Origin: Limnobacter sp. 130
GTDB lineage: Bacteria; Pseudomonadota; Gammaproteobacteria; Burkholderiales; Burkholderiaceae_B
Direction: 5' to 3'
NCBI RefSeq assembly: GCF_902506325.1
Contig: NZ_LR732328.1
Location: 124,001 to 188,000 of the forward strand
Length of the DNA: 64,000 nucleotides
The position numbers were made by a program, and so were the translations under genes. Position 1 is the first letter of the stretch; each line of letters opens with the position of its first letter. The notes beneath the pieces are model-generated. The model was not told the origin of the DNA. It made no database searches and worked only from the letters and a program-made list of their open reading frames with translations. This document shows positions 1-64,000 of this stretch, in pieces.

Positions 1-354
1 GGTGGAAATACTCTCTAGAGCGCTGCCATGGCTGTTGTTGCTGCGAAGGCGAACCTCGACAATGACAGCGGTGTGGTCTTGCGCCATGATCAAATCGATT
101 TCGCCGCATCGGCAACGGTGGTTTCTGCTTACCAGCGTTAATCCGTTCTGTTCCAGCATGCGGAGTGCCTGGGTTTCCGCCAGTTGCCCTGCCTCGAGCA
201 AGGCAAGTTTGCGCGTGGGCGGTGTGGTTTTGATCGCCTCAGGTTTTTCTTTGGCTGCAAGCCATGGAATTTTGGCTTTTGGTGATCGGCATTTGCGCCC
301 AGCCCATGGAATGCCGGACAATTCAGGAACTTTGGATTTGGATTTGAACGCCAT
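1..354 (-). CDS. yraN: YraN/UPF0102 family nuclease-fold protein (partial, C-terminus outside window)
   Basis: The reverse strand is open from an ATG at 354 to the window edge (118 codons, no stop), so the C-terminus is missing. Residues about 80-105 carry the family signature: an RNHRCRCGEIDLIM stretch followed by a VEVRLRS segment, which matches the GEIDLI and EVR motifs of the UPF0102 endonuclease-like fold. The first 50 or so residues are basic, Lys/Pro-rich and not conserved in the family, so the true start may lie further inside. The gene is divergent from rsmI, and the two ATG codons overlap within one CATG. That arrangement is common for this pair. The family resembles Holliday-junction-type nucleases, but its cellular role is not settled. 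Confidence 0.8.
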   Translation of the reverse strand, partial: MAFKSKSKVPELSGIPWAGRKCRSPKAKIPWLAAKEKPEAIKTTPPTRKLALLEAGQLAETQALRMLEQNGLTLVSRNHRCRCGEIDLIMAQDHTAVIVEVRLRSNNSHGSALESIST

Positions 355-1279
355 GCAGAATGCCGGTGAAGAAAATGGGGTGAAGGATGCTGTGAATTCT
401 GACGCGAGTTCAGGAACGGGGCGTGAACCTTCCCTCTATGTGGTGGCAACCCCCATCGGCAATATGGGTGATTTAAGCCTTCGGGCCCGCGCCGTATTGG
501 AGCAGGTGGATCGCATTGCAGCTGAAGACACCCGCAACACGGCCCGCATGCTGGATTCCCTGGGGATCCGGAAGCCGCTGATGGCTCACCACGCCCACAA
601 TGAACGCGAGAGCGCACAGGGCGTTTTGGCCTGTTTGCAGCGGGGCGAATCGGTGGCTTTGGTGAGCGATGCAGGCACCCCGGCTGTGTCGGATCCCGGT
701 GCGGTGGTGGTTCGCTGTGTGGCCGAGGCCGGTTTTACGGTGGTGCCGGTGCCAGGCGCCAGCAGCGTGTTGGCAGTGATTGCTGCCAGCGGGCTTGTGG
801 ATGGCCACTTTACCTTTCGTGGCTTCTTGCCCGCAAAAGGCAAGAACCGACTGGATGATTTGAAACAATGGCTGGCTTGCCCCGAACCACAGATTATTTT
901 TGAAGCACCCCATCGCGTGCTCCAATTGGTGGATGATCTTGAAGGCTTGGACATGGGGGGGCGCGACATGTGCGCTGGCCGTGAGTTGACCAAGCAATTT
1001 GAAACCTTTTACCGCGGCAGCGGTGAGTCGGTGTTTGAACAGGTGCGGCAAGACTCGAATGCCGAGCGTGGTGAGTGGGCGTGGGTAATCGCGGCAAACC
1101 CGGTTTCTGGTCAGGCGGCTGAAATTGCTCAGGCCAGTGCAGATTTGGACACTTGGCTGAAACTGTTGATGGCCGAATTGCCTTTGAAAACTGCGGTGGC
1201 GGTGGTGGTGAAGGCCACGGGATTCGCCAAGAATACTGTGTACAACAGGGCGCTGGAATTAAAAGAAGGACGGCAATAA
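353..1279 (+). CDS. rsmI: 16S rRNA (cytidine(1402)-2'-O)-methyltransferase RsmI
   Basis: RsmI methylates the ribose of C1402 in 16S rRNA using SAM. The protein begins its conserved core with YVVATPIGNMGDLSLRA and continues with AAEDTRNTARMLDSLGI, SDAGTPAVSDPG and FEAPHRV, all hallmarks of the tetrapyrrole-methylase-fold RsmI family. An open frame extends upstream to position 2, but that part overlaps yraN on the other strand and is not family-like. I chose ATG 353. In-frame GTG codons at 380 and 392 (the latter after an AAGG) are alternatives that would give the usual length of about 290 residues. The gene stands alone, with no plus-strand neighbour downstream. Confidence 0.9.
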   Translation: MQNAGEENGVKDAVNSDASSGTGREPSLYVVATPIGNMGDLSLRARAVLEQVDRIAAEDTRNTARMLDSLGIRKPLMAHHAHNERESAQGVLACLQRGESVALVSDAGTPAVSDPGAVVVRCVAEAGFTVVPVPGASSVLAVIAASGLVDGHFTFRGFLPAKGKNRLDDLKQWLACPEPQIIFEAPHRVLQLVDDLEGLDMGGRDMCAGRELTKQFETFYRGSGESVFEQVRQDSNAERGEWAWVIAANPVSGQAAEIAQASADLDTWLKLLMAELPLKTAVAVVVKATGFAKNTVYNRALELKEGRQ

Positions 1280-1303
1280 AAAGCCAGCCCGAAGGCTGGC
1301 CAA
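1278..1303 (-). terminator. Rho-independent terminator of the PGLD-repeat gene
   Basis: A 7-bp GC-rich stem (GCCAGCC/GGCTGGC) with a CGAA/TTCG tetraloop at 1283-1300. Read on the minus strand the stem is followed by TTTTTATT, so it terminates the gene ending at 1314. On the plus strand it lacks a clear T-tract after rsmI. Confidence 0.8.
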
Positions 1304-1313
1304 AACCACTGAA

Positions 1314-2078
1314 TCAGGCGGGCAGGGGCAAACCTGCTTCGGGAACTTCCAAGCCGCTGATGCTGGCGGATGCCGAAATTGGCAGGCCTTCTGGCAGGGC
1401 CAACGTCAGTGTGCCATCTTCAAAACTGATCGGGCTGGAAGGTAGGCCACCACCGGTGTCACCACCTGGCAAGCTGGGCAAGCCACCACCGAGCAGGTCG
1501 GTCAAGGAGTCCAGGCCAGGCAGGCCGTCGGTTGGAATGGGCAATGCGTCCAGACCAGGAATTGCGTCAAGGCCAGGCAATGCTGGTGCACCGGGTAGGG
1601 AAGGTGCGTCTGGCAAACCGCCAGCCAGCAAATCAGTCAACGTGTCCAGGCTGGGGGCTCCATCGGTTGGTACTGGTAGCGCGTCCAAACCAGGAATGGC
1701 ATCCAGGCCGGGAATTGCTGGTGCTTCTGGCAGGCCGCCGGCCAGCAGGTCTGTGATTGCGTCTGGGCTGGCTGGCAGCATATCCAGGCCGGGAATGGCG
1801 TCCAAACCGGGAATTGAATCCAGGCCAGGAATTGAGTCCAAGCCGGGGATGCCGGCTGGGGGTGTGGGCAGACCACCGTCAAGCAAGCCTGTCAGTGAGT
1901 CCAGGCCAGGCAGGCCGTCTGTTGGAATGGGCAATGCGTCCAAACCAGGAATGGCGTCCATGCCAGGTAGTTCGGGGGCGGCTGGCAATGCGCCAGCAAA
2001 GGTGTCCAATGCGCCGGCAAGGATTTCGCCAGCTACCGGTACGGCGCTTACGCCGCTCTTCAATTCGTCTAGGGCCAT
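1314..2078 (-). CDS. Low-complexity PGLD-repeat protein of unknown function
   Basis: I do not recognise this 254-residue protein. After a short N-terminal region (MALDELKSGVSAVPVAGEIL) most of the chain is built from the tetrapeptide PGLD (11 copies, plus one PGMD), usually as A/S-I-PGLD-A/S-I/L. A longer unit of roughly 35-45 residues (PGLDALPIPTDGLPGLDSLT, then DLLAGGLP) recurs about three times. It is rich in Gly, Pro, Leu and Asp, with no Cys, no signal peptide and no membrane segment. The C-terminus (ISFEDGTLTLALPEGLP) looks like beta-strand. The start is supported by GGAG six bases upstream. A terminator follows it and a large hairpin precedes it, so it looks like a monocistronic, expressed gene. 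A plus-strand ORF over the same bases is a shadow. Confidence 0.65.
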   Translation of the reverse strand: MALDELKSGVSAVPVAGEILAGALDTFAGALPAAPELPGMDAIPGLDALPIPTDGLPGLDSLTGLLDGGLPTPPAGIPGLDSIPGLDSIPGLDAIPGLDMLPASPDAITDLLAGGLPEAPAIPGLDAIPGLDALPVPTDGAPSLDTLTDLLAGGLPDAPSLPGAPALPGLDAIPGLDALPIPTDGLPGLDSLTDLLGGGLPSLPGGDTGGGLPSSPISFEDGTLTLALPEGLPISASASISGLEVPEAGLPLPA

Positions 2079-2108
2079 GCTTTCTCCGTCATTTGAAATG
2101 ATTAAAAA

Positions 2109-2155
2109 TTGTTATTAGTTTTTGTAGGCAATCTGCGTTGCCTGCGTAATAACAA
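2109..2155. promoter_or_regulatory. Nested inverted repeat upstream of the PGLD-repeat gene
   Basis: TTGTTATTA at 2109-2117 pairs perfectly with TAATAACAA at 2147-2155. Inside it, AGGCAA (2126-2131) pairs with TTGCCT (2138-2143). It lies about 30 bp upstream of the start codon at 2078, in a position suited to an operator or a 5-prime UTR hairpin. A palindromic TGATTAATCA follows at about 2164-2173. The function is unknown. Confidence 0.5.
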
Positions 2156-2344
2156 CAGAGATTGATTAATCATCGCAATTCGCACATTACTTACAAAAGA
2201 TGAGTAAAAGACTCACTAGTTACGAGGTTTTGTTGGGTAAGTTGATGATTTTTAATGAAAAAGTAAACAGTGAAATATTTATGGCAGAAAATTGATGACA
2301 AAACTGTGATGGCGGGGGATTTATGTCACCTGAATGGTGACTTT

Positions 2345-2830
2345 TGATTTGAACTTGAAGGGTCACTGTTGCGGTTATTTGCCAACTCGGCGTGAGTTAC
2401 TTGTGCCGCACTGAAAACCGCTTGATCCCTTTTTGAATTTATTCTTGCTCACCGAGCTCGGCAAAAGGGCGGGCCGAGTCTCGGTGTCGGCTTGAAGCCG
2501 AACGCTTCTAATAAACTCAAACGGGGCGGTTTTCTTGAAGTGCGGCCCAAGCAATCCCACTGCCGAGTTGGCTTAAACCGGCGCTTGCGATTCTCCATCA
2601 CCCCGTGCAGCTCACCGCTGGGTTCAACGCCCAATCGGCGGCGGTGTTTCGATCGCCTCGCCTTCAAGAAAACCTGCCTTTGCGTGCCGAGCAGGGCCGG
2701 TGTCGCCCAGTATGGGCGACAGAGAACGAGCCCGACTCGCATTTTAGGAGGGGCGTTCTCAGGCATCGTGAGGCTCAGCAAGGGGAGTACAGGTTTTCAG
2801 GCGAGAGATCGGAACCCAAGCTGACTGGGC
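2345..2830. repeat. Mosaic intergenic repeat, copy A
   Basis: This block fills most of the 840-bp gap between the PGLD gene and dksA. Bases 2413-2678 match 10061-10326 (copy B) over 266 bp with only a few differences. Bases from about 2560 to 2830 match copy C (about 45550-45828), including the closing GTACAGGTTTTCAGGCGAGAGAT. The leading 68 bp (GAACTTGAAGG... to GCCGCACT) also match copies B and C more loosely. It contains short ORFs in both directions that recur with the repeat, and I regard them as non-coding. The stretch from 2156 to 2344 is AT-rich, with a short hairpin at 2325-2341 and no gene. Confidence 0.9.
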
Positions 2831-2854
2831 AAGACAATCCAGCTGTTGGAGACG

Positions 2855-2890
2855 TAAAAAAAGCACGCGAACTCAAGTTCAACGTGCTTC
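2855..2890 (-). terminator. Rho-independent terminator of dksA
   Basis: GCACG (2863-2867) pairs with CGTGC (2883-2887), with an inner GAAC/GTTC stem. On the minus strand the hairpin is followed by seven T residues. It lies 29 bp beyond the dksA stop codon. Confidence 0.8.
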
Positions 2891-2918
2891 TTTGCATCAA
2901 CAGCGCAATTCGAGGGAT

Positions 2919-3344
2919 TTAATCCCCGTACATACGCTGCTTCAATTCCCGGCGTTGCTGTGCTTCAAGCGACAGCGTGGCTGTTGGGCGTGCCAGCAAA
3001 CGGGCCACGCCAATGGGGTCGCCTGTTTCTTCACACCAGCCATATTCGCCAGCGTCAATCTTTTGAATCGATTGCTGAATTTTCTTCAGCAGTTTGCGTT
3101 CGCGATCACGTGTTCGAAGTTCAAGCGCATGCTCTTCTTCGATCGTTGCACGGTCAGCAGGGTCGGGCACCACCACGGTCTCGCGCAAATGCTCGGTGGT
3201 TTCACCTGCATTGGCCAGCAATTCTTTTTCCATTTCCTGCAAACGCTGGCGGAAAAAGGCAAGCTGCACCTCGTTCATGTAATCGTTTTCTTTCATCGCG
3301 AGCAATTGTTTCTCGTTGATGACGGGCGTCTTTTCAGTGGTCAT
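2919..3344 (-). CDS. dksA: DksA-family RNA polymerase-binding factor with a single zinc-site cysteine
   Basis: DksA binds the RNA polymerase secondary channel and, with ppGpp, adjusts rRNA and amino-acid promoters. This 141-residue protein has the coiled coil with the acidic tip motif DxxDxA (DPADRA, residues 61-66) and the C-terminal GVARLLARPTATL signature. The classical four-cysteine zinc finger is reduced to one Cys (C104, WCEET). The second position of that CxxC is Thr, and the distal pair is replaced by Leu/Ala. This is the zinc-independent type known from DksA2-like proteins. AGAGG lies upstream of the start. The gene follows cobW by 52 bp on the same strand, with a possible own promoter in that gap, and ends in a strong terminator. 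Confidence 0.92.
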   Translation of the reverse strand: MTTEKTPVINEKQLLAMKENDYMNEVQLAFFRQRLQEMEKELLANAGETTEHLRETVVVPDPADRATIEEEHALELRTRDRERKLLKKIQQSIQKIDAGEYGWCEETGDPIGVARLLARPTATLSLEAQQRRELKQRMYGD

Positions 3345-3379
3345 AGCACAGCCTCTAGTCCTTTGGTTTTTTATTGACT

Positions 3380-3393
3380 ATATACCAGTATAT
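3380..3393. promoter_or_regulatory. AT-rich palindrome in the cobW-dksA gap
   Basis: ATATAC-CA-GTATAT, a perfect 6-2-6 inverted repeat about 36 bp upstream of the dksA start codon. On the minus strand it contains TATACT and TATATA sequences that could act as a -10 element. Whether it is a promoter, an operator or chance AT-richness cannot be told from sequence alone. Confidence 0.3.
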
Positions 3394-3396
3394 CCG

Positions 3397-4386
3397 CTAT
3401 CGGGCTAGACAAAGCTCTAACCCTTGGGTGATAAATTCCTTGGGGAGTTTACGCCCAATAAATACAATTTTGCTTTCTTTTTTCTCAGCGTTGTCCCATT
3501 TTCTGCCCCAGTCCAGTCCCATGAGCATGTGAACGCCCTGAAACAAGGCTCTGCGGTCGCTGGCCTTGATGTTCAAAATGCCTTTGTAACGCAGCATGTC
3601 AGGCCCGTAAACCTGAGTAACCGAGCCCATGAATTCTTCGAATTTCTGACCATCAAAGGGCTTGGTACTTTTGAACACAAAGCTTTGAATTTCATCGTTG
3701 TGGGTGTGTTTGTCTTCGTCGAGAAAGTCGGGTGCAATGTCCAGAATGGAGTTCAGGTTGAAGCCCCGCACATCCAGTAGTTTGTCGATGGGGGCCACGC
3801 CAAACTCGGAAATCATCATTTCGGCACGCGCGTTCATTTTAACCAGGCGACGTTTCAAAGCGGTGACTTCGTCTTCCTCGCACAAGTCGGTTTTGGACAA
3901 AAGGATTCGATCTGCAAAACCCACTTGTTGCTGAATCTCGCGGTGTTCATCCAGTTGTTGCATGCCGTGTTTGGCATCCACCACGGTAATGACTGCGTCC
4001 AGAATAAAACTTTCAGCCACCAGGTCATCGACAAAGAAGGTTTGTGCCACGGGGCCGGGGTCGGCCATGCCCGTGGTTTCAATGACCACGCGGTCGAATT
4101 TCAGCTCGCCGGCAAGGCGTTTGGCTGCCATTTCACCCAGAATACGCACCAGGTCGCCGCGCACCGTGCAGCACAAGCAACCGTTGTTCATTTCAACAAT
4201 GTTTTCCTGCTCGTCTTGCATCAACAGGTCATTGTCGACGCCTTCTTCGCCGAATTCGTTTTCAATCACGGCGATTTTCATGCCGTGGTTTTCTTTCAGA
4301 ATGCGGTTTAGAAGGGTGGTTTTTCCACTGCCCAGAAAGCCGGTAAGAATGGTGACTGGGATCATGTTGTGGGCTGCTTTGTTCAT
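3397..4386 (-). CDS. CobW/COG0523-family GTP-dependent metallochaperone
   Basis: This 329-residue G3E GTPase has a P-loop GFLGSGKTT near the N-terminus, the switch sequence IENEFGEEGVDNDLL, and the metal-binding CxCC motif (NNGCLCCTVRGDL). The C-terminal half is the CobW_C domain. COG0523 proteins move zinc or other metals into target proteins in the cytoplasm. Adjacency to a zinc-independent DksA suggests zinc homeostasis, which is inference from context. The start is either ATG 4386 or the internal ATG at 4365, which begins directly at MIPVTILTGF; neither has a strong ribosome-binding site. No cobalamin genes are nearby, so a cobalt role is not supported. Confidence 0.88.
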   Translation of the reverse strand: MNKAAHNMIPVTILTGFLGSGKTTLLNRILKENHGMKIAVIENEFGEEGVDNDLLMQDEQENIVEMNNGCLCCTVRGDLVRILGEMAAKRLAGELKFDRVVIETTGMADPGPVAQTFFVDDLVAESFILDAVITVVDAKHGMQQLDEHREIQQQVGFADRILLSKTDLCEEDEVTALKRRLVKMNARAEMMISEFGVAPIDKLLDVRGFNLNSILDIAPDFLDEDKHTHNDEIQSFVFKSTKPFDGQKFEEFMGSVTQVYGPDMLRYKGILNIKASDRRALFQGVHMLMGLDWGRKWDNAEKKESKIVFIGRKLPKEFITQGLELCLAR

Positions 4387-4462
4387 GGTGCTGTGTGCTG
4401 CAAAAATTGGGTCAACAATGGAAATGGGGTTGCTTGTGCAAATTTAAAGGGCTGGCTGTCGA

Positions 4463-5485
4463 TTAAACCGCCTGAAACGTCCACACGCCCTCAACCGCCG
4501 AGCGCTTCACCAAACCTTTGTACCACAGGTAATGCAGGTGGGCGATGGCCTCGCCCATGGCAAAGCTCATTTGATGGCCATCCATCTCCCGCCTGAACAA
4601 TATGCTGATGGCTTGGCGGGCGGTGAGTGGTTTTTCTTTCAAAGCCTCAAGCAGTTCGCTTAAGCGGTGCTCGTGGTGGCGCAGCAGTTGCGCACAACGG
4701 TCGTGGACACCCTTAAAAGGCACGCCATGCGAAGGCAGTACGGTGAGGCTGTTGGGCAATTGGGCCATGCTTTGCACCGATTTTAAAAACAGCAGCAGTG
4801 GGTTGCCTTCGGGTTCAATGCCATACACGCTGACATTGGTTGAAATGGTGGGCAGCAGCATGTCGCCGCTGATCATCAAGTCCAGGCTTTTGCACACCAG
4901 GGCAATGTGTTCAGGGCTGTGACCAAAACCCGCGTGGCATTGCCACACATGGCCGCCAATGGTGATTTCGTCGCCATGTTGAATGCGTTGGTAATTCAGG
5001 GGTGGTTCAGGCACCAGCCTTGAAAACATGCCGCCGCGTGCTTCCAGGGTTTCGTCGGCTTTTTTCTCGTTCACCAGACCATGGCTGGCCATGAAGGTAC
5101 CCAGGGTGTTGCCGTCAAAGCCAGGCAGGTTGGCACACAAGCCCCGCGCCATGAAGTATTCGCCAGTGGACATGTGCACATGCACCCCGTGGCGGCGCGC
5201 CAGGGGGCCAGCCATGCCAATGTGGTCGGGGTGGGCATGGGTGCAAATGATTCGACCCAAGGGTTTGCGCACAAACTGGGTTTGTTCGATTTCTTCCCAC
5301 ATGGCGGCAACGTCGGGCAAACCTGCCCCGCAATCCACCAGTGTGTATTGGTTTTCTTCCTCGATCAGCCACACATTGATGTGGTCGAGCGCAAAGGGCA
5401 ATGGCAAACGCAGCCAGAGTACGCCGGGTGCTACCGGGGTTGGCTGGCCCAAAACGGGCGGTTCAAACAAACGTTCAATTCCCAT
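4463..5485 (-). CDS. Metallo-beta-lactamase-fold hydrolase (LACTB2-like architecture)
   Basis: A 340-residue cytoplasmic protein with the MBL metal-binding motif THAHPDHIG at about residues 82-90, further metal ligands in GHSPEHIAL and SGDML, and a C-terminal winged-helix-like segment (about residues 270-335, ending VKRSAVEGVWTFQAV). MBL domain plus C-terminal helix-turn-helix is the layout of the LACTB2/YflN-like branch, whose substrates vary (thioesters, RNA, lactones). It is divergent from liuA across 95 bp, which might hint at an acyl-CoA or acyl-thioester role, but the actual substrate is unknown. No signal peptide is visible. Confidence 0.82.
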   Translation of the reverse strand: MGIERLFEPPVLGQPTPVAPGVLWLRLPLPFALDHINVWLIEEENQYTLVDCGAGLPDVAAMWEEIEQTQFVRKPLGRIICTHAHPDHIGMAGPLARRHGVHVHMSTGEYFMARGLCANLPGFDGNTLGTFMASHGLVNEKKADETLEARGGMFSRLVPEPPLNYQRIQHGDEITIGGHVWQCHAGFGHSPEHIALVCKSLDLMISGDMLLPTISTNVSVYGIEPEGNPLLLFLKSVQSMAQLPNSLTVLPSHGVPFKGVHDRCAQLLRHHEHRLSELLEALKEKPLTARQAISILFRREMDGHQMSFAMGEAIAHLHYLWYKGLVKRSAVEGVWTFQAV

Positions 5486-5580
5486 GTGTTTTCTGGTGAC
5501 TTTTCAGTCATTTGTGTGGGTGAAGGGGCTGATTGTAGGGCATCATTTCGGAAAAGCATAACTTCTGCGGAGACTTTGAT

Positions 5581-6762
5581 ATGTTGAATTTGCCAGGACT
5601 TCAGTTTGATCTTGGAGAGGACATCGACGCCTTGCGCGATGCAGTACAAACTTTTGCCCAAGCTGAAATTGCCCCATTGGCTGCAGAAATGGACAAAACC
5701 GACCAATTTCCCATGCATTTGTGGCGAAAAATGGGCGATATGGGACTGTTGGGTTTGACCGTTGAGGAAGAGCTGGGCGGCAGTGGCTTGGGTTATTTGG
5801 CCCACATGGTGGCCATGGAAGAAATTTCGCGCGCCAGTGCCTCGGTGGCATTAAGCTACGGCGCGCACTCCAACCTGTGTGTGAACCAGATTCGCCGCAA
5901 CGGCAGCGACTGGCAGCGCAAAACCTTTTTGCCCAAACTGATTTCCGGTGAACACATTGGTGCGTTGGCCATGAGCGAACCGGGTGCGGGGTCGGATGTG
6001 GTGAGCATGCAGTTGCGTGCCGACAAAAAGGGCGACAAGTATGTGCTGAATGGCAACAAAATGTGGATCACCAATGGCCCCGATGCCGATGTGCTGGTGG
6101 TGTATGCCAAAACTGATCTGGCCGCCGGGCCACACGGTATTACAGCCTTTTTGATCGAAAAAGGATTCAAGGGTTTTTCGATTGCGCAAAAACTGGACAA
6201 GCTGGGCATGCGCGGCAGCCACACCGGCGAGCTGGTGTTCGAGGACTGTGAAGTACCCGAAACCCATGTGCTGGGCAAAGTGGGTCGTGGTGTGAATGTG
6301 CTGATGAGCGGGCTTGATTTCGAGCGTGCAGTGCTCAGCGGAGGCCCGTTGGGCATCATGGCGGCGGCCATGGATGTGGTGGTGCCGTATGTGCACGACC
6401 GCAAGCAGTTTGGTCAAAGCATTGGTGAGTTTCAACTGATTCAGGGCAAGCTCGCTGACATGTATTCAGTCATGATGGCCACGCGTGCTTACGTGTACCA
6501 AGTGGGCAAAGCCTGTGACAAGGCCACGCCTGAAACCGTGCGCAGGCTGCGCAAAGACTGTGCAGGTGCCATTTTGTTCTCAGCGGAAAAAGCCACCTGG
6601 ATGGCGGGTGAGTCGATCCAGATTCTGGGCGGCAACGGCTACATCAACGAGTACCCGTGCGGGCGTTTGTGGCGCGACGCCAAGCTGTATGAAATTGGCG
6701 CAGGCACCAGCGAAATTCGCCGCATGTTGATTGGCCGCGAATTGTTTGCTGAAACCATCTAA
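5581..6762 (+). CDS. liuA: Isovaleryl-CoA dehydrogenase
   Basis: Oxidises isovaleryl-CoA to 3-methylcrotonyl-CoA with FAD, passing electrons to ETF; first committed step of leucine and isovalerate breakdown. At 393 residues it has the usual length. Visible features are the acyl-CoA dehydrogenase signatures [11 protein letters not shown] (about 130-140) and [34 protein letters not shown]. The catalytic Glu sits in [14 protein letters not shown] (Glu248), at the position typical of isovaleryl-CoA rather than short-chain dehydrogenases. The start has GGAG eight bases upstream. The liuBCDE genes that complete the pathway begin about 8 kb further on, after unrelated genes, so liuA is not in their operon. 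Confidence 0.93.
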
Positions 6763-6766
6763 ACGC

Positions 6767-7999
6767 TTATTGAAGCGGGGCAGGCCCGGCGGATTTGAAT
6801 ACCCGTTTGTCCTGCCCAATCACCACTTCACTTTCCCACAAGTAACTCAGCCTGGGGTGCGCGGTTTGCAGCACTTTCAGCGCCTCAGAATCTCCCAGCA
6901 AATGGTAGTTCATCCAGGCCAGTGAGTACTGCGCTGCAATTTCTCGCCCCCAGGTGGAGGTGGGCAGCAGTGGGTAGTTGGTGTGTTGGGCGTGGCTGGC
7001 AGCATCGGCCACAATGAAGGCGCGGTCGCTGGTCAGCTTGTCGTAAACCGGGCGCACCACGGCGGGGTTTACCGCCACGATTGGGGCAATGGGCCCATCG
7101 TGATCACCGGTTTGAATCATCACCGGAATGGGGTTGCTGTTGAACACCGATTGAATTTCACTGATTGGCGCGGCAGCCACAGCAGCCTTCAAACGCGGCT
7201 CCACTGCCTGTAAACCCATGGTGGCAATGGCGCCCATGCTGTGGCCGATTACACCAATGCGGGCGGGGTCGATAAACTCGCGCACCGGCGAATTGTTAAG
7301 CAGGTAGCTCAGTGCGTCTTGTGCTTCTTCAATGTTGTTGCCGGGGTCGCCTTGCACCTCATCATCTGATCGGCCCTGCCCGGAAAAATCAAATGCAAAC
7401 ACCAGGTACCCCGCATCGGCAAACAGCTGATGCCACCAGCGGTACATGGCGGTGTTGGTGTTCAGGCCTTCCAGCGCCAGAATAACCGGGTATTTCTGGG
7501 CGGTGGCCTGGGTTTGCCCACGTTTGGGCAACACAATTTCGCCGTGCAGGCGGGTGCCATAGCGGTTTTGAAATTCCACGGGAACCAAGGCCACCGACTT
7601 GTTGTTTTCGGGGTGACCGTACCAGTGGAATACCTGGTCGATGCGTGAACCGTCGCTGAGCTGCGCAGCCATGGCGCGAATTTGAAACTCAAGCAAGGCG
7701 GGGTCGGTGATGTCGCTCAGCGTGTAGCCCAAAGCAATCGGGTCTACAACGCCGACCAGTTGCTGACGCGGTAGCATGTCGCTGACCATGCCCAGTTGAA
7801 ACAGCACGTCGTCGCTTGGCACTGGGCTCTCAGGCGGGCTTACTGGCGGATCTTCGCCTTGAACCGAGGCGGGCCAACCAAAAGCTTCCGAGGATTGAAC
7901 GGTGTTGCGTGTTGCGCTACCAGCGCTGTTTTCACCATTGCAGGCCCATGCCAGCAGGGGCAGCAACGCCAGGCACATCAATTTCAAACGACTTCGCAT
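6767..7999 (-). CDS. Alpha/beta hydrolase, probable lipoprotein or exported
   Basis: A serine hydrolase of about 410 residues. I moved the start to ATG 7999, because AAGGAAG lies about seven bases upstream and because the protein then begins with a signal sequence (MRSRLKLMCLALLPLLAWAC). The cysteine after LLAWA makes a lipoprotein likely, although the lipobox is not perfect. The nucleophile elbow is GHSMGA. The acid may lie in GDHDGPIAP, and the histidine in DAASHAQHTNYP. The general look is that of dienelactone-hydrolase or cutinase/PAF-acetylhydrolase relatives, but I cannot assign a substrate. It ends tail to tail with liuA, 4 bp apart, so it has no operon link to it. Confidence 0.75.
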   Translation of the reverse strand: MRSRLKLMCLALLPLLAWACNGENSAGSATRNTVQSSEAFGWPASVQGEDPPVSPPESPVPSDDVLFQLGMVSDMLPRQQLVGVVDPIALGYTLSDITDPALLEFQIRAMAAQLSDGSRIDQVFHWYGHPENNKSVALVPVEFQNRYGTRLHGEIVLPKRGQTQATAQKYPVILALEGLNTNTAMYRWWHQLFADAGYLVFAFDFSGQGRSDDEVQGDPGNNIEEAQDALSYLLNNSPVREFIDPARIGVIGHSMGAIATMGLQAVEPRLKAAVAAAPISEIQSVFNSNPIPVMIQTGDHDGPIAPIVAVNPAVVRPVYDKLTSDRAFIVADAASHAQHTNYPLLPTSTWGREIAAQYSLAWMNYHLLGDSEALKVLQTAHPRLSYLWESEVVIGQDKRVFKSAGPAPLQ

Positions 8000-8120
8000 G
8001 TCAACTTCCTTGTTCAACGTCTCAATCATACTAAGTTGGCGCAGGTTTTGGATTTTCTTGGGCAAATACAGAAGGTATCTCGTAGAATCGGTGGTTCATC
8101 AATTGGAGTGAAAGCAGCTT

Positions 8121-9950
8121 ATGAGCAGCCTGCCCTTGGACCTGAAAACCCTGGAAGAAGACTTTGGTGAGCTGAGTGAAACCAGCCACCTGAGTGAGGA
8201 TGAGGAGCGCGAGCTGTCCAAAAAGGTGGCCAGCGACATTTTGGCGGGCTTTGACAAGCACTATCGCCTGTTTCGCTATTGCGCACAGCAAACCAAAAAA
8301 TTGTTTGAAGAAGGCGATTGGCACCTGATTCAACAGCTGGCCCGCGACCGTATCGATTTTTATGACGAACGTGTGAAAGAGGCTGTGGATTTGCTTCGCA
8401 GAAATTATGGTTCGCTGTTGATGAGCGAATCGGTGTGGGCAAAAATCAAAACCCGGTTCGTGACTTACCTGGTGGATCACAAACAGCCTGAGCTGGCGGA
8501 AACCTTTTTCAACTCTGCGGTGACAAAAATTTTGCACCGGGATTACTACCACAACCGTTTTTTATTCGTGCGCCCAGCGGTGAGTACTGATTATGTGGAA
8601 AGTGATCCCCCCTCGTATCGCAGCTATTACCCGGCCAACCCGAAAAGCGGTGGCTTGCGTAAAACTTTAAAGCGATTGGTGCGCGACTTTTCATTGAATG
8701 CCGATTTTGTGGATTTGGAACGCGACCTGCGCTATGTTGTACACGCTGCAAGGCAGGTAATGCCGCGCCCCATTAAGGTAGACCCGGATTGCCAAATTCA
8801 GGTGCTCTCCAGCCTGTTTTTCCGCAACAAAGGTGCGTACATTATTGGCAAGTTTATCAATGCCAACATGCCGCAACCTTTTGCCATTCCCATTTTGCGT
8901 GATTCGGCCGGCAAACTTTACATTGACACTGTTCTGTTCAATGTTCAGCAAATTGCCACGCTGTTCAGCTTTACGCGAGCGTATTTCCTTGTGGACATGG
9001 AAACCCCAGGCGCGTATGTGCAATTTTTGCGCACCTTGTTGCCCAACAAGCCCAAGGCCGAGATGTACACCATGCTGGGTTTGCACAAGCAGGGCAAAAC
9101 TTTGTTTTATCGCGATTTTTTGCACCACCTGAAACACAGCCACGACGAGTTTATCGTTGCGCCCGGTATCAAGGGTTTGGTGATGGCGGTGTTCACGCTG
9201 CCTTCTTACCCTTATGTGTTCAAACTGATCAAAGACAAAATAGCACCCAGCAAGGAAATTGATCGCGCGGGTGTAATGCGCAAATACCAGTTGGTGAAAG
9301 AACACGATCGCGTGGGCCGCATGGCCGACACTTGGGAATACAGCCATGTGGGTTTGCCGCTGAACCGTTTTTCACAAGAATTGATTGACCACTTGAAGGA
9401 CACTTGCGAAAGTTCGCTGACCTTTGAGGACGACACGGTGGTGATCAAGCATGTGTACATTGAGCGCCGAATGACACCGCTGAATATTTACTTGCAACAA
9501 GGCACGGACTCAGATGTGGAGCATGGCATTGCCGAATACGGCAATGCGATCAAACAGCTTGCAGCGGCGAATATTTTCCCGGGCGATATGTTGTTCAAAA
9601 ACTTTGGTGTTACCCGCTTGGGCCGAGTGGTGTTTTACGATTACGATGAAATCGAGTACATGACCGATTCCAATTTCCGTCGCATTCCAGAAGCGCCCAA
9701 TCCGGAAGCAGAAATGTCTGCAGAGCCTTGGTACACCGTGGGCCCGAAAGATGTATTCCCCGAGGAGTTCGGGCACTTCCTGTTGGGTGACCGCAGGGTG
9801 CGCAAGGCGTTTTTAAGCAAACACCGCGATTTGCTGGAATATGAGTTTTGGCAAGAGCGCAAAGATCGCATTACCCAGGGCCATATCGAAGATATTTTCC
9901 CGTATTCCGAAGCGGTGCGATTTACCAACCGGTTTATCAAGAAGCGGTGA
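8121..9950 (+). CDS. aceK: Isocitrate dehydrogenase kinase/phosphatase AceK
   Basis: AceK both phosphorylates and dephosphorylates isocitrate dehydrogenase, switching carbon between the TCA cycle and the glyoxylate bypass during growth on acetate or fatty acids. The 609-residue protein is of normal length (E. coli about 578) and is recognisable throughout: an N-terminal regulatory region with HRDYYHNRFLFVRP, then the kinase region with APGIKGLVMAVFTLPSYPYVFKLIKD and the metal/ATP site FPGDMLFKNFGVTRLGRVVFYDYDEI. GGAG lies 12 bases before the start. Isocitrate lyase and malate synthase, its usual partners, are not in the window. The gene is monocistronic and followed by repeat copy B. Confidence 0.96.
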   Translation: MSSLPLDLKTLEEDFGELSETSHLSEDEERELSKKVASDILAGFDKHYRLFRYCAQQTKKLFEEGDWHLIQQLARDRIDFYDERVKEAVDLLRRNYGSLLMSESVWAKIKTRFVTYLVDHKQPELAETFFNSAVTKILHRDYYHNRFLFVRPAVSTDYVESDPPSYRSYYPANPKSGGLRKTLKRLVRDFSLNADFVDLERDLRYVVHAARQVMPRPIKVDPDCQIQVLSSLFFRNKGAYIIGKFINANMPQPFAIPILRDSAGKLYIDTVLFNVQQIATLFSFTRAYFLVDMETPGAYVQFLRTLLPNKPKAEMYTMLGLHKQGKTLFYRDFLHHLKHSHDEFIVAPGIKGLVMAVFTLPSYPYVFKLIKDKIAPSKEIDRAGVMRKYQLVKEHDRVGRMADTWEYSHVGLPLNRFSQELIDHLKDTCESSLTFEDDTVVIKHVYIERRMTPLNIYLQQGTDSDVEHGIAEYGNAIKQLAAANIFPGDMLFKNFGVTRLGRVVFYDYDEIEYMTDSNFRRIPEAPNPEAEMSAEPWYTVGPKDVFPEEFGHFLLGDRRVRKAFLSKHRDLLEYEFWQERKDRITQGHIEDIFPYSEAVRFTNRFIKKR

Positions 9951-9951
9951 G

Positions 9952-10476
9952 CGGCCAGGGTGGTTTCTTGCCAACCTGGCGTGGGTTATTCGTGATCTGA
10001 ACTTGAAGGGTTACCGCGGTGGTTTCTTGCCACCTCAGCGTGGGTTGCCCGTTCCGCACTGAAAACCGCTGAATCCCTTTTTGAATTTATTCTTGCTCAC
10101 CGAGCTCGGCAAAAGGGCGGGCCGAGTCTCGGTGTCGGCTTGAAGCCGAACGCTTCTAATAAACTCAAACGGGGCGGTTTTCTTGAAGTGCGGCCCAAGC
10201 AATCCCACTGCCGAGTTGGCTTAAACCGGCGCTTGCGATTCTCCATCACCCCGTGCAGCTCACCGCTGGGTTCAACGCCCAATCGGCGGCGGTGTTTCGA
10301 TCGCCTCGCCTTCAAGAAAACCTGCCCGTTTGAATTCAACCGCCACGGTCGGCCATCGGCCGGCACCGAGACTCGGCCCGCTTTTTTGCCGAGCGAGGTG
10401 AGTCAGGGTGAATCTCAAAAAGGGAAGTACAGGTTTTCAGGCGAGAGATTGGAACCCTAGCCGATCGGGCTAAATA
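9952..10476. repeat. Mosaic intergenic repeat, copy B (near-palindromic)
   Basis: Fills the convergent gap between aceK and the nitroreductase gene. Bases 10061-10326 match copy A (2413-2678) over 266 bp with only a few differences. Unlike A and C, the right part (10309-10440) is close to the reverse complement of the left part (10061-10185): both contain GGGCCGAGTCTCGGTG/CACCGAGACTCGGCCC and CCCTTTTTGA/TCAAAAAGGG. The whole is therefore an imperfect palindrome of about 380 bp. A shorter direct duplication (GGTTTCTTGCCA... and GCGTGGGTT) lies at 9961 and 10021. No believable gene lies inside. Confidence 0.9.
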
Positions 10477-10493
10477 AGCCCGCCCTCGCGTGT

Positions 10494-11219
10494 TTATGCC
10501 CCGCGCTTGGACAGCATCAACGCACTCGCCGTAATTTTCTCAGGCTGAAACTTGTTCACCGGCACATCCTGCTCATAGCCAATGGCCACGCCGCACAGCA
10601 AGTTGTATTGCTTGGGAATGTCAAAGTGCTTGTCCAAGGGGGATCGGAACAAGCCCAGCGCACCTTGCGCGCAAGTGCCCAGACCTTCGTTGGTGGCCGC
10701 CAACATCAGGCTTTGCAGAAAAATACCGGCGTCAAGCGCGCTGTAAATGCCCACGCCTTCGTGCACAAACACAAATGCAGCGGCGGGCGCCCCAAACATG
10801 CGAAAGTTCTCGGCCATCGCTTGGTCGCGTGCTTTCAGGTCGTTGCGGGCCACGCCCAAAACGCCGTACAAGCCTTTGCCACATTCCACGCGCCGCGCTT
10901 GCAAATCCTTGGGGTAGTTCATCACGGGTTTCACATCGCCATCAGGAATACCCTGGCTACGTGTCAACAAGCCCTTGATTTGGGCCAGTTTGCCGCCGCG
11001 CTGTAGTTTGATGGTTTCCTGAAATCGACCATACAGTTCGCTGCGCAAGCTTTCCAGTACATCGCCAGTGGCCAGGGCAATGCGGTAGGGGTGTGTATTG
11101 GACCAACTCGGTGACAGTGCAGCCTGTGAAAGTAGGCGTTGAAGCACTTCTTCCGGTACGGGTTTGGGGTCAAATGCACGTACGCTGTGCCGCTGTTTCA
11201 GTGTTTCAAGAAATTCCAT
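10494..11219 (-). CDS. Nitroreductase-family FMN oxidoreductase
   Basis: A protein of about 241 residues beginning MEFLETLKQRHSVRAFDPKP, where the RHSVRAF segment binds FMN phosphate. Further family features are the LSPSWSNTHPYRI segment, the central GIYSALDAGIFLQSLMLAATNEGLGTCAQGAL helix, and a C-terminal CGVAIGYEQD-type strand. Start ATG 11219 has AAGGAAAA directly upstream; the longer open frame to 11309 lacks a ribosome-binding site. These enzymes use NAD(P)H to reduce nitroaromatics, quinones or flavins; the true substrate here is unknown. The gene is divergent from the monooxygenase gene, and the two could share a promoter region. Confidence 0.87.
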   Translation of the reverse strand: MEFLETLKQRHSVRAFDPKPVPEEVLQRLLSQAALSPSWSNTHPYRIALATGDVLESLRSELYGRFQETIKLQRGGKLAQIKGLLTRSQGIPDGDVKPVMNYPKDLQARRVECGKGLYGVLGVARNDLKARDQAMAENFRMFGAPAAAFVFVHEGVGIYSALDAGIFLQSLMLAATNEGLGTCAQGALGLFRSPLDKHFDIPKQYNLLCGVAIGYEQDVPVNKFQPEKITASALMLSKRGA

Positions 11220-11351
11220 TTTTCCTTGCTCTGTGTAATAGTTAGCCCAGTTTAGAGTATTTCTTACTAGCCAACAGACCCGGCTCGCCACTATTCTCTC
11301 AACTGACAATATGAAAAGTCACATAGACGGTCACATTAGGGGGACAAAAAA

Positions 11352-12863
11352 ATGAACAATCCACACGTAGACGTACTGATTATTGGCGCTGGTTTGTCTG
11401 GCATTGGTGCAGCATGCCACATCAAGCAGAACTGCAAAGGCAAGACCATCAAAATTCTGGAACGTCGCAAAGCCATTGGCGGCACTTGGGACTTGTTCCG
11501 CTACCCCGGTATTCGCTCTGATTCCGACATGTTCACGCTGGGTTACAGTTTCAAGCCCTGGAAAGGTGAAAAGGTTTTGGCCAACGGTCAGGAAATTCGC
11601 GAATACGTGACTGAAGCCGCCAAAGAGAACAACGTCACCAAAGACATTCAGTTTGGCCTGAAGGTGACCTCGGCCAACTGGGATTCCGAGGCGAACCAGT
11701 GGACCGTGGAAGGCATTATTGAAGAAACTGGTGAAAAGCAGGTGTTCACCAGCAATTTCTTGCTGGGTTGTACCGGTTACTACAATTACGACAAGGGTTA
11801 CAGCCCGGAATTTCCCGGCATCAAGAATTTCAAGGGCACCGTGGTGCACCCCCAGCAGTGGCCAGAAAAACTGGATTATTCCGGCAAGCGCGTGGTGGTG
11901 ATTGGCAGTGGAGCAACCGCCATTACGTTGGTGCCGGCCATGGCCGACGATGCTGCGCATGTGACCATGTTGCAGCGTTCACCCACGTACATTGCATCGA
12001 TTCCTTCCGTCGATCCGGTTTCCGTGGTGCTGAAAAAATTCATGCCCGACACCTGGGTCTACAACATTGGTCGCGCACGCAACATTGGCTTGCAGCGCCT
12101 GATTTTCAAGTTGAGCAAGCAACGCCCCCAAGCCATTAAACGCTTGTTGTTGGGTGCAACCCGTGCGCGCATGGGCAAGAATTTCGACATGAAGCATTTC
12201 ACGCCGAGCTACAACCCATGGGATCAGCGCCTGTGTGTGGTGCCCGATGGCGACCTGTTCAAGGTACTGAAAAAAGGAAAGGCCGACATTGTGACTGACC
12301 ACATCGACACCTTTGTCGAAAACGGTATCAAGCTGAAAAGCGGGCAGGTACTGGAAGCGGACATCATCATTACTGCAACCGGCCTTGATCTGCAAATTCT
12401 GGGTGGTCTCACAGCGCATGTGGACGGCAAGCCTGTGAATGTGGGCGAAGTCATGAGCTACAAGGGCGTGATGATGAGCAGCATCCCCAACTTTGCCATG
12501 GTGTTTGGTTACACCAATGCATCGTGGACGTTGAAGGCCGATTTGGCTGCCGAGTTTGTGTGCCGTGTGTTGAATCACATGGACAAGCACGACTTTGCCC
12601 GCGTGGTGCCCAATGCAGACGGCGTAGAAACGGATGACACCCCCATGTTTGATCTGGATGCAGGTTACATGAAGCGTGCCGCCGACCGTTTGCCCAAGCA
12701 AGGCCCTGCCGCACCTTGGACTGTGGTGAACAACTACCTGGCCGACCGCCCGGTGTTGAAGAAAGGCAAGCTTGAAGATGGCGTGCTGGAATTTGCGAAA
12801 GCAGGGGCAGCAACGGGCAAGAAAACATCAAACCGCAAAGCGCAGGCCAAGCAGGCTGCGTAA
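11352..12863 (+). CDS. Flavin-containing monooxygenase, Baeyer-Villiger type
   Basis: A 503-residue FAD- and NADPH-dependent monooxygenase. There is an N-terminal Rossmann motif (IIGAGLSGIGAA, residues 10-21), a second one in VVVIGSGATAITL for NADPH, and between them the Baeyer-Villiger fingerprint FxGxxxHxxxWP (FKGTVVHPQQWPE, about residue 160). Such enzymes insert oxygen next to a ketone to give esters or lactones, often in degradation of cyclic ketones, alkanes or steroids. A strong AGGGGG precedes the start. The C-terminus is Lys/Ala-rich. It is followed by a bidirectional terminator and has no operon partner, so the substrate cannot be inferred from context. Confidence 0.9.
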   Translation: MNNPHVDVLIIGAGLSGIGAACHIKQNCKGKTIKILERRKAIGGTWDLFRYPGIRSDSDMFTLGYSFKPWKGEKVLANGQEIREYVTEAAKENNVTKDIQFGLKVTSANWDSEANQWTVEGIIEETGEKQVFTSNFLLGCTGYYNYDKGYSPEFPGIKNFKGTVVHPQQWPEKLDYSGKRVVVIGSGATAITLVPAMADDAAHVTMLQRSPTYIASIPSVDPVSVVLKKFMPDTWVYNIGRARNIGLQRLIFKLSKQRPQAIKRLLLGATRARMGKNFDMKHFTPSYNPWDQRLCVVPDGDLFKVLKKGKADIVTDHIDTFVENGIKLKSGQVLEADIIITATGLDLQILGGLTAHVDGKPVNVGEVMSYKGVMMSSIPNFAMVFGYTNASWTLKADLAAEFVCRVLNHMDKHDFARVVPNADGVETDDTPMFDLDAGYMKRAADRLPKQGPAAPWTVVNNYLADRPVLKKGKLEDGVLEFAKAGAATGKKTSNRKAQAKQAA

Positions 12864-12881
12864 GCAATCACTTTTCCGATT

Positions 12882-12912
12882 AAAAAGGGCTGCGGTGCCG
12901 CAGCCCTTTTTC
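12882..12912. terminator. Bidirectional Rho-independent terminator
   Basis: AAAAGGGCTGCGG (12883-12895) pairs perfectly over 13 bp with CCGCAGCCCTTTT (12898-12910), with a two-base loop. A-tract and T-tract on either side let it serve both the monooxygenase gene and the convergent small secreted-protein gene. Confidence 0.92.
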
Positions 12913-13294
12913 AGTTGAATCCACTGCCATAACTCAAGCGATTCAACCCCTGCGTAGCCCGAACCGCGCGTTCGCCCCGGAATTGCACAACCTCTTCCTT
13001 GTCCACCTCGAACTCGCCGCCCAAGGGTGTTTCCAATGTGCCGGTGTCAAAGCTGTCCAGGCTGCGGTTCAGGCCCAGCAGGTCGTCGCGGCCAATGGTC
13101 AGCAGTGCCTTGCCCAGCGGGAAGTTACCCTGTGCGCGAATGTCGTCTCGCAGGGTGCTCACTGCCAGAATTTCTTCCCCGTTTACAAAGTAGTCGATCG
13201 GGCGCGGCACGTCGGGGAAGCGCTCAGCCAAAGCGGGCTGCGCACACAGGGCAGCGGCAGATATGAAAATCGGGGCAACAAATTGTTTGAGCAT
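12911..13294 (-). CDS. Small secreted protein of unknown function
   Basis: A 127-residue protein with a clear Sec signal peptide (MLKQFVAPIFISAAALCAQPALA, cleavage after ALA), leaving a mature part of about 104 residues. The mature chain is acidic to neutral with no Cys, no repeats and no family motif I recognise; it contains a DYFVNGEEILAVSTLRDDIR segment. AGGAG five bases upstream supports the start. The gene stands alone. A hairpin (CATCAC/GTGATG at 13332-13348) lies in the upstream region and may be an operator. A periplasmic location is inferred from the signal peptide only. Confidence 0.7.
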   Translation of the reverse strand: MLKQFVAPIFISAAALCAQPALAERFPDVPRPIDYFVNGEEILAVSTLRDDIRAQGNFPLGKALLTIGRDDLLGLNRSLDSFDTGTLETPLGGEFEVDKEEVVQFRGERAVRATQGLNRLSYGSGFN

Positions 13295-13437
13295 GGCGAC
13301 TCCTGGTGGCGGCTGAATGTGGCAAATGCGTCATCACCTAGAGTGATGCTTTGGTGGTGATTTTGTCCATCGGGCTTACCCTTCGCTCGAAAGTGGTATG
13401 CCGCATCATGGCTGCACTCAAATTCGCCTAAGATGGG

Positions 13438-14130
13438 GTGCCTTTATTCACAGCCATCCAATTGAACAAGCCTGCCGACCAAGATGAATCGCTGAAAGAA
13501 CTGCCCTACGCGTGGCGGCGTGTGGTTTTGTTCGCCGACAACATGGCGCAAGCCACTGTGGCCGATGCGATTGGGCGTAGCCCGAAACAGCAGCTCACCT
13601 GGATTGGTCTTGCTGCCTTGCCCCTGTTGTTACCTTTTGGGATTCCCGGAATTGCCACCACCCTGGGTTACCTTACCTTTTTGCTCGGTGTGGGTTATGC
13701 GCTGGGCTTTGGTGTGCCAATTCCCAAGAAGATCGGTGAAAAGCGACTTCCACCCAAAGCGGCTGGCGTACTCAAGAAGTTTCTGGGAATCTTTATTCGC
13801 AGGGTGGCACCCCACAGCAAGCCAAGGCTTTTTCTCATGAGTCATCCACGCATGCGGCCCATCAACGGCATGGTGCTGGCATTTGCCGGGCTCACCATGG
13901 CCGCACCTGTGCCCTTTGCCTCATTCGACAATGTGTTGCCCGCAGCGGCCATGGTGTGCATTACCTTTGGTTTAAGGGTTCGGGATGGCCGGTTGGTGCT
14001 GGCGGGCTATGTTTTCACTGTGCTGGCCGCATTGCTCGTGGTGTTGCTGTGGTGGGGTGGCTATGCCGTGTTTGTGTGGGTTTCAAAGCAACCATGGGCC
14101 AGCCAGTGGCTGGGTTGGCTTTTTTCCTGA
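13438..14130 (+). CDS. ExoD-like integral membrane protein
   Basis: A 230-residue protein with several hydrophobic segments (about residues 50-90, 140-170 and 180-225). The pattern around PFGIPGIATTLGYLTFLLGVGYALG and LPPKAAGVLKKFLGIFIRRVAPHSKPR fits the ExoD family (PF06055), named for a role in exopolysaccharide synthesis in Rhizobium, although most members are uncharacterised. The start is probably the GTG at 13438. No ATG fits in frame near it, and a TTG at 13462 is an alternative. No exopolysaccharide genes are nearby. It is followed 64 bp later by the isomerase gene on the same strand. Confidence 0.68.
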   Translation: MPLFTAIQLNKPADQDESLKELPYAWRRVVLFADNMAQATVADAIGRSPKQQLTWIGLAALPLLLPFGIPGIATTLGYLTFLLGVGYALGFGVPIPKKIGEKRLPPKAAGVLKKFLGIFIRRVAPHSKPRLFLMSHPRMRPINGMVLAFAGLTMAAPVPFASFDNVLPAAAMVCITFGLRVRDGRLVLAGYVFTVLAALLVVLLWWGGYAVFVWVSKQPWASQWLGWLFS

Positions 14131-14194
14131 CAAGGCGCAAGCTTGGGCCGGAACTACGCCCCAAGTTCGATAGAATCACAGGAACGCCCTCAAT

Positions 14195-14821
14195 ATGGAG
14201 CCAAAAATCACCATGACTACCAAACAAACGATTGATTTCTTTTTCGACCTGACCAGCCCTTACAGCTATGTGGCTGCTGAACAAATCGAAGAAATTGCAG
14301 CCGCGGGCAATCGCACCGTAAATTACAAGCCCACCTTGCTGGGCTTTGTGTTCAAAAGCACAGGCAACACGGCACCCATGATGAACCCGGCCAAGGGCAA
14401 ATACTCGGCGAAAGACTTTGCCCGCACCGCGCGCTTCCATGGTTTGAAAATCAACTGGCCCAAGAAGTTTCCGATCAATGCCACCACGGCTTCACGTGCC
14501 ATTTTGCAGGTGCTCAATACACAGGCTGACAAGGCAGGTGAACTGACCCGCGCCTTGTACAAGGCGTACTTCGTGGAGGGCTTGGACATTACTGAAGACG
14601 CAGTGGTTGCCCAGGTGGCCAGCTCGATTGGTCTGGATGGTGCGGCGTTGGTTGAAGGCAGCCAAACCGATGCACTGAAAGAGCAATTGAAAAATGCTGT
14701 GCAGGAATCCATCGACGCGGGCATGTTCGGTGCCCCGTATTTTGTGGTGGATGGTGAGGCCTTCTGGGGGCAGGACCGCATGGAGCAATTGCGCCGCTGG
14801 GTTGCACAAGGGCCGTTCTGA
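14195..14821 (+). CDS. DsbA-fold 2-hydroxychromene-2-carboxylate isomerase-like protein
   Basis: A kappa-class glutathione-transferase-like protein of about 208 residues. It starts with the typical strand and loop [23 protein letters not shown], where the Ser of the SPYSY motif replaces the DsbA active cysteine. It continues with an all-helical insert and ends with [27 protein letters not shown], the cis-proline strand and closing helix of the fold. Family members isomerise hydroxychromene carboxylates or use glutathione, but many are unassigned. Either ATG 14195 or ATG 14213 (after GGAG) may start it. It ends 2 bp before liuB, so it probably heads the liuBCDE operon, which suggests a link to acyl-CoA metabolism that I cannot specify. 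Confidence 0.8.
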
Positions 14822-14823
14822 AC

Positions 14824-16434
14824 ATGGGCGTGCTCGATTCCAACAACGTTAAAAACCGCCCTGATTTTGTAGCCAATCAAGCCGCGCTTAAAAAGCTGGT
14901 TGACGAACTGAAAGCCAATTTGGCGGTGGTGGCACAGGGCGGCGGCAAAGTGGCCAACGACCGGCACACCGCACGCGGCAAGCTGTTGCCCCGCGAGCGT
15001 GTGGCTGGTTTGCTGGATCCCGGCTCGCCTTTCCTTGAACTGGCTCCCTTGGCAGCATGGGGCATGTATGGTGGCGCCGCGCCCGGTGCGGGGGCCATTG
15101 CCGGCATTGGCCGGGTTAGCGGTGTGGACTGCATGATTGTGTGCAACGACGCCACCGTGAAAGGCGGCACTTACTACCCGCTTTCCGTGAAAAAGCACCT
15201 GCGTGCGCAGGAAGTGGCGGCCGAGAACAACCTGCCCTGTATTTACCTGGTGGATTCGGGCGGGGCCAACTTGCCCAACCAAGACGAAGTGTTTCCTGAT
15301 CGCGACCACTTTGGTCGAATTTTCTTCAACCAGGCCAATATGAGCGCGCAAGGCATTGCGCAAATTGCGGTGGTGATGGGTAGTTGCACGGCCGGTGGTG
15401 CCTACGTGCCCGCCATGAGCGACGAAGCCATTATTGTGAAAAACCAGGCCACCATTTTCCTGGGTGGCCCGCCCTTGGTGCAAGCCGCTACGGGTGAAAT
15501 TGTCACTGCGGAAGAACTGGGTGGTGCCGATGTACACACCCGCCTTTCCGGCGTAGCCGACCACCTGGCTGAAAACGATCAGCACGCTTTGGAAATTGCA
15601 CGCCGCATTGTGGCCAATTTGGGTCGACCCGAAAAACGTTACCCCTGGGCATTGAGCGAGTCGAAAGAGCCCTTGTACAGCGCTGAAGAAATTTACGGCA
15701 TTGTGCCGACCGATGCGAAGAAGCCGTTCGATGTGCGCGACATCATTGCCCGTGTGGTGGACGGCAGCGAGTTTGATGAATTCAAAGCCCGTTTTGGCAG
15801 CACGCTGGTGTGCGGTTTTGCGCGTTTGTATGGCATGCCCGTGGGCATTGTTGCCAACAACGGCATTTTGTTTTCTGAATCCGCCCAGAAAGGCGCGCAC
15901 TTCATTGAGTTGTGTTGCCAGCGCAAAATTCCACTGGTGTTTTTGCAAAACATCACTGGTTTTATGGTGGGCAAGAAAGTGGAAAACGAAGGCATTGCAC
16001 GCCATGGCGCAAAAATGGTGATGGCGGTGGCCTGCGCCAAAGTGCCCAAATTCACCGTGGTCATTGGTGGCTCCTTTGGTGCCGGCAACTACGGCATGTG
16101 TGGCCGTGCATACAGCCCGCGCTTTATGTGGATGTGGCCCAATGCCCGCATCAGCGTGATGGGTGGTGAACAGGCTGCAGGTGTATTGGCCACAGTAAAG
16201 CGCAACCAGATCGAAGCCAAAGGCGGCACTTGGAGCAAGGAAGAAGAAGCCGAATTCAAGGCCCCCACACTGAAGCAGTTTGACGAGCAAAGCCAGCCTT
16301 ACTACGCCACAGCCAGGTTGTGGGACGACGGCTTGATCGACCCCGCAGACACGCGCCGTATTTTGGGCATGGCCATTTCAGCCAGCCTGAATGCCGACAT
16401 TCCCGAAACAAAATTTGGCGTGTACAGAATGTAA
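14824..16434 (+). CDS. liuB: Methylcrotonyl-CoA carboxylase, carboxyltransferase (beta) subunit
   Basis: Transfers carboxyl from biotin to 3-methylcrotonyl-CoA to make 3-methylglutaconyl-CoA. The 536-residue protein is of standard length. Visible motifs include [11 protein letters not shown] near the N-terminus, [29 protein letters not shown] (characteristic of methylcrotonyl- rather than propionyl-CoA carboxylase), [18 protein letters not shown], and [19 protein letters not shown] in the C-terminal lobe. It works with the biotin-bearing LiuD, two genes downstream. It is the second gene of a run with gaps of 2, 32 and 16 bp and a final 4-bp overlap. A 655-residue ORF on the opposite strand is a shadow. 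Confidence 0.95.
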
Positions 16435-16466
16435 ATGCGCACAACAATAAAAACGGAGACACCGCA

Positions 16467-17264
16467 ATGACTGAGCAGTCCAATGAAAAACCCGTGATTG
16501 AAACCCGCAAGGGAAAATCCGTGTGGCTGACACTGAACCGCCCGCAAATTAAAAACGCGATGAATGGCGAAATGATCGCCATGCTGGTGGAAGCATTTCA
16601 GCGTTTGGGCAACGACCCGGATACCCGCGCCATTGTGTTGGCAGCGAACGGCGATGCATTTTGCTCAGGCGCCGACCTTGGGTACATGATGCAAATGGCC
16701 CAGCAAGCCGCCAGCAACCAGCAAAGCGGCATTACCCTGACCAGCCTGTTTCGTGGCATTGCCGAATGCCCCAAGCCCGTGGTGGCCCGGGTGCATGGCC
16801 TGTGCCTTGCGGGCGCCACAGGTTTGGTCAGCGCAAGCGACATTATTGTGGCCAGCAACAATGTGAAATTCAGCCTGCCGGAAGTCAAGCGCGGTTTAAT
16901 TCCAGCCACCATCAGCCCCTACGTGGTGCAAGCCATGGGCATACAAGCGGCGCGCCGCTACTTCATCACCGGCGAAACATTCACGGCTGAGAAGGCCTAC
17001 GCCTTGGGCATGGTGCATGAACTGACCACGCCCGACACGCTGGATGCCAAACTGGAATCCATTCTGGCCGAGCTGGACAGTTGTGCGCCCGATGCCATGG
17101 CCGCCTGCAAAAAGCTGGTGCGAGACGTAAGCCGCATGGACATCACCGCCGATGAAACACATGCCGAAGTGGCCGCACGTCTTGCCGCCGTGCGCGGCAG
17201 CGCCGAGGCCGCCGAAGGCATGATGGCTTTCATGGAAAAACGCAAACCGAAGTGGGTCGGCTAA
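16467..17264 (+). CDS. liuC: Methylglutaconyl-CoA hydratase (enoyl-CoA hydratase family)
   Basis: Hydrates 3-methylglutaconyl-CoA to HMG-CoA. The 265-residue crotonase-fold protein has the CoA/oxyanion segment NGDAFCSGADLGYM (about 63-76) and VARVHGLCLAGATGLVSASDIIVAS, followed by FSLPEVKRGLIPATISPYVV; Glu in this last motif is the catalytic acid position. The assignment as LiuC rests on its location between liuB and liuD. The start is ATG 16467, with GGAG eight bases upstream; the open frame extending to 16320 lies inside liuB and is not used. It ends EKRKPKWVG, typical of this subfamily. Confidence 0.92.
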   Translation: MTEQSNEKPVIETRKGKSVWLTLNRPQIKNAMNGEMIAMLVEAFQRLGNDPDTRAIVLAANGDAFCSGADLGYMMQMAQQAASNQQSGITLTSLFRGIAECPKPVVARVHGLCLAGATGLVSASDIIVASNNVKFSLPEVKRGLIPATISPYVVQAMGIQAARRYFITGETFTAEKAYALGMVHELTTPDTLDAKLESILAELDSCAPDAMAACKKLVRDVSRMDITADETHAEVAARLAAVRGSAEAAEGMMAFMEKRKPKWVG

Positions 17265-17280
17265 CAGGGTTATTCAAAAA

Positions 17281-19338
17281 ATGTTCACCAAAATACTGAT
17301 TGCCAACCGAGGCGAAATTGCCCGCCGAATTAACCGCACAGCGCAGGCCATGGGCATACACACTGTGGCTGTTTATTCCACTGCCGATGCACAAGCACTG
17401 CATGTACAGGAGTGCAACGAAGCGGTGTGCCTTGGCGAACCCGAGGCTGCGCAAAGCTACCTGAACATCGAGAAAGTGATTGCCGCTGCAAAGCAAACCG
17501 GTGCGCAGGCCATTCACCCCGGTTATGGTTTTTTGTCCGAGAATGCCGCGTTTGCGCAGGCTTGTGCCAATGCGCACATCACATTCATCGGTCCGGGTGT
17601 GGAAGCCATTCGAATCATGGGCAGCAAAAGCGAAGCCAAGGCCTGTGTGCAGCCCGCGGGCGTGCCGCTGATTCCCGGTTATTTCGGTGCCGACCAATCG
17701 CTGGGCACCTTGCAAACCGAGGCCGAGCGAATTGGCTTTCCGCTGATGATCAAGGCGGTGGCTGGCGGTGGTGGCAAGGGCATTCGCATTGTGAACAATG
17801 CAGGCGATTTGCAGGCGGCACTTGAAAGCTGCCAACGCGAAGCCAAAAACGCATTTGGCGATGCCACCGTGATGCTCGAAAAACAAATCATCAAACCCCG
17901 CCATGTGGAAGTGCAGGTGTTTGCCGATACCCATGGCAATGTGGTGCATTTGTTCGAGCGCGATTGCTCAGCGCAGCGCCGCCATCAAAAAGTAATTGAA
18001 GAAGCCCCTGCGTTTGGTCTCACGGAAGCGCAACGCGAAGCCTTTGGGCGCACAGCGGTACAAGTGGCCAAGGCCGTGAATTATGTGGGTGCGGGCACCG
18101 TGGAGTTTTTGCTCGATGCACGCGGCGAGTTTTATTTCATGGAAATGAACACGCGCTTGCAAGTGGAACACCCTGTCACCGAGATGATCACCGGCTTTGA
18201 TTTGGTGCAGTGGCAAATCGAAATTGCAGCGGGATTGCCTTTGCCCGCCACGCAAGAAACCATTCACATCGATGGCCATGCGTTTGAAGCACGCTTGTAT
18301 GCTGAAAACCCCGATCAAGGTTTTTTGCCAGCCATTGGCACCGTTGAGTTGTGGGAGGCACCCGATGCGATCGAGTTTCGCACGGGCACCCATGCAGGCA
18401 GAACCGCGGGCATTCGCCTCGATTCTTCCATGCGTTCGGGCTTAGCGGTGTCGCCTTACTACGACCCCATGGTGGGCAAGCTGATTACCTGGGCGCCCAC
18501 CCGTGAAGCGGCGTTGAAAAAACTTGCCGATGCATTGGCGCAATTGCGTTGTGTGGGTGTAAAAAACAACCTGGCTTGGTTGCGTAGTTTGTGCTTGCAC
18601 CCCGAATTCGCAGCCGGTGGCTATGACACAGGGCTGATCGACAGAATGACTGAGCGAACAAACACAGAGCACGGGCAGCAAATTGAGTCAGTCACATTGC
18701 AAGCGTTGGCTGGCCTTGCACGCTGGGCTTTGCACCAACATGCGAACAACAAGAACAGCAGCGACCCCTTGGCCATGCTCGACGGGTTTTATTCCAGTGC
18801 CCCCCCTTTGCGTGAAGACCGTTGGTTAAACCGCGATATTGCCTTGGCCACCCACACGCATGTGTCGGTTCAAGGGCAGCAGGCGACGATTCAATGCGCA
18901 GGTTCCGCTCTGTTTGCAACGCTGACAAATCATGGCCATGGAAGTGGTTTGGCTCGAACCAAAGGCCTTGTCAACACAGGCCCACACGCAGGCAGCCCCT
19001 TTGATTTGATTTGGCATGGCGACAACCTCAGCATTCATGTGGGTGCGGAACAAACCAACCTGCACTGGCAAAACCCAGCGCACATTCGCGCCGATCAGGG
19101 GCACGACGCACACGGTGTGGCAGCACCCATGCCGGGCAAGGTGTTTGCAGTGTTTGTGAAAGTGGGCGATGCTGTTAAAAAAGGGCAGCCCTTGATTGGT
19201 CTGGAGGCCATGAAAATGGAACACACGCTGAACTCCCCGTGCGATGGTGTGGTGCAAGCCATTCCACACCCCGTGGGTGATCAGGTGACCGAGGGCACCG
19301 AGCTGATTCATTTTTCTGAAGACACGAATTCAAAATGA
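17281..19338 (+). CDS. liuD: Methylcrotonyl-CoA carboxylase, biotin-carboxylase/biotin carrier (alpha) subunit
   Basis: Carboxylates its own biotin with ATP and bicarbonate for use by LiuB. In the 685-residue chain the biotin-carboxylase domain occupies about 1-445, with MFTKILIANRGEIARRI at the start, the ATP-grasp Gly loop KAVAGGGGKGIRIV, and FYFMEMNTRLQVEHPVTEMITG. A middle linker domain (about 450-600) follows, and a C-terminal biotinyl domain holds the lysine in EAMKMEH (Lys645). The length matches alpha subunits of methylcrotonyl-CoA carboxylase. It overlaps the next gene by 4 bp (ATGA), indicating translational coupling. Confidence 0.95.
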   Translation: MFTKILIANRGEIARRINRTAQAMGIHTVAVYSTADAQALHVQECNEAVCLGEPEAAQSYLNIEKVIAAAKQTGAQAIHPGYGFLSENAAFAQACANAHITFIGPGVEAIRIMGSKSEAKACVQPAGVPLIPGYFGADQSLGTLQTEAERIGFPLMIKAVAGGGGKGIRIVNNAGDLQAALESCQREAKNAFGDATVMLEKQIIKPRHVEVQVFADTHGNVVHLFERDCSAQRRHQKVIEEAPAFGLTEAQREAFGRTAVQVAKAVNYVGAGTVEFLLDARGEFYFMEMNTRLQVEHPVTEMITGFDLVQWQIEIAAGLPLPATQETIHIDGHAFEARLYAENPDQGFLPAIGTVELWEAPDAIEFRTGTHAGRTAGIRLDSSMRSGLAVSPYYDPMVGKLITWAPTREAALKKLADALAQLRCVGVKNNLAWLRSLCLHPEFAAGGYDTGLIDRMTERTNTEHGQQIESVTLQALAGLARWALHQHANNKNSSDPLAMLDGFYSSAPPLREDRWLNRDIALATHTHVSVQGQQATIQCAGSALFATLTNHGHGSGLARTKGLVNTGPHAGSPFDLIWHGDNLSIHVGAEQTNLHWQNPAHIRADQGHDAHGVAAPMPGKVFAVFVKVGDAVKKGQPLIGLEAMKMEHTLNSPCDGVVQAIPHPVGDQVTEGTELIHFSEDTNSK

Positions 19339-20279
19339 GCATGATCAAACTTCCAGCCCAAGTGACCTTGGTTGAAGTGGGCCCCCGCGATGGCCTTCAA
19401 AATGAAAAAACGCCCATTTCCACCGCAATCAAGGTGGAGCTGTGCAAACAGTTGATTGAGGCGGGTATTCGCCGGCTGGAAGCTGCGGCTTTTGTGTCGC
19501 CAAAATGGGTGCCACAAATGGCCGATGGTGCCGATGTGTTGGCAGGGCTGCAAGCCATGACCGAGTTGCAGGGACGTACCGTGTCTTATTCTGCCTTGGT
19601 GCCGAACCTGAAGGGCATGGAAGCTGCCATCGAGGCGGGTGTGCAAGAGGCGGTGGTGTTCACCGCTGCGTCTGAGGCATTCACTCAAAAAAACATCAAC
19701 TGCACCATTGCAGAAAGCATTGAGCGATTCAAACCCGTGGCTGAACTGGCGCGCGCACACAATATTCATTTGCGCGGTTCCATTTCCTGCGCACTGGGTT
19801 GCCCCTACCAAGGCGAAGTACCCGTTCAAAGCGCCGCCGATGTGGCCTTGCGGCTTCGCGATATTGGTGTGCAAGAATTTGATGTGGCCGACACCATTGG
19901 TGTGGGCACGGCCTTGCGTGTTAGCCAGGTGTTTGAAGCCGTTGGCTACAGCGTGGGGCTGCAACATGTGGCAGGTCATTTTCACGACACCTACGGGCAG
20001 GCTTTGGCCAATATTTTGGCAGCCTTGCAGTTGGGTGTTTCAACATTCCACAGCTCAATTGCCGGGCTGGGTGGCTGCCCGTATGCCAAGGGGGCAACCG
20101 GCAACGTAGCCACTGAAGACGTGGTGTACCTGTTGCAGGGAATGGGGATTGAAACCGGTCTGAACCTGAACAAGCTGGTGCAAACCGGCGCATGGATTTC
20201 CGGCAGTATCGGCAAGCCCTACATAAGCCGTGCTGGCCGTGCGGTGTGGAGCAAGCTGAATCCAGAAGCGCAAACGTAA
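19335..20279 (+). CDS. liuE: Hydroxymethylglutaryl-CoA lyase
   Basis: Splits HMG-CoA into acetyl-CoA and acetoacetate, ending the leucine pathway. The 314-residue TIM-barrel protein opens with VTLVEVGPRDGLQNEKTPI, whose Arg and Asp are catalytic and metal-binding. It carries the VAGHFHDTYGQALAN metal-histidine motif and the FHSSIAGLGGCPYAKGATGNVATEDVVYLL signature with the catalytic cysteine. The ATG overlaps the liuD stop (ATGA). It ends 19 bp from the convergent histidine-kinase gene with no clear terminator between them, so read-through into antisense of that gene is possible. Confidence 0.95.
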   Translation: MSMIKLPAQVTLVEVGPRDGLQNEKTPISTAIKVELCKQLIEAGIRRLEAAAFVSPKWVPQMADGADVLAGLQAMTELQGRTVSYSALVPNLKGMEAAIEAGVQEAVVFTAASEAFTQKNINCTIAESIERFKPVAELARAHNIHLRGSISCALGCPYQGEVPVQSAADVALRLRDIGVQEFDVADTIGVGTALRVSQVFEAVGYSVGLQHVAGHFHDTYGQALANILAALQLGVSTFHSSIAGLGGCPYAKGATGNVATEDVVYLLQGMGIETGLNLNKLVQTGAWISGSIGKPYISRAGRAVWSKLNPEAQT

Positions 20280-20298
20280 AGCGCGTCGCCAGACCGAC

Positions 20299-22212
20299 CT
20301 ATTTTTTGCGCAATCTAGGAATGGCCATGAACACTGCCACGCCTTGCCCCTGGCTGTTTCGCCCGGTGTAAAGTTCAATGCGAATGGCTTTGGCCCGAAT
20401 TTTCATGTGAGCAAGGCCGCGCCCACGGCCCAGCGTGTTGTGGGGCATGCCCACGCCATTGTCGCTAATGTTCAATAACACCTTGTCCTCGGTTTCAGCC
20501 CACCGAACACTTAATTCAATTTTGTTGGCTTTGGCGTGTTTCAGGCTGTTTGCGAAAACTTCCTGCACTATTCGCAGCAAATCGAACAGGTCGCGAGAAC
20601 TGTAACCTTCCAGTTTTGGAATGTCCGCGACACTCCACAGCAAGTTCACGCCGCTGGCTTTCAGGCGGCGCTCGTAGCGCCACCGGAAGTTGCCCAGCAG
20701 GGCAAGCAAATCATCGCTTTGGGGATCAAGCGAATCAATCGCCATACGCAAATCGTCCAGGCATTCCTGCAGCACATCGCGCATTTCATCCTGACCCAAT
20801 GGCTTGGTCTCACTCAGGTTCAGGGCTGACACCAAACTGGAACCCACGCCGTCGTGAATGTCTTGCATGATTCGTCGGCGTTCGTCGTCTTGTGCGCGTT
20901 GCTGCTCAATTTTTCGCAGTAAATTGAATTGGCGAAATAGCTGCTGTTCGCGAATGGCCAACTCGGAATTCAGCGAGTCGTTGGAGGTTTTCAGTTCTTG
21001 CAACAAAGCGCGATAGCGCCTGAAAATAATCCAGCAGGCTGATACAAAGAGCAAAATGCCGGTGTACTGCGACAACAGGATTGACTCAATCGGCAGCAAG
21101 TTCAGCATGGTGGCCAAATCACGAATGCTGAGCAGTACAAACAACAGGGAGCTGCAACCCAGAATGGCCCCTTCAAAATTGCGTGTACGCCAGGAATGGC
21201 TCAACAACAGCACATTCAATATAAACACCACAGGAATGACCGGCAGCAACAGCCAAAAGGTGAAGTTCAGGATTTGATCGCTACCCGCAGCAAAGGTAAT
21301 CAGCGACACCGCCACTGCGTAAGCCAGCAGACCCTTGGGAATCCAGATCCAGCCCAGGTGCATGTAGCGAATCAGGAATAGCCCGTACAAACAGGCAAAC
21401 CAGGCATGCAGGCTGTGCACCAACTGGCCCCACTGTGCATGGGGTAGGGGAATCCAGTCCATGAAATAGCCCGTGTTGCGAACGGCAAATACAATCACGG
21501 CAAGACTCAAGAACAAGAAACCTTCCTGTTCCCGAAAAATTCTCGCGAACACCAGCAGCAACAGACCACTGGCAAAAGCCACAAGGGTGGCCAGCATGGA
21601 TCCAGTGACCTGCCACCGGTATGACGATTCATACATGGGTTCGAGCAATTGCCGAGGCCCCATCCAAACCCGGCCCAAACCACTGCGGTAGTTCTTGTAG
21701 CCCGCTACCTGAATCAACAGGGTGTTGTTGCCGGGGGTGAGCAGGTCGGGTGAAAACTGAAACAGATAAGGGTAATTCCAGTGCCGGGTAATCTCACCTT
21801 CCAGGGTGCCCAGTCCGCCGATCCAGTGGCCATTCAGGTAGGCGTGGGCATTCATGATGGCCTTGGGCATGAATACAGAATCGGGGGCTGGTTTATCCGG
21901 ATCAAGCTGAAAATCAATTTGATACCAGCCTTGCCCTTCAAACCCGGGTTGGGTGACATCCCAAGAGTCGGGTAGCACCACGGTTTTTTTCGTATTCAGC
22001 GACATGACGTCTGCAGCGCTAAGCGTGGCGTCGCTTGAGAACAGCACTTTGGCCTGTTCAAACAAATGGGCTTGTTGTTCGGTGTTGGCGTTGCCCAAGG
22101 CGGGTAACGGGGCTTTGAATGTTCCCCACAAGGCCACTGCCAGGGTGAGCAGAAAAAGAAGGGAGAAACGCCAGGAAAACAGGCGATCAGTGATTTCCGG
22201 ATTCGGACTCAA
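20299..22212 (-). CDS. NarL-type sensor histidine kinase with jelly-roll sensor and seven-helix membrane domain (pair 1)
   Basis: A 637-residue membrane kinase. Order of parts: an N-terminal helix (about 13-35), a periplasmic beta-sandwich (about 65-200) with an AHAYLNGHWIGGLG and LLTPGNNTLLIQV pattern like galactose-binding/7TMR-DISMED2 domains, about seven membrane helices (205-400), a coiled coil, an HisKA_3 dimerisation region with ERRRIMQDIHDGVGSSL (phosphoacceptor His453), and an HATPase with VFANSLKHAKAN, ISDNGVGM and GRGRGLAHMKIRA. The start is TTG 22212, overlapping the regulator stop (TTGA); there is no nearby ATG. It presumably phosphorylates the regulator encoded just upstream. 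It is the last gene of the 15-gene gsp run. Confidence 0.87.
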   Translation of the reverse strand: MSPNPEITDRLFSWRFSLLFLLTLAVALWGTFKAPLPALGNANTEQQAHLFEQAKVLFSSDATLSAADVMSLNTKKTVVLPDSWDVTQPGFEGQGWYQIDFQLDPDKPAPDSVFMPKAIMNAHAYLNGHWIGGLGTLEGEITRHWNYPYLFQFSPDLLTPGNNTLLIQVAGYKNYRSGLGRVWMGPRQLLEPMYESSYRWQVTGSMLATLVAFASGLLLLVFARIFREQEGFLFLSLAVIVFAVRNTGYFMDWIPLPHAQWGQLVHSLHAWFACLYGLFLIRYMHLGWIWIPKGLLAYAVAVSLITFAAGSDQILNFTFWLLLPVIPVVFILNVLLLSHSWRTRNFEGAILGCSSLLFVLLSIRDLATMLNLLPIESILLSQYTGILLFVSACWIIFRRYRALLQELKTSNDSLNSELAIREQQLFRQFNLLRKIEQQRAQDDERRRIMQDIHDGVGSSLVSALNLSETKPLGQDEMRDVLQECLDDLRMAIDSLDPQSDDLLALLGNFRWRYERRLKASGVNLLWSVADIPKLEGYSSRDLFDLLRIVQEVFANSLKHAKANKIELSVRWAETEDKVLLNISDNGVGMPHNTLGRGRGLAHMKIRAKAIRIELYTGRNSQGQGVAVFMAIPRLRKK

Positions 22213-22922
22213 AGGTCAAGAAGCCCCAACAGGGTGGCTTCATACACCGCCTCAGACCGGCTGTGCACGTGCAGCTTCTTGTAGATACGCTTCACGTGGG
22301 TGGCCACTGTGTGGGTAGAAATTCCCATTTGCGCTGCAATTTCCTGCGCAGTGAAACCGCGGGCTACTTGTTGAATTACTTTCAATTCCCGGTCTGTAAT
22401 ACTGCAGGCTTTTTGTGATTCATCCTGCCCGGTTTTTGCTTGTGCAAAGTTGTTTTCTGCAGGCCGTGCCGTTTGCATTTTTGACAGCAACTGCCGAGCA
22501 ATCAAGGGGCTGATGGGCGAGCCACCGTTGGCCACTTCAAGAATGTGCTCAATCAACTCGTCGTTTGAATAATCTTTCAGCAGGTAGCCGCTTGCACCCG
22601 CCTCAAGACTTCTCACCACATGGTCTTCATCACCAAAAGCGGTAATCACCAGGCATTCTGTTTCGGGTTTGTGTTTGCTTAGCCATTCAATGACTTCAAT
22701 GCCCGATGAGTCCGGTAAGCCCAGGTCAATCAGGGCTACCTTTGGGTTGGTCATGAACAACAGGGAGTACGCGTCCTGAACTGAGCTGGCCACACCCAGC
22801 AATTTCATTTGTGGCGAGGAGTCGATCACACGGACCAAGTGGTCTTGCGTGGCCGGTTCGTCCTCGACCAAGATCACGCCGATTGGCTTGGCTTCAAAGT
22901 GATCAAGGTCTCGCGCGTTCAT
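22209..22922 (-). CDS. NarL/LuxR-family response regulator (pair 1)
   Basis: A 237-residue two-domain regulator. The receiver domain (about 15-135) has the acidic pair in VEDEP and the phospho-acceptor Asp66 in ALIDLGLPDSSG, with Lys in LLKDY. A linker of about 35 residues leads to a LuxR-type helix-turn-helix (about 170-232), with ITDRELKVIQQVARGFTAQEIAAQMGISTHTVATHVKRIYKKLHVHSR. It probably binds DNA as a dimer when phosphorylated by the kinase whose gene overlaps its 3-prime end. It is paralogous to the regulator at 24837-25550. Targets are unknown; the gsp operon itself is a candidate because of co-location. Confidence 0.9.
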   Translation of the reverse strand: MNARDLDHFEAKPIGVILVEDEPATQDHLVRVIDSSPQMKLLGVASSVQDAYSLLFMTNPKVALIDLGLPDSSGIEVIEWLSKHKPETECLVITAFGDEDHVVRSLEAGASGYLLKDYSNDELIEHILEVANGGSPISPLIARQLLSKMQTARPAENNFAQAKTGQDESQKACSITDRELKVIQQVARGFTAQEIAAQMGISTHTVATHVKRIYKKLHVHSRSEAVYEATLLGLLDL

Positions 22923-22933
22923 GATTTGCCGGT

Positions 22934-24832
22934 TTAAGTGTCCAAAGGTAATCTGAGCAGAAAGCGGGTACCTTGCCCAGCTTCGGTGGTCATTTCGATA
23001 CTGCCACCCAAAGCAGCCGCACGTTGTTTCAGGTTTTTAAGGCCCCTGCCATGCTGGCTTCTTTCCAGCACAAATCCTACGCCGTTGTCTTGAATCTGAA
23101 CACCCACATATTTTGGTCCCCTGGAAACATGCAGGCTGACTTCGCTGGCATTGGCATGCTTCAAAATATTGGTAAAAATCTCTTGAACAATGCGTAAAAC
23201 ATGCAGGCAGTTGCGGGCATCCAGGTAAGGAATGGGCGGTATGTCTTCATCAATCACCCAATGCAGCCGTATGCCTGCACTGCGCATATTGTCGGCGATC
23301 CGGTAGCGAAAAGCGCCCAGCAGGGTGGTGAGGTCCTGTTCAATCGGTTCCAGCGAGTCGATTGTTAGCTGCAAATCCCGCAATCCGGATTCAAGCAGGT
23401 TCAAGGTGTTTTTCCGATTGAAGTTGGAGGACTGCAAATGGTGAATTGCAGCCACCAGGTGGGCCCCCAGGCCATCGTGCATGTCGGCCATCAAGCGTTG
23501 GCGCTCGGCCATTTTTACTTTCTCTTCATCAATTTTCTGCATGCGTAGGTACTGCGTTGCCAATTCGACTTCGCGTTCCATTAGCCTGTTTTGCAGCGTT
23601 TCATTGAAGCTGTCGGATTCAGCCAGTAAACCGCTGTAGCGATCAATCAAGAAGTAGCTCATGGCCAAAAACATGGCAATGCCCATGTATTGGTTCAGAA
23701 AATAACCGTCGAATGGAAGAATTCCCGCGAGAAACAGGAGGTCAGAGGTGCTCAGGGCCATGTAGCAGAGCAAACCGAATCCGAAAGCGTGCGGCGCCAG
23801 GGATTGTTTGCTGTTTCCGTACCGCACCAGCAGTATCACGTTCCAGCTGTACATGCACAAACCGAGAATGCCGTAGTAACCCACCAGGCGCAGCGCCCAG
23901 TTTTCATTGATGATGAGCAACACCGGAAAACTCAGGGAGTAAGCCCACCATATTTTCCATTCCAGCCTTTGTTTGGGCACCCGGCAGTAAAGCAGTATCA
24001 GCAATACAATTGTGCTGGCAAATACCAACAATCCGCCTTGGGTAATCTGGATCCACAAACCGTGTTCAAATGGCGGCACGGTGGTCAGAAATGCAAGGTT
24101 CCGAATGCCCCACAGAAAACAGGTGGCGGCAAGCAGCATGAGCAGTCCGCTGCGGGTTTTGCCCATACCGATCAGTATGGTCAGCACAATGCCGGCACCC
24201 AACACAAAGGCGGTGCTCAGGTAGACCGAAGTCACCTGCACCTCGTAACGCGAACGGTAGGCTTCGCGAAGGTTTTCATCGGAGCCGAGCCAAATGGTGG
24301 ACAAGCCAGCCAGGTAGTCGGGAAAGGCGCGCACTTGAATGGCCAGGGTGTTTTGCCCCAGCTTTAGTACATTGGCCCCAAGGTTCACTATTTGCGGGCG
24401 ATTCCAGTTTCGCTCGGCAAACTCACCGGTCATCGGGCCGTAAAACCCAATGCGCTCACCATTCAGGTACACCTCGGCATTCATGGCAAAGCGCGGCATG
24501 TACAGCGCCTCAATACGACTCTCGGGTAACACATCGAAATCCAGCTCATACCAGTAAAATCCGCCAGGGCCCCGCAGCATGTTGTCAATTCTGTGGGGCA
24601 GCTGTACCACGGGTGCGGTGGCCAAGTGCGCAGGTGGCGCGGTTTGGTAGTCGGTGTGTGCGGCGAAGCGTGCCATGGTTAATTCAATGGCACTGGGATC
24701 GGTTGGCGTGGCTTTGGCGATTTGGTAATACAGCACGGCCGCGCCACACAGTGCAATCAGCATGGCCAATGCATAAAACAAAGCAAGTCGTTTTGCCCAG
24801 TTGTATGTGGGCGTCAGTGGTGCGCTCGCCAT
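22934..24832 (-). CDS. NarL-type sensor histidine kinase with jelly-roll sensor and seven-helix membrane domain (pair 2)
   Basis: A 632-residue paralogue of the kinase at 20299. It has an N-terminal helix, a periplasmic sandwich (about 75-205, with NAEVYLNGERIGFYG and VLKLGQNTLAIQVRAFPDYLAG), about seven membrane helices (about 205-400), a coiled coil, an HisKA_3 box with AERQRLMADMHDGLGAHLV (phosphoacceptor His452), and an HATPase with IFTNILKHANAS, IQDNGVGF and GRGLKNLKQRAAALGGSIE. The C-terminal G2 box is intact. It lies 4 bp downstream of its putative partner regulator and 11 bp upstream of pair 1. The sensor domains of the two kinases differ in sequence, suggesting different ligands. Confidence 0.87.
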   Translation of the reverse strand: MASAPLTPTYNWAKRLALFYALAMLIALCGAAVLYYQIAKATPTDPSAIELTMARFAAHTDYQTAPPAHLATAPVVQLPHRIDNMLRGPGGFYWYELDFDVLPESRIEALYMPRFAMNAEVYLNGERIGFYGPMTGEFAERNWNRPQIVNLGANVLKLGQNTLAIQVRAFPDYLAGLSTIWLGSDENLREAYRSRYEVQVTSVYLSTAFVLGAGIVLTILIGMGKTRSGLLMLLAATCFLWGIRNLAFLTTVPPFEHGLWIQITQGGLLVFASTIVLLILLYCRVPKQRLEWKIWWAYSLSFPVLLIINENWALRLVGYYGILGLCMYSWNVILLVRYGNSKQSLAPHAFGFGLLCYMALSTSDLLFLAGILPFDGYFLNQYMGIAMFLAMSYFLIDRYSGLLAESDSFNETLQNRLMEREVELATQYLRMQKIDEEKVKMAERQRLMADMHDGLGAHLVAAIHHLQSSNFNRKNTLNLLESGLRDLQLTIDSLEPIEQDLTTLLGAFRYRIADNMRSAGIRLHWVIDEDIPPIPYLDARNCLHVLRIVQEIFTNILKHANASEVSLHVSRGPKYVGVQIQDNGVGFVLERSQHGRGLKNLKQRAAALGGSIEMTTEAGQGTRFLLRLPLDT

Positions 24833-24836
24833 TGTT

Positions 24837-25550
24837 TCAGCAGTCTTTCAGATTGATCAAACCCAAAGCGTTGGCGCGATGAACCGCACTAGTGCGGGAA
24901 TTCACTGCCAGCTTTTTGTAAATACGTTTGACGTAGGTGCTGATGGTGTTGATGGATACGCCCAGAAGGTCGGCGATTTCCGCTTGCATGAAACCCTTGG
25001 CCACCATTTCCAGCACTTGCTGTTCCCGCTCTGACAAGGGTGTGAATGCGTGATTCACCGTGGCTTTGCTGGTAGGCAGTTGGTCTGGGGTGGACACGCC
25101 GCGAAAACGGTTCAGCAGTCGCCGTGCAATCACCGGGCTAATCGGTGATCCACCCGCGCGCAGTTGTTTCAATCGATCAAGAATGTCGGCAGTGCGTGTG
25201 TCTTTGGTCAGGTAACCTGTGGCCCCGGCTTCGATACTGGAAATAACATGTGATTCATCACCAAACACGGTCAGCACCATGCTTTCGCAGCCGGGCATGT
25301 GTTGGTGAATGTGGGCAATCAATTCCAGGCCACTGCCATCGGGCAAGCCCAGGTCAACCAGCACCACCTCGGGTTGCAATTCGTTGACCACGGCCATGGC
25401 TTCCCTTAGCGTATAGGCCTGACCGACCAGGTGCAACTCAGGGTGGGTTTCAATGGCCAGTCGCAGTGCTTGCTGAATTCGGTCATCGTCGTCGACCAGC
25501 ATGACGCGAATGATCTCTTGTCCAATCTCTGTTCGGCTTTGTATGTTCAT
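24837..25550 (-). CDS. NarL/LuxR-family response regulator (pair 2)
   Basis: A 237-residue regulator, the same length as its paralogue at 22209. The receiver domain has VDDDD near residue 20 and phospho-acceptor Asp66 in VVLVDLGLPDGSG, plus a conserved Lys in YLTKD. The C-terminal LuxR helix-turn-helix reads LSEREQQVLEMVAKGFMQAEIADLLGVSINTISTYVKRIYKKLAVNSR. Its ATG overlaps the gspF stop codon (ATGA), so translation is coupled to the secretion genes, an unusual placement. The overlap makes gsp-dependent expression of the regulator very likely. Confidence 0.9.
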   Translation of the reverse strand: MNIQSRTEIGQEIIRVMLVDDDDRIQQALRLAIETHPELHLVGQAYTLREAMAVVNELQPEVVLVDLGLPDGSGLELIAHIHQHMPGCESMVLTVFGDESHVISSIEAGATGYLTKDTRTADILDRLKQLRAGGSPISPVIARRLLNRFRGVSTPDQLPTSKATVNHAFTPLSEREQQVLEMVAKGFMQAEIADLLGVSINTISTYVKRIYKKLAVNSRTSAVHRANALGLINLKDC

Positions 25551-26761
25551 TGGATCAGTTGGTTGACTTCAATAATCGGCATCATCACCGCCAGCACAAT
25601 CAATAACACAATCAGGCCCATCACCAAAATAAGTATGGGCTCCATCAGGCTGGTCAGCCACATGGCCTTGCGTTCTACCTCGGTGCGCTGGCTTTCCGAG
25701 GCACGTTCCAGCATGGCAGCCAGTTGCCCGGTGGCCTCGCCGCTGGCGACCAGATGGGTCAGCACGGGCGGAAACAAACCGCTTTTGCCCATGGCTTTGC
25801 TCAGGCCGCTGCCTTCTTTCACGCGCTCTTGTACATCGACCATGGCCAGTTGCAAGGCGCTGTTACCCAATGTGCGGTTGGCGGCAGCCAGTGCCTTCAA
25901 AATGGGAACGCCGCTGCCCACCAAAATGGACAGGGTTGAGGCCAGGCGCGCTGTATTCACTGCACGAATAAAGGGCCCCACCACAGGAATAGTCAGCACC
26001 GTTTCATCAAATCTTAGTTTGAAGGCTTTGTTTTTCAGTGCGTTGCGAAACAGGTAAACAGCGATCGCAATGATCAAAGCCATCAACCAGCCCCAATCGC
26101 GCAGCAGATCCGACAGCGCAATCATCACCACGGTGATTGTCGGCAATTCCTGATTGCTGTTTTCAAACACCGACACCACTTGCGGCACCACATAGGTCAG
26201 CAGGCCGATCACCACCATCAAGGCGACCAAGGTAACAATTGCCGGGTAAATAAATGCAGCGCTTACTTTTTGCTGCAAAGCCTGGCGAGCCTCCAGTGCG
26301 TCGGCCAGTTTGGACAGTACGCCGCCCAGGTCGCCGGTATTTTCGCCAGCGGCCACAGTGGCCACGTACATTTCGGGAAAGGCTTTCGGGTACTGCGCCA
26401 AGGCTTGGCTTAGTGGTGTGCCGGAAACAACCTCGGAACGAATGCTGTTAATGCGTTCACGAATCAGGGGTTTTTCAGCCTGCTCCACCAGTGCGGCCAA
26501 GGCTTGCGCCAGCGCCAGGCGGGCTTGCAACAGGCTGGCCAGTTGGCGGGTCATCAGCACCACTTCACGGTTGCTCAATTCCCGATCAAAGCGGCCCGCT
26601 TTTTTGCCGGTCATTTTGGCGCTGCCCACCTCAACGACTTCAATGGGTGTCATGCCTTGCATGCGCATTTGGTTGCGCGCAGCCCGAGGGGAATCGGCTT
26701 CCATCGAGCCTTTGACTGTTTTACCTTGGGCGTTTAACGCCTCGTATCGAAAAACTGCCAT
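25547..26761 (-). CDS. gspF: Type II secretion inner-membrane platform protein GspF
   Basis: A polytopic inner-membrane protein that couples the ATPase to pseudopilus assembly. At 404 residues it is of normal length. It contains two T2SSF domains, each with an LARRLASLL-like or FAR/TAR...LVGSGVPILKAL helical repeat (about 70-195 and 270-395), and three membrane helices near residues 170, 220 and 375-400. It starts MAVFRYEALNAQGKTVKGSMEADS, the classic GspF N-terminus. It is separated from gspE by 6 bp and overlaps the pair 2 regulator by 4 bp. Confidence 0.95.
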   Translation of the reverse strand: MAVFRYEALNAQGKTVKGSMEADSPRAARNQMRMQGMTPIEVVEVGSAKMTGKKAGRFDRELSNREVVLMTRQLASLLQARLALAQALAALVEQAEKPLIRERINSIRSEVVSGTPLSQALAQYPKAFPEMYVATVAAGENTGDLGGVLSKLADALEARQALQQKVSAAFIYPAIVTLVALMVVIGLLTYVVPQVVSVFENSNQELPTITVVMIALSDLLRDWGWLMALIIAIAVYLFRNALKNKAFKLRFDETVLTIPVVGPFIRAVNTARLASTLSILVGSGVPILKALAAANRTLGNSALQLAMVDVQERVKEGSGLSKAMGKSGLFPPVLTHLVASGEATGQLAAMLERASESQRTEVERKAMWLTSLMEPILILVMGLIVLLIVLAVMMPIIEVNQLIQ

Positions 26762-26767
26762 GGGTTT

Positions 26768-28231
26768 TTAGTCTCGCGTCACTCGAAGCAATTCTTCAAG
26801 CGTGGTGGTGCCGCCTTCAACCCAGCGTTGGCCGTCTTCACGCATGTTCTTCATGCCTTTGGCCTGCGCACGCTGGCGCATTTCTGCTTCTGAAATTTCA
26901 TTGTGCACCATGGTGCGCAATTCATCGTCGATGGTGAAGAGTTCGTAAACGCCGGTGCGGCCAATGTAACCGGTGTGCCCGCATTGGTCGCAACCGTTGG
27001 CATGCCAGTGGGTGTGGCCCTGTTCATCTACCGTGCTTGTTTTGCAATTCGGGCAAAGCCTGCGCACCAGGCGCTGGGCCAACACGCCCAACAGGCTTGA
27101 AGACAGCAAGAAGGGTTCTACACCCATGTCGACCAGGCGGGTTACCGCACTGACCGAATCGTTGGTGTGCAAGGTGGCCAAAACCAAGTGGCCGGTCAGC
27201 GAGGCTTGTACCGCAATTTGTGCGGTCTCCAGGTCGCGGATTTCACCAATCATGATCACATCCGGGTCTTGGCGCAAAATCGCGCGTAAGGCCTTGGCAA
27301 AGGTCATGTCGATTTTGGCATTCACCGGGGTTTGGCTAATGCCGGGCAAATCGTATTCCACCGGGTCTTCTACGGTCATCACATTGGTGGTGGAAGAATC
27401 GATCCGCGACAGTGCCGCATACAGTGTGGTGGTTTTACCGGAACCCGTTGGGCCAGTTACCAAAATGATGCCGTGCGGCATATTGCACAGGCGGTCCATT
27501 TCTTTCAAGGTGTGCTCGGGCATGCCAAGGCGGCTCAGTTCAAGCCGACCCGCTTCTTTGTCAAGCAAGCGCAGCACTGCGCGTTCGCCATGGCCTGTGG
27601 GCAGCGTAGAAACCCGCACGTCCATGGGTTTGCCGCCAATGCGCAGGGTGATGCGGCCGTCTTGGGGCAGGCGTTTTTCGGCGATATCCAGGCTGGCCAT
27701 AATCTTGATGCGGGAAATCAGCGCCGAGTGCAATTCACGGCGAGGTTGCAGCACATCGCGCAACGTACCATCCACGCGGAATCGCACAGCCGAATGCGTC
27801 TCAAACGCTTCAATGTGAATGTCGGATGCGCCATCCCGGCTGGCTTGTGTCAGCAGCGCATTGATCATCCGGATAATCGGTGCGTCGTCCTCGGTTTCCA
27901 GCAGGTCTTCAACCGCGGGAATGTCTTGCATCAACTGGTCAAGGTCCAGGTCGCCAGCCACTTCATCGGCCACGGCTGCCGCACTTGTTTCCTGGCTGGA
28001 ATAGGCCTGATTGATTGTTTTTTCCAGCACCACTGCGTCTTCGCAAAACACCCAGTCAATAGGGCAGGGCGCCACGCGTTGCGCTTCAATCAGTGCATGG
28101 CTGGGCGTGCGCGGGCTAAACGCCAGGCGCCATTGCTCGGCATGTGCATCAAGGCACAACACCTGGTTTTGACGCGCAAAACCATAGTGCAGGCGGCCAA
28201 CAGTTTGTGGGTTGAAGCGCAACTCACTCAA
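26768..28231 (-). CDS. gspE: Type II secretion ATPase GspE
   Basis: A cytoplasmic hexameric ATPase driving pseudopilus growth. It has 487 residues, with an N-terminal domain (1-100), then the catalytic core with GASDIHIE, the Walker A GPTGSGKTTTLYAAL (Lys about 266), Asp box MTVEDPVEYDL, Walker B VIMIGEIRDLETAQ and His box GHLVLATLHTND. The tetracysteine zinc insertion is present (CPNC ... CDQC). The start codon is TTG 28231, sharing TTGA with the gspD stop; no ATG lies within the first 100 codons. Confidence 0.95.
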   Translation of the reverse strand: MSELRFNPQTVGRLHYGFARQNQVLCLDAHAEQWRLAFSPRTPSHALIEAQRVAPCPIDWVFCEDAVVLEKTINQAYSSQETSAAAVADEVAGDLDLDQLMQDIPAVEDLLETEDDAPIIRMINALLTQASRDGASDIHIEAFETHSAVRFRVDGTLRDVLQPRRELHSALISRIKIMASLDIAEKRLPQDGRITLRIGGKPMDVRVSTLPTGHGERAVLRLLDKEAGRLELSRLGMPEHTLKEMDRLCNMPHGIILVTGPTGSGKTTTLYAALSRIDSSTTNVMTVEDPVEYDLPGISQTPVNAKIDMTFAKALRAILRQDPDVIMIGEIRDLETAQIAVQASLTGHLVLATLHTNDSVSAVTRLVDMGVEPFLLSSSLLGVLAQRLVRRLCPNCKTSTVDEQGHTHWHANGCDQCGHTGYIGRTGVYELFTIDDELRTMVHNEISEAEMRQRAQAKGMKNMREDGQRWVEGGTTTLEELLRVTRD

Positions 28232-30651
28232 GGCTTGTTACCCCCGCTGGGCGCGGTGCCCGGGCTAGAGCCCGTGTTGTTGCCATTGGTGCCACCACGA
28301 ACGATTCGCCCACCATTTGAACCCACATCGGGGTTGCTGCTGCTTTCAGCCGCGCGCGGAATCACCAGAATCCGGTTGCTGGGCGTCAGGTTGATGGAAT
28401 CACCATTGTTCTGCGCCGGGGCCACTGAGTTGGGGCGTGCCACATCGGCCGGGCGGCGGCTTGGCAACACAGGCGCTTCCATATTCGGTAAGCCAAACCG
28501 GCGCTCGGGCTGGTTCTCTTGTTGCAACTGGCGCATGTAATCGTATCGGTTGGTCACAATGCTTTGGGCCTGGTCTTCATTGCGAACCACCACGGGGCGC
28601 AAAAATACCATCAGGTTGGTTTTCTGGCGGCGCCGGTTGTCGTAGCGGAAAAACTGCCCCAGTACAGGCACATCGCCCAGGCCTGGCACTTTTTCCTCGT
28701 TGCCGGTTACCCGGTCTTCAACCAGGCCACCCAGCACAATGATGTTGCCGCTCTCAACCAGCACATTGCTTTCAATGGACCGTTTGTTGGTGATAATGCC
28801 CGACACATTGGTGCTGTCTACCACCGAACTGACTTCCTGAAAAATACCCAGCTTCACGATACCGCCTTCCGACACCTGCGGTTTTACACGCAAGGTCAGG
28901 CCCACGTCTTGTCGCTCAATGGTCTGGAACGGGTTGACCGTGGCGCCGTTGCCACCGCTGTTGGTGAATTGCCCGGTAATGAAAGGCACGTTTTGGCCGA
29001 TCACGATTTTGGCTTCTTCGTTGTCCAGCGTCAGGATATTTGGCGTTGAAAGAATGTTGGCGTTGGCTTTGCTTTCCAGTGCGCGGGCCAAAAAGCCCAA
29101 ATTGGAAATGGTGCCAATGCCGGGAATATTCACTTGCCCATCAATAACCCCGATGTTCAAGCCTCGGCCCACTGATCCCAAATTGGCAGCTGCACCCAAG
29201 ATATTGCTGCCCGAGCCGGGTGCGTTAAAGTTGGTTCCACCAATTACACTGACTCCGTCACTTCCAACACCCGACAGGCCTTGAAACTGAATGCCGAACT
29301 CGGCTGCTTTGTCGGTGGACACTTCAACAATCAGTGACTCCACAAACACCTGCGCGCGGCGAACATCCAGTTTCTCAATAATCGAACGCAGGTTGCGATA
29401 AATCGGTTCAGGCGCGGTAATGATCAGCGAGTTGGTCGACGGATCTGCCTGCACAATGCCACCGTTGTTCAAGTCCACATTGCCTGAAGCCGCGCTAAGT
29501 TGTCCGCTGGACGTGCCGCCACCCAGTGAGGAACCCAAACTGCTTCCGCCCCCCAGGCCTGGGCTGCCGTTGGTGATGTTGCGGGTGCTGTTGTTTGATG
29601 AGTCGCCCAGCCCACCGGCCAGGCCGCCACTGGACTGCGAACTCAGGCCAGACGAGCTGTTGTCGGAAATCGGGCTGCTGCTTAGTACCGCCTGCAATGT
29701 TTTGGCCAACTTGGCGGCTTCCGCGTTTTTCAGGTAAACCACCCACACATTGCCGGGCTGCTTCGTGGGTTGATCCAGTTTGGCAATCAGGGCTTTGGCC
29801 AAATTCAAGCGTGCCTTACTGGGTGTGCGCAACAGCAGTGAATTGGTGCGTGGGTCTGCCATCACTGACAAACGTTGGCCAGCATCCACTGCCGCACCGG
29901 TTCCCCGGTTTCCTTCGTCCAGCATGCGGGCCAGGATCGCTGCCAGGTCCACAGCCAGCGCGTGTTCAAGGGGCACCACCTCCAGGTCGCCAGAATAGGG
30001 GCCATCGATACTGGCAATAATGCGGGCGATTCGCTGCAGGTTGTCTGCGTAATCGGTGATCACCAGGGTGTTGTTATTGGGGTAGGCCGCAATGGTGTTG
30101 TTCGGTGCAATCAGCGGGCGCAGCACGGGTACCAGTGCCGTGGCCGATTCATAGTTCAACTGAAAAACCTGGGTCACAATGGCATTGCCGCTTTGGTTCA
30201 TGGCCTTGCGTGGGTCCACGCTTTCAGCCTGTACTTTTGCATCGTTCTCGGGCAATACGCGTGCCACACCGCCGCTTTCTACAATTGTAAAACCTTGCAG
30301 GCGAAGCGCTGCCAACAGGGCATTTTTCGCATCTGCGGCACTCAAGGGTTCAGGTGAAACCAGGGAAATGGTGCCACGTACACGCGGGTCCACCACAAAG
30401 GTTTGATTGGTAAACGAGCCGATTGCACGCACCACGGCGTCAATGTCGGCGTTCACAAAGTTCAATGCAAATTTGTCTTCCTGGCTGTTTTGCACCCGTG
30501 CCGTGCTTTGCAGGCTCAGGTTTTGTGCATGGCCTGCAACACCCAACCCAAGGCCCATAGAAGCCAGCGCAATACTCAAAAGCGAGCGTTTCATTTGTCC
30601 CATGCGTGCAGTGTTCAAGCTCACTGTTCCTTTTATTTTTGCTTCTTTCAT
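28228..30651 (-). CDS. gspD: Type II secretion outer-membrane secretin GspD
   Basis: Forms the outer-membrane channel. It has about 807 residues. A signal peptide begins near MKRSLLSIALASMGLGLGVA and ends at GHA-Q, preceded by about 17 extra residues if the ATG at 30651 (overlapping the gspN stop as TGATG) is the start. N0-N3 domains follow (about 60-480), with a long Ser/Gly-rich insert (about 330-400) inside N3. The secretin core (about 500-715) has the VPGLGDVPVLGQFF signature. The C-terminal 90 residues are Pro/Asn/Gly-rich. No pilotin gene (gspS) is seen. Internal ATGs nearer the signal peptide are alternative starts. Confidence 0.95.
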   Translation of the reverse strand: MKEAKIKGTVSLNTARMGQMKRSLLSIALASMGLGLGVAGHAQNLSLQSTARVQNSQEDKFALNFVNADIDAVVRAIGSFTNQTFVVDPRVRGTISLVSPEPLSAADAKNALLAALRLQGFTIVESGGVARVLPENDAKVQAESVDPRKAMNQSGNAIVTQVFQLNYESATALVPVLRPLIAPNNTIAAYPNNNTLVITDYADNLQRIARIIASIDGPYSGDLEVVPLEHALAVDLAAILARMLDEGNRGTGAAVDAGQRLSVMADPRTNSLLLRTPSKARLNLAKALIAKLDQPTKQPGNVWVVYLKNAEAAKLAKTLQAVLSSSPISDNSSSGLSSQSSGGLAGGLGDSSNNSTRNITNGSPGLGGGSSLGSSLGGGTSSGQLSAASGNVDLNNGGIVQADPSTNSLIITAPEPIYRNLRSIIEKLDVRRAQVFVESLIVEVSTDKAAEFGIQFQGLSGVGSDGVSVIGGTNFNAPGSGSNILGAAANLGSVGRGLNIGVIDGQVNIPGIGTISNLGFLARALESKANANILSTPNILTLDNEEAKIVIGQNVPFITGQFTNSGGNGATVNPFQTIERQDVGLTLRVKPQVSEGGIVKLGIFQEVSSVVDSTNVSGIITNKRSIESNVLVESGNIIVLGGLVEDRVTGNEEKVPGLGDVPVLGQFFRYDNRRRQKTNLMVFLRPVVVRNEDQAQSIVTNRYDYMRQLQQENQPERRFGLPNMEAPVLPSRRPADVARPNSVAPAQNNGDSINLTPSNRILVIPRAAESSSNPDVGSNGGRIVRGGTNGNNTGSSPGTAPSGGNKP

Positions 30652-31382
30652 CAAAATACACCCAAGCGATAGCGATCGCCTTCAAGTCTTCCCATCTGGC
30701 TGAGCAATCCAGTCAACGCGTCTTTGCTGCGTTCTTGTGCACTGGCATACCCATTGAATACAAATCGTTGTCCGTTTGTCCACTGGCCAGTTCCCTCCAA
30801 CATCAAGGGGCCTTTGGCGGTCGCCAGTGTCATGTCTATTCTTGTATCAGGGTTTCCTGTCACGGTGATGACATATTCACCCAAGGGCCTGATGCTGGCT
30901 AGCGCGGATTGTGCGTCCAGCCATTTCAAGGTGGCATTTACTGCCTTGCCACTTTCCCAGTCAAGCCAGCTTAACTGCAACAGGCCCTCGGGTCGAATGG
31001 TATTGAATGGCGCCCCGGTTGCGCCCAGCCAGGCTGCGGGCAAGCGAAGTTCGCCACCTTTCACAGTAATACCTGCGCCATTGAATCCCAGATGCAAAGG
31101 TTGCACGAATTTTGGATGCTCGATGGCGATTGCAAGCCAGTTTCCGTCAAGCCCAATCTTGAGTTGCCACTGCACAGGCTCGGGTATCGAGTACAAGCGG
31201 GAACCATCAGAAAGACCCAATTGCATTTTCCCGGCCCACACGGAGCCACTGCTACTCAACACACGCACCTTGCCGCCACTGGCCGACTCAATGTTGTCGG
31301 ATATCGCATACACCGGGTAATTCCAAACCAGCACCACCAGGGCAAGCAATACAAATGGCCACCCGCTACGCCAAAGCTTCAT
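30651..31382 (-). CDS. gspN: Type II secretion protein GspN
   Basis: An accessory inner-membrane or periplasmic secretion component of about 243 residues, with one N-terminal membrane anchor (about residues 6-26) and a periplasmic beta-rich region. The SGSVWAGKMQLGL and GGELRLPAAWLGATGAPFNTIRPEGLLQLSW segments are characteristic of GspN. It is not essential in all systems. Overlaps of 4 bp with gspM and an ATG/stop overlap with gspD place it firmly in the operon. Confidence 0.88.
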   Translation of the reverse strand: MKLWRSGWPFVLLALVVLVWNYPVYAISDNIESASGGKVRVLSSSGSVWAGKMQLGLSDGSRLYSIPEPVQWQLKIGLDGNWLAIAIEHPKFVQPLHLGFNGAGITVKGGELRLPAAWLGATGAPFNTIRPEGLLQLSWLDWESGKAVNATLKWLDAQSALASIRPLGEYVITVTGNPDTRIDMTLATAKGPLMLEGTGQWTNGQRFVFNGYASAQERSKDALTGLLSQMGRLEGDRYRLGVF

Positions 31383-31906
31383 CGCGGCGTGCCCGTATTT
31401 CCCTGCGCGGCTGGCAGAAAGGTGACATAACCTTTCAGTACACCTGCTTCCGGCTTTTCCACTTCAGCCACGTTCATGTTGATGCTTGAAATAGATTCTG
31501 CCCGCGACAGCCAGGCCAGAAAACCGCTGGCCGACACATTGTTGAACTCCACACGAATGTCACCTTCTTCGGTGCGAACAAGTGTGGTTTGCTCAGCAAT
31601 TCCTTGTTCCTCCAGCAGTTGCTGCAGGCGGGCTTGCAAATCGCTTTCTGGCACCACCACGCGCGATCTTGCACCGCGTAGCGCATCCAGGTCTTGGGCG
31701 GCACGCATTACCTGGCCGGCTTTGTCCACCAGTGCTGCTTGATTGGCGGGCCCTTGTTGCACCGTCAGCAAGGCGGGTTCAATCAAAACAAACCAGGCAA
31801 TCAACACGGCAGCAAGTGCACCGCCGTAAGTCACCAGTTTTCGTTCGCGGCCATTGAGCTGGTCGAGTTGGGCCTGTGCCTTGTTCAGCAAATCATTTGG
31901 TTTCAT
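31379..31906 (-). CDS. gspM: Type II secretion protein GspM
   Basis: A bitopic inner-membrane protein that stabilises GspL. ATG 31906 gives 175 residues and an ATGA overlap with gspL; the longer open frame to 31966 lies in gspL. A cytoplasmic stub of about 26 residues is followed by one membrane helix (LVTYGGALAAVLIAWFVLIEP), a periplasmic coiled coil and a ferredoxin-like domain (about 90-170). The sequence is poorly conserved, so the assignment leans on position and topology. Confidence 0.88.
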   Translation of the reverse strand: MKPNDLLNKAQAQLDQLNGRERKLVTYGGALAAVLIAWFVLIEPALLTVQQGPANQAALVDKAGQVMRAAQDLDALRGARSRVVVPESDLQARLQQLLEEQGIAEQTTLVRTEEGDIRVEFNNVSASGFLAWLSRAESISSINMNVAEVEKPEAGVLKGYVTFLPAAQGNTGTPR

Positions 31907-33156
31907 CGCGCAACCCCCTTCTTCACCTGCAACACAGGCAAATTGGATTGAGCACCGATCAACCACTTTGCGTCCAGTCTTCGCGCTTTCAGTTTTTGCA
32001 GGGCCGCGCCTTGCTGGTCCTCGGAAATATTGGCATTGAACCGAACATTCAGTGTGTTCTCAGCCCAGGCAAAATCGACCATGCTGTTAAACGGCGCCTG
32101 CTCCATGGCCAAGCCCACCTCGTGTAGCAGGGCGCTTGCACCTTGGGCGTTACTGGTGTCGAGCCCGGCGTTCAGGTTGCGTTTCTCACGTTCAATCAAC
32201 AACAAGGGGTCAGCCACCATGGGTGTGTTGGGCAGTGCTTGCGCATAGCTTTCGGCAATTTGGGCTTCAATTGCGGCATTGGCACTTTCAACCTTGAAGG
32301 CCAGTGCATTCAAGCCCAGCACTGCCACAAGCAATAGCACCAAGGCTGGTGCAAGCAGTTTACGAAGACCCGCCTGGTTCGCCATGGGGCGCATGCCCAT
32401 TTTGCGAAGTTCATCTGCATTCAGCAAACTTTTGTTCAGCAAACGGGGCAATGGTTCTGTGGGCGCGCGTTCCGCAGCCCGAATTTTATTTTCGCCCAAG
32501 GCGCCGTCGACCTGCGTGCCAAGCCAGGCATAGTCGGTGTTGTTCAACTCAATCACTGGGGAACCCAGCAGTTGCAGGCGGCGTTGCAGCATTACCTTCA
32601 ATACCGCCGGTTGGGCAGCGGGAGTCAACAGTGGCGTGTCGATGCCGTCGAGCAAAATGAAATCCTGCCCACTCAACCAGGCGGCCCCCTCGCTGCCGGT
32701 GCGTTCCCGCAAAGTCTCACAACTCAGCCCGGCCAACTTCAACTTTTGTTGTGCGCAGGCACTCACAATGCTGCGTGCCCGGATTTTTCCCAACACGGCA
32801 GCCAACTTCGCACCGCCAGTGTGGTTGGGCAGGTTCGCCCAAAGGCTTACATGGTTTTCCTCTGGCTCGTTCAACAGGTAGGGCTCGACCAGAAAAGGCA
32901 ATGCCTCTTTCAGCTTGTTGCCGCTCAATTTTGGGGGTACCACGGCAAACAGGCCCACTTCTGTGGGGTTGACCAGCACCAGGCAGGGCAGGTCTTTCGG
33001 CAGTTTGTTCAGCGCTTCTTCGCCACCGTGCAGTTTGTCGCCATTTCTGGCCAGTACTTCATAGCGCAGCCGAATCATGCGGCCTTCTTCTTCCGCGCGG
33101 GTTTGGTCCAGGGCTTTGGGCCACCAAATCACCAACAAGGGTTGGTTGTTATTCAA
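31903..33156 (-). CDS. gspL: Type II secretion protein GspL
   Basis: GspL recruits the GspE ATPase to the membrane. The 417-residue protein has an actin-like cytoplasmic domain (about 1-240), with the typical VVPPKLSGNKLKEALPFLVEPYLL segment, a membrane helix (about 268-290, LAPALVLLLVAVLGLNALAF) and a periplasmic ferredoxin-like domain. The start appears to be TTG 33156 immediately after the gspK stop, supported by GGAG eight bases upstream; the next Met is residue 27. The C-terminus overlaps gspM. Confidence 0.9.
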   Translation of the reverse strand: MNNNQPLLVIWWPKALDQTRAEEEGRMIRLRYEVLARNGDKLHGGEEALNKLPKDLPCLVLVNPTEVGLFAVVPPKLSGNKLKEALPFLVEPYLLNEPEENHVSLWANLPNHTGGAKLAAVLGKIRARSIVSACAQQKLKLAGLSCETLRERTGSEGAAWLSGQDFILLDGIDTPLLTPAAQPAVLKVMLQRRLQLLGSPVIELNNTDYAWLGTQVDGALGENKIRAAERAPTEPLPRLLNKSLLNADELRKMGMRPMANQAGLRKLLAPALVLLLVAVLGLNALAFKVESANAAIEAQIAESYAQALPNTPMVADPLLLIEREKRNLNAGLDTSNAQGASALLHEVGLAMEQAPFNSMVDFAWAENTLNVRFNANISEDQQGAALQKLKARRLDAKWLIGAQSNLPVLQVKKGVAR

Positions 33157-34107
33157 TTATTGTCTCCACATCACATACACGCGCTGGTCTCGTCGCTCGA
33201 GCAGGGCCCGGGTTCGAATCAACGCCTCCTCCACCTGTGCAGTACCTTCCACCAGGAAGAAATTGCTGCTCACGGTTATTAAATCATTGTTTATGGTCAC
33301 ATTCGCATTCAAGGCAGCCCGAATATCCGCCACATTGCGGAAAGTGACCCTTTCACGTTGAGCCAGCAACCGTTGTGCATCGCTAAAACTCATCTCTTCT
33401 ACTACCGCGTAAAGCACCTCGGCAGATGCAGTATTGGCATTCACCTGGCTTGCCTGGGGCAAAATCACCACATAGGGGCGAAGCTGATTCCATGTGTCTT
33501 CTGAAATGCCGTACTTGCCCCGAAACTCCTCCCACCGCAAAGCAGGTTCAATGGGCAGCGCGTTTGGATCAATGCCCTGTTCTTCAGGATTGGCCAGCTT
33601 GGGCATGAACATGGTGCTTAAGGTTTGTACCAACAAATTGCGCTGGTCTGCGGGCACACTGAGCAGGTCGCTTAGCTTGGTAAAGCCCGCCAGCCAGGTC
33701 TTTTGGCGGGAATTGTCAGCGCCCAGATTGCGCAGGTTGAATCGGCCCTGCGCGTCTTCAATTCGGCCTGTCAACACCACCTCGCGGTCATCCACGTCAG
33801 TCGCATTTTCTTCTTTGCGCATCAAGCCTTCATTGATGCGGCTCTCAGCCAGTGGAACTGCCCAAGGTTCGGTCAGCGTGTCCGTGGTCGACACCCTGCC
33901 ATCTTCACGCAAAATAACTCGGGCCCAGTCCACGCCACTGCGGCTCACAGCATCCGCCTGGTCTCGGGCGGCAGCCACTGAAATGGTTTTGGCGGTTGCA
34001 AACAGATTCCAGATCAACGGGCTCACTGCCAGGGTGCACAGCACCACAATGAACAGTGCCATGACCACTGCGGCGCCCTGTTGCCTGGTTTGTAGCGCGT
34101 GTTGCAT
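33157..34107 (-). CDS. gspK: Type II secretion minor pseudopilin GspK
   Basis: The largest minor pseudopilin, which caps the pseudopilus tip together with GspI and GspJ. It has about 316 residues. A short basic leader (QTRQQGA-AVVMALFIVVL) precedes the hydrophobic helix for prepilin peptidase cleavage. As usual for GspK, there is no Glu at position 5 of the mature helix. A large alpha-domain insertion with SAM-like VNANTASAEVLYAVV and FRNVADIRAAL follows. ATG 34107 overlaps the gspJ stop (TGATG); TTG 34110 is an alternative. Confidence 0.92.
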   Translation of the reverse strand: MQHALQTRQQGAAVVMALFIVVLCTLAVSPLIWNLFATAKTISVAAARDQADAVSRSGVDWARVILREDGRVSTTDTLTEPWAVPLAESRINEGLMRKEENATDVDDREVVLTGRIEDAQGRFNLRNLGADNSRQKTWLAGFTKLSDLLSVPADQRNLLVQTLSTMFMPKLANPEEQGIDPNALPIEPALRWEEFRGKYGISEDTWNQLRPYVVILPQASQVNANTASAEVLYAVVEEMSFSDAQRLLAQRERVTFRNVADIRAALNANVTINNDLITVSSNFFLVEGTAQVEEALIRTRALLERRDQRVYVMWRQ

Positions 34108-34808
34108 CAATACACCCCACCTGTCAGAAATACCCGCGTAACCACCTGGTTGTTGGGCTGTGTCAAACTGATTTCAACGGCCCGTACCAAGCTTTGTAAA
34201 GCCTGTCCTGTCGTCGTGCCAGGCGTTCCGGGGTTCTCACCATCATCCCCTGCAGGGGGTTGGGCTGTTGGCGTGCCGGTGTTCAACTGCAATGCAGGGC
34301 CCTGCAATTCAAGGTCGGTGCGTTCCTGCACCACATGGTTGCCAAACACCACTGGGCTGCTCCAGCCACCCGGTTCCCGTAACAAGCGCACTTGCATGCC
34401 CCGGGTGGCAATGGGTTCGCTAACTGATGCTTGGTCTGGGTTGGACGGGCGGCGGGCAATTCTCAACAGCGTGGCGCCGTCGAGTACCCATTCCACACGT
34501 TCACGATAGGCAGGTTCGCTGGTGTTGCGTTGGGTAAACTGAATGAGCAAGCCGTTGCCTGTCACCTCAATCAAATCGCCCTCGGGCGTGGGGCCCTCCA
34601 GTGTCAATTCAAGGGCAGCAAGGTCTTTTTCCAATTGGGAAAACACGGCTGTCACGGTTTGCACCTGTTCATCCACAGCAGTCACCCGGCCGGCCGAGCG
34701 GAGTACTTCCTGCAAACCCTGCCAGGACAAAATCGAAATCACCGACACGATTCCCAATGCAATCAGTACCTCGAGTAGCGTAAAGCCTTGGGCTTTTTGC
34801 TTGCTCAT
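34107..34808 (-). CDS. gspJ: Type II secretion minor pseudopilin GspJ
   Basis: A 233-residue minor pseudopilin with a class III prepilin leader: MSKQKAQG followed by FTLLEVLIALGIVSVISILSW, cleaved by a prepilin peptidase not encoded here. The helix is followed by VLRSAGRVTAVDEQVQTV and a beta-rich head, with RVEWVLDGATLLRIARRP typical of GspJ. An unusually Pro/Gly/Asp-rich loop (about 175-205) lies near the C-terminus. It overlaps gspI by 4 bp (ATGA). Confidence 0.92.
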   Translation of the reverse strand: MSKQKAQGFTLLEVLIALGIVSVISILSWQGLQEVLRSAGRVTAVDEQVQTVTAVFSQLEKDLAALELTLEGPTPEGDLIEVTGNGLLIQFTQRNTSEPAYRERVEWVLDGATLLRIARRPSNPDQASVSEPIATRGMQVRLLREPGGWSSPVVFGNHVVQERTDLELQGPALQLNTGTPTAQPPAGDDGENPGTPGTTTGQALQSLVRAVEISLTQPNNQVVTRVFLTGGVY

Positions 34809-35179
34809 GGCGCACTGCTCAAGAAAATCACCAAACGAGCCAACTGGTTGCCCTTGTCGCCTTCAAATGCGTCTAGAACCTGAATTTCGACCCGACGAAA
34901 ATTTGGATTGGGCGTATTGGAAATGTCGACCCGACACACAAAACGGAAATTGCCCTGCGGGCAGGTGTGCTGTGCGGTTTGGGCGCTGGGAAAAACGCCT
35001 GACACGCGAATGAAGTTGGCCGCATTTTTCGCGCTCCATTGCGCATACTGCCGCTTGATCATTTCATCTTGCTGAATGTTCAAGTTGCCAGCGGCTTTCA
35101 GGCATGCGATCAAGGCGACGGCAATAATGGTCATGGCCACCAGTGCTTCGATCAAGGTAAAGCCGCGTTGCTGCTTCAT
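34805..35179 (-). CDS. gspI: Type II secretion minor pseudopilin GspI
   Basis: A 124-residue minor pseudopilin starting MKQQRGFTLIEALVAMTIIAVAL, with the prepilin peptidase site after Gly and Glu at mature position 5. The C-terminal head has VCRVDISNTPNPNFRRVEIQVLD. Its length and position (after gspH, before gspJ) fit GspI, which nucleates the pseudopilus tip with J and K. It overlaps both neighbours by 4 bp. Confidence 0.92.
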   Translation of the reverse strand: MKQQRGFTLIEALVAMTIIAVALIACLKAAGNLNIQQDEMIKRQYAQWSAKNAANFIRVSGVFPSAQTAQHTCPQGNFRFVCRVDISNTPNPNFRRVEIQVLDAFEGDKGNQLARLVIFLSSAP

Positions 35180-35685
35180 GGGTTCTGGTTGTTCCGGTTC
35201 AACACCCTGATGGGTTTGCCCACCTTGAACACGCCACTGGCCTGGCTTTCTAGCACCACCTGTACCTCGTTTCGTTGAAGAACAATGGCCTGGCGTTTTA
35301 GGCCTGTCTGGCTTTCCAGGGTCAGAAAGCGGTTTTCAAGTCCCTCGTTGATCAAGGTTGCTTTAAAAGGGCCGTTGTCCCACTGGCGCGGCCGCAACAG
35401 GGGTTCGGTCGTCACAGGCACCCAGCGGCTGCCCGTGAATTCCTCGAAGGCATAGCCCTCATCGCCCGCAACAAAACGGATGTCTTTGGATTTCAGAAGA
35501 GATTCTTGCTGCGCAATCCGAAGAAGCTGTGCCAGTTTCTTGGCGTCTGACTCCAGGTAATTGGAGTCGCCAGGGGTACCGCGCACTACAATAAGCCCAG
35601 CGGCGATCGACAAAACGACGATCACCACCAGCAGTTCAAGCAGGGTAAAACCCTGCTTAGAGGCTCCAGGAACCAATGTCGGCAT
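35176..35685 (-). CDS. gspH: Type II secretion minor pseudopilin GspH
   Basis: A 169-residue minor pseudopilin with the leader and helix MPTLVPGASKQGFTLLELLVVIVVLSIAAG. The GDEGYAFEEFTGSRWVPVTTEPLLRPRQW region corresponds to the GspH head domain. The start lies inside gspG, giving a 29-bp overlap; no closer start is available because the prepilin cleavage motif must be kept. A 4-bp overlap with gspI follows. Confidence 0.92.
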   Translation of the reverse strand: MPTLVPGASKQGFTLLELLVVIVVLSIAAGLIVVRGTPGDSNYLESDAKKLAQLLRIAQQESLLKSKDIRFVAGDEGYAFEEFTGSRWVPVTTEPLLRPRQWDNGPFKATLINEGLENRFLTLESQTGLKRQAIVLQRNEVQVVLESQASGVFKVGKPIRVLNRNNQNP

Positions 35686-36106
35686 TCACGCCCTCGCCAC
35701 CGGCCTTGCCATCTGCGCCAAAGCTCATTACATCCACTTCACCGTTAATGCCCGGGCTCAAAAACTGGTAGCTGCTGCCCCATGGGTCAACCGGCAAACG
35801 AGACAAATAGCCGCCCTGTTTGTAGTTGCGTGGCACTGGTTCTGTGGTGGGGGCGGTAACCAAAGCTTGCAGGCCTTGTTCCGTGGTGGGGTATCGGCTG
35901 TTATCCAGGCGGTACAGGTTGAGCGCCTGCATAACGGACGCAATGTCTTGCTTGGCCGCAACAGCGCGGGCCTCGTCAGGGCGTCCCATGATCTTCGGAA
36001 CCACCAGCGTTGCCAGAATTCCCAGAATAACGACCACAACCATGATTTCAATCAGGGTAAAACCCTTGTTTGATTTTTTGCCTTGAAGCGAATTTAGTTT
36101 TTTCAT
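35657..36106 (-). CDS. gspG: Type II secretion major pseudopilin GspG
   Basis: The main pseudopilus subunit, 149 residues from ATG 36106; the open frame running to 36208 lacks the right N-terminus. The leader MKKLNSLQGKKSNKG precedes FTLIEIMVVVVILGILATLVVPKIMGR. The head has the conserved YRLDNSRYPTTEQGLQALV and DPWGSSYQF motifs plus the calcium-loop region near the C-terminus (FGADGKAGGEGVNADI). It is the first gene of the minus-strand operon. I see no strong ribosome-binding site. The region upstream to 36437 is shared with divergent gspC. Confidence 0.95.
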   Translation of the reverse strand: MKKLNSLQGKKSNKGFTLIEIMVVVVILGILATLVVPKIMGRPDEARAVAAKQDIASVMQALNLYRLDNSRYPTTEQGLQALVTAPTTEPVPRNYKQGGYLSRLPVDPWGSSYQFLSPGINGEVDVMSFGADGKAGGEGVNADIGSWSL

Positions 36107-36282
36107 ATACAACCGTAGAGAAGATCCAGAATTATCCTTGTCGAAGGTTACACCTATTTTATGAATATTTGACAGCAGCCCGCCCCACCCTTGCCACCAG
36201 CACAACAACCCCCTTGCTTTCGGGTAACCAGTAAAACCATTATCTTTGTCACGTAAATAGGGTCTTTCGTAGGTGTTCTTGC

Positions 36283-36330
36283 ATGAGCATACTGCTGGTG
36301 TGGGTGATTCATATCACCGACAACCCTTGA
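36283..36330 (+). CDS. Possible 15-codon leader peptide upstream of a terminator and gspC
   Basis: ATG 36283 opens a 15-codon frame reading MSILLVWVIHITDNP and ending at TGA 36328-36330. Seven of residues 3-11 are Ile, Leu or Val. AGGTG lies eight bases upstream of the ATG. A hairpin GGTGAT/ATCACC (36303-36318) lies inside the frame, and a terminator begins 11 bases after the stop. This is the general layout of an attenuator leader, but such a short frame can arise by chance and no homology was tested. A weak promoter candidate is TTGCTT (36214-36219), 18 bp, CATTAT (36238-36243). The 331-bp gspG-gspC gap holds nothing else I can name. Confidence 0.25.
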   Translation: MSILLVWVIHITDNP

Positions 36331-36340
36331 AGCATGGCTT

Positions 36341-36379
36341 AAAAACCGGGCACCCTTGCGGGTTGTCCGGTTTTTTTTT
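36341..36379 (+). terminator. Strong Rho-independent terminator in the gspC leader
   Basis: AAAAACCGG (36341-36349) pairs with CCGGTTTTT (36367-36375). An inner ACCC/GGGT stem with TTGC loop sits inside, and nine T residues (36371-36379) follow. It ends 58 bp before the gspC start and has no annotated plus-strand gene in front of it, so it must end either a small RNA or an attenuated leader transcript. GACAACCC (36319-36326) can pair over eight bases with GGGTTGTC (36360-36367) in its right arm. Confidence 0.85.
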
Positions 36380-36407
36380 GAATTTCTGCCTTTTCGCAGG
36401 TTATGAT
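36378..36407 (+). promoter_or_regulatory. Candidate sigma-70 promoter for gspC
   Basis: TTGAAT (36378-36383), 18-bp spacer, TATGAT (36402-36407). Transcription would start about 25 bp before the gspC ATG, just after the terminator, allowing gspC expression independent of the upstream leader. Confidence 0.4.
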
Positions 36408-36437
36408 ACTTTTCAGCATGTCACTTCACTTTGCCCC

Positions 36438-36923
36438 ATGAAACTTGCATTGAAAACCCCGGTTGCCCAATTCAGCTTATCGCCAAGGCTTGTTCAGGCT
36501 TTGCGCATGGTGTTGTGGCTAGGTGCCGTGGGCTTGGCGGTGTGGGTGCTTATTAAACTGTTTGCGCCTGCGCCTGTGGTCGCACCCGCTGTGCCCGCAC
36601 AGGCCTCAGCGAAATATCAAATAGACCAGTCCCCGGAAGCACGGTTAATGGGTGTCGAGACCGCGGGCGGTTTGACACCACCCTCTGTGAATTTGTTGGG
36701 TATTTTTGCCAACAGCGAAGGCAAAGGTGCCGCTGTCATGTCAATTGAAGGTCAGCCCGCACAGTCAAAGCGTGTGGGCGATGAAGTTGCCAATGGCTGG
36801 ACTCTCGAAGAGGTGGGGCCAACCTTCGCAGTCATGCGGCGCAGTGGTCAACGCCATCAAGTGAACTTGCCGATTCTTGGCGCCGACCCCAATTTGCTTC
36901 GACGCGTGCCTGCGAACGGCTAA
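36438..36923 (+). CDS. gspC: Type II secretion protein GspC
   Basis: An inner-membrane protein linking the platform to the secretin. It has 161 residues from ATG 36438, with a short cytoplasmic N-terminus, a membrane helix (about residues 25-47, VLWLGAVGLAVWVLIKLFA), a linker and a homology-region domain (about 75-155) with NLLGIFANSEGKGAAVMSIEGQPAQSKRVGDEVANGWTLEEVGPTFAVMRRSG. It lacks the C-terminal PDZ or coiled coil of enterobacterial GspC, as is usual in Burkholderiales. It is divergent from gspG. The 3-prime end overlaps the convergent DUF3108 gene by 4 bp. Confidence 0.88.
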   Translation: MKLALKTPVAQFSLSPRLVQALRMVLWLGAVGLAVWVLIKLFAPAPVVAPAVPAQASAKYQIDQSPEARLMGVETAGGLTPPSVNLLGIFANSEGKGAAVMSIEGQPAQSKRVGDEVANGWTLEEVGPTFAVMRRSGQRHQVNLPILGADPNLLRRVPANG

Positions 36924-37693
36924 GAGCCTATTGAAATCAAGGTTTGAGTCAAAGCCTTGCCATCAGCGTCCTGAATTTCGATTTTTGCGGGCTGCCACTT
37001 CAAATCTTTGGCATACCAAATGCGCACAGTTTCGTCGCCTGCTTCTTCGGGTTTGGTCTCAAATTGCAGCGTGCTGACCCTGCGCTCACCTTTGCCCAGG
37101 TCCAATGTCAGGTCTTCCAGTTTTTTCAGCACAAACACTTCCTTGGCAACCCGGCCCGTGCTCATCACACGCATTTCCAGGGTGTCTCCGATATTCAGGT
37201 CTGCATTGCAGCGCAAACGCGCTGAAATTTGATAAATCATGCTGATTCGGTCTTGAAGGCCTTTCTCGTAGGGTGCAGATTCCCCGTTGCGCTTGAACAC
37301 AACCTGCTGGGTTTCTGCGTTCAGCATGCTTTCGGCAACCGGTTTTTTGCCGCGTTGTTCAGCATAGTAAAAGGGGGTCAAGCCCAATTGCGAATCAACA
37401 AGCCCCTCACTTTTTTGAGTCAGTTGACCTGAATAAAGCAAGGCCAAAAAACCTTTTGCCTGCGAAGTCGACTGCAGTTTGTATTGCGTACCAGCCACAC
37501 GCATTTTGTGGGTGCTTATTGCCAGTTCCCCGGGGATTTGGCTGTGGGTCAGTGAAAAGCGCAGGTCCGAGTCAATCACCTGTTTTCCCATGCCTTTGCA
37601 ACTTGCATCGGCAGCCCAAGTGCCGCTTGCAAAGCCCATGCTGAGCAATGCAGCCAAGGTCATTTTGAATGTTGTTTTTCTTAAGTTGTTCAT
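36920..37693 (-). CDS. DUF3108 exported protein
   Basis: A 257-residue protein starting at ATG 37693, with a signal peptide (MNNLRKTTFKMTLAALLSMGFASGTWA, cleavage before ADASC). The mature part fits the DUF3108 family: RFSLTHSQIPGELAISTHKMRVAGTQYKLQSTSQAKGFLALLYSG at the N-terminal end and LQFETKPEEAGDETVRIWYAKDLKWQPAKIEI near the C-terminus. This family is periplasmic and of unknown function. The ATG overlaps the stop of the M15-like peptidase gene (ATGA), so the two form an operon; cell-wall context is a guess based on that neighbour. Confidence 0.82.
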   Translation of the reverse strand: MNNLRKTTFKMTLAALLSMGFASGTWAADASCKGMGKQVIDSDLRFSLTHSQIPGELAISTHKMRVAGTQYKLQSTSQAKGFLALLYSGQLTQKSEGLVDSQLGLTPFYYAEQRGKKPVAESMLNAETQQVVFKRNGESAPYEKGLQDRISMIYQISARLRCNADLNIGDTLEMRVMSTGRVAKEVFVLKKLEDLTLDLGKGERRVSTLQFETKPEEAGDETVRIWYAKDLKWQPAKIEIQDADGKALTQTLISIGS

Positions 37694-38160
37694 CGCTTCA
37701 CAATACCTTCCAGATAACCTTCGTCTTTGCTGAAAATGCTCAAGCATTCCCGCCTGGGTTCCTGGCCCAAAGGCGCAGCCGATACATGCACCCATTTGCC
37801 ATATTCCAGAATCAGTTGATCAAATTCACATGGCAATTGTGCAATTGCCAAGGCCAAATCGCAGGGGCTACCAAATTCAGGGCAAATCACATCGGCCGCC
37901 AGGCCCATGCAATGCTGCGAATTGGGCACACCACCTACCTTCTCGTTCAGGGCTTCAGCCCTGAAACCACTGTTGATCTTTAACGCACCATGACCAATAT
38001 TCAGGGACCGCTGAATGCTCCCAAGCAAGGCAGACAGCCGGCTCAGGTTGACCAGCAACTCGGGTGGGCAGTTGTTGTCTAGACCGCACCGCAGGGCGGT
38101 GTCAGAATGGCACAAGGTGTCCTGACAAAATTCAGGATGAAAACTTAACTTCAGGTTCAT
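37690..38160 (-). CDS. Peptidase M15A-like domain protein
   Basis: A protein of about 156 residues if it starts at ATG 38160 (MNLKLSFHPEF); the frame is open to 38253, but that part overlaps the divergent HAD gene. It contains the zinc-peptidase pattern of the M15A family (PF08291): INSGFRAEALNEKVGGVPNSQHCMGLAADVI, where His and Asp would bind zinc, and WVHVSA near the end with a third histidine. M15A enzymes cleave peptidoglycan peptide cross-links or resemble phage endolysins. No signal peptide is visible. It contains seven Cys from the 38160 start, unusually many. Confidence 0.75.
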   Translation of the reverse strand: MNLKLSFHPEFCQDTLCHSDTALRCGLDNNCPPELLVNLSRLSALLGSIQRSLNIGHGALKINSGFRAEALNEKVGGVPNSQHCMGLAADVICPEFGSPCDLALAIAQLPCEFDQLILEYGKWVHVSAAPLGQEPRRECLSIFSKDEGYLEGIVKR

Positions 38161-38165
38161 TCGTT

Positions 38166-38858
38166 TTGCGCATTCGTTATATTCGTCGTCCCCATGCAGG
38201 TTTGTCCGGCAAAGTGTATTTGCTCGACCTGGACAACACCCTTCATCATGCATCTACCCACATTCTGCCCGAGATCAACCGGCAAATGACACGCTATCTG
38301 GCCGAGCACCTGGAGTTGGACCACCAAGAAGCCAGCGAGTTACGCACCCGTTACTGGCTTCGTTATGGTGCAACCCTGTTGGGCATGATGCGCCATCACA
38401 AGACAAATCCCCACCATTTTCTGGCCAGCACACACCATTTCGAGGGTTTGAAAAAACTCAGTTCTCGCCACGGCAGCGTTCCCCATCGCCTGGCCAAGCT
38501 GCCGGGCCTGCGCATCATGCTGACCAACGCACCCCGCGCCTATGCCGTTGCATTGTGCAAGGAAATGGGTTTGTACAAACATCTACACGCCGTTGTCGCG
38601 ATCGAAGACATGGTGGTTCATCAAACCTGGCGGCCCAAGCCCGCCGCCATACTTTGGCCAAACCTGAAAAGCAAATTAAAGGGCAAGCGGGCCATGCTGG
38701 TCGATGACACCTTTGGACACCTGCAACAAGCGGCAAGGCACGGTATTCAGACCAGCTGGATCACCTTTCCGGGCTTGGGTTTCAAACCCCGGCAGCTCAC
38801 TGGCAAAGTCAAACATCGGATACGCCAGTTTGAAGCAATTCGCACCGCAAAATTTTAG
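38166..38858 (+). CDS. HAD-superfamily pyrimidine 5'-nucleotidase-like phosphatase
   Basis: A cytoplasmic HAD subfamily I phosphatase with motif I DLDNTLHHAS, motif II MLTNAPRAYA, motif III Lys in WRPKP and motif IV AMLVDDTFGHLQQAARHG. The DLDNTLH sequence and overall pattern are those of the SDT1-type pyrimidine 5'-nucleotidases found in Betaproteobacteria. The start is uncertain: I chose TTG 38166, which gives about 230 residues and avoids overlap with the divergent peptidase gene. An ATG at 38064 in the same frame would add 34 unconserved residues. It ends 13 bp from the convergent moeB. Confidence 0.8.
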   Translation: MRIRYIRRPHAGLSGKVYLLDLDNTLHHASTHILPEINRQMTRYLAEHLELDHQEASELRTRYWLRYGATLLGMMRHHKTNPHHFLASTHHFEGLKKLSSRHGSVPHRLAKLPGLRIMLTNAPRAYAVALCKEMGLYKHLHAVVAIEDMVVHQTWRPKPAAILWPNLKSKLKGKRAMLVDDTFGHLQQAARHGIQTSWITFPGLGFKPRQLTGKVKHRIRQFEAIRTAKF

Positions 38859-38871
38859 CTGGTCCAACGTT

Positions 38872-39633
38872 CTACTGGCTGCAAACCCCGCACTTGGAGT
38901 CTTTGCGAATTTTCATTTTGGTGAACTCGCAGCTGCGCGAATCGTAAATTTGCAGGGTGCTGTACATGGGTTGACCAAAACCAGCCAGAATTTTCAGTGC
39001 CTCGCTGGCTTGCAGGGTGCCGATTACGCCAGTGAGGGGGGCAAACACACCCATGGTGGCGCAGCGAACCTCAGAAACATCGTCACCTTCCGGAAACAGG
39101 CAGTGGTAGCACGGCGCCTCAGGATTATTCAATTCGAACACGGCCAGTTGACCGTCCAGCCGAATGGCAGCGCCCGATACCAAGGGCTTGCCAAACTTCA
39201 CGCAGGCGCGGTTCACTGCATGGCGGGTTTTAAAGTTGTCGCAACAGTCCAGCACCACATCGACCTTCGCAACCAGTTGCTCCAGCTCCTCGCCCTCAAG
39301 GCGGTGGGCAATGGGCACGATAGTGCTGCAAGGGTTGAGTTCATTCAGGTGGGTTTTTGCGGACTCAACCTTGGCCATGCCAACACGGGCAGTGGTGTGC
39401 AACACCTGCCGTTGCAGGTTGGTCAGGTCGACCTCGTCGTCATCGGCAATGTAAATGGTACCCACGCCCGCACTGGCCAGGTACAGGGCGCTGGGGCATC
39501 CCAGTCCGCCTGCGCCCACCACCAGCACCTTGGCACCGGCAATGCGTGATTGCCCTTCAATACCGATTTCATCCAGAAGAATATGACGGGAGTACCGAAG
39601 TAACTCCTCGTCATTCAGGTCGCGCAGTTCCAT
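38872..39633 (-). CDS. moeB: MoeB/ThiF-family adenylyltransferase
   Basis: An E1-like enzyme that adenylates the C-terminal Gly-Gly of a sulfur-carrier protein (MoaD or ThiS) for molybdopterin or thiamine synthesis. From ATG 39633 it has 253 residues. Visible are LRYSRHILLDEIGIEGQ, the nucleotide loop VLVVGAGGLGCPSALYLASAGVG, DDDEVDLTNLQRQVLH, the CDNFKTRHAVN motif and two zinc CxxC pairs (CYHC, CGVC). There is no C-terminal rhodanese domain. A rhodanese protein is encoded separately at 43187, but that link is speculative. It follows ctpA by 13 bp in the gpmA-envC-ctpA-moeB run. Confidence 0.88.
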   Translation of the reverse strand: MELRDLNDEELLRYSRHILLDEIGIEGQSRIAGAKVLVVGAGGLGCPSALYLASAGVGTIYIADDDEVDLTNLQRQVLHTTARVGMAKVESAKTHLNELNPCSTIVPIAHRLEGEELEQLVAKVDVVLDCCDNFKTRHAVNRACVKFGKPLVSGAAIRLDGQLAVFELNNPEAPCYHCLFPEGDDVSEVRCATMGVFAPLTGVIGTLQASEALKILAGFGQPMYSTLQIYDSRSCEFTKMKIRKDSKCGVCSQ

Positions 39634-39646
39634 GCCGGGCTGCTTC

Positions 39647-41032
39647 TTACTTGCCTGCGTTGGCGGTTTGAGCAGCCTTGCGGTTTTGCACAACAGGCTT
39701 GCCTTTTAGATAATTCAAGGCTTGTTGTAGCTGGTAGTCGTCTTTGTCGCCAAAAACGATTGGCTTCATGTCCGCGTTTTTGTTGGTGTCTGAGCCTTTC
39801 GAGCTTGGCGTTTCCTCGCCCTTCTCGTTGCTCAAGTGGCGGGTCAGGTCGGCCTCGCGAACGCGTTCAACAATGTCGCCTTCGGGGGTTTCAGTGACCA
39901 CGTAATCGGGTTCAATGCCCTTGGCTTGAATACTGCGGCCGCTCGGTGTGTAGTAGCGTGCAGTGGTCAACTTGATGGCCGTGTTGTTGTTCAGCGGCAA
40001 AATGGTTTGTACCGAGCCCTTGCCGAAAGTCTGGGTTCCCAGCACTTTGGCACGGCCGTGGTCTTGCAGGGCGCCCGCTACAATTTCAGAAGCCGAGGCC
40101 GAGCCGCCATTCACCACCACAATCATCGGCACCGTTTTGGCGATTGGGCTGAGTTCTTTCAAATAATCTTTTTCCCGGCCACGCAAGTAGTCCTCGGGCC
40201 CGGCCACCAGCTTGCGCTGAGAATCTTCGGTGCGGCCATCGGTGGATACAACCAAGGTATTTTGGGGAAGAAAGGCCGCACTAACGCCGACTGCAGCGTT
40301 AAGCAAGCCACCCGGGTCGTTGCGTAAATCGAGTACCAAGCCCTTCATGGGGGTTTTGGTTTGCAGGGTGTTAATTGCCTTCACCAGGTATTCGCCGGTG
40401 TGTTCCTGAAACTGGGTAATGCGAACGTACCCAATGCCATCGTCCAGCATTTTCGACTTCACACTTTGCACCCGAATAACGTCGCGAATAATCTTCACTT
40501 CGATCGGTTTGTCTGCATTTTTGCGCAGCAAGGTCAGGCGAATTTCGGTTTTGGGTTTGCCGCGCATCAGGTTAACGGCGTCGGACAGGCTCATGCCTTT
40601 TGTCGGTTTGTCGTCAATCTTCACGATCAAGTCGCCGGCTTTCACGCCCGCTTTTGCGGCGGGAGTGTCTTCAATTGGCGAAATCACTTTCACAAAGCCG
40701 TCTTCGGTGCCCACTTCAATGCCCAAGCCGCCAAATTCACCTTGCGTGCCTACACGCAATTCCTTGAAAGCCTCAGCGTCCAGGTAGCTGGAATGCGGGT
40801 CCAGGTTGGCCACCATGCCGCTGATCGCGCCGTTGAACAGCTTGTCATCGCCCACGGGCTCTACGTAAAAGCTTTTGATCGCGCCAAAAACTTCGGTGAA
40901 CTGGCGTAGCTCACTCAAGGGCAGCGCTTCGGGCTGCTGCCGTTGGGCCACTGCGCTGATTCCAACGCTGACCAACACGCCGGCCACTACACCGACTGAT
41001 ACCAAACTGATTTGACGCAATTTTTGACGCAT
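39647..41032 (-). CDS. ctpA: S41-family C-terminal processing peptidase
   Basis: A periplasmic serine protease that trims or degrades proteins from their C-termini. ATG 41032 (after GGTAGG) gives about 461 residues; ATG 41056 lies inside envC. An N-terminal signal or anchor (VSVGVVAGVLVSVGISAVA) comes first. A PDZ domain with GLGIEV and GVKAGDLIVKIDDKP occupies about 85-170, and the protease core has VLDLRNDPGGLLNAAV. The catalytic Ser lies in VNGGSASASEIVAGAL, and the Lys in LGTQTFGKGSVQ. A Lys/Asp-rich region and a final stretch beyond the core follow. It lies 5 bp after envC. Confidence 0.92.
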   Translation of the reverse strand: MRQKLRQISLVSVGVVAGVLVSVGISAVAQRQQPEALPLSELRQFTEVFGAIKSFYVEPVGDDKLFNGAISGMVANLDPHSSYLDAEAFKELRVGTQGEFGGLGIEVGTEDGFVKVISPIEDTPAAKAGVKAGDLIVKIDDKPTKGMSLSDAVNLMRGKPKTEIRLTLLRKNADKPIEVKIIRDVIRVQSVKSKMLDDGIGYVRITQFQEHTGEYLVKAINTLQTKTPMKGLVLDLRNDPGGLLNAAVGVSAAFLPQNTLVVSTDGRTEDSQRKLVAGPEDYLRGREKDYLKELSPIAKTVPMIVVVNGGSASASEIVAGALQDHGRAKVLGTQTFGKGSVQTILPLNNNTAIKLTTARYYTPSGRSIQAKGIEPDYVVTETPEGDIVERVREADLTRHLSNEKGEETPSSKGSDTNKNADMKPIVFGDKDDYQLQQALNYLKGKPVVQNRKAAQTANAGK

Positions 41033-41037
41033 AATGC

Positions 41038-42327
41038 CTACCGACCTTTGGTCCACGAAACAGGATCGAAGGGTTGTCCCTGATGCCTTAGTTCAAAATA
41101 TAAACCTGTATCAAGATTACCACTGCTGTTGCCAGTTTCAGCAATGGTGTCACCCGCTTTAACGGAATCCCCTGATCTTTTCATTAATTTACCATTGTTG
41201 CCATAAACGCTCAAAAACTGGTCGCCATGGTCAATGATCACAATTTCACCAAAACCGCGCAGCCATTCCGAGAACACGACCCGGCCCGCCGAAACCGCCC
41301 GAACTGCTTGCCCGGCCTCGGTGGCAATGAAAATTCCTTTCCAGGACGGACCTTGCCCGTCTTTCGACCTTGTCTGGCCGAATTGCCCCGCCACAGTGCC
41401 TTGCACAGGTAACACCAGTCGCCCTTTCAGTTTTGCAAACTCACCCGTACTGGGCATGGGGGGCGGGGAAGAATAATCCGGTTTACTCGGTGTTTTGGCT
41501 GTATTTCCTGACTGCCCCTGTTGTTTTTGCTGTTGCGCAGCCAAGGCTTGCTTGCGTTTTGCCTCTTCAATGGCGCGGGCCAGCTCGGTAATCACGTTGC
41601 TTAATCGAGCCTCGTCCCGTTGCAGGCGCTTGCGTTCAAGCTCCTGGTTTTTCAGCTTCGAGCTCAGGTCCGCGATCAACTGATTGCGTTCCTCGCGCTG
41701 TGCAACCAGCTCCCGCTGGCTTTTGTTTTGGTCGGCAATCGTGTTTTCAAGCCGGTCCTGTTTTTTCTCAAGACCCTGCCGAATCGCCTGCAGTTCACGG
41801 GCTTGGGCGGCCTGTTGGGTCGCCAAATCACGCTCTGCGGCTGAAATGCGTTCGTACCAATAACTTTCCCGTGCAGCCTCGCTGGCCGACTTTCCAGCCA
41901 ACCAGGCTTGCGTCGGGTTAATTTCCACCCTGCGGTACTGGTTGCGCATCACCTCGGCCAAGCGCGCTTGCGTACTTTCCAGGTCTTTCTGAAGCTGCGA
42001 TTCCTCCTGGCCAAGCTTCTTGATGTCTGTTTCCAGCGCATCCCGATCTTCGTCAAGGGCTTTTAAACGGGTTTGGGTTTTTTCAAGTCGCTGTTCAAGC
42101 AGGTCAAGCGACTTGGCAGCCTGCTTTTTTTCGCCGCTGGTTTCATTGATCTCTTTTTTCAATGCATCCAGTTTGCGCCGTACCTCGTCGCGTTCCTGCT
42201 TTGCGCCCGCCGGGTCGCGAAGGCCGCTCTGTGCCCAGGCGGGCTGGGCGGACGTCAGGGAGAGAATGAGCACCAAAGCGCCAATTCCCCCGCCTGTACA
42301 AAAAATTAACCTGGAATAGTTTCGCAC
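41038..42327 (-). CDS. envC: EnvC-like murein hydrolase activator (degenerate M23 domain)
   Basis: A periplasmic activator of cell-division amidases, 429 residues from a GTG start. There is a signal peptide (cleavage after PAWA), then a long coiled coil (about 45-265, heptad-rich E/K/L/Q), a Gln/Pro linker, and a C-terminal LytM/M23 domain (about 310-427) with the GYG-like RGFGEIVIIDHGDQFLSVYGNNGKLM segment. The first zinc ligands of active M23 enzymes (HxxxD) are replaced by GIFIATEAG, so it should be catalytically inactive, like E. coli EnvC. It lies between gpmA (6 bp) and ctpA (5 bp). Confidence 0.9.
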   Translation of the reverse strand: MRNYSRLIFCTGGGIGALVLILSLTSAQPAWAQSGLRDPAGAKQERDEVRRKLDALKKEINETSGEKKQAAKSLDLLEQRLEKTQTRLKALDEDRDALETDIKKLGQEESQLQKDLESTQARLAEVMRNQYRRVEINPTQAWLAGKSASEAARESYWYERISAAERDLATQQAAQARELQAIRQGLEKKQDRLENTIADQNKSQRELVAQREERNQLIADLSSKLKNQELERKRLQRDEARLSNVITELARAIEEAKRKQALAAQQQKQQGQSGNTAKTPSKPDYSSPPPMPSTGEFAKLKGRLVLPVQGTVAGQFGQTRSKDGQGPSWKGIFIATEAGQAVRAVSAGRVVFSEWLRGFGEIVIIDHGDQFLSVYGNNGKLMKRSGDSVKAGDTIAETGNSSGNLDTGLYFELRHQGQPFDPVSWTKGR

Positions 42328-42333
42328 CTGTGC

Positions 42334-43080
42334 TTACTTGGCCTTTCCCTGATTTTTTACGGCAGCCATGGCTGCTTCAATTTCGGCTTGGTCGCCCAAG
42401 TAATAATTGCGAATCGGCTTCAGGTTTTCATCCAGCTCATACACCAAGGGGCGAGCGGTCGGAATATTTACCTTCAAAATGTCTTCTTCGCTCAGGTTGT
42501 CCAGGTACTTGATCAGCGCGCGCAATGAATTGCCGTGGGCTGCAATCAATACCTTCCGGCCAGCCTTGATGGCAGGTGCAATGCCGTCTTTCCACAGGGG
42601 AATTACACGGTCAACCGTGTCTTTCAGGCACTCGGTCAATGGAATTTCCTCAGGCTTTAGCTTGGCGTAACGTGGGTCTTTGCCAGCAAAACGGGGATCG
42701 TCCACTTTCAGTGGGTTGGGTGCAATTGCATAAGCACGGCGCCAAATCAACACCTGTTCTTCGCCAAACTTGGCGGCGGTCTCTGATTTATTCAGGCCTT
42801 GCAAATCGCCATAATGGCGCTCGTTCAGGCGCCATGCGTGCACCACCGGCAACCACATTTGGTCCATTTGATCCAGGGCAATCCACAAGGTGCGAATAGC
42901 GCGTTTCAGCACAGAGGTATAGGCCACGTCAAAGCTGTAGCCTTCGGCTTTCAGCAGGTCGCCTGCCTTGCGTGCTTCTTCGCGACCTTTCTCGGTCAGG
43001 TCCACATCGGCCCAGCCAGTAAAACGGTTTTCCAGGTTCCATTGGCTTTCGCCATGGCGCATCAATACGAGTATGTACAT
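42334..43080 (-). CDS. gpmA: 2,3-bisphosphoglycerate-dependent phosphoglycerate mutase
   Basis: Interconverts 3- and 2-phosphoglycerate in glycolysis and gluconeogenesis. At 248 residues it matches the dPGM family. The phosphohistidine motif is [27 protein letters not shown] (His about 9-10). Further signatures are [31 protein letters not shown] and the second catalytic histidine in [19 protein letters not shown]. It is the first gene of the gpmA-envC-ctpA-moeB run, and it is divergent from the rhodanese gene across 106 bp that should contain both promoters. Confidence 0.96.
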
Positions 43081-43186
43081 GTTTGTGGCCTTTAAGTTTG
43101 CTGTCTAATTAGGCAAACCTCCATTTTAGCCTCGATTCAAGGGGATATAATGACCAATTCATCAAGACCCACTCATTGCAGGATTT

Positions 43187-43669
43187 ATGTCGCAGGAATT
43201 TCTGATTCAAAACAGTTGGCTCATCGCCTTGGCCTTTGGTTCTGGCCTCATGTTGATTTGGCCTTTGTTAACCAAAGGTGGCGGCACTCGCCTTACCGTG
43301 CCCCAAGCCACACTGTTGATCAACCAAAAGAAAGCAGTATTGGTTGACATTCGAGACGACGATTTCGTTAAAAATTCGGGTGTTGTGCCCAATTCAAAAC
43401 GAATCGCCATCAAAGACCTGAAAGAAAAAGCGGGCACTTTGGCCAAAACCAAGGAAACACCGTTGATCGTGTTGTGCCAAACCGGTGCGCGTTCTGGTGC
43501 AGCCGCCACAGTACTGAAGGCCGCCGGTTACACCGACGTCTTTGTGCTCGATGGTGGCCTGAACGCTTGGAAAGAAGCAGGCTTGCCGGTTAAAAAGGTG
43601 CAAGACGTTGCTGAGGCAGCGCCTAAAACCAAAACACCCAAGGCAACCAAGCAGGTCAGCAAATCATGA
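43187..43669 (+). CDS. Membrane-anchored rhodanese-domain protein
   Basis: A 160-residue protein with an N-terminal membrane helix (about 10-30) and one rhodanese domain (about 36-135). The active cysteine is Cys97 in VLCQTGARS, followed by LDGGLNAWKEAGLPV. The Lys/Thr/Pro-rich C-terminal 25 residues are probably disordered. Rhodaneses carry persulfide sulfur; in this conserved Burkholderiales neighbourhood (rhodanese, grxC, secB, gpsA) the substrate is unknown. Its stop overlaps the grxC ATG (ATGA). Confidence 0.88.
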   Translation: MSQEFLIQNSWLIALAFGSGLMLIWPLLTKGGGTRLTVPQATLLINQKKAVLVDIRDDDFVKNSGVVPNSKRIAIKDLKEKAGTLAKTKETPLIVLCQTGARSGAAATVLKAAGYTDVFVLDGGLNAWKEAGLPVKKVQDVAEAAPKTKTPKATKQVSKS

Positions 43670-43941
43670 GCAATATTCAAGCCTCAGTCCGTATGTACAC
43701 CAGCGCGGTGTGTCCGTTTTGCGTGCGTGCCGAACGTTTGTTAAATGAGCGTGGCGTGCAGAATATTGAAAAAATCCGGGTTGATCTGGATCCGTCGCAA
43801 AAAGAAAAAATGATGGCTGAAACAGGCCGCCGAACTGTGCCGCAAATTTACATTGGCAGCACACATGTGGGTGGCTGCGACGACCTGTTCGACCTTGATC
43901 GTGTCGGCAAGCTGTTGCCTTTGTTGGGGCAGGCGGTTTAA
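43666..43941 (+). CDS. grxC: Glutaredoxin 3
   Basis: A 91-residue dithiol glutaredoxin reducing glutathione-mixed disulfides in the cytoplasm. The active site is CPFC (Cys16, Cys19) rather than the more common CPYC. The cis-proline motif TVPQIYIG and the glutathione-binding GGCDDL are intact. It is translationally coupled to the rhodanese gene and 53 bp upstream of secB. Confidence 0.93.
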   Translation: MSNIQASVRMYTSAVCPFCVRAERLLNERGVQNIEKIRVDLDPSQKEKMMAETGRRTVPQIYIGSTHVGGCDDLFDLDRVGKLLPLLGQAV

Positions 43942-43994
43942 CCGGCCTGCACTTGCCTCGTTACTTTACCCATTCAATCCATAGGAGCCAGCAA

Positions 43995-44474
43995 ATGGCC
44001 GAACAGAATTCAGAAGCAGTATTTCAAATGCAACGCGTGTACATCAAAGACGCTTCTTTGGAATTGCCCAATGCCCCCCAAATTTTCCTGGAAAAGAATC
44101 CACCCAAAATTGAAGTGGCTGTGGATGTGGGCGCACAGCGCCTGGCCGAAAACATTTTTGAGTCCGAAGTAACAGTCACAGTGACTGCCAAAATCGACGA
44201 AAAAGTGGCGTTTTTGGTTGAATGCAAACAGGCTGGCATCTTTGAAATTTCAAATGTACCCGAAGATCAGTTTGACCCCCTGTTGGGCATTCTGTGCCCC
44301 AACATGATCTATCCCTATCTGCGTGCCAACGTGGCCGATTTAATTACCCGCACAGGTTTCCCGCCCGTGCATTTGTCAGACATCAACTTCGAACAGTTTT
44401 ACCAGCAACGCCTGGCCGCAGCTCAAGAGCAGGCTGCCAAGCAAAACGGTTCCGGCATTATCACCACAGCCTGA
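43995..44474 (+). CDS. secB: Protein-export chaperone SecB
   Basis: A tetrameric cytosolic chaperone that keeps preproteins unfolded and hands them to SecA. ATG 43995, after TAGGAG, gives 159 residues. Characteristic segments are VYIKDASLELPNAPQIF, the acidic SecA-contact region, FEISNVPEDQFDPLLGILCPNMIYPYLRANVADLITRTGFPPVHLSDINFEQFY, and an Ala/Gln-rich tail. It precedes gpsA by 12 bp or less, the usual partner in Proteobacteria. Confidence 0.96.
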   Translation: MAEQNSEAVFQMQRVYIKDASLELPNAPQIFLEKNPPKIEVAVDVGAQRLAENIFESEVTVTVTAKIDEKVAFLVECKQAGIFEISNVPEDQFDPLLGILCPNMIYPYLRANVADLITRTGFPPVHLSDINFEQFYQQRLAAAQEQAAKQNGSGIITTA

Positions 44475-44486
44475 TCGGTGGCGCGC

Positions 44487-45500
44487 ATGAACATCACCGT
44501 GTTCGGTGCGGGGGCATGGGGCACCGCAGTGGCTGCCCACATGTCGTTTGCGCACAATGTGGTGTTGTGGGGGCGCGATACCGATGTGCTGCAATCCATC
44601 GCCACCCAGCGAGAAAACCCGCGTTATCTTGCGGGCATCAAACTTTCTCCAACCCTCAAGGTTCAGGCTGATTTTTCGGCCGCCGCCCGGCATGTGCTTG
44701 GGCAAACCGATGCACTTTGGGTGCTGGGTACGCCCATGGGCGCTTTGCGTGAAACTCTGATGCAGTTGTTGGAAATTGCCCCCATTGAACAGTGGCCCCC
44801 GCTGGTGTGGTTGTGCAAAGGCTTTGAAGTGGGCAGCGGTTTAATGCCACACCAAGTGGTCGAAGAAGTGTTGGGCAAACCCTATGGCGGCGCGCTTACT
44901 GGTCCGTCTTTTGCAGCCGAAGTGGCGCGCGGCTTGCCGTGTGCACTGACTGCGGCCAGCGCCGACGAGGCCACGCGGCAAGCGATGGTTCGTGCCGCAC
45001 ACCATGCGGCCTTGCGGGTCTACGAGCTCGACGATCTTGTGGGTGCTGAAGTGGGCGGCGCGGTCAAAAACATCATGGCCGTTGCCACTGGTATTTGCGA
45101 TGGCATGCAACTGGGGTTGAACGCCCGCGCAGCCTTGATTACCCGGGGCATGGCTGAAATTAAGCGCTTGGCTGTGGCCTTGGGCGCACAAGCTGAAACC
45201 TTGAACGGTTTGTCGGGTTTTGGTGACTTGATTTTGACCTGCACTGGCGATTTGTCGCGCAATCGGCGGGTTGGTCTTCTATTGGCTCAAGGCAAGTCCT
45301 TGGACACCATTCTCAAAGAACTCGGTCAGGTTGCCGAGGGCGTTAAATGTGCGCCGGTGGTCAAGCAGCTTGCTGCGCAGTTGGGTGTCGACATGCCAAT
45401 TACTGCGGCGGTGAATTCCGTGTTGTTCGACGGGTTGAGTCCAGTGGAGGGCGTGATGCGATTGCTCTCACGCGAGGCGAGGTCTGAAGATGCGGCGTGA
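44487..45500 (+). CDS. gpsA: NAD(P)-dependent glycerol-3-phosphate dehydrogenase
   Basis: Makes sn-glycerol 3-phosphate from dihydroxyacetone phosphate for phospholipid synthesis. It has about 337 residues. The Rossmann loop VFGAGAWGTAVAAHMS lies at the N-terminus, followed by CKGFE, LTGPSFAAEVARGLP, and the catalytic Lys in VGGAVKNIMAVATGICDG, then NARAALITRGMAEIKRLAVALGA. I chose ATG 44487 (MNITVFG), the usual family start; GTG 44478 is in frame and adds three residues. It is the last gene of the rhodanese-grxC-secB-gpsA run. Repeat copy C follows. Confidence 0.95.
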   Translation: MNITVFGAGAWGTAVAAHMSFAHNVVLWGRDTDVLQSIATQRENPRYLAGIKLSPTLKVQADFSAAARHVLGQTDALWVLGTPMGALRETLMQLLEIAPIEQWPPLVWLCKGFEVGSGLMPHQVVEEVLGKPYGGALTGPSFAAEVARGLPCALTAASADEATRQAMVRAAHHAALRVYELDDLVGAEVGGAVKNIMAVATGICDGMQLGLNARAALITRGMAEIKRLAVALGAQAETLNGLSGFGDLILTCTGDLSRNRRVGLLLAQGKSLDTILKELGQVAEGVKCAPVVKQLAAQLGVDMPITAAVNSVLFDGLSPVEGVMRLLSREARSEDAA

Positions 45501-45505
45501 TTGGG

Positions 45506-45910
45506 CTGTGGTCATTTGCTCAACTCGGCATGGGTTACTCGTGCCGCACTGCCGAGTTGGCTTGAACCGGCGCTTGCGAATCTCTACTACAGCGCATCTC
45601 GCCACTGGCTTAACAGCCCAATCGGCGGCGGTGTTTCGATCGCCTCGCCTTCAAGAAAACCTGCCCTTGCGTGCCGAGCAGGGCCGGTGTCGCCCAGAAT
45701 GGGGCGACAGAGAACGAGCCCGACCCGCTTTTTAGGAGGGTCGTTCTCAGGCATCGAAAGGCTCAGCAAGGGAAATACAGGTTTTCAGGCGAGAGATCGG
45801 AACCCAAGCCGATTGGGCAGTTAACGAGCGGTCGAGAACGCGGAACCCAAGCCGATTGGGCAGTTAACGAGCGGTCGAGAACGCGGAACCCAAGCCGATC
45901 GGGCCAAACA
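45506..45910. repeat. Mosaic intergenic repeat, copy C (module missing)
   Basis: Occupies the convergent gap between gpsA and trmL. Bases 45512-45550 match the head of copy A (ATTTGC..AACTCGG...GCCGCACT). At the CACT, the roughly 148-bp arm module of copies A and B is absent and the sequence jumps to GCCGAGTTGG. Bases from there to about 45828 follow copy A, including GCCGAGCAGGGCCGGTGTCGCCCAG. The end is extended by a 43-bp tandem repeat. No believable gene is present in this 438-bp gap. Confidence 0.88.
45799..45904. repeat. 43-bp tandem repeat at the end of repeat copy C
   Basis: The unit begins GGAACCCAAGCCGATTGGGC and ends CGGTCGAGAACGC. Two full copies (45799-45841, 45842-45884) are identical, and a partial third follows (45885-45904, one base changed). 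There are no spacers, so it is not a CRISPR. It looks like recent slippage duplication of the repeat tail. Confidence 0.95.
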
Positions 45911-45938
45911 AACCAGCCTGTGAGCACGCAATAAACGC

Positions 45939-46409
45939 TCAGCTTCCGCCTTCAAGCCCCAACTGTCGCCAAGCCTCATACACCATCACCGCCACCGAAT
46001 TGGACAGGTTCAGCGAGCGGCTCTCCGGGCGCATTGGCAATCGAAGCCAGTTTTCCCGAGAAAACCAGTTTCGCACGTCTTCTGAAAGCCCCCGGGTCTC
46101 GCTGCCAAACATCAGGTAATCGCCAGCTTGAAATTGCACATCAAACGGCGAATTCTTTCCTTTGGTGGTCATCGCAAAGCTGCGTTGCGGGTCGGGTTGG
46201 CAGCGGTCTAAAAAGGCCTGCCAGCTTGGGTGCACCAACATGTTCGCATATTCATGGTAATCCAGCCCGGCGCGGCGCATGCGCGCATCTTCAAGCGGAA
46301 AGCCCAAGGGTTCAACCAAATGCAGTTGCACGCCCGTGTTGGCACACAAGCGGATAACATTGCCCGTGTTGGGCGGAATTTCAGGTTCAACCAATACCAC
46401 ATTAATCAT
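45939..46409 (-). CDS. trmL: tRNA (cytidine(34)-2'-O)-methyltransferase TrmL
   Basis: A SPOUT-fold methyltransferase modifying the wobble base of two leucine tRNAs. ATG 46409 ([26 protein letters not shown]) gives 156 residues and overlaps the comF stop (ATGA). The knot motifs are present: [42 protein letters not shown] and [28 protein letters not shown]. Length and motifs match E. coli YibK/TrmL closely. Confidence 0.95.
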
Positions 46410-47131
46410 TCTGGGGTCCTGCACACTGCCATGGTTACAATTGACTCAGCGCCAGCCTTGCGAAGGGCGGCCGCGCAGCTTTGAAGGGTGGCGCCGGTGG
46501 TGATTACATCATCGATCAAGCCAATCCGGATCCCTTTGGGAATCAAACGCGTTGCCCTGAACGCGCCCTCCAGGTTTTGAAGCCGGTCTTCCCGGCTCAA
46601 GGCCGCTTGTGCGCCAAGTTCCTTGGTTTTGATCAGCCAACCGTTGTGGACAGGTCGATGAATATGCCTGCCCAAATGCCGAGCGATCAAAGCGGCTTGA
46701 TTATAGCCGCGCTGCTTTAATTTGTCCGGGCTCACCGGCACCGGAATCAGTAAGTCAGGCAACTCCATGCCCAATTCCATCACCCTGGTTCCCAGCCAAT
46801 GGCCCAGAAATCGCGCCATGCCATGGTTGTTACCGTACTTCAGGCGCGCAATCCATTGATCAAATGGTGCCAGGTAATCGCTGCACACCACGCATTCCAG
46901 GGGTGCCTCGGCCTTGCATTCAATCAGCGGCTTGCAATGTCTGCAATGTGTCCAGCCAAATGCTTGCGGCCGGGGGCCAAGCGCCAGCGCACAGCGTTTG
47001 CATCGCAGCGGTTCCTGGTGGTCAATCATGGGTTGGCAGCCACCACACACAAAGCGACCCAGTGCATGGGTTTGATCTTGCAATGGGCTTTGGCAGGCCA
47101 CGCAGCGCCCGGGCACCATCGCGCCGCCCAT
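46406..47131 (-). CDS. comF: ComF-family phosphoribosyltransferase-like protein
   Basis: A protein of about 241 residues from ATG 47131; other starts up to 47191 are possible, and the gene faces the bioC-like gene closely. An N-terminal double zinc-ribbon has CVAC, CGGC, CKRC and CRHC pairs. The C-terminal half is a type I PRTase fold with [27 protein letters not shown] and the PRPP loop [14 protein letters not shown]. In transformable bacteria ComF helps DNA uptake, possibly in ssDNA handling; its biochemical activity remains uncertain. It is coupled to trmL by a 4-bp overlap. Confidence 0.9.
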
Positions 47132-47177
47132 ACTCAAGCAACTTCTATAGAATAGAAAACACCAACTTTTTGCTGAA

Positions 47178-48104
47178 ATGGCTAGCCGCACAATGTCCTC
47201 GCAGTTCTGGAAAATTCCCCGATCAAACGCCGCATTGGTACACCAATGGTCACGGCGTGTTCACCAACCCTTGCCGTTTATCCTCGAAGAGGTCAACCAG
47301 CGCATGGTGAACCGAGCGCAAATCATGCGCCCGGTCGAGGGAGGGGTAGTGCATCAGGGCTGGTTACACCCATCCGCATTGCTACCGGTCAAAACTTTGT
47401 TTGTAGGGCGTGCATTCTCAGTATTTGCGCCGAAAGCCATTGATTTGCCTGTGGCGCAAGTCGAGCAGGCCGCAGCATCTTTTTTGGCCAAATTGTGGCC
47501 TGGCAGGGCTGCACCCAAGCCGTCTGCAGCAATACCGTTGTCCATTAACAGCCCGTTGCCCTTGCCAAACGAAAGCCAGGCCATGGTTTGGTCGCCCTTG
47601 TGGTTGCATGCCGCAGGCGATCCCGGGCAATGTCTGTCCGAGTGGTTGCGGGTATTGAAACCAGAGGGTGGCGTGTTTTTCAGCTGTTTTGGACCGGATA
47701 CAGGGCGTGAATTGCAGGCTGTTGCGCAAGTGTTGGGCGAATCTCTGCCTGATTTTGCCGACATGCACGACCTTGGCGACCTGATGAGCAAGCAAGGCTT
47801 TTCCGACCCGGTGATGGAAATGGAAAAATTGACGCTGACTTACAGCTCGCCCGCAAAACTACTCGATGATTGGCGCGCACTTTCAGGCAATCACCTGGAG
47901 CCGCGTCAAAAAGGTTTGCGAACTCCGCGCCAGCTGGAAAAAGCCCTGCAGGGGTTGGAGCAACTGCGAAACCCCGAAACCGGGCGTATTCCGCTTACCC
48001 TCGAATTGATTTATGGGCACGCCTGGAAGGTTAAAAGAAAACCCAAAACCGATGTTGCAACCGTGAAAATATCGGACATTAAAGGGCGCAAAGGATCGAA
48101 TTAA
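47178..48104 (+). CDS. BioC-like methyltransferase-fold protein lacking a clear SAM loop
   Basis: A 308-residue protein placed, as in many Burkholderiales, head to head with comF, where BioC (malonyl-ACP O-methyltransferase) is usual. The C-terminal part fits BioC-type enzymes: WLRVLKPEGGVFFSCFGPDTGRELQ and DMHDLGDLMSKQGFSDPVMEMEKLTLTYSSPAKLLDDWRALSGNH, then a LELIYGHAWK ending. The N-terminal half, however, lacks the expected acidic-x-Gly-x-Gly-x-Gly SAM motif; the region after residue 75 reads FVGRAFSVFAPKAIDLPVAQVEQ. It may bind SAM in a divergent way or may no longer be an enzyme. No other biotin genes are in the window. Confidence 0.72.
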   Translation: MASRTMSSQFWKIPRSNAALVHQWSRRVHQPLPFILEEVNQRMVNRAQIMRPVEGGVVHQGWLHPSALLPVKTLFVGRAFSVFAPKAIDLPVAQVEQAAASFLAKLWPGRAAPKPSAAIPLSINSPLPLPNESQAMVWSPLWLHAAGDPGQCLSEWLRVLKPEGGVFFSCFGPDTGRELQAVAQVLGESLPDFADMHDLGDLMSKQGFSDPVMEMEKLTLTYSSPAKLLDDWRALSGNHLEPRQKGLRTPRQLEKALQGLEQLRNPETGRIPLTLELIYGHAWKVKRKPKTDVATVKISDIKGRKGSN

Positions 48105-48188
48105 CGTGCTGCTGCGCAACATTTTCAAATGTAGCGCATTGTTTTCAACTTATTTCGGGGAAATCAGGCGTGGATTGCACCTGTCTTA

Positions 48189-48218
48189 TTGCTTGCTTTG
48201 GAGCCTTGGGCCTATAAT
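48189..48218 (+). promoter_or_regulatory. Sigma-70-like promoter of the DUF2244-cox genes
   Basis: TTGCTT (48189-48194), 18-bp spacer, perfect TATAAT (48213-48218). It lies about 65 bp upstream of the DUF2244 start and is the best promoter candidate for the oxidase cluster. The rest of the 179-bp gap shows no other feature. Confidence 0.55.
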
Positions 48219-48283
48219 TCGAAGGTTTTAATGCACTCTTTTGGGGGTGCGTTGGGTCTGAATGACTGCTCTCTAAGAGGTAA

Positions 48284-48799
48284 ATGGGCATGATTCCAGA
48301 AATTTCAAGCTCAGCTAATGCACCACACGGCGCGCCACAGGTAGCGTCGCAAAGTAGTAAGTGGATATTCAGGCGCAATTGTTCGCTCAGTCCCAAACAG
48401 CTTTTGCAGTGGTATTTAAGTTTGTGTGTAATCACCCTGGTGATTGCCACGGGTTTTTTGCTGGCAGGTTTCTGGATAGTGTTGCCGTTTGCCGGGCTTG
48501 AGTTGTTGTTGGTGGGAACGGCATTTGTAATCTACGCGAGGCATGCTGCCGATTACGAAATGATCGAACTTCAGCCTAATCAGCTAACGCTGGTGATGGT
48601 CGATGGCACCAAGCTGACCCAGCTTGAATGGTCACCCCAATGGGCCAAATTAAGCTACAACGGAAAATACAAAGCGCCGCTGTTATTTAGTCACAGGGGC
48701 CAACAAGTAAAAATAGGCAAATTTATTGCCGAGAAAGACAAGTCAGCGCTGCACCGTGAATTAAAGGCAGCGTTGGCCAGGGCAGCATGTGCAATATAG
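48284..48799 (+). CDS. DUF2244 membrane protein
   Basis: A 171-residue protein with two adjacent membrane helices (about 45-90: YLSLCVITLVIATGFLLAGFW and IVLPFAGLELLLVGTAFVIYA) and a C-terminal cytoplasmic domain with ELQPNQLTLVMVDGTKLTQLEWSPQWAKL. This is the DUF2244 pattern. The gene commonly precedes coxB in Betaproteobacteria, suggesting a role around cytochrome oxidase that has not been demonstrated as far as I know. ATG 48284 follows AGAGG closely; ATG 48290 is an alternative. Confidence 0.82.
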   Translation: MGMIPEISSSANAPHGAPQVASQSSKWIFRRNCSLSPKQLLQWYLSLCVITLVIATGFLLAGFWIVLPFAGLELLLVGTAFVIYARHAADYEMIELQPNQLTLVMVDGTKLTQLEWSPQWAKLSYNGKYKAPLLFSHRGQQVKIGKFIAEKDKSALHRELKAALARAACAI

Positions 48800-48848
48800 G
48801 CATGCGGCTTCCACCAGTTTGATATTTTTTTTGAGATTGAGGATCGCC

Positions 48849-50024
48849 ATGTTGAAGTCGTCCTTGGGTATTCGCAAAGCAGTGGCAACCGCTGCCGCAA
48901 TTGCGATGACATCCTTCGGAGGTGCTGCGTTTGCCGAGAATGTTTCTGGGCAACCCCTGCAATACAACCTCGTTGAACCGGTTACCGAAATCGCGCGTCA
49001 AATCTATGATTTGCACACGTTGATGTTGGTGATCTGTCTGGTTATTTTCGTTGCCGTGTTCGGCGTGATGTTTTACTCAATCTATGCGCACCGCAAATCA
49101 AAAGGCGCAAAGTCAGCTTCTTTCCACGAAAGTGTAAAAGTTGAAATTGCGTGGACCATTGTGCCGTTCCTGATCGTGATCGGTATGGCATTGCCCGCAA
49201 CCAAAACCGTGGTTGCCATGAAAGACACATCGAATGCCGATCTCACCATCAAGGCCACTGGTTACCAGTGGAAGTGGGGCTACGAATACCTGGCCGGTGA
49301 AGGCGAAGGCATTTCTTTCCTGGCCACCCTGTCGACTCCGCGCGATCAAATTGAAGACCATCAAGGTCAGGCTGTGGCCCGCGGTGAAAACTACCTGATG
49401 GAAGTAGACAACCATGTTGTAGTGCCCGTGAACAAGAAAGTTCGCGTGGTTACGACTGCAAACGACGTGATTCACGCCTGGATGATTCCCGCTTTTGGCG
49501 TGAAGCAAGACGCGATTCCCGGTTTCGTGCGCGACACCTGGTTCAAGGCCGAGAAAGAAGGCATTTACCGCGGTCAGTGTGCTGAGTTGTGTGGCAAAGA
49601 CCACGCTTACATGCCCATCGTGGTTGAAGTCGTGTCCGAAGAAAACTACTCCAAGTGGGTTCAAGCCAAGCTGGAAGAAATGAAAGCCAAGCAGGACGAT
49701 CCAACCAAGGAATGGACCAAGGAAGACATGGTTGCCCGTGGCGAGCAGGTTTACAACGCCAACTGTGCAGCCTGTCACCAGGCTTCCGGTGAGGGCATCC
49801 CCGGTGCATTCCCTGCGCTAGTCGGTGCGCCTTCAGTGAAAGGCCCGCAGGCGGATCAAATTGCGATTTTGCTGAACGGCAAGGGTGCAGGCATGCCTGC
49901 ATGGAAGCAGTTGAGCGATGTTGAAATTGCCTCCGTGATTACTTACACACGAAACGCTTGGGCCAATGCAGGCACAGGTACCGACCCGGTTGTTCAGCCA
50001 AGTGCTGTTACGGCTGCACGTTAA
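48849..50024 (+). CDS. coxB: Cytochrome c oxidase subunit II with C-terminal cytochrome c domain
   Basis: Receives electrons at the CuA centre and passes them to subunit I. 391 residues from ATG 48849 after GAGG, with a signal peptide, two membrane helices (about 55-85 and 105-125), a cupredoxin domain with the CuA ligands in YRGQCAELCGKDHAYMPI plus an upstream His in VIHAWMIPAF, and a fused cytochrome c domain with the heme site NCAACHQ (about residue 315) and a distal Met in GAGMPAW. The fusion makes this a caa3-type oxidase. It lies 22 bp before ctaD. Confidence 0.96.
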   Translation: MLKSSLGIRKAVATAAAIAMTSFGGAAFAENVSGQPLQYNLVEPVTEIARQIYDLHTLMLVICLVIFVAVFGVMFYSIYAHRKSKGAKSASFHESVKVEIAWTIVPFLIVIGMALPATKTVVAMKDTSNADLTIKATGYQWKWGYEYLAGEGEGISFLATLSTPRDQIEDHQGQAVARGENYLMEVDNHVVVPVNKKVRVVTTANDVIHAWMIPAFGVKQDAIPGFVRDTWFKAEKEGIYRGQCAELCGKDHAYMPIVVEVVSEENYSKWVQAKLEEMKAKQDDPTKEWTKEDMVARGEQVYNANCAACHQASGEGIPGAFPALVGAPSVKGPQADQIAILLNGKGAGMPAWKQLSDVEIASVITYTRNAWANAGTGTDPVVQPSAVTAAR

Positions 50025-50046
50025 TATTGCTTAGGAGATTTATTAC

Positions 50047-51651
50047 ATGAGCACTACCGCGGCAGATTTAACCCACGGACATGGTCACGACCATGACCAC
50101 GCGCACGACCACCCGCATGGTTGGCGCCGTTGGTTGTACGCAACCAACCACAAAGACATCGGTACCATGTACCTGATTTTCTCATTCATCATGTTGCTGG
50201 AAGGCGGCGTGTTGGCCCTGATGTTGCGTGCTGAATTGTTTGCACCTGGCCTGCAACTGGTTCAACCCGAGTTCTTTAACCAGCTCACCACCATGCACGG
50301 TTTGATCATGGTGTTTGGTGCGGTAATGCCTGCGTTTGTAGGTTTTGCCAACTGGATGATCCCATTGCAAATCGGCTGTTCAGATATGGCGTTTGCCCGA
50401 ATGAACAACTTCAGCTTCTGGCTGATGGTGCCTGCTGCGATCATTTTGACCGCTTCATTCTTTATGCCGGGTGGCGCAACCGCTGCTGGTTGGACCCTGT
50501 ATGCACCTTTGTCCGTGCAAATGGGCCCCGGCATGGACGCCGCCATTTTCGCGATGCACATTCTGGGTGCCTCGTCGATCATGGGCTCAATCAACATCAT
50601 CACCACCATCCTGAACATGCGCGCTCCTGGCATGACCCTGATGAAGATGCCGATGTTTGCCTGGACCTGGCTGATCACTGCTTACCTGCTGATTGCTGTA
50701 ATGCCCGTGTTGGCCGGTGCCATCACCATGGTGTTGACTGATCGCCATTTCGGCACGTCATTCTTCAACGCAGCCGGCGGCGGCGACCCCGTCATGTACC
50801 AGCACATTTTCTGGTTCTTCGGTCACCCCGAGGTGTACATCATGATCTTGCCCGCGTTCGGCATCATCAGTCACATCGTGCCCACCTTCGCCCGCAAAAC
50901 GCTGTTTGGTTACAGCTCCATGGTTTACGCCACATCGTCGATCGCGATTTTGTCGTTCATTGTGTGGGCTCACCACATGTTCACAACCGGCATGCCCGTA
51001 ACCGGCCAGTTGTTCTTCATGTATGCCACCATGCTGATCGCGGTGCCCACCGGCGTGAAAGTATTTAACTGGCTGGCCACCATGTGGAAAGGTTCGATGA
51101 CATTCGAAACCCCCATGCTGTTTGCCGTCGGTTTTATTTTCGTGTTCACCATGGGTGGCTTTACCGGTCTTATTCTTGCCATTGCACCGGTTGATATTCA
51201 GCTGCAAGACACCTACTACGTGGTGGCTCACTTCCACTATGTGTTGGTAGCGGGTTCACTGTTTGCCTTGTTTGCAGGTACGTACTACTGGCTGCCCAAG
51301 TGGTCTGGCCGCATGTACAGCGAGAAGCTGGGCAAGTTGCATTTCTGGTCATCGCTGATCAGTTTCAACGTGACCTTCTTCCCCATGCACTTCTTGGGAT
51401 TGGCCGGTATGCCACGTCGCTACGCCGACTACGCCACACAGTTCACTGACTTCCACGCCCTTGCCACCATTGGTGCGTTCTGGTTCGGTTTGTCACAGTT
51501 GATCTTCCTGTGGTGTGTGTTGCGGGCATGGTTGTTCCAGCAGGGTGAACAGGCTCCTGCAAGCCCATGGGAAGGTGCAGAAGGTCTGGAGTGGACAGTT
51601 CCATCACCAGCACCGTTCCACACTTTTGAAGTTCCACCCACAGTGAAGTAA
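50047..51651 (+). CDS. ctaD: Cytochrome c oxidase subunit I
   Basis: The catalytic subunit with heme a and the heme a3-CuB centre, twelve membrane helices, 534 residues. The N-terminal cytoplasmic tail is strikingly His-rich ([17 protein letters not shown]). Key motifs are [43 protein letters not shown], the CuB/K-channel region [28 protein letters not shown], and the heme ligands in [18 protein letters not shown] precedes the start. Subunit III (ctaE) follows after three short genes. Confidence 0.97.
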
Positions 51652-51673
51652 TTCACCGCGGGGTTCACAATGG

Positions 51674-51739
51674 GGGTTTGGCTCAGTCCAACCCTCCGTT
51701 GTGTAAAAAGGCTTCCATGCAGAGGCTTTTTCACACAAC
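51674..51739 (+). promoter_or_regulatory. Tandem mRNA hairpins between ctaD and the small assembly ORF
   Basis: A first stem GGGTTTGG/CCAACCC lies at 51674-51695. A longer one, GTTGTGTAAAAAG paired with CTTTTTCACACAAC (with minor bulges), spans 51698-51739. There is no T-tract after the second, so it is more likely an mRNA processing or stability element, or a partial attenuator, than a full terminator. Confidence 0.45.
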
Positions 51740-51764
51740 GAATTGGTTCAGTAAGGAAGTAAGC

Positions 51765-51902
51765 GTGACACCTGAAGAGAAAAAGAAATCCAGGCAAAAC
51801 AGGCGTACCGGTTTAATTTTGCTCTCGGTGGCGGCTGTTTTTTTTATCGGTATCCTGATCCGCAAAGTGATGGAGCCGAGCATTCTGAATTTGATGAATT
51901 GA
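51765..51902 (+). CDS. Short single-helix cytochrome oxidase assembly protein
   Basis: A 45-residue protein from GTG 51765, chosen because AAGGAAG lies just upstream. It has a basic N-terminus (TPEEKKKSRQNRRTG), one membrane helix (LILLSVAAVFFIGILI) and a short tail. Small proteins of this kind sit between ctaD and ctaG in many Burkholderiales and are called cytochrome oxidase small assembly proteins. The name rests mainly on that position. Confidence 0.75.
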   Translation: MTPEEKKKSRQNRRTGLILLSVAAVFFIGILIRKVMEPSILNLMN

Positions 51903-51932
51903 TTGTTTGATTAGCAGTAGAGGTGAAGCAGC

Positions 51933-52499
51933 ATGGCACAAGGAAATAACCAGAGAACAGGTGGTTTGCACAAGCAAATGCTGATGCGTCTGCTGGTGAT
52001 TGTGGTGGCCATGTTTGCCTTCGGTTACGCACTGGTGCCAATTTACAAGGCCATATGCGAGATCACCGGGATCAACGTGCTCACGCCGCAAACTAAAAAT
52101 GCAGCCGAGATCGCCAAGAACACCCAGGTGGACACAAGCCGAAGCATCGAAGTGATTTTTGATGCCAATGAGCGGGGCAAGTTTCAGTTCAAGCCCGAGA
52201 CCAATCGAATGATGGTCCACCCCGGCGAGTTGGTGACGATGAATTACGTGGTTCACAACAACCTGCCCAACGATACGGCGGGTCAAGCGATACCCAGTTA
52301 TTTGCCCAGCAAGGCAGCTGCGCATTTCACCAAACTGGAATGTTTCTGCTTCAAGCAGCAGCCGTTCAAGTCGGGTGAAACCAAGGAATTTCCGGTGGTG
52401 TTTGTGATCAACCCCGAGTTGCCACAAGATGTACACACCATCACGCTGAGTTATACATTTTTTGAAGTGGCCGGCGCGACAGCCATGGCTGCAGAATAA
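51933..52499 (+). CDS. ctaG: Cytochrome c oxidase assembly protein CtaG/Cox11
   Basis: Delivers copper to the CuB site of subunit I. 188 residues, with one N-terminal membrane helix (about 17-37, ending VPIYKAICEITGING-like) and a periplasmic immunoglobulin-like domain. The copper-binding cysteines are in the LECFCFKQQPF motif, followed by MPVVFVINPELP-like sequence (here FPVVFVINPELPQDVHTITLSYTFF). GAGG lies upstream. Its TAA overlaps the ATG of the DUF2970 gene. Confidence 0.95.
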   Translation: MAQGNNQRTGGLHKQMLMRLLVIVVAMFAFGYALVPIYKAICEITGINVLTPQTKNAAEIAKNTQVDTSRSIEVIFDANERGKFQFKPETNRMMVHPGELVTMNYVVHNNLPNDTAGQAIPSYLPSKAAAHFTKLECFCFKQQPFKSGETKEFPVVFVINPELPQDVHTITLSYTFFEVAGATAMAAE

Positions 52500-52729
52500 T
52501 GTCGGAAGACATCAAAGAGGCCGCATCGCGTAAAGCGAGCAAAGCCACTTTTCTGCAAACCTTGTCGGCTGTGCTGTGGTCGTTTTTTGGTGTTCGCAAG
52601 GGTAAAAGTCACTCTGAAGACATGCAAAAGTTAAATCCGGTCCACGTGATCATCGTGGGTCTGCTGGCAGCCGCAGGGTTTGTGATCGGGTTGCTGGTGT
52701 TGGTGAATTTTGTGGTGAGTTCCGCTTGA
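52499..52729 (+). CDS. DUF2970 membrane protein
   Basis: A 76-residue protein with one C-terminal membrane helix (VHVIIVGLLAAAGFVIGLLVLVNFVV) and the conserved LQTLSAVLWSFFGVRKG segment of DUF2970. It is found between ctaG and ctaE in many Betaproteobacteria; a role in oxidase assembly or stability is inferred from location alone. The start codon overlaps the ctaG stop (TAATG). Confidence 0.85.
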   Translation: MSEDIKEAASRKASKATFLQTLSAVLWSFFGVRKGKSHSEDMQKLNPVHVIIVGLLAAAGFVIGLLVLVNFVVSSA

Positions 52730-52792
52730 GCCGTACGGAACCCGCTGTTGCAGTATTGAAGCATCTAAATTAAAGAAATAGGAGAAACCACC

Positions 52793-53647
52793 ATGCGTGC
52801 GAATGCACCATATTACTTTGTGCCCGGCTTGTCCCATTGGCCTGTGCTTGGCGCAGTGGCCATGTTCTTTTTTGTACTGGGCATGTCCCAGTGGGTAAAC
52901 GGCGCGGCATCAGGTCCTTACCTGTTTGCACTCAGCATGGGTATCCTGATTTATGTGTTGACCGGCTGGTTCAAGCACGTGGTTGGCGAATCTCAAAGCG
53001 GCCAGTACAGCGATCGGGTCGATGTATCATTTCGCTGGTCCATGGGCTGGTTCATTTTCTCTGAAGTCATGTTCTTCGCAGCGTTTTTCGGCGCATTGTT
53101 TTATGCCCGTCAAATCGCATTGCCCTGGCTTGGCGACATCGACAACAAGGCGTTCTTGTGGCCTGACTTCACTGCCAATTGGCCCAATACAGGCCCCGCC
53201 GGTACTGTGGATGCATTCCAAACCATGGGCCCTTGGCCAATTCCAACCATCAACACCGCATTGCTGCTGACCTCAGGCTTGACCCTGACTTGGGCTCACC
53301 ATGCCTTGATCGCCAACAAGCGTTCTCAGTTGATTTGGGGCTTGGCGCTGACCGTATTGTTGGGCGCAATCTTCATGGGCTTTCAGGCCTATGAATACAT
53401 TCACGCGTACCGCGACCTGAACCTCAAACTGACCTCTGGTATTTTTGGTTCAACGTTCTTTTTGCTGACCGGCTTCCACGGTTTCCACGTCACCATCGGC
53501 GCAATCATGTTGTTCTTCATCATGATTCGTTGCATCAAGGGCCACTTTACCCCCGACAGTCACTTCGCATTCGAAGCGGCTGCCTGGTACTGGCACTTCG
53601 TGGACGTGGTGTGGTTGGGCTTGTACGTGGTGGTTTACTGGCTGTAA
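52793..53647 (+). CDS. ctaE: Cytochrome c oxidase subunit III
   Basis: A 284-residue, seven-helix integral membrane subunit that stabilises the oxidase and shapes proton uptake. Motifs are RVDVSFRWSMGWFIFSEVMFFAAFFGALFYAR, the TWAHHALI segment and the closing GFHGFHVTIGAIMLFFIMIRCIKGHFTPDSHFAFEAAAWYWHFVDVVWLGLYVVVYW. AGGAG precedes the ATG by seven bases. It is followed by a terminator. Confidence 0.97.
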   Translation: MRANAPYYFVPGLSHWPVLGAVAMFFFVLGMSQWVNGAASGPYLFALSMGILIYVLTGWFKHVVGESQSGQYSDRVDVSFRWSMGWFIFSEVMFFAAFFGALFYARQIALPWLGDIDNKAFLWPDFTANWPNTGPAGTVDAFQTMGPWPIPTINTALLLTSGLTLTWAHHALIANKRSQLIWGLALTVLLGAIFMGFQAYEYIHAYRDLNLKLTSGIFGSTFFLLTGFHGFHVTIGAIMLFFIMIRCIKGHFTPDSHFAFEAAAWYWHFVDVVWLGLYVVVYWL

Positions 53648-53687
53648 GCAGGGTTCATTCCCACCAGGCTGTAAAAACTACAAATAG

Positions 53688-53721
53688 AAAAGCCACTGGA
53701 AAACTCCGGTGGCTTTTTTTT
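53688..53721. terminator. Rho-independent terminator after ctaE
   Basis: AAAAGCCACTGGA (53688-53700) pairs with TCCGGTGGCTTTT (53705-53717) through a four-base loop, followed by more T residues. It also works in reverse for the convergent DUF2909-type gene. Confidence 0.9.
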
Positions 53722-53732
53722 GGATTTTGAAC

Positions 53733-53933
53733 TTATCGAATGCCTGTTGACTCTATCCAGCCCATGTACCAGGCAAGCAGAATCAGAAGAAACAGCGCAA
53801 TGGACAAGCCGATGCGCATGGTTAACGCGTTTACAGTACGGCTGGATTTGCTTTTGTCTTTCATGAGAAAGAAGAAAGCTGAACCCAAGCTTGCCAGAAT
53901 GCCCAGGAACGCCAGGCCAATGATCAACTTCAT
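53733..53933 (-). CDS. DUF2909-type twin transmembrane protein
   Basis: From ATG 53933 this is 66 residues with two membrane helices (LIIGLAFLGILASLGSAFFFL and IGLSIALFLLILLAWYMGW) joined by a basic loop (KDKSKSSRTVNALTMR). The pattern fits the DUF2909 twin-helix family found next to cox genes. It is the only minus-strand gene inside the oxidase cluster, divergent from surf1. Its role is unknown. Confidence 0.78.
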   Translation of the reverse strand: MKLIIGLAFLGILASLGSAFFFLMKDKSKSSRTVNALTMRIGLSIALFLLILLAWYMGWIESTGIR

Positions 53934-53986
53934 GGTGAACACCTTTTTAAAACTAACCGTGTACAGCACACAAGTGGAAGTATGTC

Positions 53987-54817
53987 ATGGTTAATGCAGT
54001 GAAAACACCCGGCAAAGTCAAGCTGATCTTCACCCTGTTGATCGGGTTTGGCTTGGTGTGGCTGACCTTCAGTTTGGGGCAGTGGCAAACCGGGCGCGCC
54101 CAGGAAAAACAAACCCTGTTTGATGCGCAGGCCCGTGCGCTGGCCGCCGAGCCTGTGTCTCCGGCCAGTGGCCAGTTGGACTTGGACAATTTGTCCTACC
54201 GAAAAATCGATTTGAAGGGTAGGTTCGAGGCCAAAGCCCTGATATATATAGACAATCGTCAGGTAAATGGTCGACCAGCGGTGCAGGTGGTGCAAGGTTT
54301 CAGGCCAGATGGCGCCAGTTTTCTGATACCGGTGGATCGTGGTTTGTTGTTGCGCAACCCCGCAGAGCCCCGGTTGGCACCCGATATGCCCACCAATGCC
54401 CCAATGGCCGGTGAACTGTTTGATTTGCAAGGCACCATTTTGCCGCGCTTTGCCCAGTCTGCTGAATTGCGTGGCATGGCTTTGGGCGAAGCTGAAAGCA
54501 TCGTCATGGCTCAAAGCAATGGTTTTGATGTGTGGTCGAATTTTAGTGTGAGCGAATTTGAAAAGCTGACCGGCGAGCCGGTGAGCAACTTTGTGGTAAC
54601 TCAGCAGCCGGTCGCGCAAACAGCAGGCCAGCAACAGCTAGCCAGCATGGTGGGTGGCTTTTATCACCTGGCAGTACCGCTGCAAGAACAGGTGGCCAAG
54701 CACAAGGGTTACGCATTTCAATGGTTTACCATGTCGGCGGTGTTGGTGTTGCTGACTCTGTTTTTTGTCTACCGAGAGTTTTTTCGACGCGAGTTTTACA
54801 AGGAAAATAAAAAATGA
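53987..54817 (+). CDS. SURF1-family cytochrome oxidase assembly protein
   Basis: A 276-residue protein with a membrane helix at each end (about 12-32 and 240-260) and a periplasmic domain between. Family motifs visible are LGQWQTGRAQEKQTLF, YRKIDLKGRF, IYIDNRQVNGRPAVQVVQGF and LIPVDRGLL, with a final Phe-Tyr-His-rich FQWFTMSAVLVLLTLFFVYREFFRR. SURF1 assists heme a insertion into subunit I. The stop overlaps the next gene start (ATGA). It opens a second transcription unit: surf1, SCO-like, ctaA, ctaB, sco. Confidence 0.92.
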   Translation: MVNAVKTPGKVKLIFTLLIGFGLVWLTFSLGQWQTGRAQEKQTLFDAQARALAAEPVSPASGQLDLDNLSYRKIDLKGRFEAKALIYIDNRQVNGRPAVQVVQGFRPDGASFLIPVDRGLLLRNPAEPRLAPDMPTNAPMAGELFDLQGTILPRFAQSAELRGMALGEAESIVMAQSNGFDVWSNFSVSEFEKLTGEPVSNFVVTQQPVAQTAGQQQLASMVGGFYHLAVPLQEQVAKHKGYAFQWFTMSAVLVLLTLFFVYREFFRREFYKENKK

Positions 54818-55446
54818 ACGCAGCCAGCGCACCCGCGAAGCTGAACAAAAGCCGGATCACCATTTTGTTGGTATTCCTGACATGCGCCTTGCCCATTGTG
54901 GCGGCTTTCTATTTGTACTTTTTCAACAAGCCAGATGGCACCAACAATTACGGCACCATTCTTGATCCGCAGGTGAACGTGTCCACTGATGTATTCAAAA
55001 ACATCAATGGCGATGATTTCAGCATGAAGCAGGTGGCCGACAAATGGGTGCTGATTCAGGTCATCAACAGCGATTGCGATGAAGTGTGCCAGAACACCAT
55101 GTACTTCCAGCGCCAGGCCCGTGCATCCAAAGGCAAGGAGCAAGGTCGGATCGAGCGAGTTGTTTTTGTAACCGACAATGGCCCGCTTGAAACCCTGCTC
55201 TTGCGCCAGTTCCCGGATGTGCATTTTGTACGTGCCAGCGAAGATCAACTTAAAAGCTGGTTGCCACTGGAGCAGGGCATTGTGGGCAACAAAGGCAGCG
55301 CTGACATTGGTACCGTGCGCGATCACGTGTTTGTGGCCGATCCATTGGGCCATGTAATGATGCGTTTCCCACCCAACAACACCCTGCAATTCGACAAGTT
55401 TCGCAAAGACATCAGCCGCCTGTTGTGGGCTTCAAACATCGGATAA
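54814..55446 (+). CDS. SCO-like thioredoxin-fold membrane protein
   Basis: A 210-residue protein with an N-terminal membrane helix (about 15-37) and a periplasmic thioredoxin-like domain. Cys88 and Cys92 form a CxxxC pair (SDCDEVCQNTMYFQRQ), as in SCO copper chaperones, although the usual Pro-Asp-x-Cys-Pro context is lost. A possible third ligand His lies in TVRDHVFVADPLG. It probably helps copper or thiol handling for the CuA site. A more typical SCO protein is encoded at 57395, so the cluster has two different SCO-type genes. Overlaps surf1 by 4 bp. Confidence 0.75.
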   Translation: MNAASAPAKLNKSRITILLVFLTCALPIVAAFYLYFFNKPDGTNNYGTILDPQVNVSTDVFKNINGDDFSMKQVADKWVLIQVINSDCDEVCQNTMYFQRQARASKGKEQGRIERVVFVTDNGPLETLLLRQFPDVHFVRASEDQLKSWLPLEQGIVGNKGSADIGTVRDHVFVADPLGHVMMRFPPNNTLQFDKFRKDISRLLWASNIG

Positions 55447-55458
55447 AACGAGAGCAGC

Positions 55459-56466
55459 ATGAGCAGTTACAAGCGTTTGGTCGCATTCACCACAGTACTT
55501 ACATTCCTTTTGATCATGTTGGGCGCGTTTGTGCGCTTAACGGATGCGGGTTTGGGTTGCCCAGACTGGCCGGGCTGCTACGGCAAGCTCACGCCGACAC
55601 ATGCCGCCGAGGAAATTGCGCAGGCCGTTGAAGTTCAGGGTGGAACGCATGGCCCGGTTTCCATGCCCAAGGCCTGGAAAGAAATGGCGCATCGGTATGT
55701 GGCCACCTTTCTCGGTTTTCTGATTATCGGCATTATGGCCATGGCCTGGAAAAAAAAGGCGGAGCTCAGGCAGTCGCCGGCCCTCGCCACATGGCTGTTT
55801 TTTGCAGTGTGTCTGCAAGGTGCTTTTGGCGCCTGGACAGTCACCATGTTGCTCAAGCCCGCCATTGTGACCGGGCACCTTATTGGCGGCATGACCATTC
55901 TTGGCATGCTGACCTGGTTGTGGTTGCGTCAAACCAGCCCTGCACGCAGCCTGGCACCCCCCCGTGATGGGGGCGGTTTGCGAATTCTGGCGCGAGTGGG
56001 TTTGGTGGCAGTGATCGCTCAAATTATTCTCGGTGGCTGGGTTAGCACCAACTATGCTGCGGTGGTGTGCACTGATTTCCCAACCTGCCAGGGCAGCATG
56101 TGGCCGCACATGGAATTCAAAGACGCATTTCACATTATTCGGCACTTGGGTGAAACGCCCAACGGTGAAATTCTGAATGTGGCCTCGCTCACTGCGATTC
56201 ACTTCATTCACCGCATTGGAGCCGTGGTGGTTACCGGTATTTTGGGTGTTCTCGCGTTTGCCCTGTGGCGCAACCCGGGTACCAAGCCTTTGGCCATTAA
56301 AGTGGCGGCGGTGCTGACTTTGCAAATTGCCATGGGTATTGGTAACGTGGTGTTTCAATTGCCTTTGTGGTTGGCCGTGGCGCACAATGGGGGCGCCGCG
56401 CTGTTGCTGGTCACCCTGATCTTGGTAAACTATCGGGTTGCGGGCAATCGCCATCGAATTTCATAA
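55459..56466 (+). CDS. ctaA: Heme A synthase
   Basis: Oxidises the C8 methyl of heme O to the formyl group of heme A. The 335-residue protein has eight membrane helices. Features are [26 protein letters not shown] at the N-terminus with the conserved cysteine pair, [45 protein letters not shown] with the second pair, and [10 protein letters not shown]. Conserved heme-ligand histidines are present. GAGAG lies upstream. It ends 8 bp before ctaB. Confidence 0.95.
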
Positions 56467-56474
56467 GGCCCAAC

Positions 56475-57389
56475 ATGCCATCAGCTCCACCCAAAGCAGA
56501 CAAAGCCAAAACCGTGAGCAGTTTTGCTCACGTGGCCAAACAGTACTGGACATTGACCAAGCCACGCGTGGTGGCCTTGATCGTGTTCTGTGCGGTAATT
56601 GGCATGTTTTTGGCAACCCCCAGTTTGCCCAATGTCCAGGTACTTATTGCAGGCACCTTGGGTATTTGGCTGGTGGCGGGTGCTGCGGCTGCGTTCAATT
56701 GCCTGGTCGAGCAGCAAATTGATGCCAAAATGGCGCGCACGCGTGCCCGCCCTTTGCCACGGGGTGAACTGAATTCTGTCCAAACGCTGGTCTTCTCCAG
56801 CATGGTCGGCGGCGTGGGTGTGTGGATTTTGTATGTGTTCGTGAACCCGCTCACCATGTGGCTTACCTTGGCCACCTTCGTGGGTTACGCAATCATTTAT
56901 ACCCTGTTGCTGAAACCCAATACCCCCCAAAATATCGTGATCGGTGGCGCATCGGGTGCCATGCCGCCGGTGTTGGGTTGGGCCGCGGTTACCAACAGTG
57001 TGTCTGCCGAGGCACTGGTTTTATTCCTGATTATTTTTGTGTGGACCCCACCACACTTCTGGGCGCTGGCCCTGTACCGCACGCAAGAATACGCGCGCGC
57101 GGGCCTGCCCATGTTGCCGGTAACCCATGGCGCTGCATTCACACAGTTCCATGTGTTTTTGTACACCATCATGCTGGCAGCCACCACGTTGATTCCCTTT
57201 GCCATGAAAATGAGCGGCCTGATATACCTGATCAGCGCGGTCGTGCTGAATGCAATTTTCATTGGGTATGGCTACAAGATCTGGAAAAACTACAGCGATG
57301 CCTTGGCCAAAAAGGCATTTACGTATTCCATCGCCTATCTGGCGTTTTTGTTCGCGGCCTTGTTGGTCGATCACTATGTAACGGTGTAA
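56475..57389 (+). CDS. ctaB: Protoheme IX farnesyltransferase (heme O synthase)
   Basis: Adds a farnesyl chain to heme B to make heme O. 304 residues from ATG 56475, with AAGG upstream. A UbiA-family protein with about nine helices; the prenyl-diphosphate motifs are [23 protein letters not shown] (an N-x-x-x-E/D-x-x-D variant) and the second loop near [62 protein letters not shown] is diagnostic for CtaB. The frame open further upstream overlaps ctaA and is not used. Confidence 0.96.
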
Positions 57390-57394
57390 GCAGT

Positions 57395-58006
57395 ATGCGC
57401 AGTGTATTCAAGCAGTTTCAGCAGGTAAGCAAGGCGTTGGCTTTTGGCGCAGTGGCGCTACTGGCCGCCTGCAATACGGGCCCCGCCACTTTCACGAATA
57501 CCGACATCACGGGTTCATCCCTGGTGGCCAACTTCAAGCTGAAAGACCTATCGGGCACTGAACGCACCATGGAAAGTTACAAGGGCAAAGTGGTGGCCAT
57601 GTTTTTCGGCTACACCCATTGTCCCGATGTGTGCCCCATTACCATGCAGCAATGGAGCGAGGTGAAGGCCAAACTGGGCGAAAAGGGAGACAACTTGCAG
57701 GTGTTGTTTGTGTCTGTTGATCCCGAGCGCGATACACCCGAACTGTTGAAAAAATATGTGCCCCAGTTTGATCCTTCGTTCGATGCGCTGACCGCCGAGT
57801 CATCTGAAGAATTAAAGCCTTTGCTGGCTGGCCTGCGTGTGTTCGCTGGAAAAGTGGAAGGCAGTACGCCAGACAATTACCTGATGGACCACACCTCGGC
57901 CAGTTATGTGTTTGACCAGCAAGGCCGTGCCCGTTTGCTGGTTCGTCACAATGCCGACTCCGCGCCTGTGGTCAGCGACGTTGAGCAAATTCTCGACGGC
58001 AAGTAA
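57395..58006 (+). CDS. SCO1/SenC-family copper chaperone lipoprotein
   Basis: A 203-residue thioredoxin-fold protein from ATG 57395, with a lipoprotein signal (LALLAAC-type lipobox, ALLAAC, lipid on Cys26). The copper/thiol motif is GYTHCPDVCPITMQ (Cys76, Cys80) and the third ligand His is in YLMDHTSASYVFD. It delivers copper to or reduces the CuA site of CoxB. It lies 5 bp after ctaB and closes the oxidase cluster; its stop abuts the stop of the convergent gene at 58007. Confidence 0.93.
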   Translation: MRSVFKQFQQVSKALAFGAVALLAACNTGPATFTNTDITGSSLVANFKLKDLSGTERTMESYKGKVVAMFFGYTHCPDVCPITMQQWSEVKAKLGEKGDNLQVLFVSVDPERDTPELLKKYVPQFDPSFDALTAESSEELKPLLAGLRVFAGKVEGSTPDNYLMDHTSASYVFDQQGRARLLVRHNADSAPVVSDVEQILDGK

Positions 58007-58642
58007 CTAATCCTTTCGTGCGGTAATTACACTGCAGCTTAGTTGCGTCAGCTTCAGTGTGAGTTCTTTCTCAAATTGGGCAATTGTGCGCCGCTTGTTT
58101 TGTGGCTGCGCGCCAGCCTGTTTCGACATCACGGTGTCTTCATCAACACTGAAGATCACTTCCCATTCCAGCAAAAGTGGTTCATCTTCTGTCGCGTTGT
58201 TGAGCAAGGCAATGACGGGTCTGCCTTCGAATAACTCGTTCTGAATCAATTCAAGTGTGGTTTGCGCGGTGTTGCCCGCATACCAGTTGGCATTCAACTC
58301 TGCCTTGCGCAGTGCTTTAAGCAGTTGGGCTGGTGAAGTGCCCATGGTGCCGCTGAGTAGGTCGGGGCATGCTGCCCACCGCATTATTTCGAGAATATAT
58401 GGGTCGTTTTGGGGGTGGCCGTGCCGGTCTTTGGGTATGTGATTCCAGCCAATTTGATGGTGGTGAAGTACCATGCCTATCGCGCAAGGCCCGCTTGCGC
58501 GCTCAATGCCTTCCGGTGCCGAAAATTCATAAAACGGGCTTAGCTCAAACTTGGCTTGTGCCTGGAGTTCGCGTGGGGCCTTTGTACCGACAATGGGTTT
58601 GGCTTCAGAAAAATCAATCTCGAAGCGCGTGTTGCCGTTCAT
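58007..58642 (-). CDS. Uncharacterised protein, possibly a C39-like papain-fold remnant
   Basis: A 211-residue soluble protein I do not recognise with certainty. The segment ERASGPCAIGMVLHHHQIGWNHI, followed by MRWAACPDLLSGTMGTSPAQLLKALRKAELNANWY and ELFEGRPVIALLNN, resembles the layout of C39-like cysteine-peptidase domains (CGPxxLxMVL, then GTxxxxL, then GxPVIxL). The Cys of CGP is replaced by Ser (SGPC), and the usual HFV histidine region reads LLLEWEVIF, so peptidase activity is doubtful. No signal peptide is seen. It ends exactly where the convergent sco gene ends. Confidence 0.55.
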   Translation of the reverse strand: MNGNTRFEIDFSEAKPIVGTKAPRELQAQAKFELSPFYEFSAPEGIERASGPCAIGMVLHHHQIGWNHIPKDRHGHPQNDPYILEIMRWAACPDLLSGTMGTSPAQLLKALRKAELNANWYAGNTAQTTLELIQNELFEGRPVIALLNNATEDEPLLLEWEVIFSVDEDTVMSKQAGAQPQNKRRTIAQFEKELTLKLTQLSCSVITARKD

Positions 58643-58763
58643 AAAAACACATGTCCTTTGCTGCTTGACTCAACCCACATCTTATTCAGGGAATGTACGG
58701 ATTCATGCCGCGCATAGTTCTATGCACAAAGCTTATTCCGTTGTGCAGAACAGAGGCTCGAAC

Positions 58764-59492
58764 TTACTCGGTGGGCAGGTTGGGGGTGTTGCTGGCTTGC
58801 AAAGGTGCAGGCAGACTGCCCAAAGGGGAAGGGGCGCCCAAGGTGGAAAGCAGGCCATCCAAGGCGTCAGTCACGGGGCTCAATACTGCGTCGAGTGGGC
58901 CGGCTTCTGGCTCGGGCTCAGGCTCGGGTTCAGGCTCCGGGTTTGTGTTGGGCGGTGGGTTGCTGGCACCATTGCCTGGGTCGTTGTTGTTGCCCGATTC
59001 GGCGCTGCTGGTGGTGTCAGTGGTACTCGTGTTGTTGTCTTCGTTGTCGCTGTATATGGCGGCAGTGGCACCTAAAAATACAAGGCTTTCCAGCACGGGG
59101 TAGCCGGTGGAGTCACCGCCTTCGGCACTTGTGTCAAACAGGCCGAACAGGTCGGGCGTGTCGGTGGTGCTTGCGGCACTTTCGGGCGGCTGGCTTTCAA
59201 AATACACGCCTTGGCCGTACAGGTCGGTGGCAATCCACTGCGGTACCTGGTCCAGTGCAACCACTTCAAGATTGAATGTCGCGGCCGCGCCATTTTCAAT
59301 CACCAATGCGTCTTTTACACCAGTGAATTGAATAATTGCTTTGCTGGCAGGGTCGCTGACCACGCGGTCGCCCGGCAATAACATCATGCCGGGTTGCGCG
59401 GGCAGGAAAAAACCATCCCGAACCAACTGCACATTGCCGTTGACCTCGGTAATTTTTGCCTGTTGTTCAATGGACGTGGTTGCTGCGTTCAT
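58764..59492 (-). CDS. FecR/retention-module-like protein with low-complexity acidic tail
   Basis: A 242-residue protein of unknown function. Residues about 10-85 (KITEVNGNVQLVRDGFFLPA, MLLPGDRVVSDPASKAIIQF and a strand near residue 65) look like the small beta-domain of FecR-type proteins or the N-terminal retention module of large LapA-type adhesins. The second half is disordered: Asp/Asn/Ser/Thr-rich, then an array of Pro-Glu dipeptides (about 185-198) and a Leu/Pro/Ser tail. There is no signal peptide and no membrane helix apart from a weak LESLVFLGATAAIY. It could be a truncated adhesin head; no adhesin or type I secretion genes are nearby. Confidence 0.6.
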   Translation of the reverse strand: MNAATTSIEQQAKITEVNGNVQLVRDGFFLPAQPGMMLLPGDRVVSDPASKAIIQFTGVKDALVIENGAAATFNLEVVALDQVPQWIATDLYGQGVYFESQPPESAASTTDTPDLFGLFDTSAEGGDSTGYPVLESLVFLGATAAIYSDNEDNNTSTTDTTSSAESGNNNDPGNGASNPPPNTNPEPEPEPEPEPEAGPLDAVLSPVTDALDGLLSTLGAPSPLGSLPAPLQASNTPNLPTE

Positions 59493-59497
59493 GAGTA

Positions 59498-60175
59498 CTA
59501 AGCGTAATTGTAGGGGCCACCCACTTCAAGGGCTTTTCCAAAACTGGGCATGGCATGAATGCGTTTCACGTAGGCCGCAATTTTGGGCATGCTTTTAATG
59601 CTGTCCGCCCGGCTCATTGCAGCTTCAAGCGGAAAACTCATCATGAAGTCAGCACCCGTCATCTCGCTGCCGCAAAACCACTCATTCTTGGTCAACACGC
59701 TTTCAATGTAGGCGAACTGCTTTTCAAGATTGGGGTTGATGAAATTGCTTTTAACCTGCTTGGAAATGCCGCGCGCAATTGGCAGCACGATCGGCTTGAG
59801 CAATGCGGGTACCGGCGCGTTTTCAATTTTGTTGAACACCAGCGTCATGACCAGCGGTGGCATGGCTGTGCCCTCTGCAAAGTGCATCCAGTAGGTGTAA
59901 TCGCGGTGTGCCTGTGTGCCAGCTGCGGGGCGCAATTTGCCGCCTGCCTTGTCGATCAGGTACTCCACAATGGCACCGCTTTCTGCCACGGTAATGTCGC
60001 CATCGGTAATCACGGGCGATTTCCCCAAGGGGTGAATCTTCAGCAGTTCAGGCGGGGCCAGGTAGGTTTTTGCATCACGCGCATAGCGCGTTACCTTGTA
60101 AGGCAGGCCAAGTTCTTCAAGCAACCAGATAATTCGTTGCGAGCGTGAGTGTTCCAGGTGGTGTACTTCGATCAT
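59498..60175 (-). CDS. Glutathione S-transferase family protein
   Basis: A protein of about 225 residues beginning MIEVHHLEHSRSQRIIWLLEELGLPYKVTRYARD, a thioredoxin-like GST N-terminal domain with a Ser in the catalytic area (HSRSQR) and the cis-Pro/glutathione motif GKSPVITDGDITVAESGAIVEYL. The helical C-terminal domain includes GADFMMSFPLEAA (N-capping/ADxxL-like motif). GST-type detoxification or isomerase roles are possible; the substrate is unknown. ATG 60175 is preferred over ATG 60181, because the rpoH terminator T-tract runs directly into 60181. Confidence 0.87.
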   Translation of the reverse strand: MIEVHHLEHSRSQRIIWLLEELGLPYKVTRYARDAKTYLAPPELLKIHPLGKSPVITDGDITVAESGAIVEYLIDKAGGKLRPAAGTQAHRDYTYWMHFAEGTAMPPLVMTLVFNKIENAPVPALLKPIVLPIARGISKQVKSNFINPNLEKQFAYIESVLTKNEWFCGSEMTGADFMMSFPLEAAMSRADSIKSMPKIAAYVKRIHAMPSFGKALEVGGPYNYA

Positions 60176-60181
60176 GGTCAT

Positions 60182-60207
60182 AAAAAAGGGCTTGTTGCCA
60201 AGCCCTT
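60182..60207 (-). terminator. Rho-independent terminator of rpoH
   Basis: AAGGGCTTG (60186-60194) pairs with CAAGCCCTT (60199-60207). On the minus strand it is followed by six T residues that end at the first possible GST start codon. It separates rpoH from the GST gene, which must have its own promoter or depend on read-through. Confidence 0.88.
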
Positions 60208-60248
60208 AGTGTAGGTTAGTTTTCACCCGAAATGATTACCGCTTTGTT

Positions 60249-61175
60249 TTAAACCTCACCGTGTTCGTACTTCAACAAGGCAGTTTTCATTTTTTTCATG
60301 GCCTGGGTTTCAATTTGGCGCACCCGTTCAGCCGATACGCCCAGCTCGGCGGCCAGGTCATGCAGGGTTTTGGCGTTGTTGCCAGCCAACCAGCGGCTGG
60401 AAATAATGCGTTGGCTGCGTTCGTCCAGGCTGGCCAGTGCCAGGTCCAGCCCTTCACTGTGCAGGCGTTCCATGTTGGCGCCTTCCAGCACTTCGGTGGG
60501 TTCGGCACCCTCGGCGGCCAAATAACGCACAGGGTTGTAGCTGTTTTCCTCGCTGTCTGCGTCTACAACAGGGTCCAGGCTGAATTCATGGCCCGCCATG
60601 CGGCGTTCCATGTCGTACACGTCTTCAGGGCGTACATTCAGCTCACTGGCCACCTCGTTGATTTGGTCGGGTGACAGGGTTTGGCCGTACTTCTTGAAGC
60701 TGTTCAGGTTGAAAAACAGCTTGCGGTGCGCTTTGGTGGTGATCATTTTCACCATGCGCCAGTTGCGGATAATGTATTCGTGAATTTCGGCCTTGATCCA
60801 ATGCAGGGCAAAGCTGACCAGGCGCACACCACGCGACGAGTCGAATCGCTTTACAGCCTTCATCAAACCGATATTGCCTTCCTGAATCAGGTCAGCATGG
60901 GGTAAACCATAGCCCAGGTACTGGCGTGCTACGGCAACCACCAGGCGCAGGTGGCTAAGCACCAGGCGGCGGGCAGCTTCCAGGTCGTTGTCGCGCTGCA
61001 GGCGTTCGCCCAACTCCACTTCTTCCTCTTGCGTCAGCATGGGAATTTGGTGGGTGGCGGAAATGTAAGCATCCAGGTTGCCAAGCGGGCCACGGGCGAC
61101 CAACGCCCATGGGTCGCGCACAGCAAGGCTGTTGCCCATGGCGCGGGTGTTAGCAAGAGTTAACGCAGTGGTCAT
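60249..61175 (-). CDS. rpoH: Heat-shock sigma factor RpoH (sigma-32)
   Basis: Directs RNA polymerase to heat-shock promoters. 308 residues from ATG 61175, of usual length. Region 2 reads LIQEGNIGLMKAVKRFDSSRGVRLVSFALHWIKAEIHEYIIRNWRMVKM. The RpoH box, close to the Q(R/K)KLFFNLR consensus, is AHRKLFFNLNSFKK. Region 4 has ELGVSAERVRQIETQAMKKMKTAL. A GGAG lies about 14 bases upstream. The promoter is overlaid by a perfect CIRCE operator, indicating HrcA repression of sigma-32 synthesis. A terminator follows. Confidence 0.96.
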   Translation of the reverse strand: MTTALTLANTRAMGNSLAVRDPWALVARGPLGNLDAYISATHQIPMLTQEEEVELGERLQRDNDLEAARRLVLSHLRLVVAVARQYLGYGLPHADLIQEGNIGLMKAVKRFDSSRGVRLVSFALHWIKAEIHEYIIRNWRMVKMITTKAHRKLFFNLNSFKKYGQTLSPDQINEVASELNVRPEDVYDMERRMAGHEFSLDPVVDADSEENSYNPVRYLAAEGAEPTEVLEGANMERLHSEGLDLALASLDERSQRIISSRWLAGNNAKTLHDLAAELGVSAERVRQIETQAMKKMKTALLKYEHGEV

Positions 61176-61216
61176 GATTGCGGTTTTCTCCGAATTAATG
61201 AACCAATTTCCAGTTA

Positions 61217-61246
61217 ATTTTAGCACTCCTTGCTACAGAGTGCTAA
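61217..61246 (-). promoter_or_regulatory. rpoH promoter overlapped by a perfect CIRCE (HrcA) operator
   Basis: TTAGCACTC (61220-61228), 9-bp spacer, GAGTGCTAA (61238-61246): this matches the CIRCE consensus at all 18 arm positions. On the minus strand the same bases give TTAGCA (-35, 61246-61241), an 18-bp spacer and TAAAAT (-10, 61222-61217), so HrcA binding would block this promoter. The I78-like gene starts 93 bp away on the other side. Confidence 0.9.
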
Positions 61247-61338
61247 TCGCCCGGAAAGTTCACGAACAGCTGGCTTGACCTGACAGAAACTTTAAAGCAC
61301 ATTGGAATGGCGTCGGTGACCGGTGCGAGCCTTGGGCA

Positions 61339-61752
61339 ATGCAACTATTTTTGGGTGGTACAGCTGTGCAATCTTTTGGACTGATGTTATTGCTAGTCTG
61401 CGTATCTGCCTGTGCTGCGAGTACGCCACGCACAGCGGAGCAAATCTGCGCAAGCACGGAGGCCGGTGCAATGGGCCAGCTGGAATGTGAATTCAAGACG
61501 ATGGTGTTTGAAGTGAAAACCGAGATCAAGGAGTTCAAGATTCTCGGCGAGGTGCATCAAATCAAGAAAATCGAACTGGTCGATCCCGATGGGGCTCGTA
61601 TGAAGCTTACCGAGCTGGCAAAGAAGTATGTCGAATTTAAAACGATCCGGATCTTGATGCCGGGGACCATGGTCACCATGGAGTACCTGGAGGATCGCAT
61701 TAACTTTCAGTTCGATGAGCAGGGCATGCCAAAAAGTGTGACACGTGGATGA
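61339..61752 (+). CDS. Small lipoprotein with I78-inhibitor-like C-terminus
   Basis: A 137-residue protein with a lipoprotein signal ending CVSAC (VSAC lipobox, lipid Cys about 25); ATG 61384 inside it is an alternative start. The C-terminal segment IRILMPGTMVTMEYLEDRINFQFDEQGMPKSVTRG resembles the end of peptidase-inhibitor I78 proteins (PG-x-x-VT-x-(D/E)Y-x-x-DR(L/I)N), but the closing Cys-Gly is Arg-Gly. The middle (EFKTMVFEVKTEIKEFKILGEV) is an unassigned beta/helix region. It is 60 bp upstream of a subtilisin-like protease on the same strand, suggesting a protease-inhibitor pair. The family match is by eye only. Confidence 0.6.
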   Translation: MQLFLGGTAVQSFGLMLLLVCVSACAASTPRTAEQICASTEAGAMGQLECEFKTMVFEVKTEIKEFKILGEVHQIKKIELVDPDGARMKLTELAKKYVEFKTIRILMPGTMVTMEYLEDRINFQFDEQGMPKSVTRG

Positions 61753-61812
61753 CAAAAAATCACTGCGCACCTGGGGCATTAATTTGAAGTAATAGTTGAA
61801 GCAGGGGTTGTA

Positions 61813-63930
61813 ATGAAGTACTCGGCAATTCTCGGTGTTGCAATGGTGACATTCAGCGCCTACGCACTTTCTGTTGATGTGTTGGCGCAAACAGTCAAGA
61901 CGAAATCCAAAACGATAGCAACTGAAAGCGTAGACGCCGCAAGGCCACTTGTGCCCGAAGAAAAGATTCTTTTTCTCGAGCTGGCAGACGAGAGCTTGCG
62001 GGTTCTTCCCAATGAGGCAAGTCAACCTTTGGTTAAAAAGGTATTGGCCGATACAAAAATCAATGCGGCAGTGGGCGGGCGACTACTCAAAAGATTCTGG
62101 GTGGTTAATGCAAAGGACATGCGTACTACGGCAGACCGGGCTCAAGTGCTCAAGCTGCTTCGCGCAAACTCTTCGGTGCGTTCGGTGTCCGAGAACCGAA
62201 TTTACAAGCCTTTTATTTTCAATGACCCGGGGTATCCCAATCAAAAAAATCTATACACCGGCGCGAATCAGACATCGAGCCCTGTGTACGACTCTGAATT
62301 TGTAAAGCTGCTGGAGCGCACGCCATCTAGCGCAGAGTCGATGGTTCGGGTTGCCGTTCTCGACACGGGTATTGCACCAGCCCCAGATTTAAATAATCAG
62401 TTTGATGTCGAAGCGAATTTTGTTGAAGGTGTTGATTACGATTTCAACAATGAGCGCTTTGTCAGCAACAGTGCACTATTTGCCGATGCAACCGAACCCG
62501 CCACATCTGGCGCAAATGGTGGTGAACCTTTTTATCACGGCAGTAAAGTTCAATCGCTGATTAATGCAGCGGCTGACAACAGCAGCGGAATCGTTGGAAT
62601 GGACCGTGCGCTTAGGGTCAGTCAAATTCGTGTGTTGAGTGACAGCGGTGGGGACTCCGTCAGCGTCATGTTCGGCGTGCTGTGGTCAGTTGGCCTGTAC
62701 GACAGGTTTGTGGTTGAGTCGGGCGAAGATCCAAACTTCGAGTTTTTTGCGCGTTTGCCCCCCAACAACAATCCGGCCAATGTGGTTAACCTGTCATTGG
62801 GGGGTAATTCAAGCTGTTCCTCTTTTGAGCAGGCTGCCATTGATTTTGTATTGAACAACAGCAGTACCTTGATCGTAGCTGCCGCTGGCAACAGCGCGCT
62901 GTACGGTGAACAAGTGCCTTTCGCGCCAGCCAATTGCAACGGTGTCATTTCGGTGGGCGCATCAACCACACGTTTTGGCGATGCGTCATACGGCAATGTA
63001 AGCCCCGCGTTGATTACGTCTACATTGGGTGGCGAACCCAGTGTGGGAGACAACCTGCCTGTGACCGAGCCCAGCATTCTAAGGTCCATGAATGGCGTCA
63101 GTTTCGCTTCAGGAACCAGCTTTTCAACCCCGTTGGTCAGTGGTGTTCTGGCTACCGCGCTTCGACTGGGTCTCAGTGAAGGGGTCACCTCCGCCAGCCT
63201 CATTCAAGCGCTGAAGGACACCGGCCATGAGTTTCAGGATCCTGAATCCTACTGCGTTCAAATTAGCGATCCCGTGAGTAATCCGCGACCCTGCGGCACC
63301 ATTCTGAATACATCAGCATTTCTGTTGGCGGTGACTGGTGTTGACATTAGTGGCACAACAACCTCACCACCAGCGTCCGACGAAGTTGTTGAGCCTGCGC
63401 CTGACGAGGACACCTCAAGCAACCAGCCCATTAGCGATGGTGGTGAACTGCCCAGTGAACCAGAGGAATCGAACCCAACAGAAACAGCCAGTTTTCAGTT
63501 CTCTGGCACAGTCAATAACGTCGATGCGTCTTCAATTGGTCTGGTGGCCAATGATCCCGCTGTGGATCCCTCAAGCTACTCTGTGTCGTTTGCACGGGAT
63601 AGCAGTAGTTTTGTGATCAACCTCTCAATTCCGGGTGTGTATCGTTTGAGCTTCGAGGCGGATCGGGTGAGCGAAAGCTCGGAAGTTCAAGCGGCCTCTG
63701 CGGGTCAAACACTTTTTGTGAGCGACGTGACTCTGGACTCGGACTCTCGCCAAATTACCGCAACCGACCCGATGGCTCAGGAAACTGCGGATGGTTCGCC
63801 TTCCTCTGGAACCACCGCATCATCAGGCGGTGGGGGCGGCGGTGGCGCAATTAACCTAATGGGCTTGCTGGGCATGTTACTGCTGCTGGGCATCGCGAAA
63901 TTTAGCGGGCCCCAGAAATTTCAACTTTGA
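61813..63930 (+). CDS. Secreted subtilisin-like (S8) serine protease with GlyGly-CTERM-type tail
   Basis: A 705-residue exported protease. There is a signal peptide (cleavage after VLA-Q, about residue 25), a propeptide resembling I9 (about 45-135), and an S8 catalytic domain (about 140-500) with Asp184 in AVLDTGI, His242 in FYHGSKV, the oxyanion Asn region VAAAGNSALYG and Ser436 in SGTSFSTPLVSG. Then comes a Pro/Glu/Asp/Ser-rich linker (about 515-560), a beta-sandwich (about 562-650), and a C-terminus of seven Gly residues, a hydrophobic helix (INLMGLLGMLLLLGIA) and a short basic end. That tail matches the GlyGly-CTERM sorting signal cleaved by rhombosortase in type II secretion cargo. Confidence 0.88.
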   Translation: MKYSAILGVAMVTFSAYALSVDVLAQTVKTKSKTIATESVDAARPLVPEEKILFLELADESLRVLPNEASQPLVKKVLADTKINAAVGGRLLKRFWVVNAKDMRTTADRAQVLKLLRANSSVRSVSENRIYKPFIFNDPGYPNQKNLYTGANQTSSPVYDSEFVKLLERTPSSAESMVRVAVLDTGIAPAPDLNNQFDVEANFVEGVDYDFNNERFVSNSALFADATEPATSGANGGEPFYHGSKVQSLINAAADNSSGIVGMDRALRVSQIRVLSDSGGDSVSVMFGVLWSVGLYDRFVVESGEDPNFEFFARLPPNNNPANVVNLSLGGNSSCSSFEQAAIDFVLNNSSTLIVAAAGNSALYGEQVPFAPANCNGVISVGASTTRFGDASYGNVSPALITSTLGGEPSVGDNLPVTEPSILRSMNGVSFASGTSFSTPLVSGVLATALRLGLSEGVTSASLIQALKDTGHEFQDPESYCVQISDPVSNPRPCGTILNTSAFLLAVTGVDISGTTTSPPASDEVVEPAPDEDTSSNQPISDGGELPSEPEESNPTETASFQFSGTVNNVDASSIGLVANDPAVDPSSYSVSFARDSSSFVINLSIPGVYRLSFEADRVSESSEVQAASAGQTLFVSDVTLDSDSRQITATDPMAQETADGSPSSGTTASSGGGGGGGAINLMGLLGMLLLLGIAKFSGPQKFQL

Positions 63931-64000
63931 ACTCCTGTACCGCAATGTGGTGATTTGATTTTCGTGCATTTTGAATTCTTTACATAACTAAACATTTCAT
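63931..64000. other. Window end, no feature seen
   Basis: 70 bp after the protease stop. AT-rich, without a clear hairpin or start codon. Confidence 0.5.

Follow-up and report, generated by a model that had tools for sequence, protein, structure and literature searches.

The original paper on the Txc type II secretion system and its TtsS/TtsR pair is reportedly that of Cadoret in 2014. In Pseudomonas aeruginosa PA7, TtsSR regulates the linked Txc system, as described in two papers (PMC12051241, PMC8623646). There, according to the same papers, a NarL-family regulator adjoins the type II secretion genes and controls them, with the secretion island lying just downstream of the regulator gene. 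On the sensor side, the outer domain of NicD is reported to be linked to carbohydrate binding (PMC8544897); 7TMR-DISM receptors such as NicD are described there as having an outer jelly roll, membrane helices and an intracellular signalling part. The ordinary gsp cluster of Burkholderiales, sampled here as 21 other gsp loci from 20 genomes, has in several of these loci gspG...N-D-E-F on one strand together with a divergent gspC.

The locus analysed here lies in a window of 64,000 nucleotides (the whole stretch of DNA that was analysed) from Limnobacter sp. 130. As in the published descriptions of Txc, from which the likeness is drawn, a NarL-type pair adjoins secretion genes; unlike Txc, the locus has two pairs, these end the operon, and their control of gsp is putative. 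The initial annotation called this layout not standard. That agrees with the 21 other gsp loci, none of which has a regulator or kinase match at E 1e-4, but TtsSR with its linked Txc system is a precedent. The literature searched, with few subscription papers in it, showed no type II operon that has two pairs of this kind at its end. On this comparison, linked NarL-type control of type II secretion is already known from TtsSR/Txc, and the two-pair operon end would be a variant of it.

Fifteen minus-strand genes span positions 20299-36106 of the window (Table 1): eleven genes for type II secretion (gspG-N, D, E and F), followed by two pairs of response regulator (RR) and sensor kinase (HK) in the order RR2-HK2-RR1-HK1. 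This confirms the gene order and strand given in the initial annotation. The gspC gene, missing from that first description, is present, but divergent from the operon. Pfam matches over the cut-off were obtained for T2SSG, I, K, M, N, Secretin, T2SSE and T2SSF, as well as T2SSC for gspC, and they cover the core of the system (secretin D, ATPase E, platform F and major pseudopilin G). The remaining parts (C, K, L, M, N, H, I and J) were also found, with gspL scoring 24.7 bits against a GspL_C cut-off of 29.6. The genes gspH and gspJ were named by motif and position because their sole match was to the pilin N-methyl motif.

Table 1. Features of the locus, with positions in the window and the evidence for each assignment.
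Feature	Position	Strand	Evidence
HK1	20299..22212	-	HATPase_c E 1.1e-8; HisKA_3 E 1.5e-4 (just below cut-off); H-box DIHDGVG
RR1, NarL-type	22209..22922	-	Response_reg E 1.9e-21; GerE E 4.2e-18
HK2, predicted outer jelly roll and membrane helices	22934..24832	-	HATPase_c E 4.4e-13; H-box DMHDGLG; models
RR2, NarL-type	24837..25550	-	Response_reg E 2.5e-21; GerE E 2e-18; DLGLPD motif
gspF, inner-membrane platform	25547..26761	-	T2SSF E 7.7e-61
gspE, ATPase	26768..28231	-	T2SSE E 3.1e-152
gspD, secretin	28228..30618	-	Secretin E 1.3e-46; likely start TTG 30618, longest frame 30654
gspN	30651..31382	-	T2SSN E 1.3e-20
gspM	31379..31906	-	T2SSM E 5.8e-19; ATG 31906, longest frame GTG 31966
gspL	31903..33156	-	GspL_C E 2.3e-5 (just below curated cut-off); position
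gspK	33157..34110	-	T2SSK E 2.4e-14
gspJ, minor pseudopilin	34107..34808	-	N_methyl E 6.7e-7; position
gspI, minor pseudopilin	34805..35179	-	T2SSI E 1.1e-16
gspH, minor pseudopilin	35176..35685	-	N_methyl E 3.4e-7; position
gspG, major pseudopilin	35657..36106	-	T2SSG E 2.7e-41; start ATG 36106
Conserved block before gspG, candidate promoter/operator	36130..36173	-	alignment
Small-RNA-like or leader element before gspC	36240..36380	+	hairpin, invariant TTGAAGCATGGCTT, intrinsic terminator; conserved
gspC, divergent	36438..36923	+	T2SSC E 2.7e-9

The genes are tightly packed. On the longest frames the joins from gspG to HK1 are -29, -4, -4, -4, 0, -64, -4, -4, -4, +6, -4, +4, +11 and -4 bp. 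The earlier account gave overlaps of 1-29 bp for most joins and a largest gap of 11 bp, which is also the widest gap on these frames. At gspL/gspM the overlap of 64 bp becomes 4 bp if gspM starts at ATG 31906. Since the upstream part of the gspD frame is interrupted in one relative (G014), gspD probably starts at TTG 30618, and the widest gap is therefore more likely to be the one ahead of gspD, at about 32 bp. The first regulator had been said to start over the gspF stop, and the two do share an ATGA. Simple scans found 7 promoter-like sites (8.4 expected, sd 2.9) and 30 terminator-like sites (24.6 expected, sd 5.1), no excess in either case. An internal terminator and strong promoter after gspF had been named as grounds for rejecting the arrangement; these scans found neither on the minus strand around the gspF/RR2 join.

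The NarL-type nature of both pairs, also proposed initially, is borne out. The kinases carry an H-box and an ATPase domain, and the regulators a receiver aspartate motif and a LuxR-type HTH, although the HisKA_3 match is below the cut-off in both kinases and the two-component proteins reached no NCBIfam equivalog cut-off among the matches listed. HK1 and HK2 are paralogues (31% identical). The H-box is kept in 24/24 Limnobacter kinases and DLGL in 26/26 regulators, and the dN/dS of the four genes is 0.023-0.090 in three genome pairs (0.014-0.163 for the gsp genes measured). To judge from these sequences, RR1, RR2, HK1 and HK2 have retained the motifs for phosphorylation, and purifying selection acts on all four.

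Profile searches matched the outer domain, a jelly roll at residues 41-195 of HK2 and 45-200 of HK1, to glycosidase family-2 (GH2) sugar-binding domains (best E 2.8e-5), as did comparison of its predicted fold (pLDDT 87.8; best E 1.8e-6). After this well-predicted jelly roll the model, here of low confidence, places about seven helices, and the fold of the kinase core resembles those of DesK and VraS. These results support a predicted architecture for each kinase of a jelly roll like the GH2 sugar-binding domains, a multi-helix membrane part and a DesK-type core. The pairs thus resemble the NarX/NarL and DesK/DesR systems in their DesK/VraS-type kinase fold and in their receiver plus LuxR-type HTH regulators, but the sensor part differs. 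Their predicted outer jelly roll and membrane helices recall the 7TMR-DISM receptors, but the output here is a histidine kinase, and the Pfam 7TM sensor model matches neither HK1 nor HK2 of the window (3/13 family members do match).

Comparison of genomes for conservation of the order, which had been proposed as a check, showed that it is kept in most of Limnobacter. Both pairs follow gspF in 11/16 Limnobacter genomes examined. Two of the 16 (G009, G010), nested inside the genus, lack HK2 alone and keep RR2, two (G004, G002) carry gsp but neither pair, and one, an incomplete genome, shows neither gsp nor pairs. In G004, which is 100% complete, gspF abuts hmgl and there is no such kinase. The identical order in 10 other Limnobacter genomes argues that it is beyond chance, and G015 retains it despite divergence to 41-58% identity. 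The ATGA join of gspF and RR2 is present in 10/12 aligned genomes. A genome of the sister genus has one pair at its gsp locus. In the kinase tree, G027 groups with HK2, but on a long branch (SH-aLRT 87), so the date of the duplication is unsure; the regulator tree left the branching of RR1, RR2 and G027 unresolved. By eye, the RR2 of G009 and G010 appears to drift toward RR1 in receiver helix 1, which we take as a hint only.

Beyond these genera, the kinase family was found in 44/398 other Burkholderiales genomes (54 matches). At none of the 41 loci read from these matches, all outside Limnobacter and the sister genus, does a gsp cluster lie beside it. Around three of the free-standing cassettes (G072, G050, G227), the adjacent genes show no shared theme.

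The region between gspC and gspG contains two conserved features. Upstream of gspG is a block whose AAAATNGGTGTAACC is present in the window and in the loci of 10 relatives, and whose full pattern has an exact match at one place only in its own genome. With G015 set apart, which has a changed form, the block is found in 11/11 genomes (own included) that have at least one pair and whose stretch reaches it. It is absent from G004, which lacks the two-component pairs, and was not seen in G027, a one-pair genome. The element before gspC was considered as an attenuator because in G000, judged by eye, GACAACCC can pair with the terminator's 3' arm. We rejected this, as the pairing, again by eye, is lost in G009, G010 and G014. 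Rfam gave nothing at gathering scores over the whole window, and two matches to eukaryotic families in 36000-36600 (E 0.073 and 0.76) were taken as chance.

We consider it somewhat probable that a two-component cassette joined the 3' end of a type II secretion operon and persists in most Limnobacter as two diverged copies, whose sensors probably control the secretion machine. In the periplasm, HK1 and HK2 would sense sugars, oligosaccharides or glycans of the envelope, and they would pass phosphate to RR1 and RR2. The regulators would act at the divergent gspC/gspG promoter, with the conserved block as candidate site, and perhaps also at genes for secreted enzymes; a search for GlyGly-CTERM substrates gave no match, and the control genomes gave none either. 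Transcription through gsp would also raise the sensors, giving the putative feedback loop that the initial annotation suggested. The survival of RR2 and its motifs after HK2 loss suggests that RR2 can get phosphate from HK1 or another kinase. An essential link of the pairs to gsp is a different matter: G004 and the 41 kinase-family loci without gsp count against it. It is unlikely, though conceivable, that the locus is a self-contained module, with two sugar-sensing receptors of one family on the secretion transcript, two regulators whose wiring is partly shared, and an extra layer in the form of a small RNA at gspC/gspG, that tunes secretion to the glycans met.

Alternatively, the pairs could be co-transcribed with gsp and govern other genes, for example those for secreted hydrolases or uptake, with no feedback on gsp. 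The free-standing cassettes of other Burkholderiales suggest an older role other than gsp control, and G004 and G002 contain gsp but no pairs, but the block, a putative site for the regulators, has its only exact match in this genome before gspG, and we regard this possibility as rather improbable. Distinctly less plausible is that the sensors respond to stress of the envelope or of secretion (such as a stalled secretin or pseudopilus) and not to sugars, adjusting the dose of gsp. The LiaS envelope-stress kinase model does match HK2 (E 7.3e-20, under the model's cut-off), but the match is confined to residues 430-630, the kinase core, while in both profile and fold the outer domain resembles sugar-binding domains. 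Jelly rolls of such shape are, however, not always sugar binders.

We think it very unlikely that the pairs were inserted between gspF and hmgl as a passenger that has a promoter of its own and is functionally unconnected with secretion. Their patchy presence, with both pairs missing or HK2 lost in four genomes, would fit a passenger, but the frequent ATGA join, the lack of a promoter-like site there and the order kept in the divergent G015 do not. Raw synonymous change falls to 0.40 and 0.33 near the 3' end of gspF, compared with about 0.55, which raised the possibility of a promoter concealed there. After residue correction the gspF minimum lies elsewhere, and 175/200 shuffles were as low, so no promoter sign remains. 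The corrected test did flag HK2 codons ~570-594 (-0.283, below the minimum of -0.247 in 200 shuffles; 14 codons used), together with the gspD start and gspH codons 2-26. The constrained stretch near the HK2 end could be an internal promoter giving RR1-HK1 a separate start, and such an element would favour the passenger.

Beyond a few pathogens, little is known of how type II secretion is switched on. Limnobacter offers putative sensors within the secretion operon itself, together with variants that have lost one of the kinases (G009, G010) or are without any of the four genes (G004), and these natural variants are a ready comparison for the role of the sensors. HK1 and HK2 are candidate receptors for polysaccharide.

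The minus strand of the window, part of a 3.28-Mb genome in six contigs, carries the type II secretion genes gspG, H, I, J, K, L, M, N, D, E and F, followed by RR2, HK2, RR1 and HK1 (two NarL-type response regulators, RR, and two paralogous sensor kinases, HK). The junctions measured were overlaps of 4–29 bp, one join without a gap, and gaps of 4, 6 and 11 bp; an apparent 64-bp overlap shrinks to 4 bp if gspM is started at ATG 31906. The convergent gene hmgl lies downstream, its end 19 bp from that of HK1. The initial annotation had proposed secretion genes running into two regulatory pairs, and this layout is real and kept in most Limnobacter genomes. Its gene order was correct, but it missed gspC and took the longest frame as gspD, for which a TTG start at 30618 is likelier. 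The gspN/gspD interval (30594-30650, minus strand) has conserved bases, with inverted arms (CAGTG and CACTG) flanking the likely TTG, and is the lowest synonymous window among 13 genes tested.

Positions of the regulatory genes, gspC and the conserved parts of the gspC–gspG interval
Feature	Position	Strand	Remark
HK1	20299-22212	-	
RR1	22209-22922	-	
HK2	22934-24832	-	
RR2	24837-25550	-	
Conserved block before gspG	36130-36173	-	contains AAAATNGGTGTAACC
Small-RNA-like or leader element before gspC	36240-36380	+	hairpin, invariant TTGAAGCATGGCTT, intrinsic terminator; ~140 bases
gspC	36438-36923	+	divergent from operon

HK2 and gspF were placed in 60 genomes (this one and 59 relatives), and the window genes were mapped on 40 stretches. 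HK1 was found in 13 of all 16 Limnobacter genomes searched. Both pairs follow gspF in 11 genomes (Limnobacter sp. 130, G001, G003, G005, G006, G007, G008, G012, G013, G014 and G015), and ATGA is present at the gspF/RR2 join in 10 of 12 aligned genomes, the exceptions being G014 and G015. G009 and G010 have the order gspF-RR2-RR1-HK1, and the further matches to the HK2 query there, among those listed, cover the kinase core only. As both are nested within a clade of 11 genomes (bootstrap 100), their missing HK2 is a loss. Loci of this type (L082 and L083, 4545-8018) lack HK2, keep RR2 with its motifs, and have ~100 bases between RR2 and RR1, a natural variant with two regulators and one kinase. 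Among other Limnobacter genomes, hmgl directly abuts gspF in G004 (100% complete); G002 (85% complete) has no regulator in the 500 bases from gspF to the contig end, where another reading frame (L089, 1-507) resembles the start of a Fic-type protein; and in G011 (65% complete) neither the kinases nor a close gspF (best 29%) was found. In the sister genus, a single RR-HK pair comes after gspF in G027, flanked by the same neighbours; the second genome from that genus (66% complete) gave no match.

The H-box is kept in 24/24 Limnobacter kinases and DLGL at the receiver aspartate in 26/26 regulators (RR2 of G015 by alignment only); a strict N-box/G-box pattern fails in some divergent kinases. Across three genome pairs, dN/dS was 0.023 to 0.090 for the four RR/HK genes; the measured gsp genes, gspI not among them, ranged from 0.014 to 0.163. 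RR2 of G009 and G010 has a longer branch and retains motif and HTH, so its working parts persist without its kinase; it may be served by a different kinase, for which HK1 is the nearest candidate. At HK2 codons ~570–594 (~23050-23130, minus strand), synonymous change was lower than in any of 200 shuffles. This stretch, ~125 bases before RR1, is a possible internal promoter.

The AlphaFold2 model of HK2 (input HK2 plus 12 further rows) combines a single helix with a jelly roll (49-183), roughly seven long helices and a kinase core, the last of which matches DesK and VraS in Foldseek. Mean pLDDT was 64 for the full model, mostly 50–65 in the membrane part, and 87.8 for the outer domain modelled alone. 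The outer-domain fold matched structures of beta-galactofuranosidase, beta-glucuronidase and beta-galactosidase (best E 1.8e-6, TMq 0.67), and an independent sequence profile picked up proteins with GH2 sugar-binding domains (E 2.8e-5) as well as a sialic-acid esterase (E 4e-5). Pfam 7TMR-DISM_7TM matched 3 of 13 family members, neither window kinase among them. We reason that HK1 and HK2 may sense sugars.

The 331-bp gspC–gspG interval has two conserved parts. AAAATNGGTGTAACC precedes gspG in the window and in 10 relatives' loci, and in none of the other loci searched; the full pattern of its block occurs exactly at one place in the genome. The block is altered in G015 and was not seen in G004 (no pairs) or G027 (one pair). 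In the element before gspC, 10 of 23 named pairs changed on both sides among 11 sequences. Such changes filled 18 cells against a mean of 5.7 in shuffles that do not preserve the relatedness of the sequences, a value reached in 0/500, and slid structures gave at most 5. Against covariation, further pair types numbered 17 versus 16.9 in shuffles, and the RNAalifold covariation term was slightly unfavourable (+0.62). The element model matched 13 of the 60 genomes, of which 11 are model-building sequences and G013 is new. Matches at E 1e-21 or better occurred in 11/16 Limnobacter genomes and also in G027; that in G015 (E 0.0099, on a different contig from gsp) is probably chance. G001, G002, G004 and G011 had no match, and no Rfam family reached its gathering score anywhere in the window.

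How did the pairs come to lie beside gsp? Across the order, a sensor-part profile matched 45 of 399 genomes, this one included, and from 54 listed matches in the others 41 loci were read, several of them cut off by contig ends. A regulator match lay within the stretch in 36 of the 41, and gspE, F and G were absent from all; the cassette (the RR-HK pair or pairs of this kinase family) is therefore generally free-standing. One locus (L148) had a weak partial secretin match (26%, ~110 residues) >7 kb off. In another (L182, 6527-11184, genome G227), the free-standing cassette adjoins a divergent gene for a ShlB-family transporter of two-partner secretion. Being generally free-standing elsewhere, the cassette would have joined gsp either twice or in an event near the common base of Limnobacter and the sister genus. 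In a kinase tree of 64 rows (quick method), HK1 (13 rows) and HK2 (11 rows) each formed one clade, and together with the G027 kinase and an unlinked G072 kinase they shared one clade (SH-aLRT 99). This is compatible with duplication at the gsp site, albeit in a tree weakened by long branches; the regulator tree does not resolve the question.

All 21 further gspF places in the order at 44–52% identity, from 20 genomes, were read (two, L099 and L113, end at contig ends), and none had an RR or HK match at E 1e-4 within ~8 kb on the downstream side and ~11 kb on the upstream side. The Limnobacter layout differs from these other gsp loci. The best reading of the string of gsp genes and two pairs is that of a secretion operon under regulation. 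Type II secretion with a linked regulatory pair in Pseudomonas aeruginosa PA7 (TtsSR/Txc; PMC12051241, PMC8623646) is a precedent for this kind of arrangement, and the Limnobacter layout is thus a variant within an existing kind. Its interest is moderate, and lies in the two pairs, whose sensors resemble sugar-binding proteins, in the variants that arose by natural loss, and in the RNA element.
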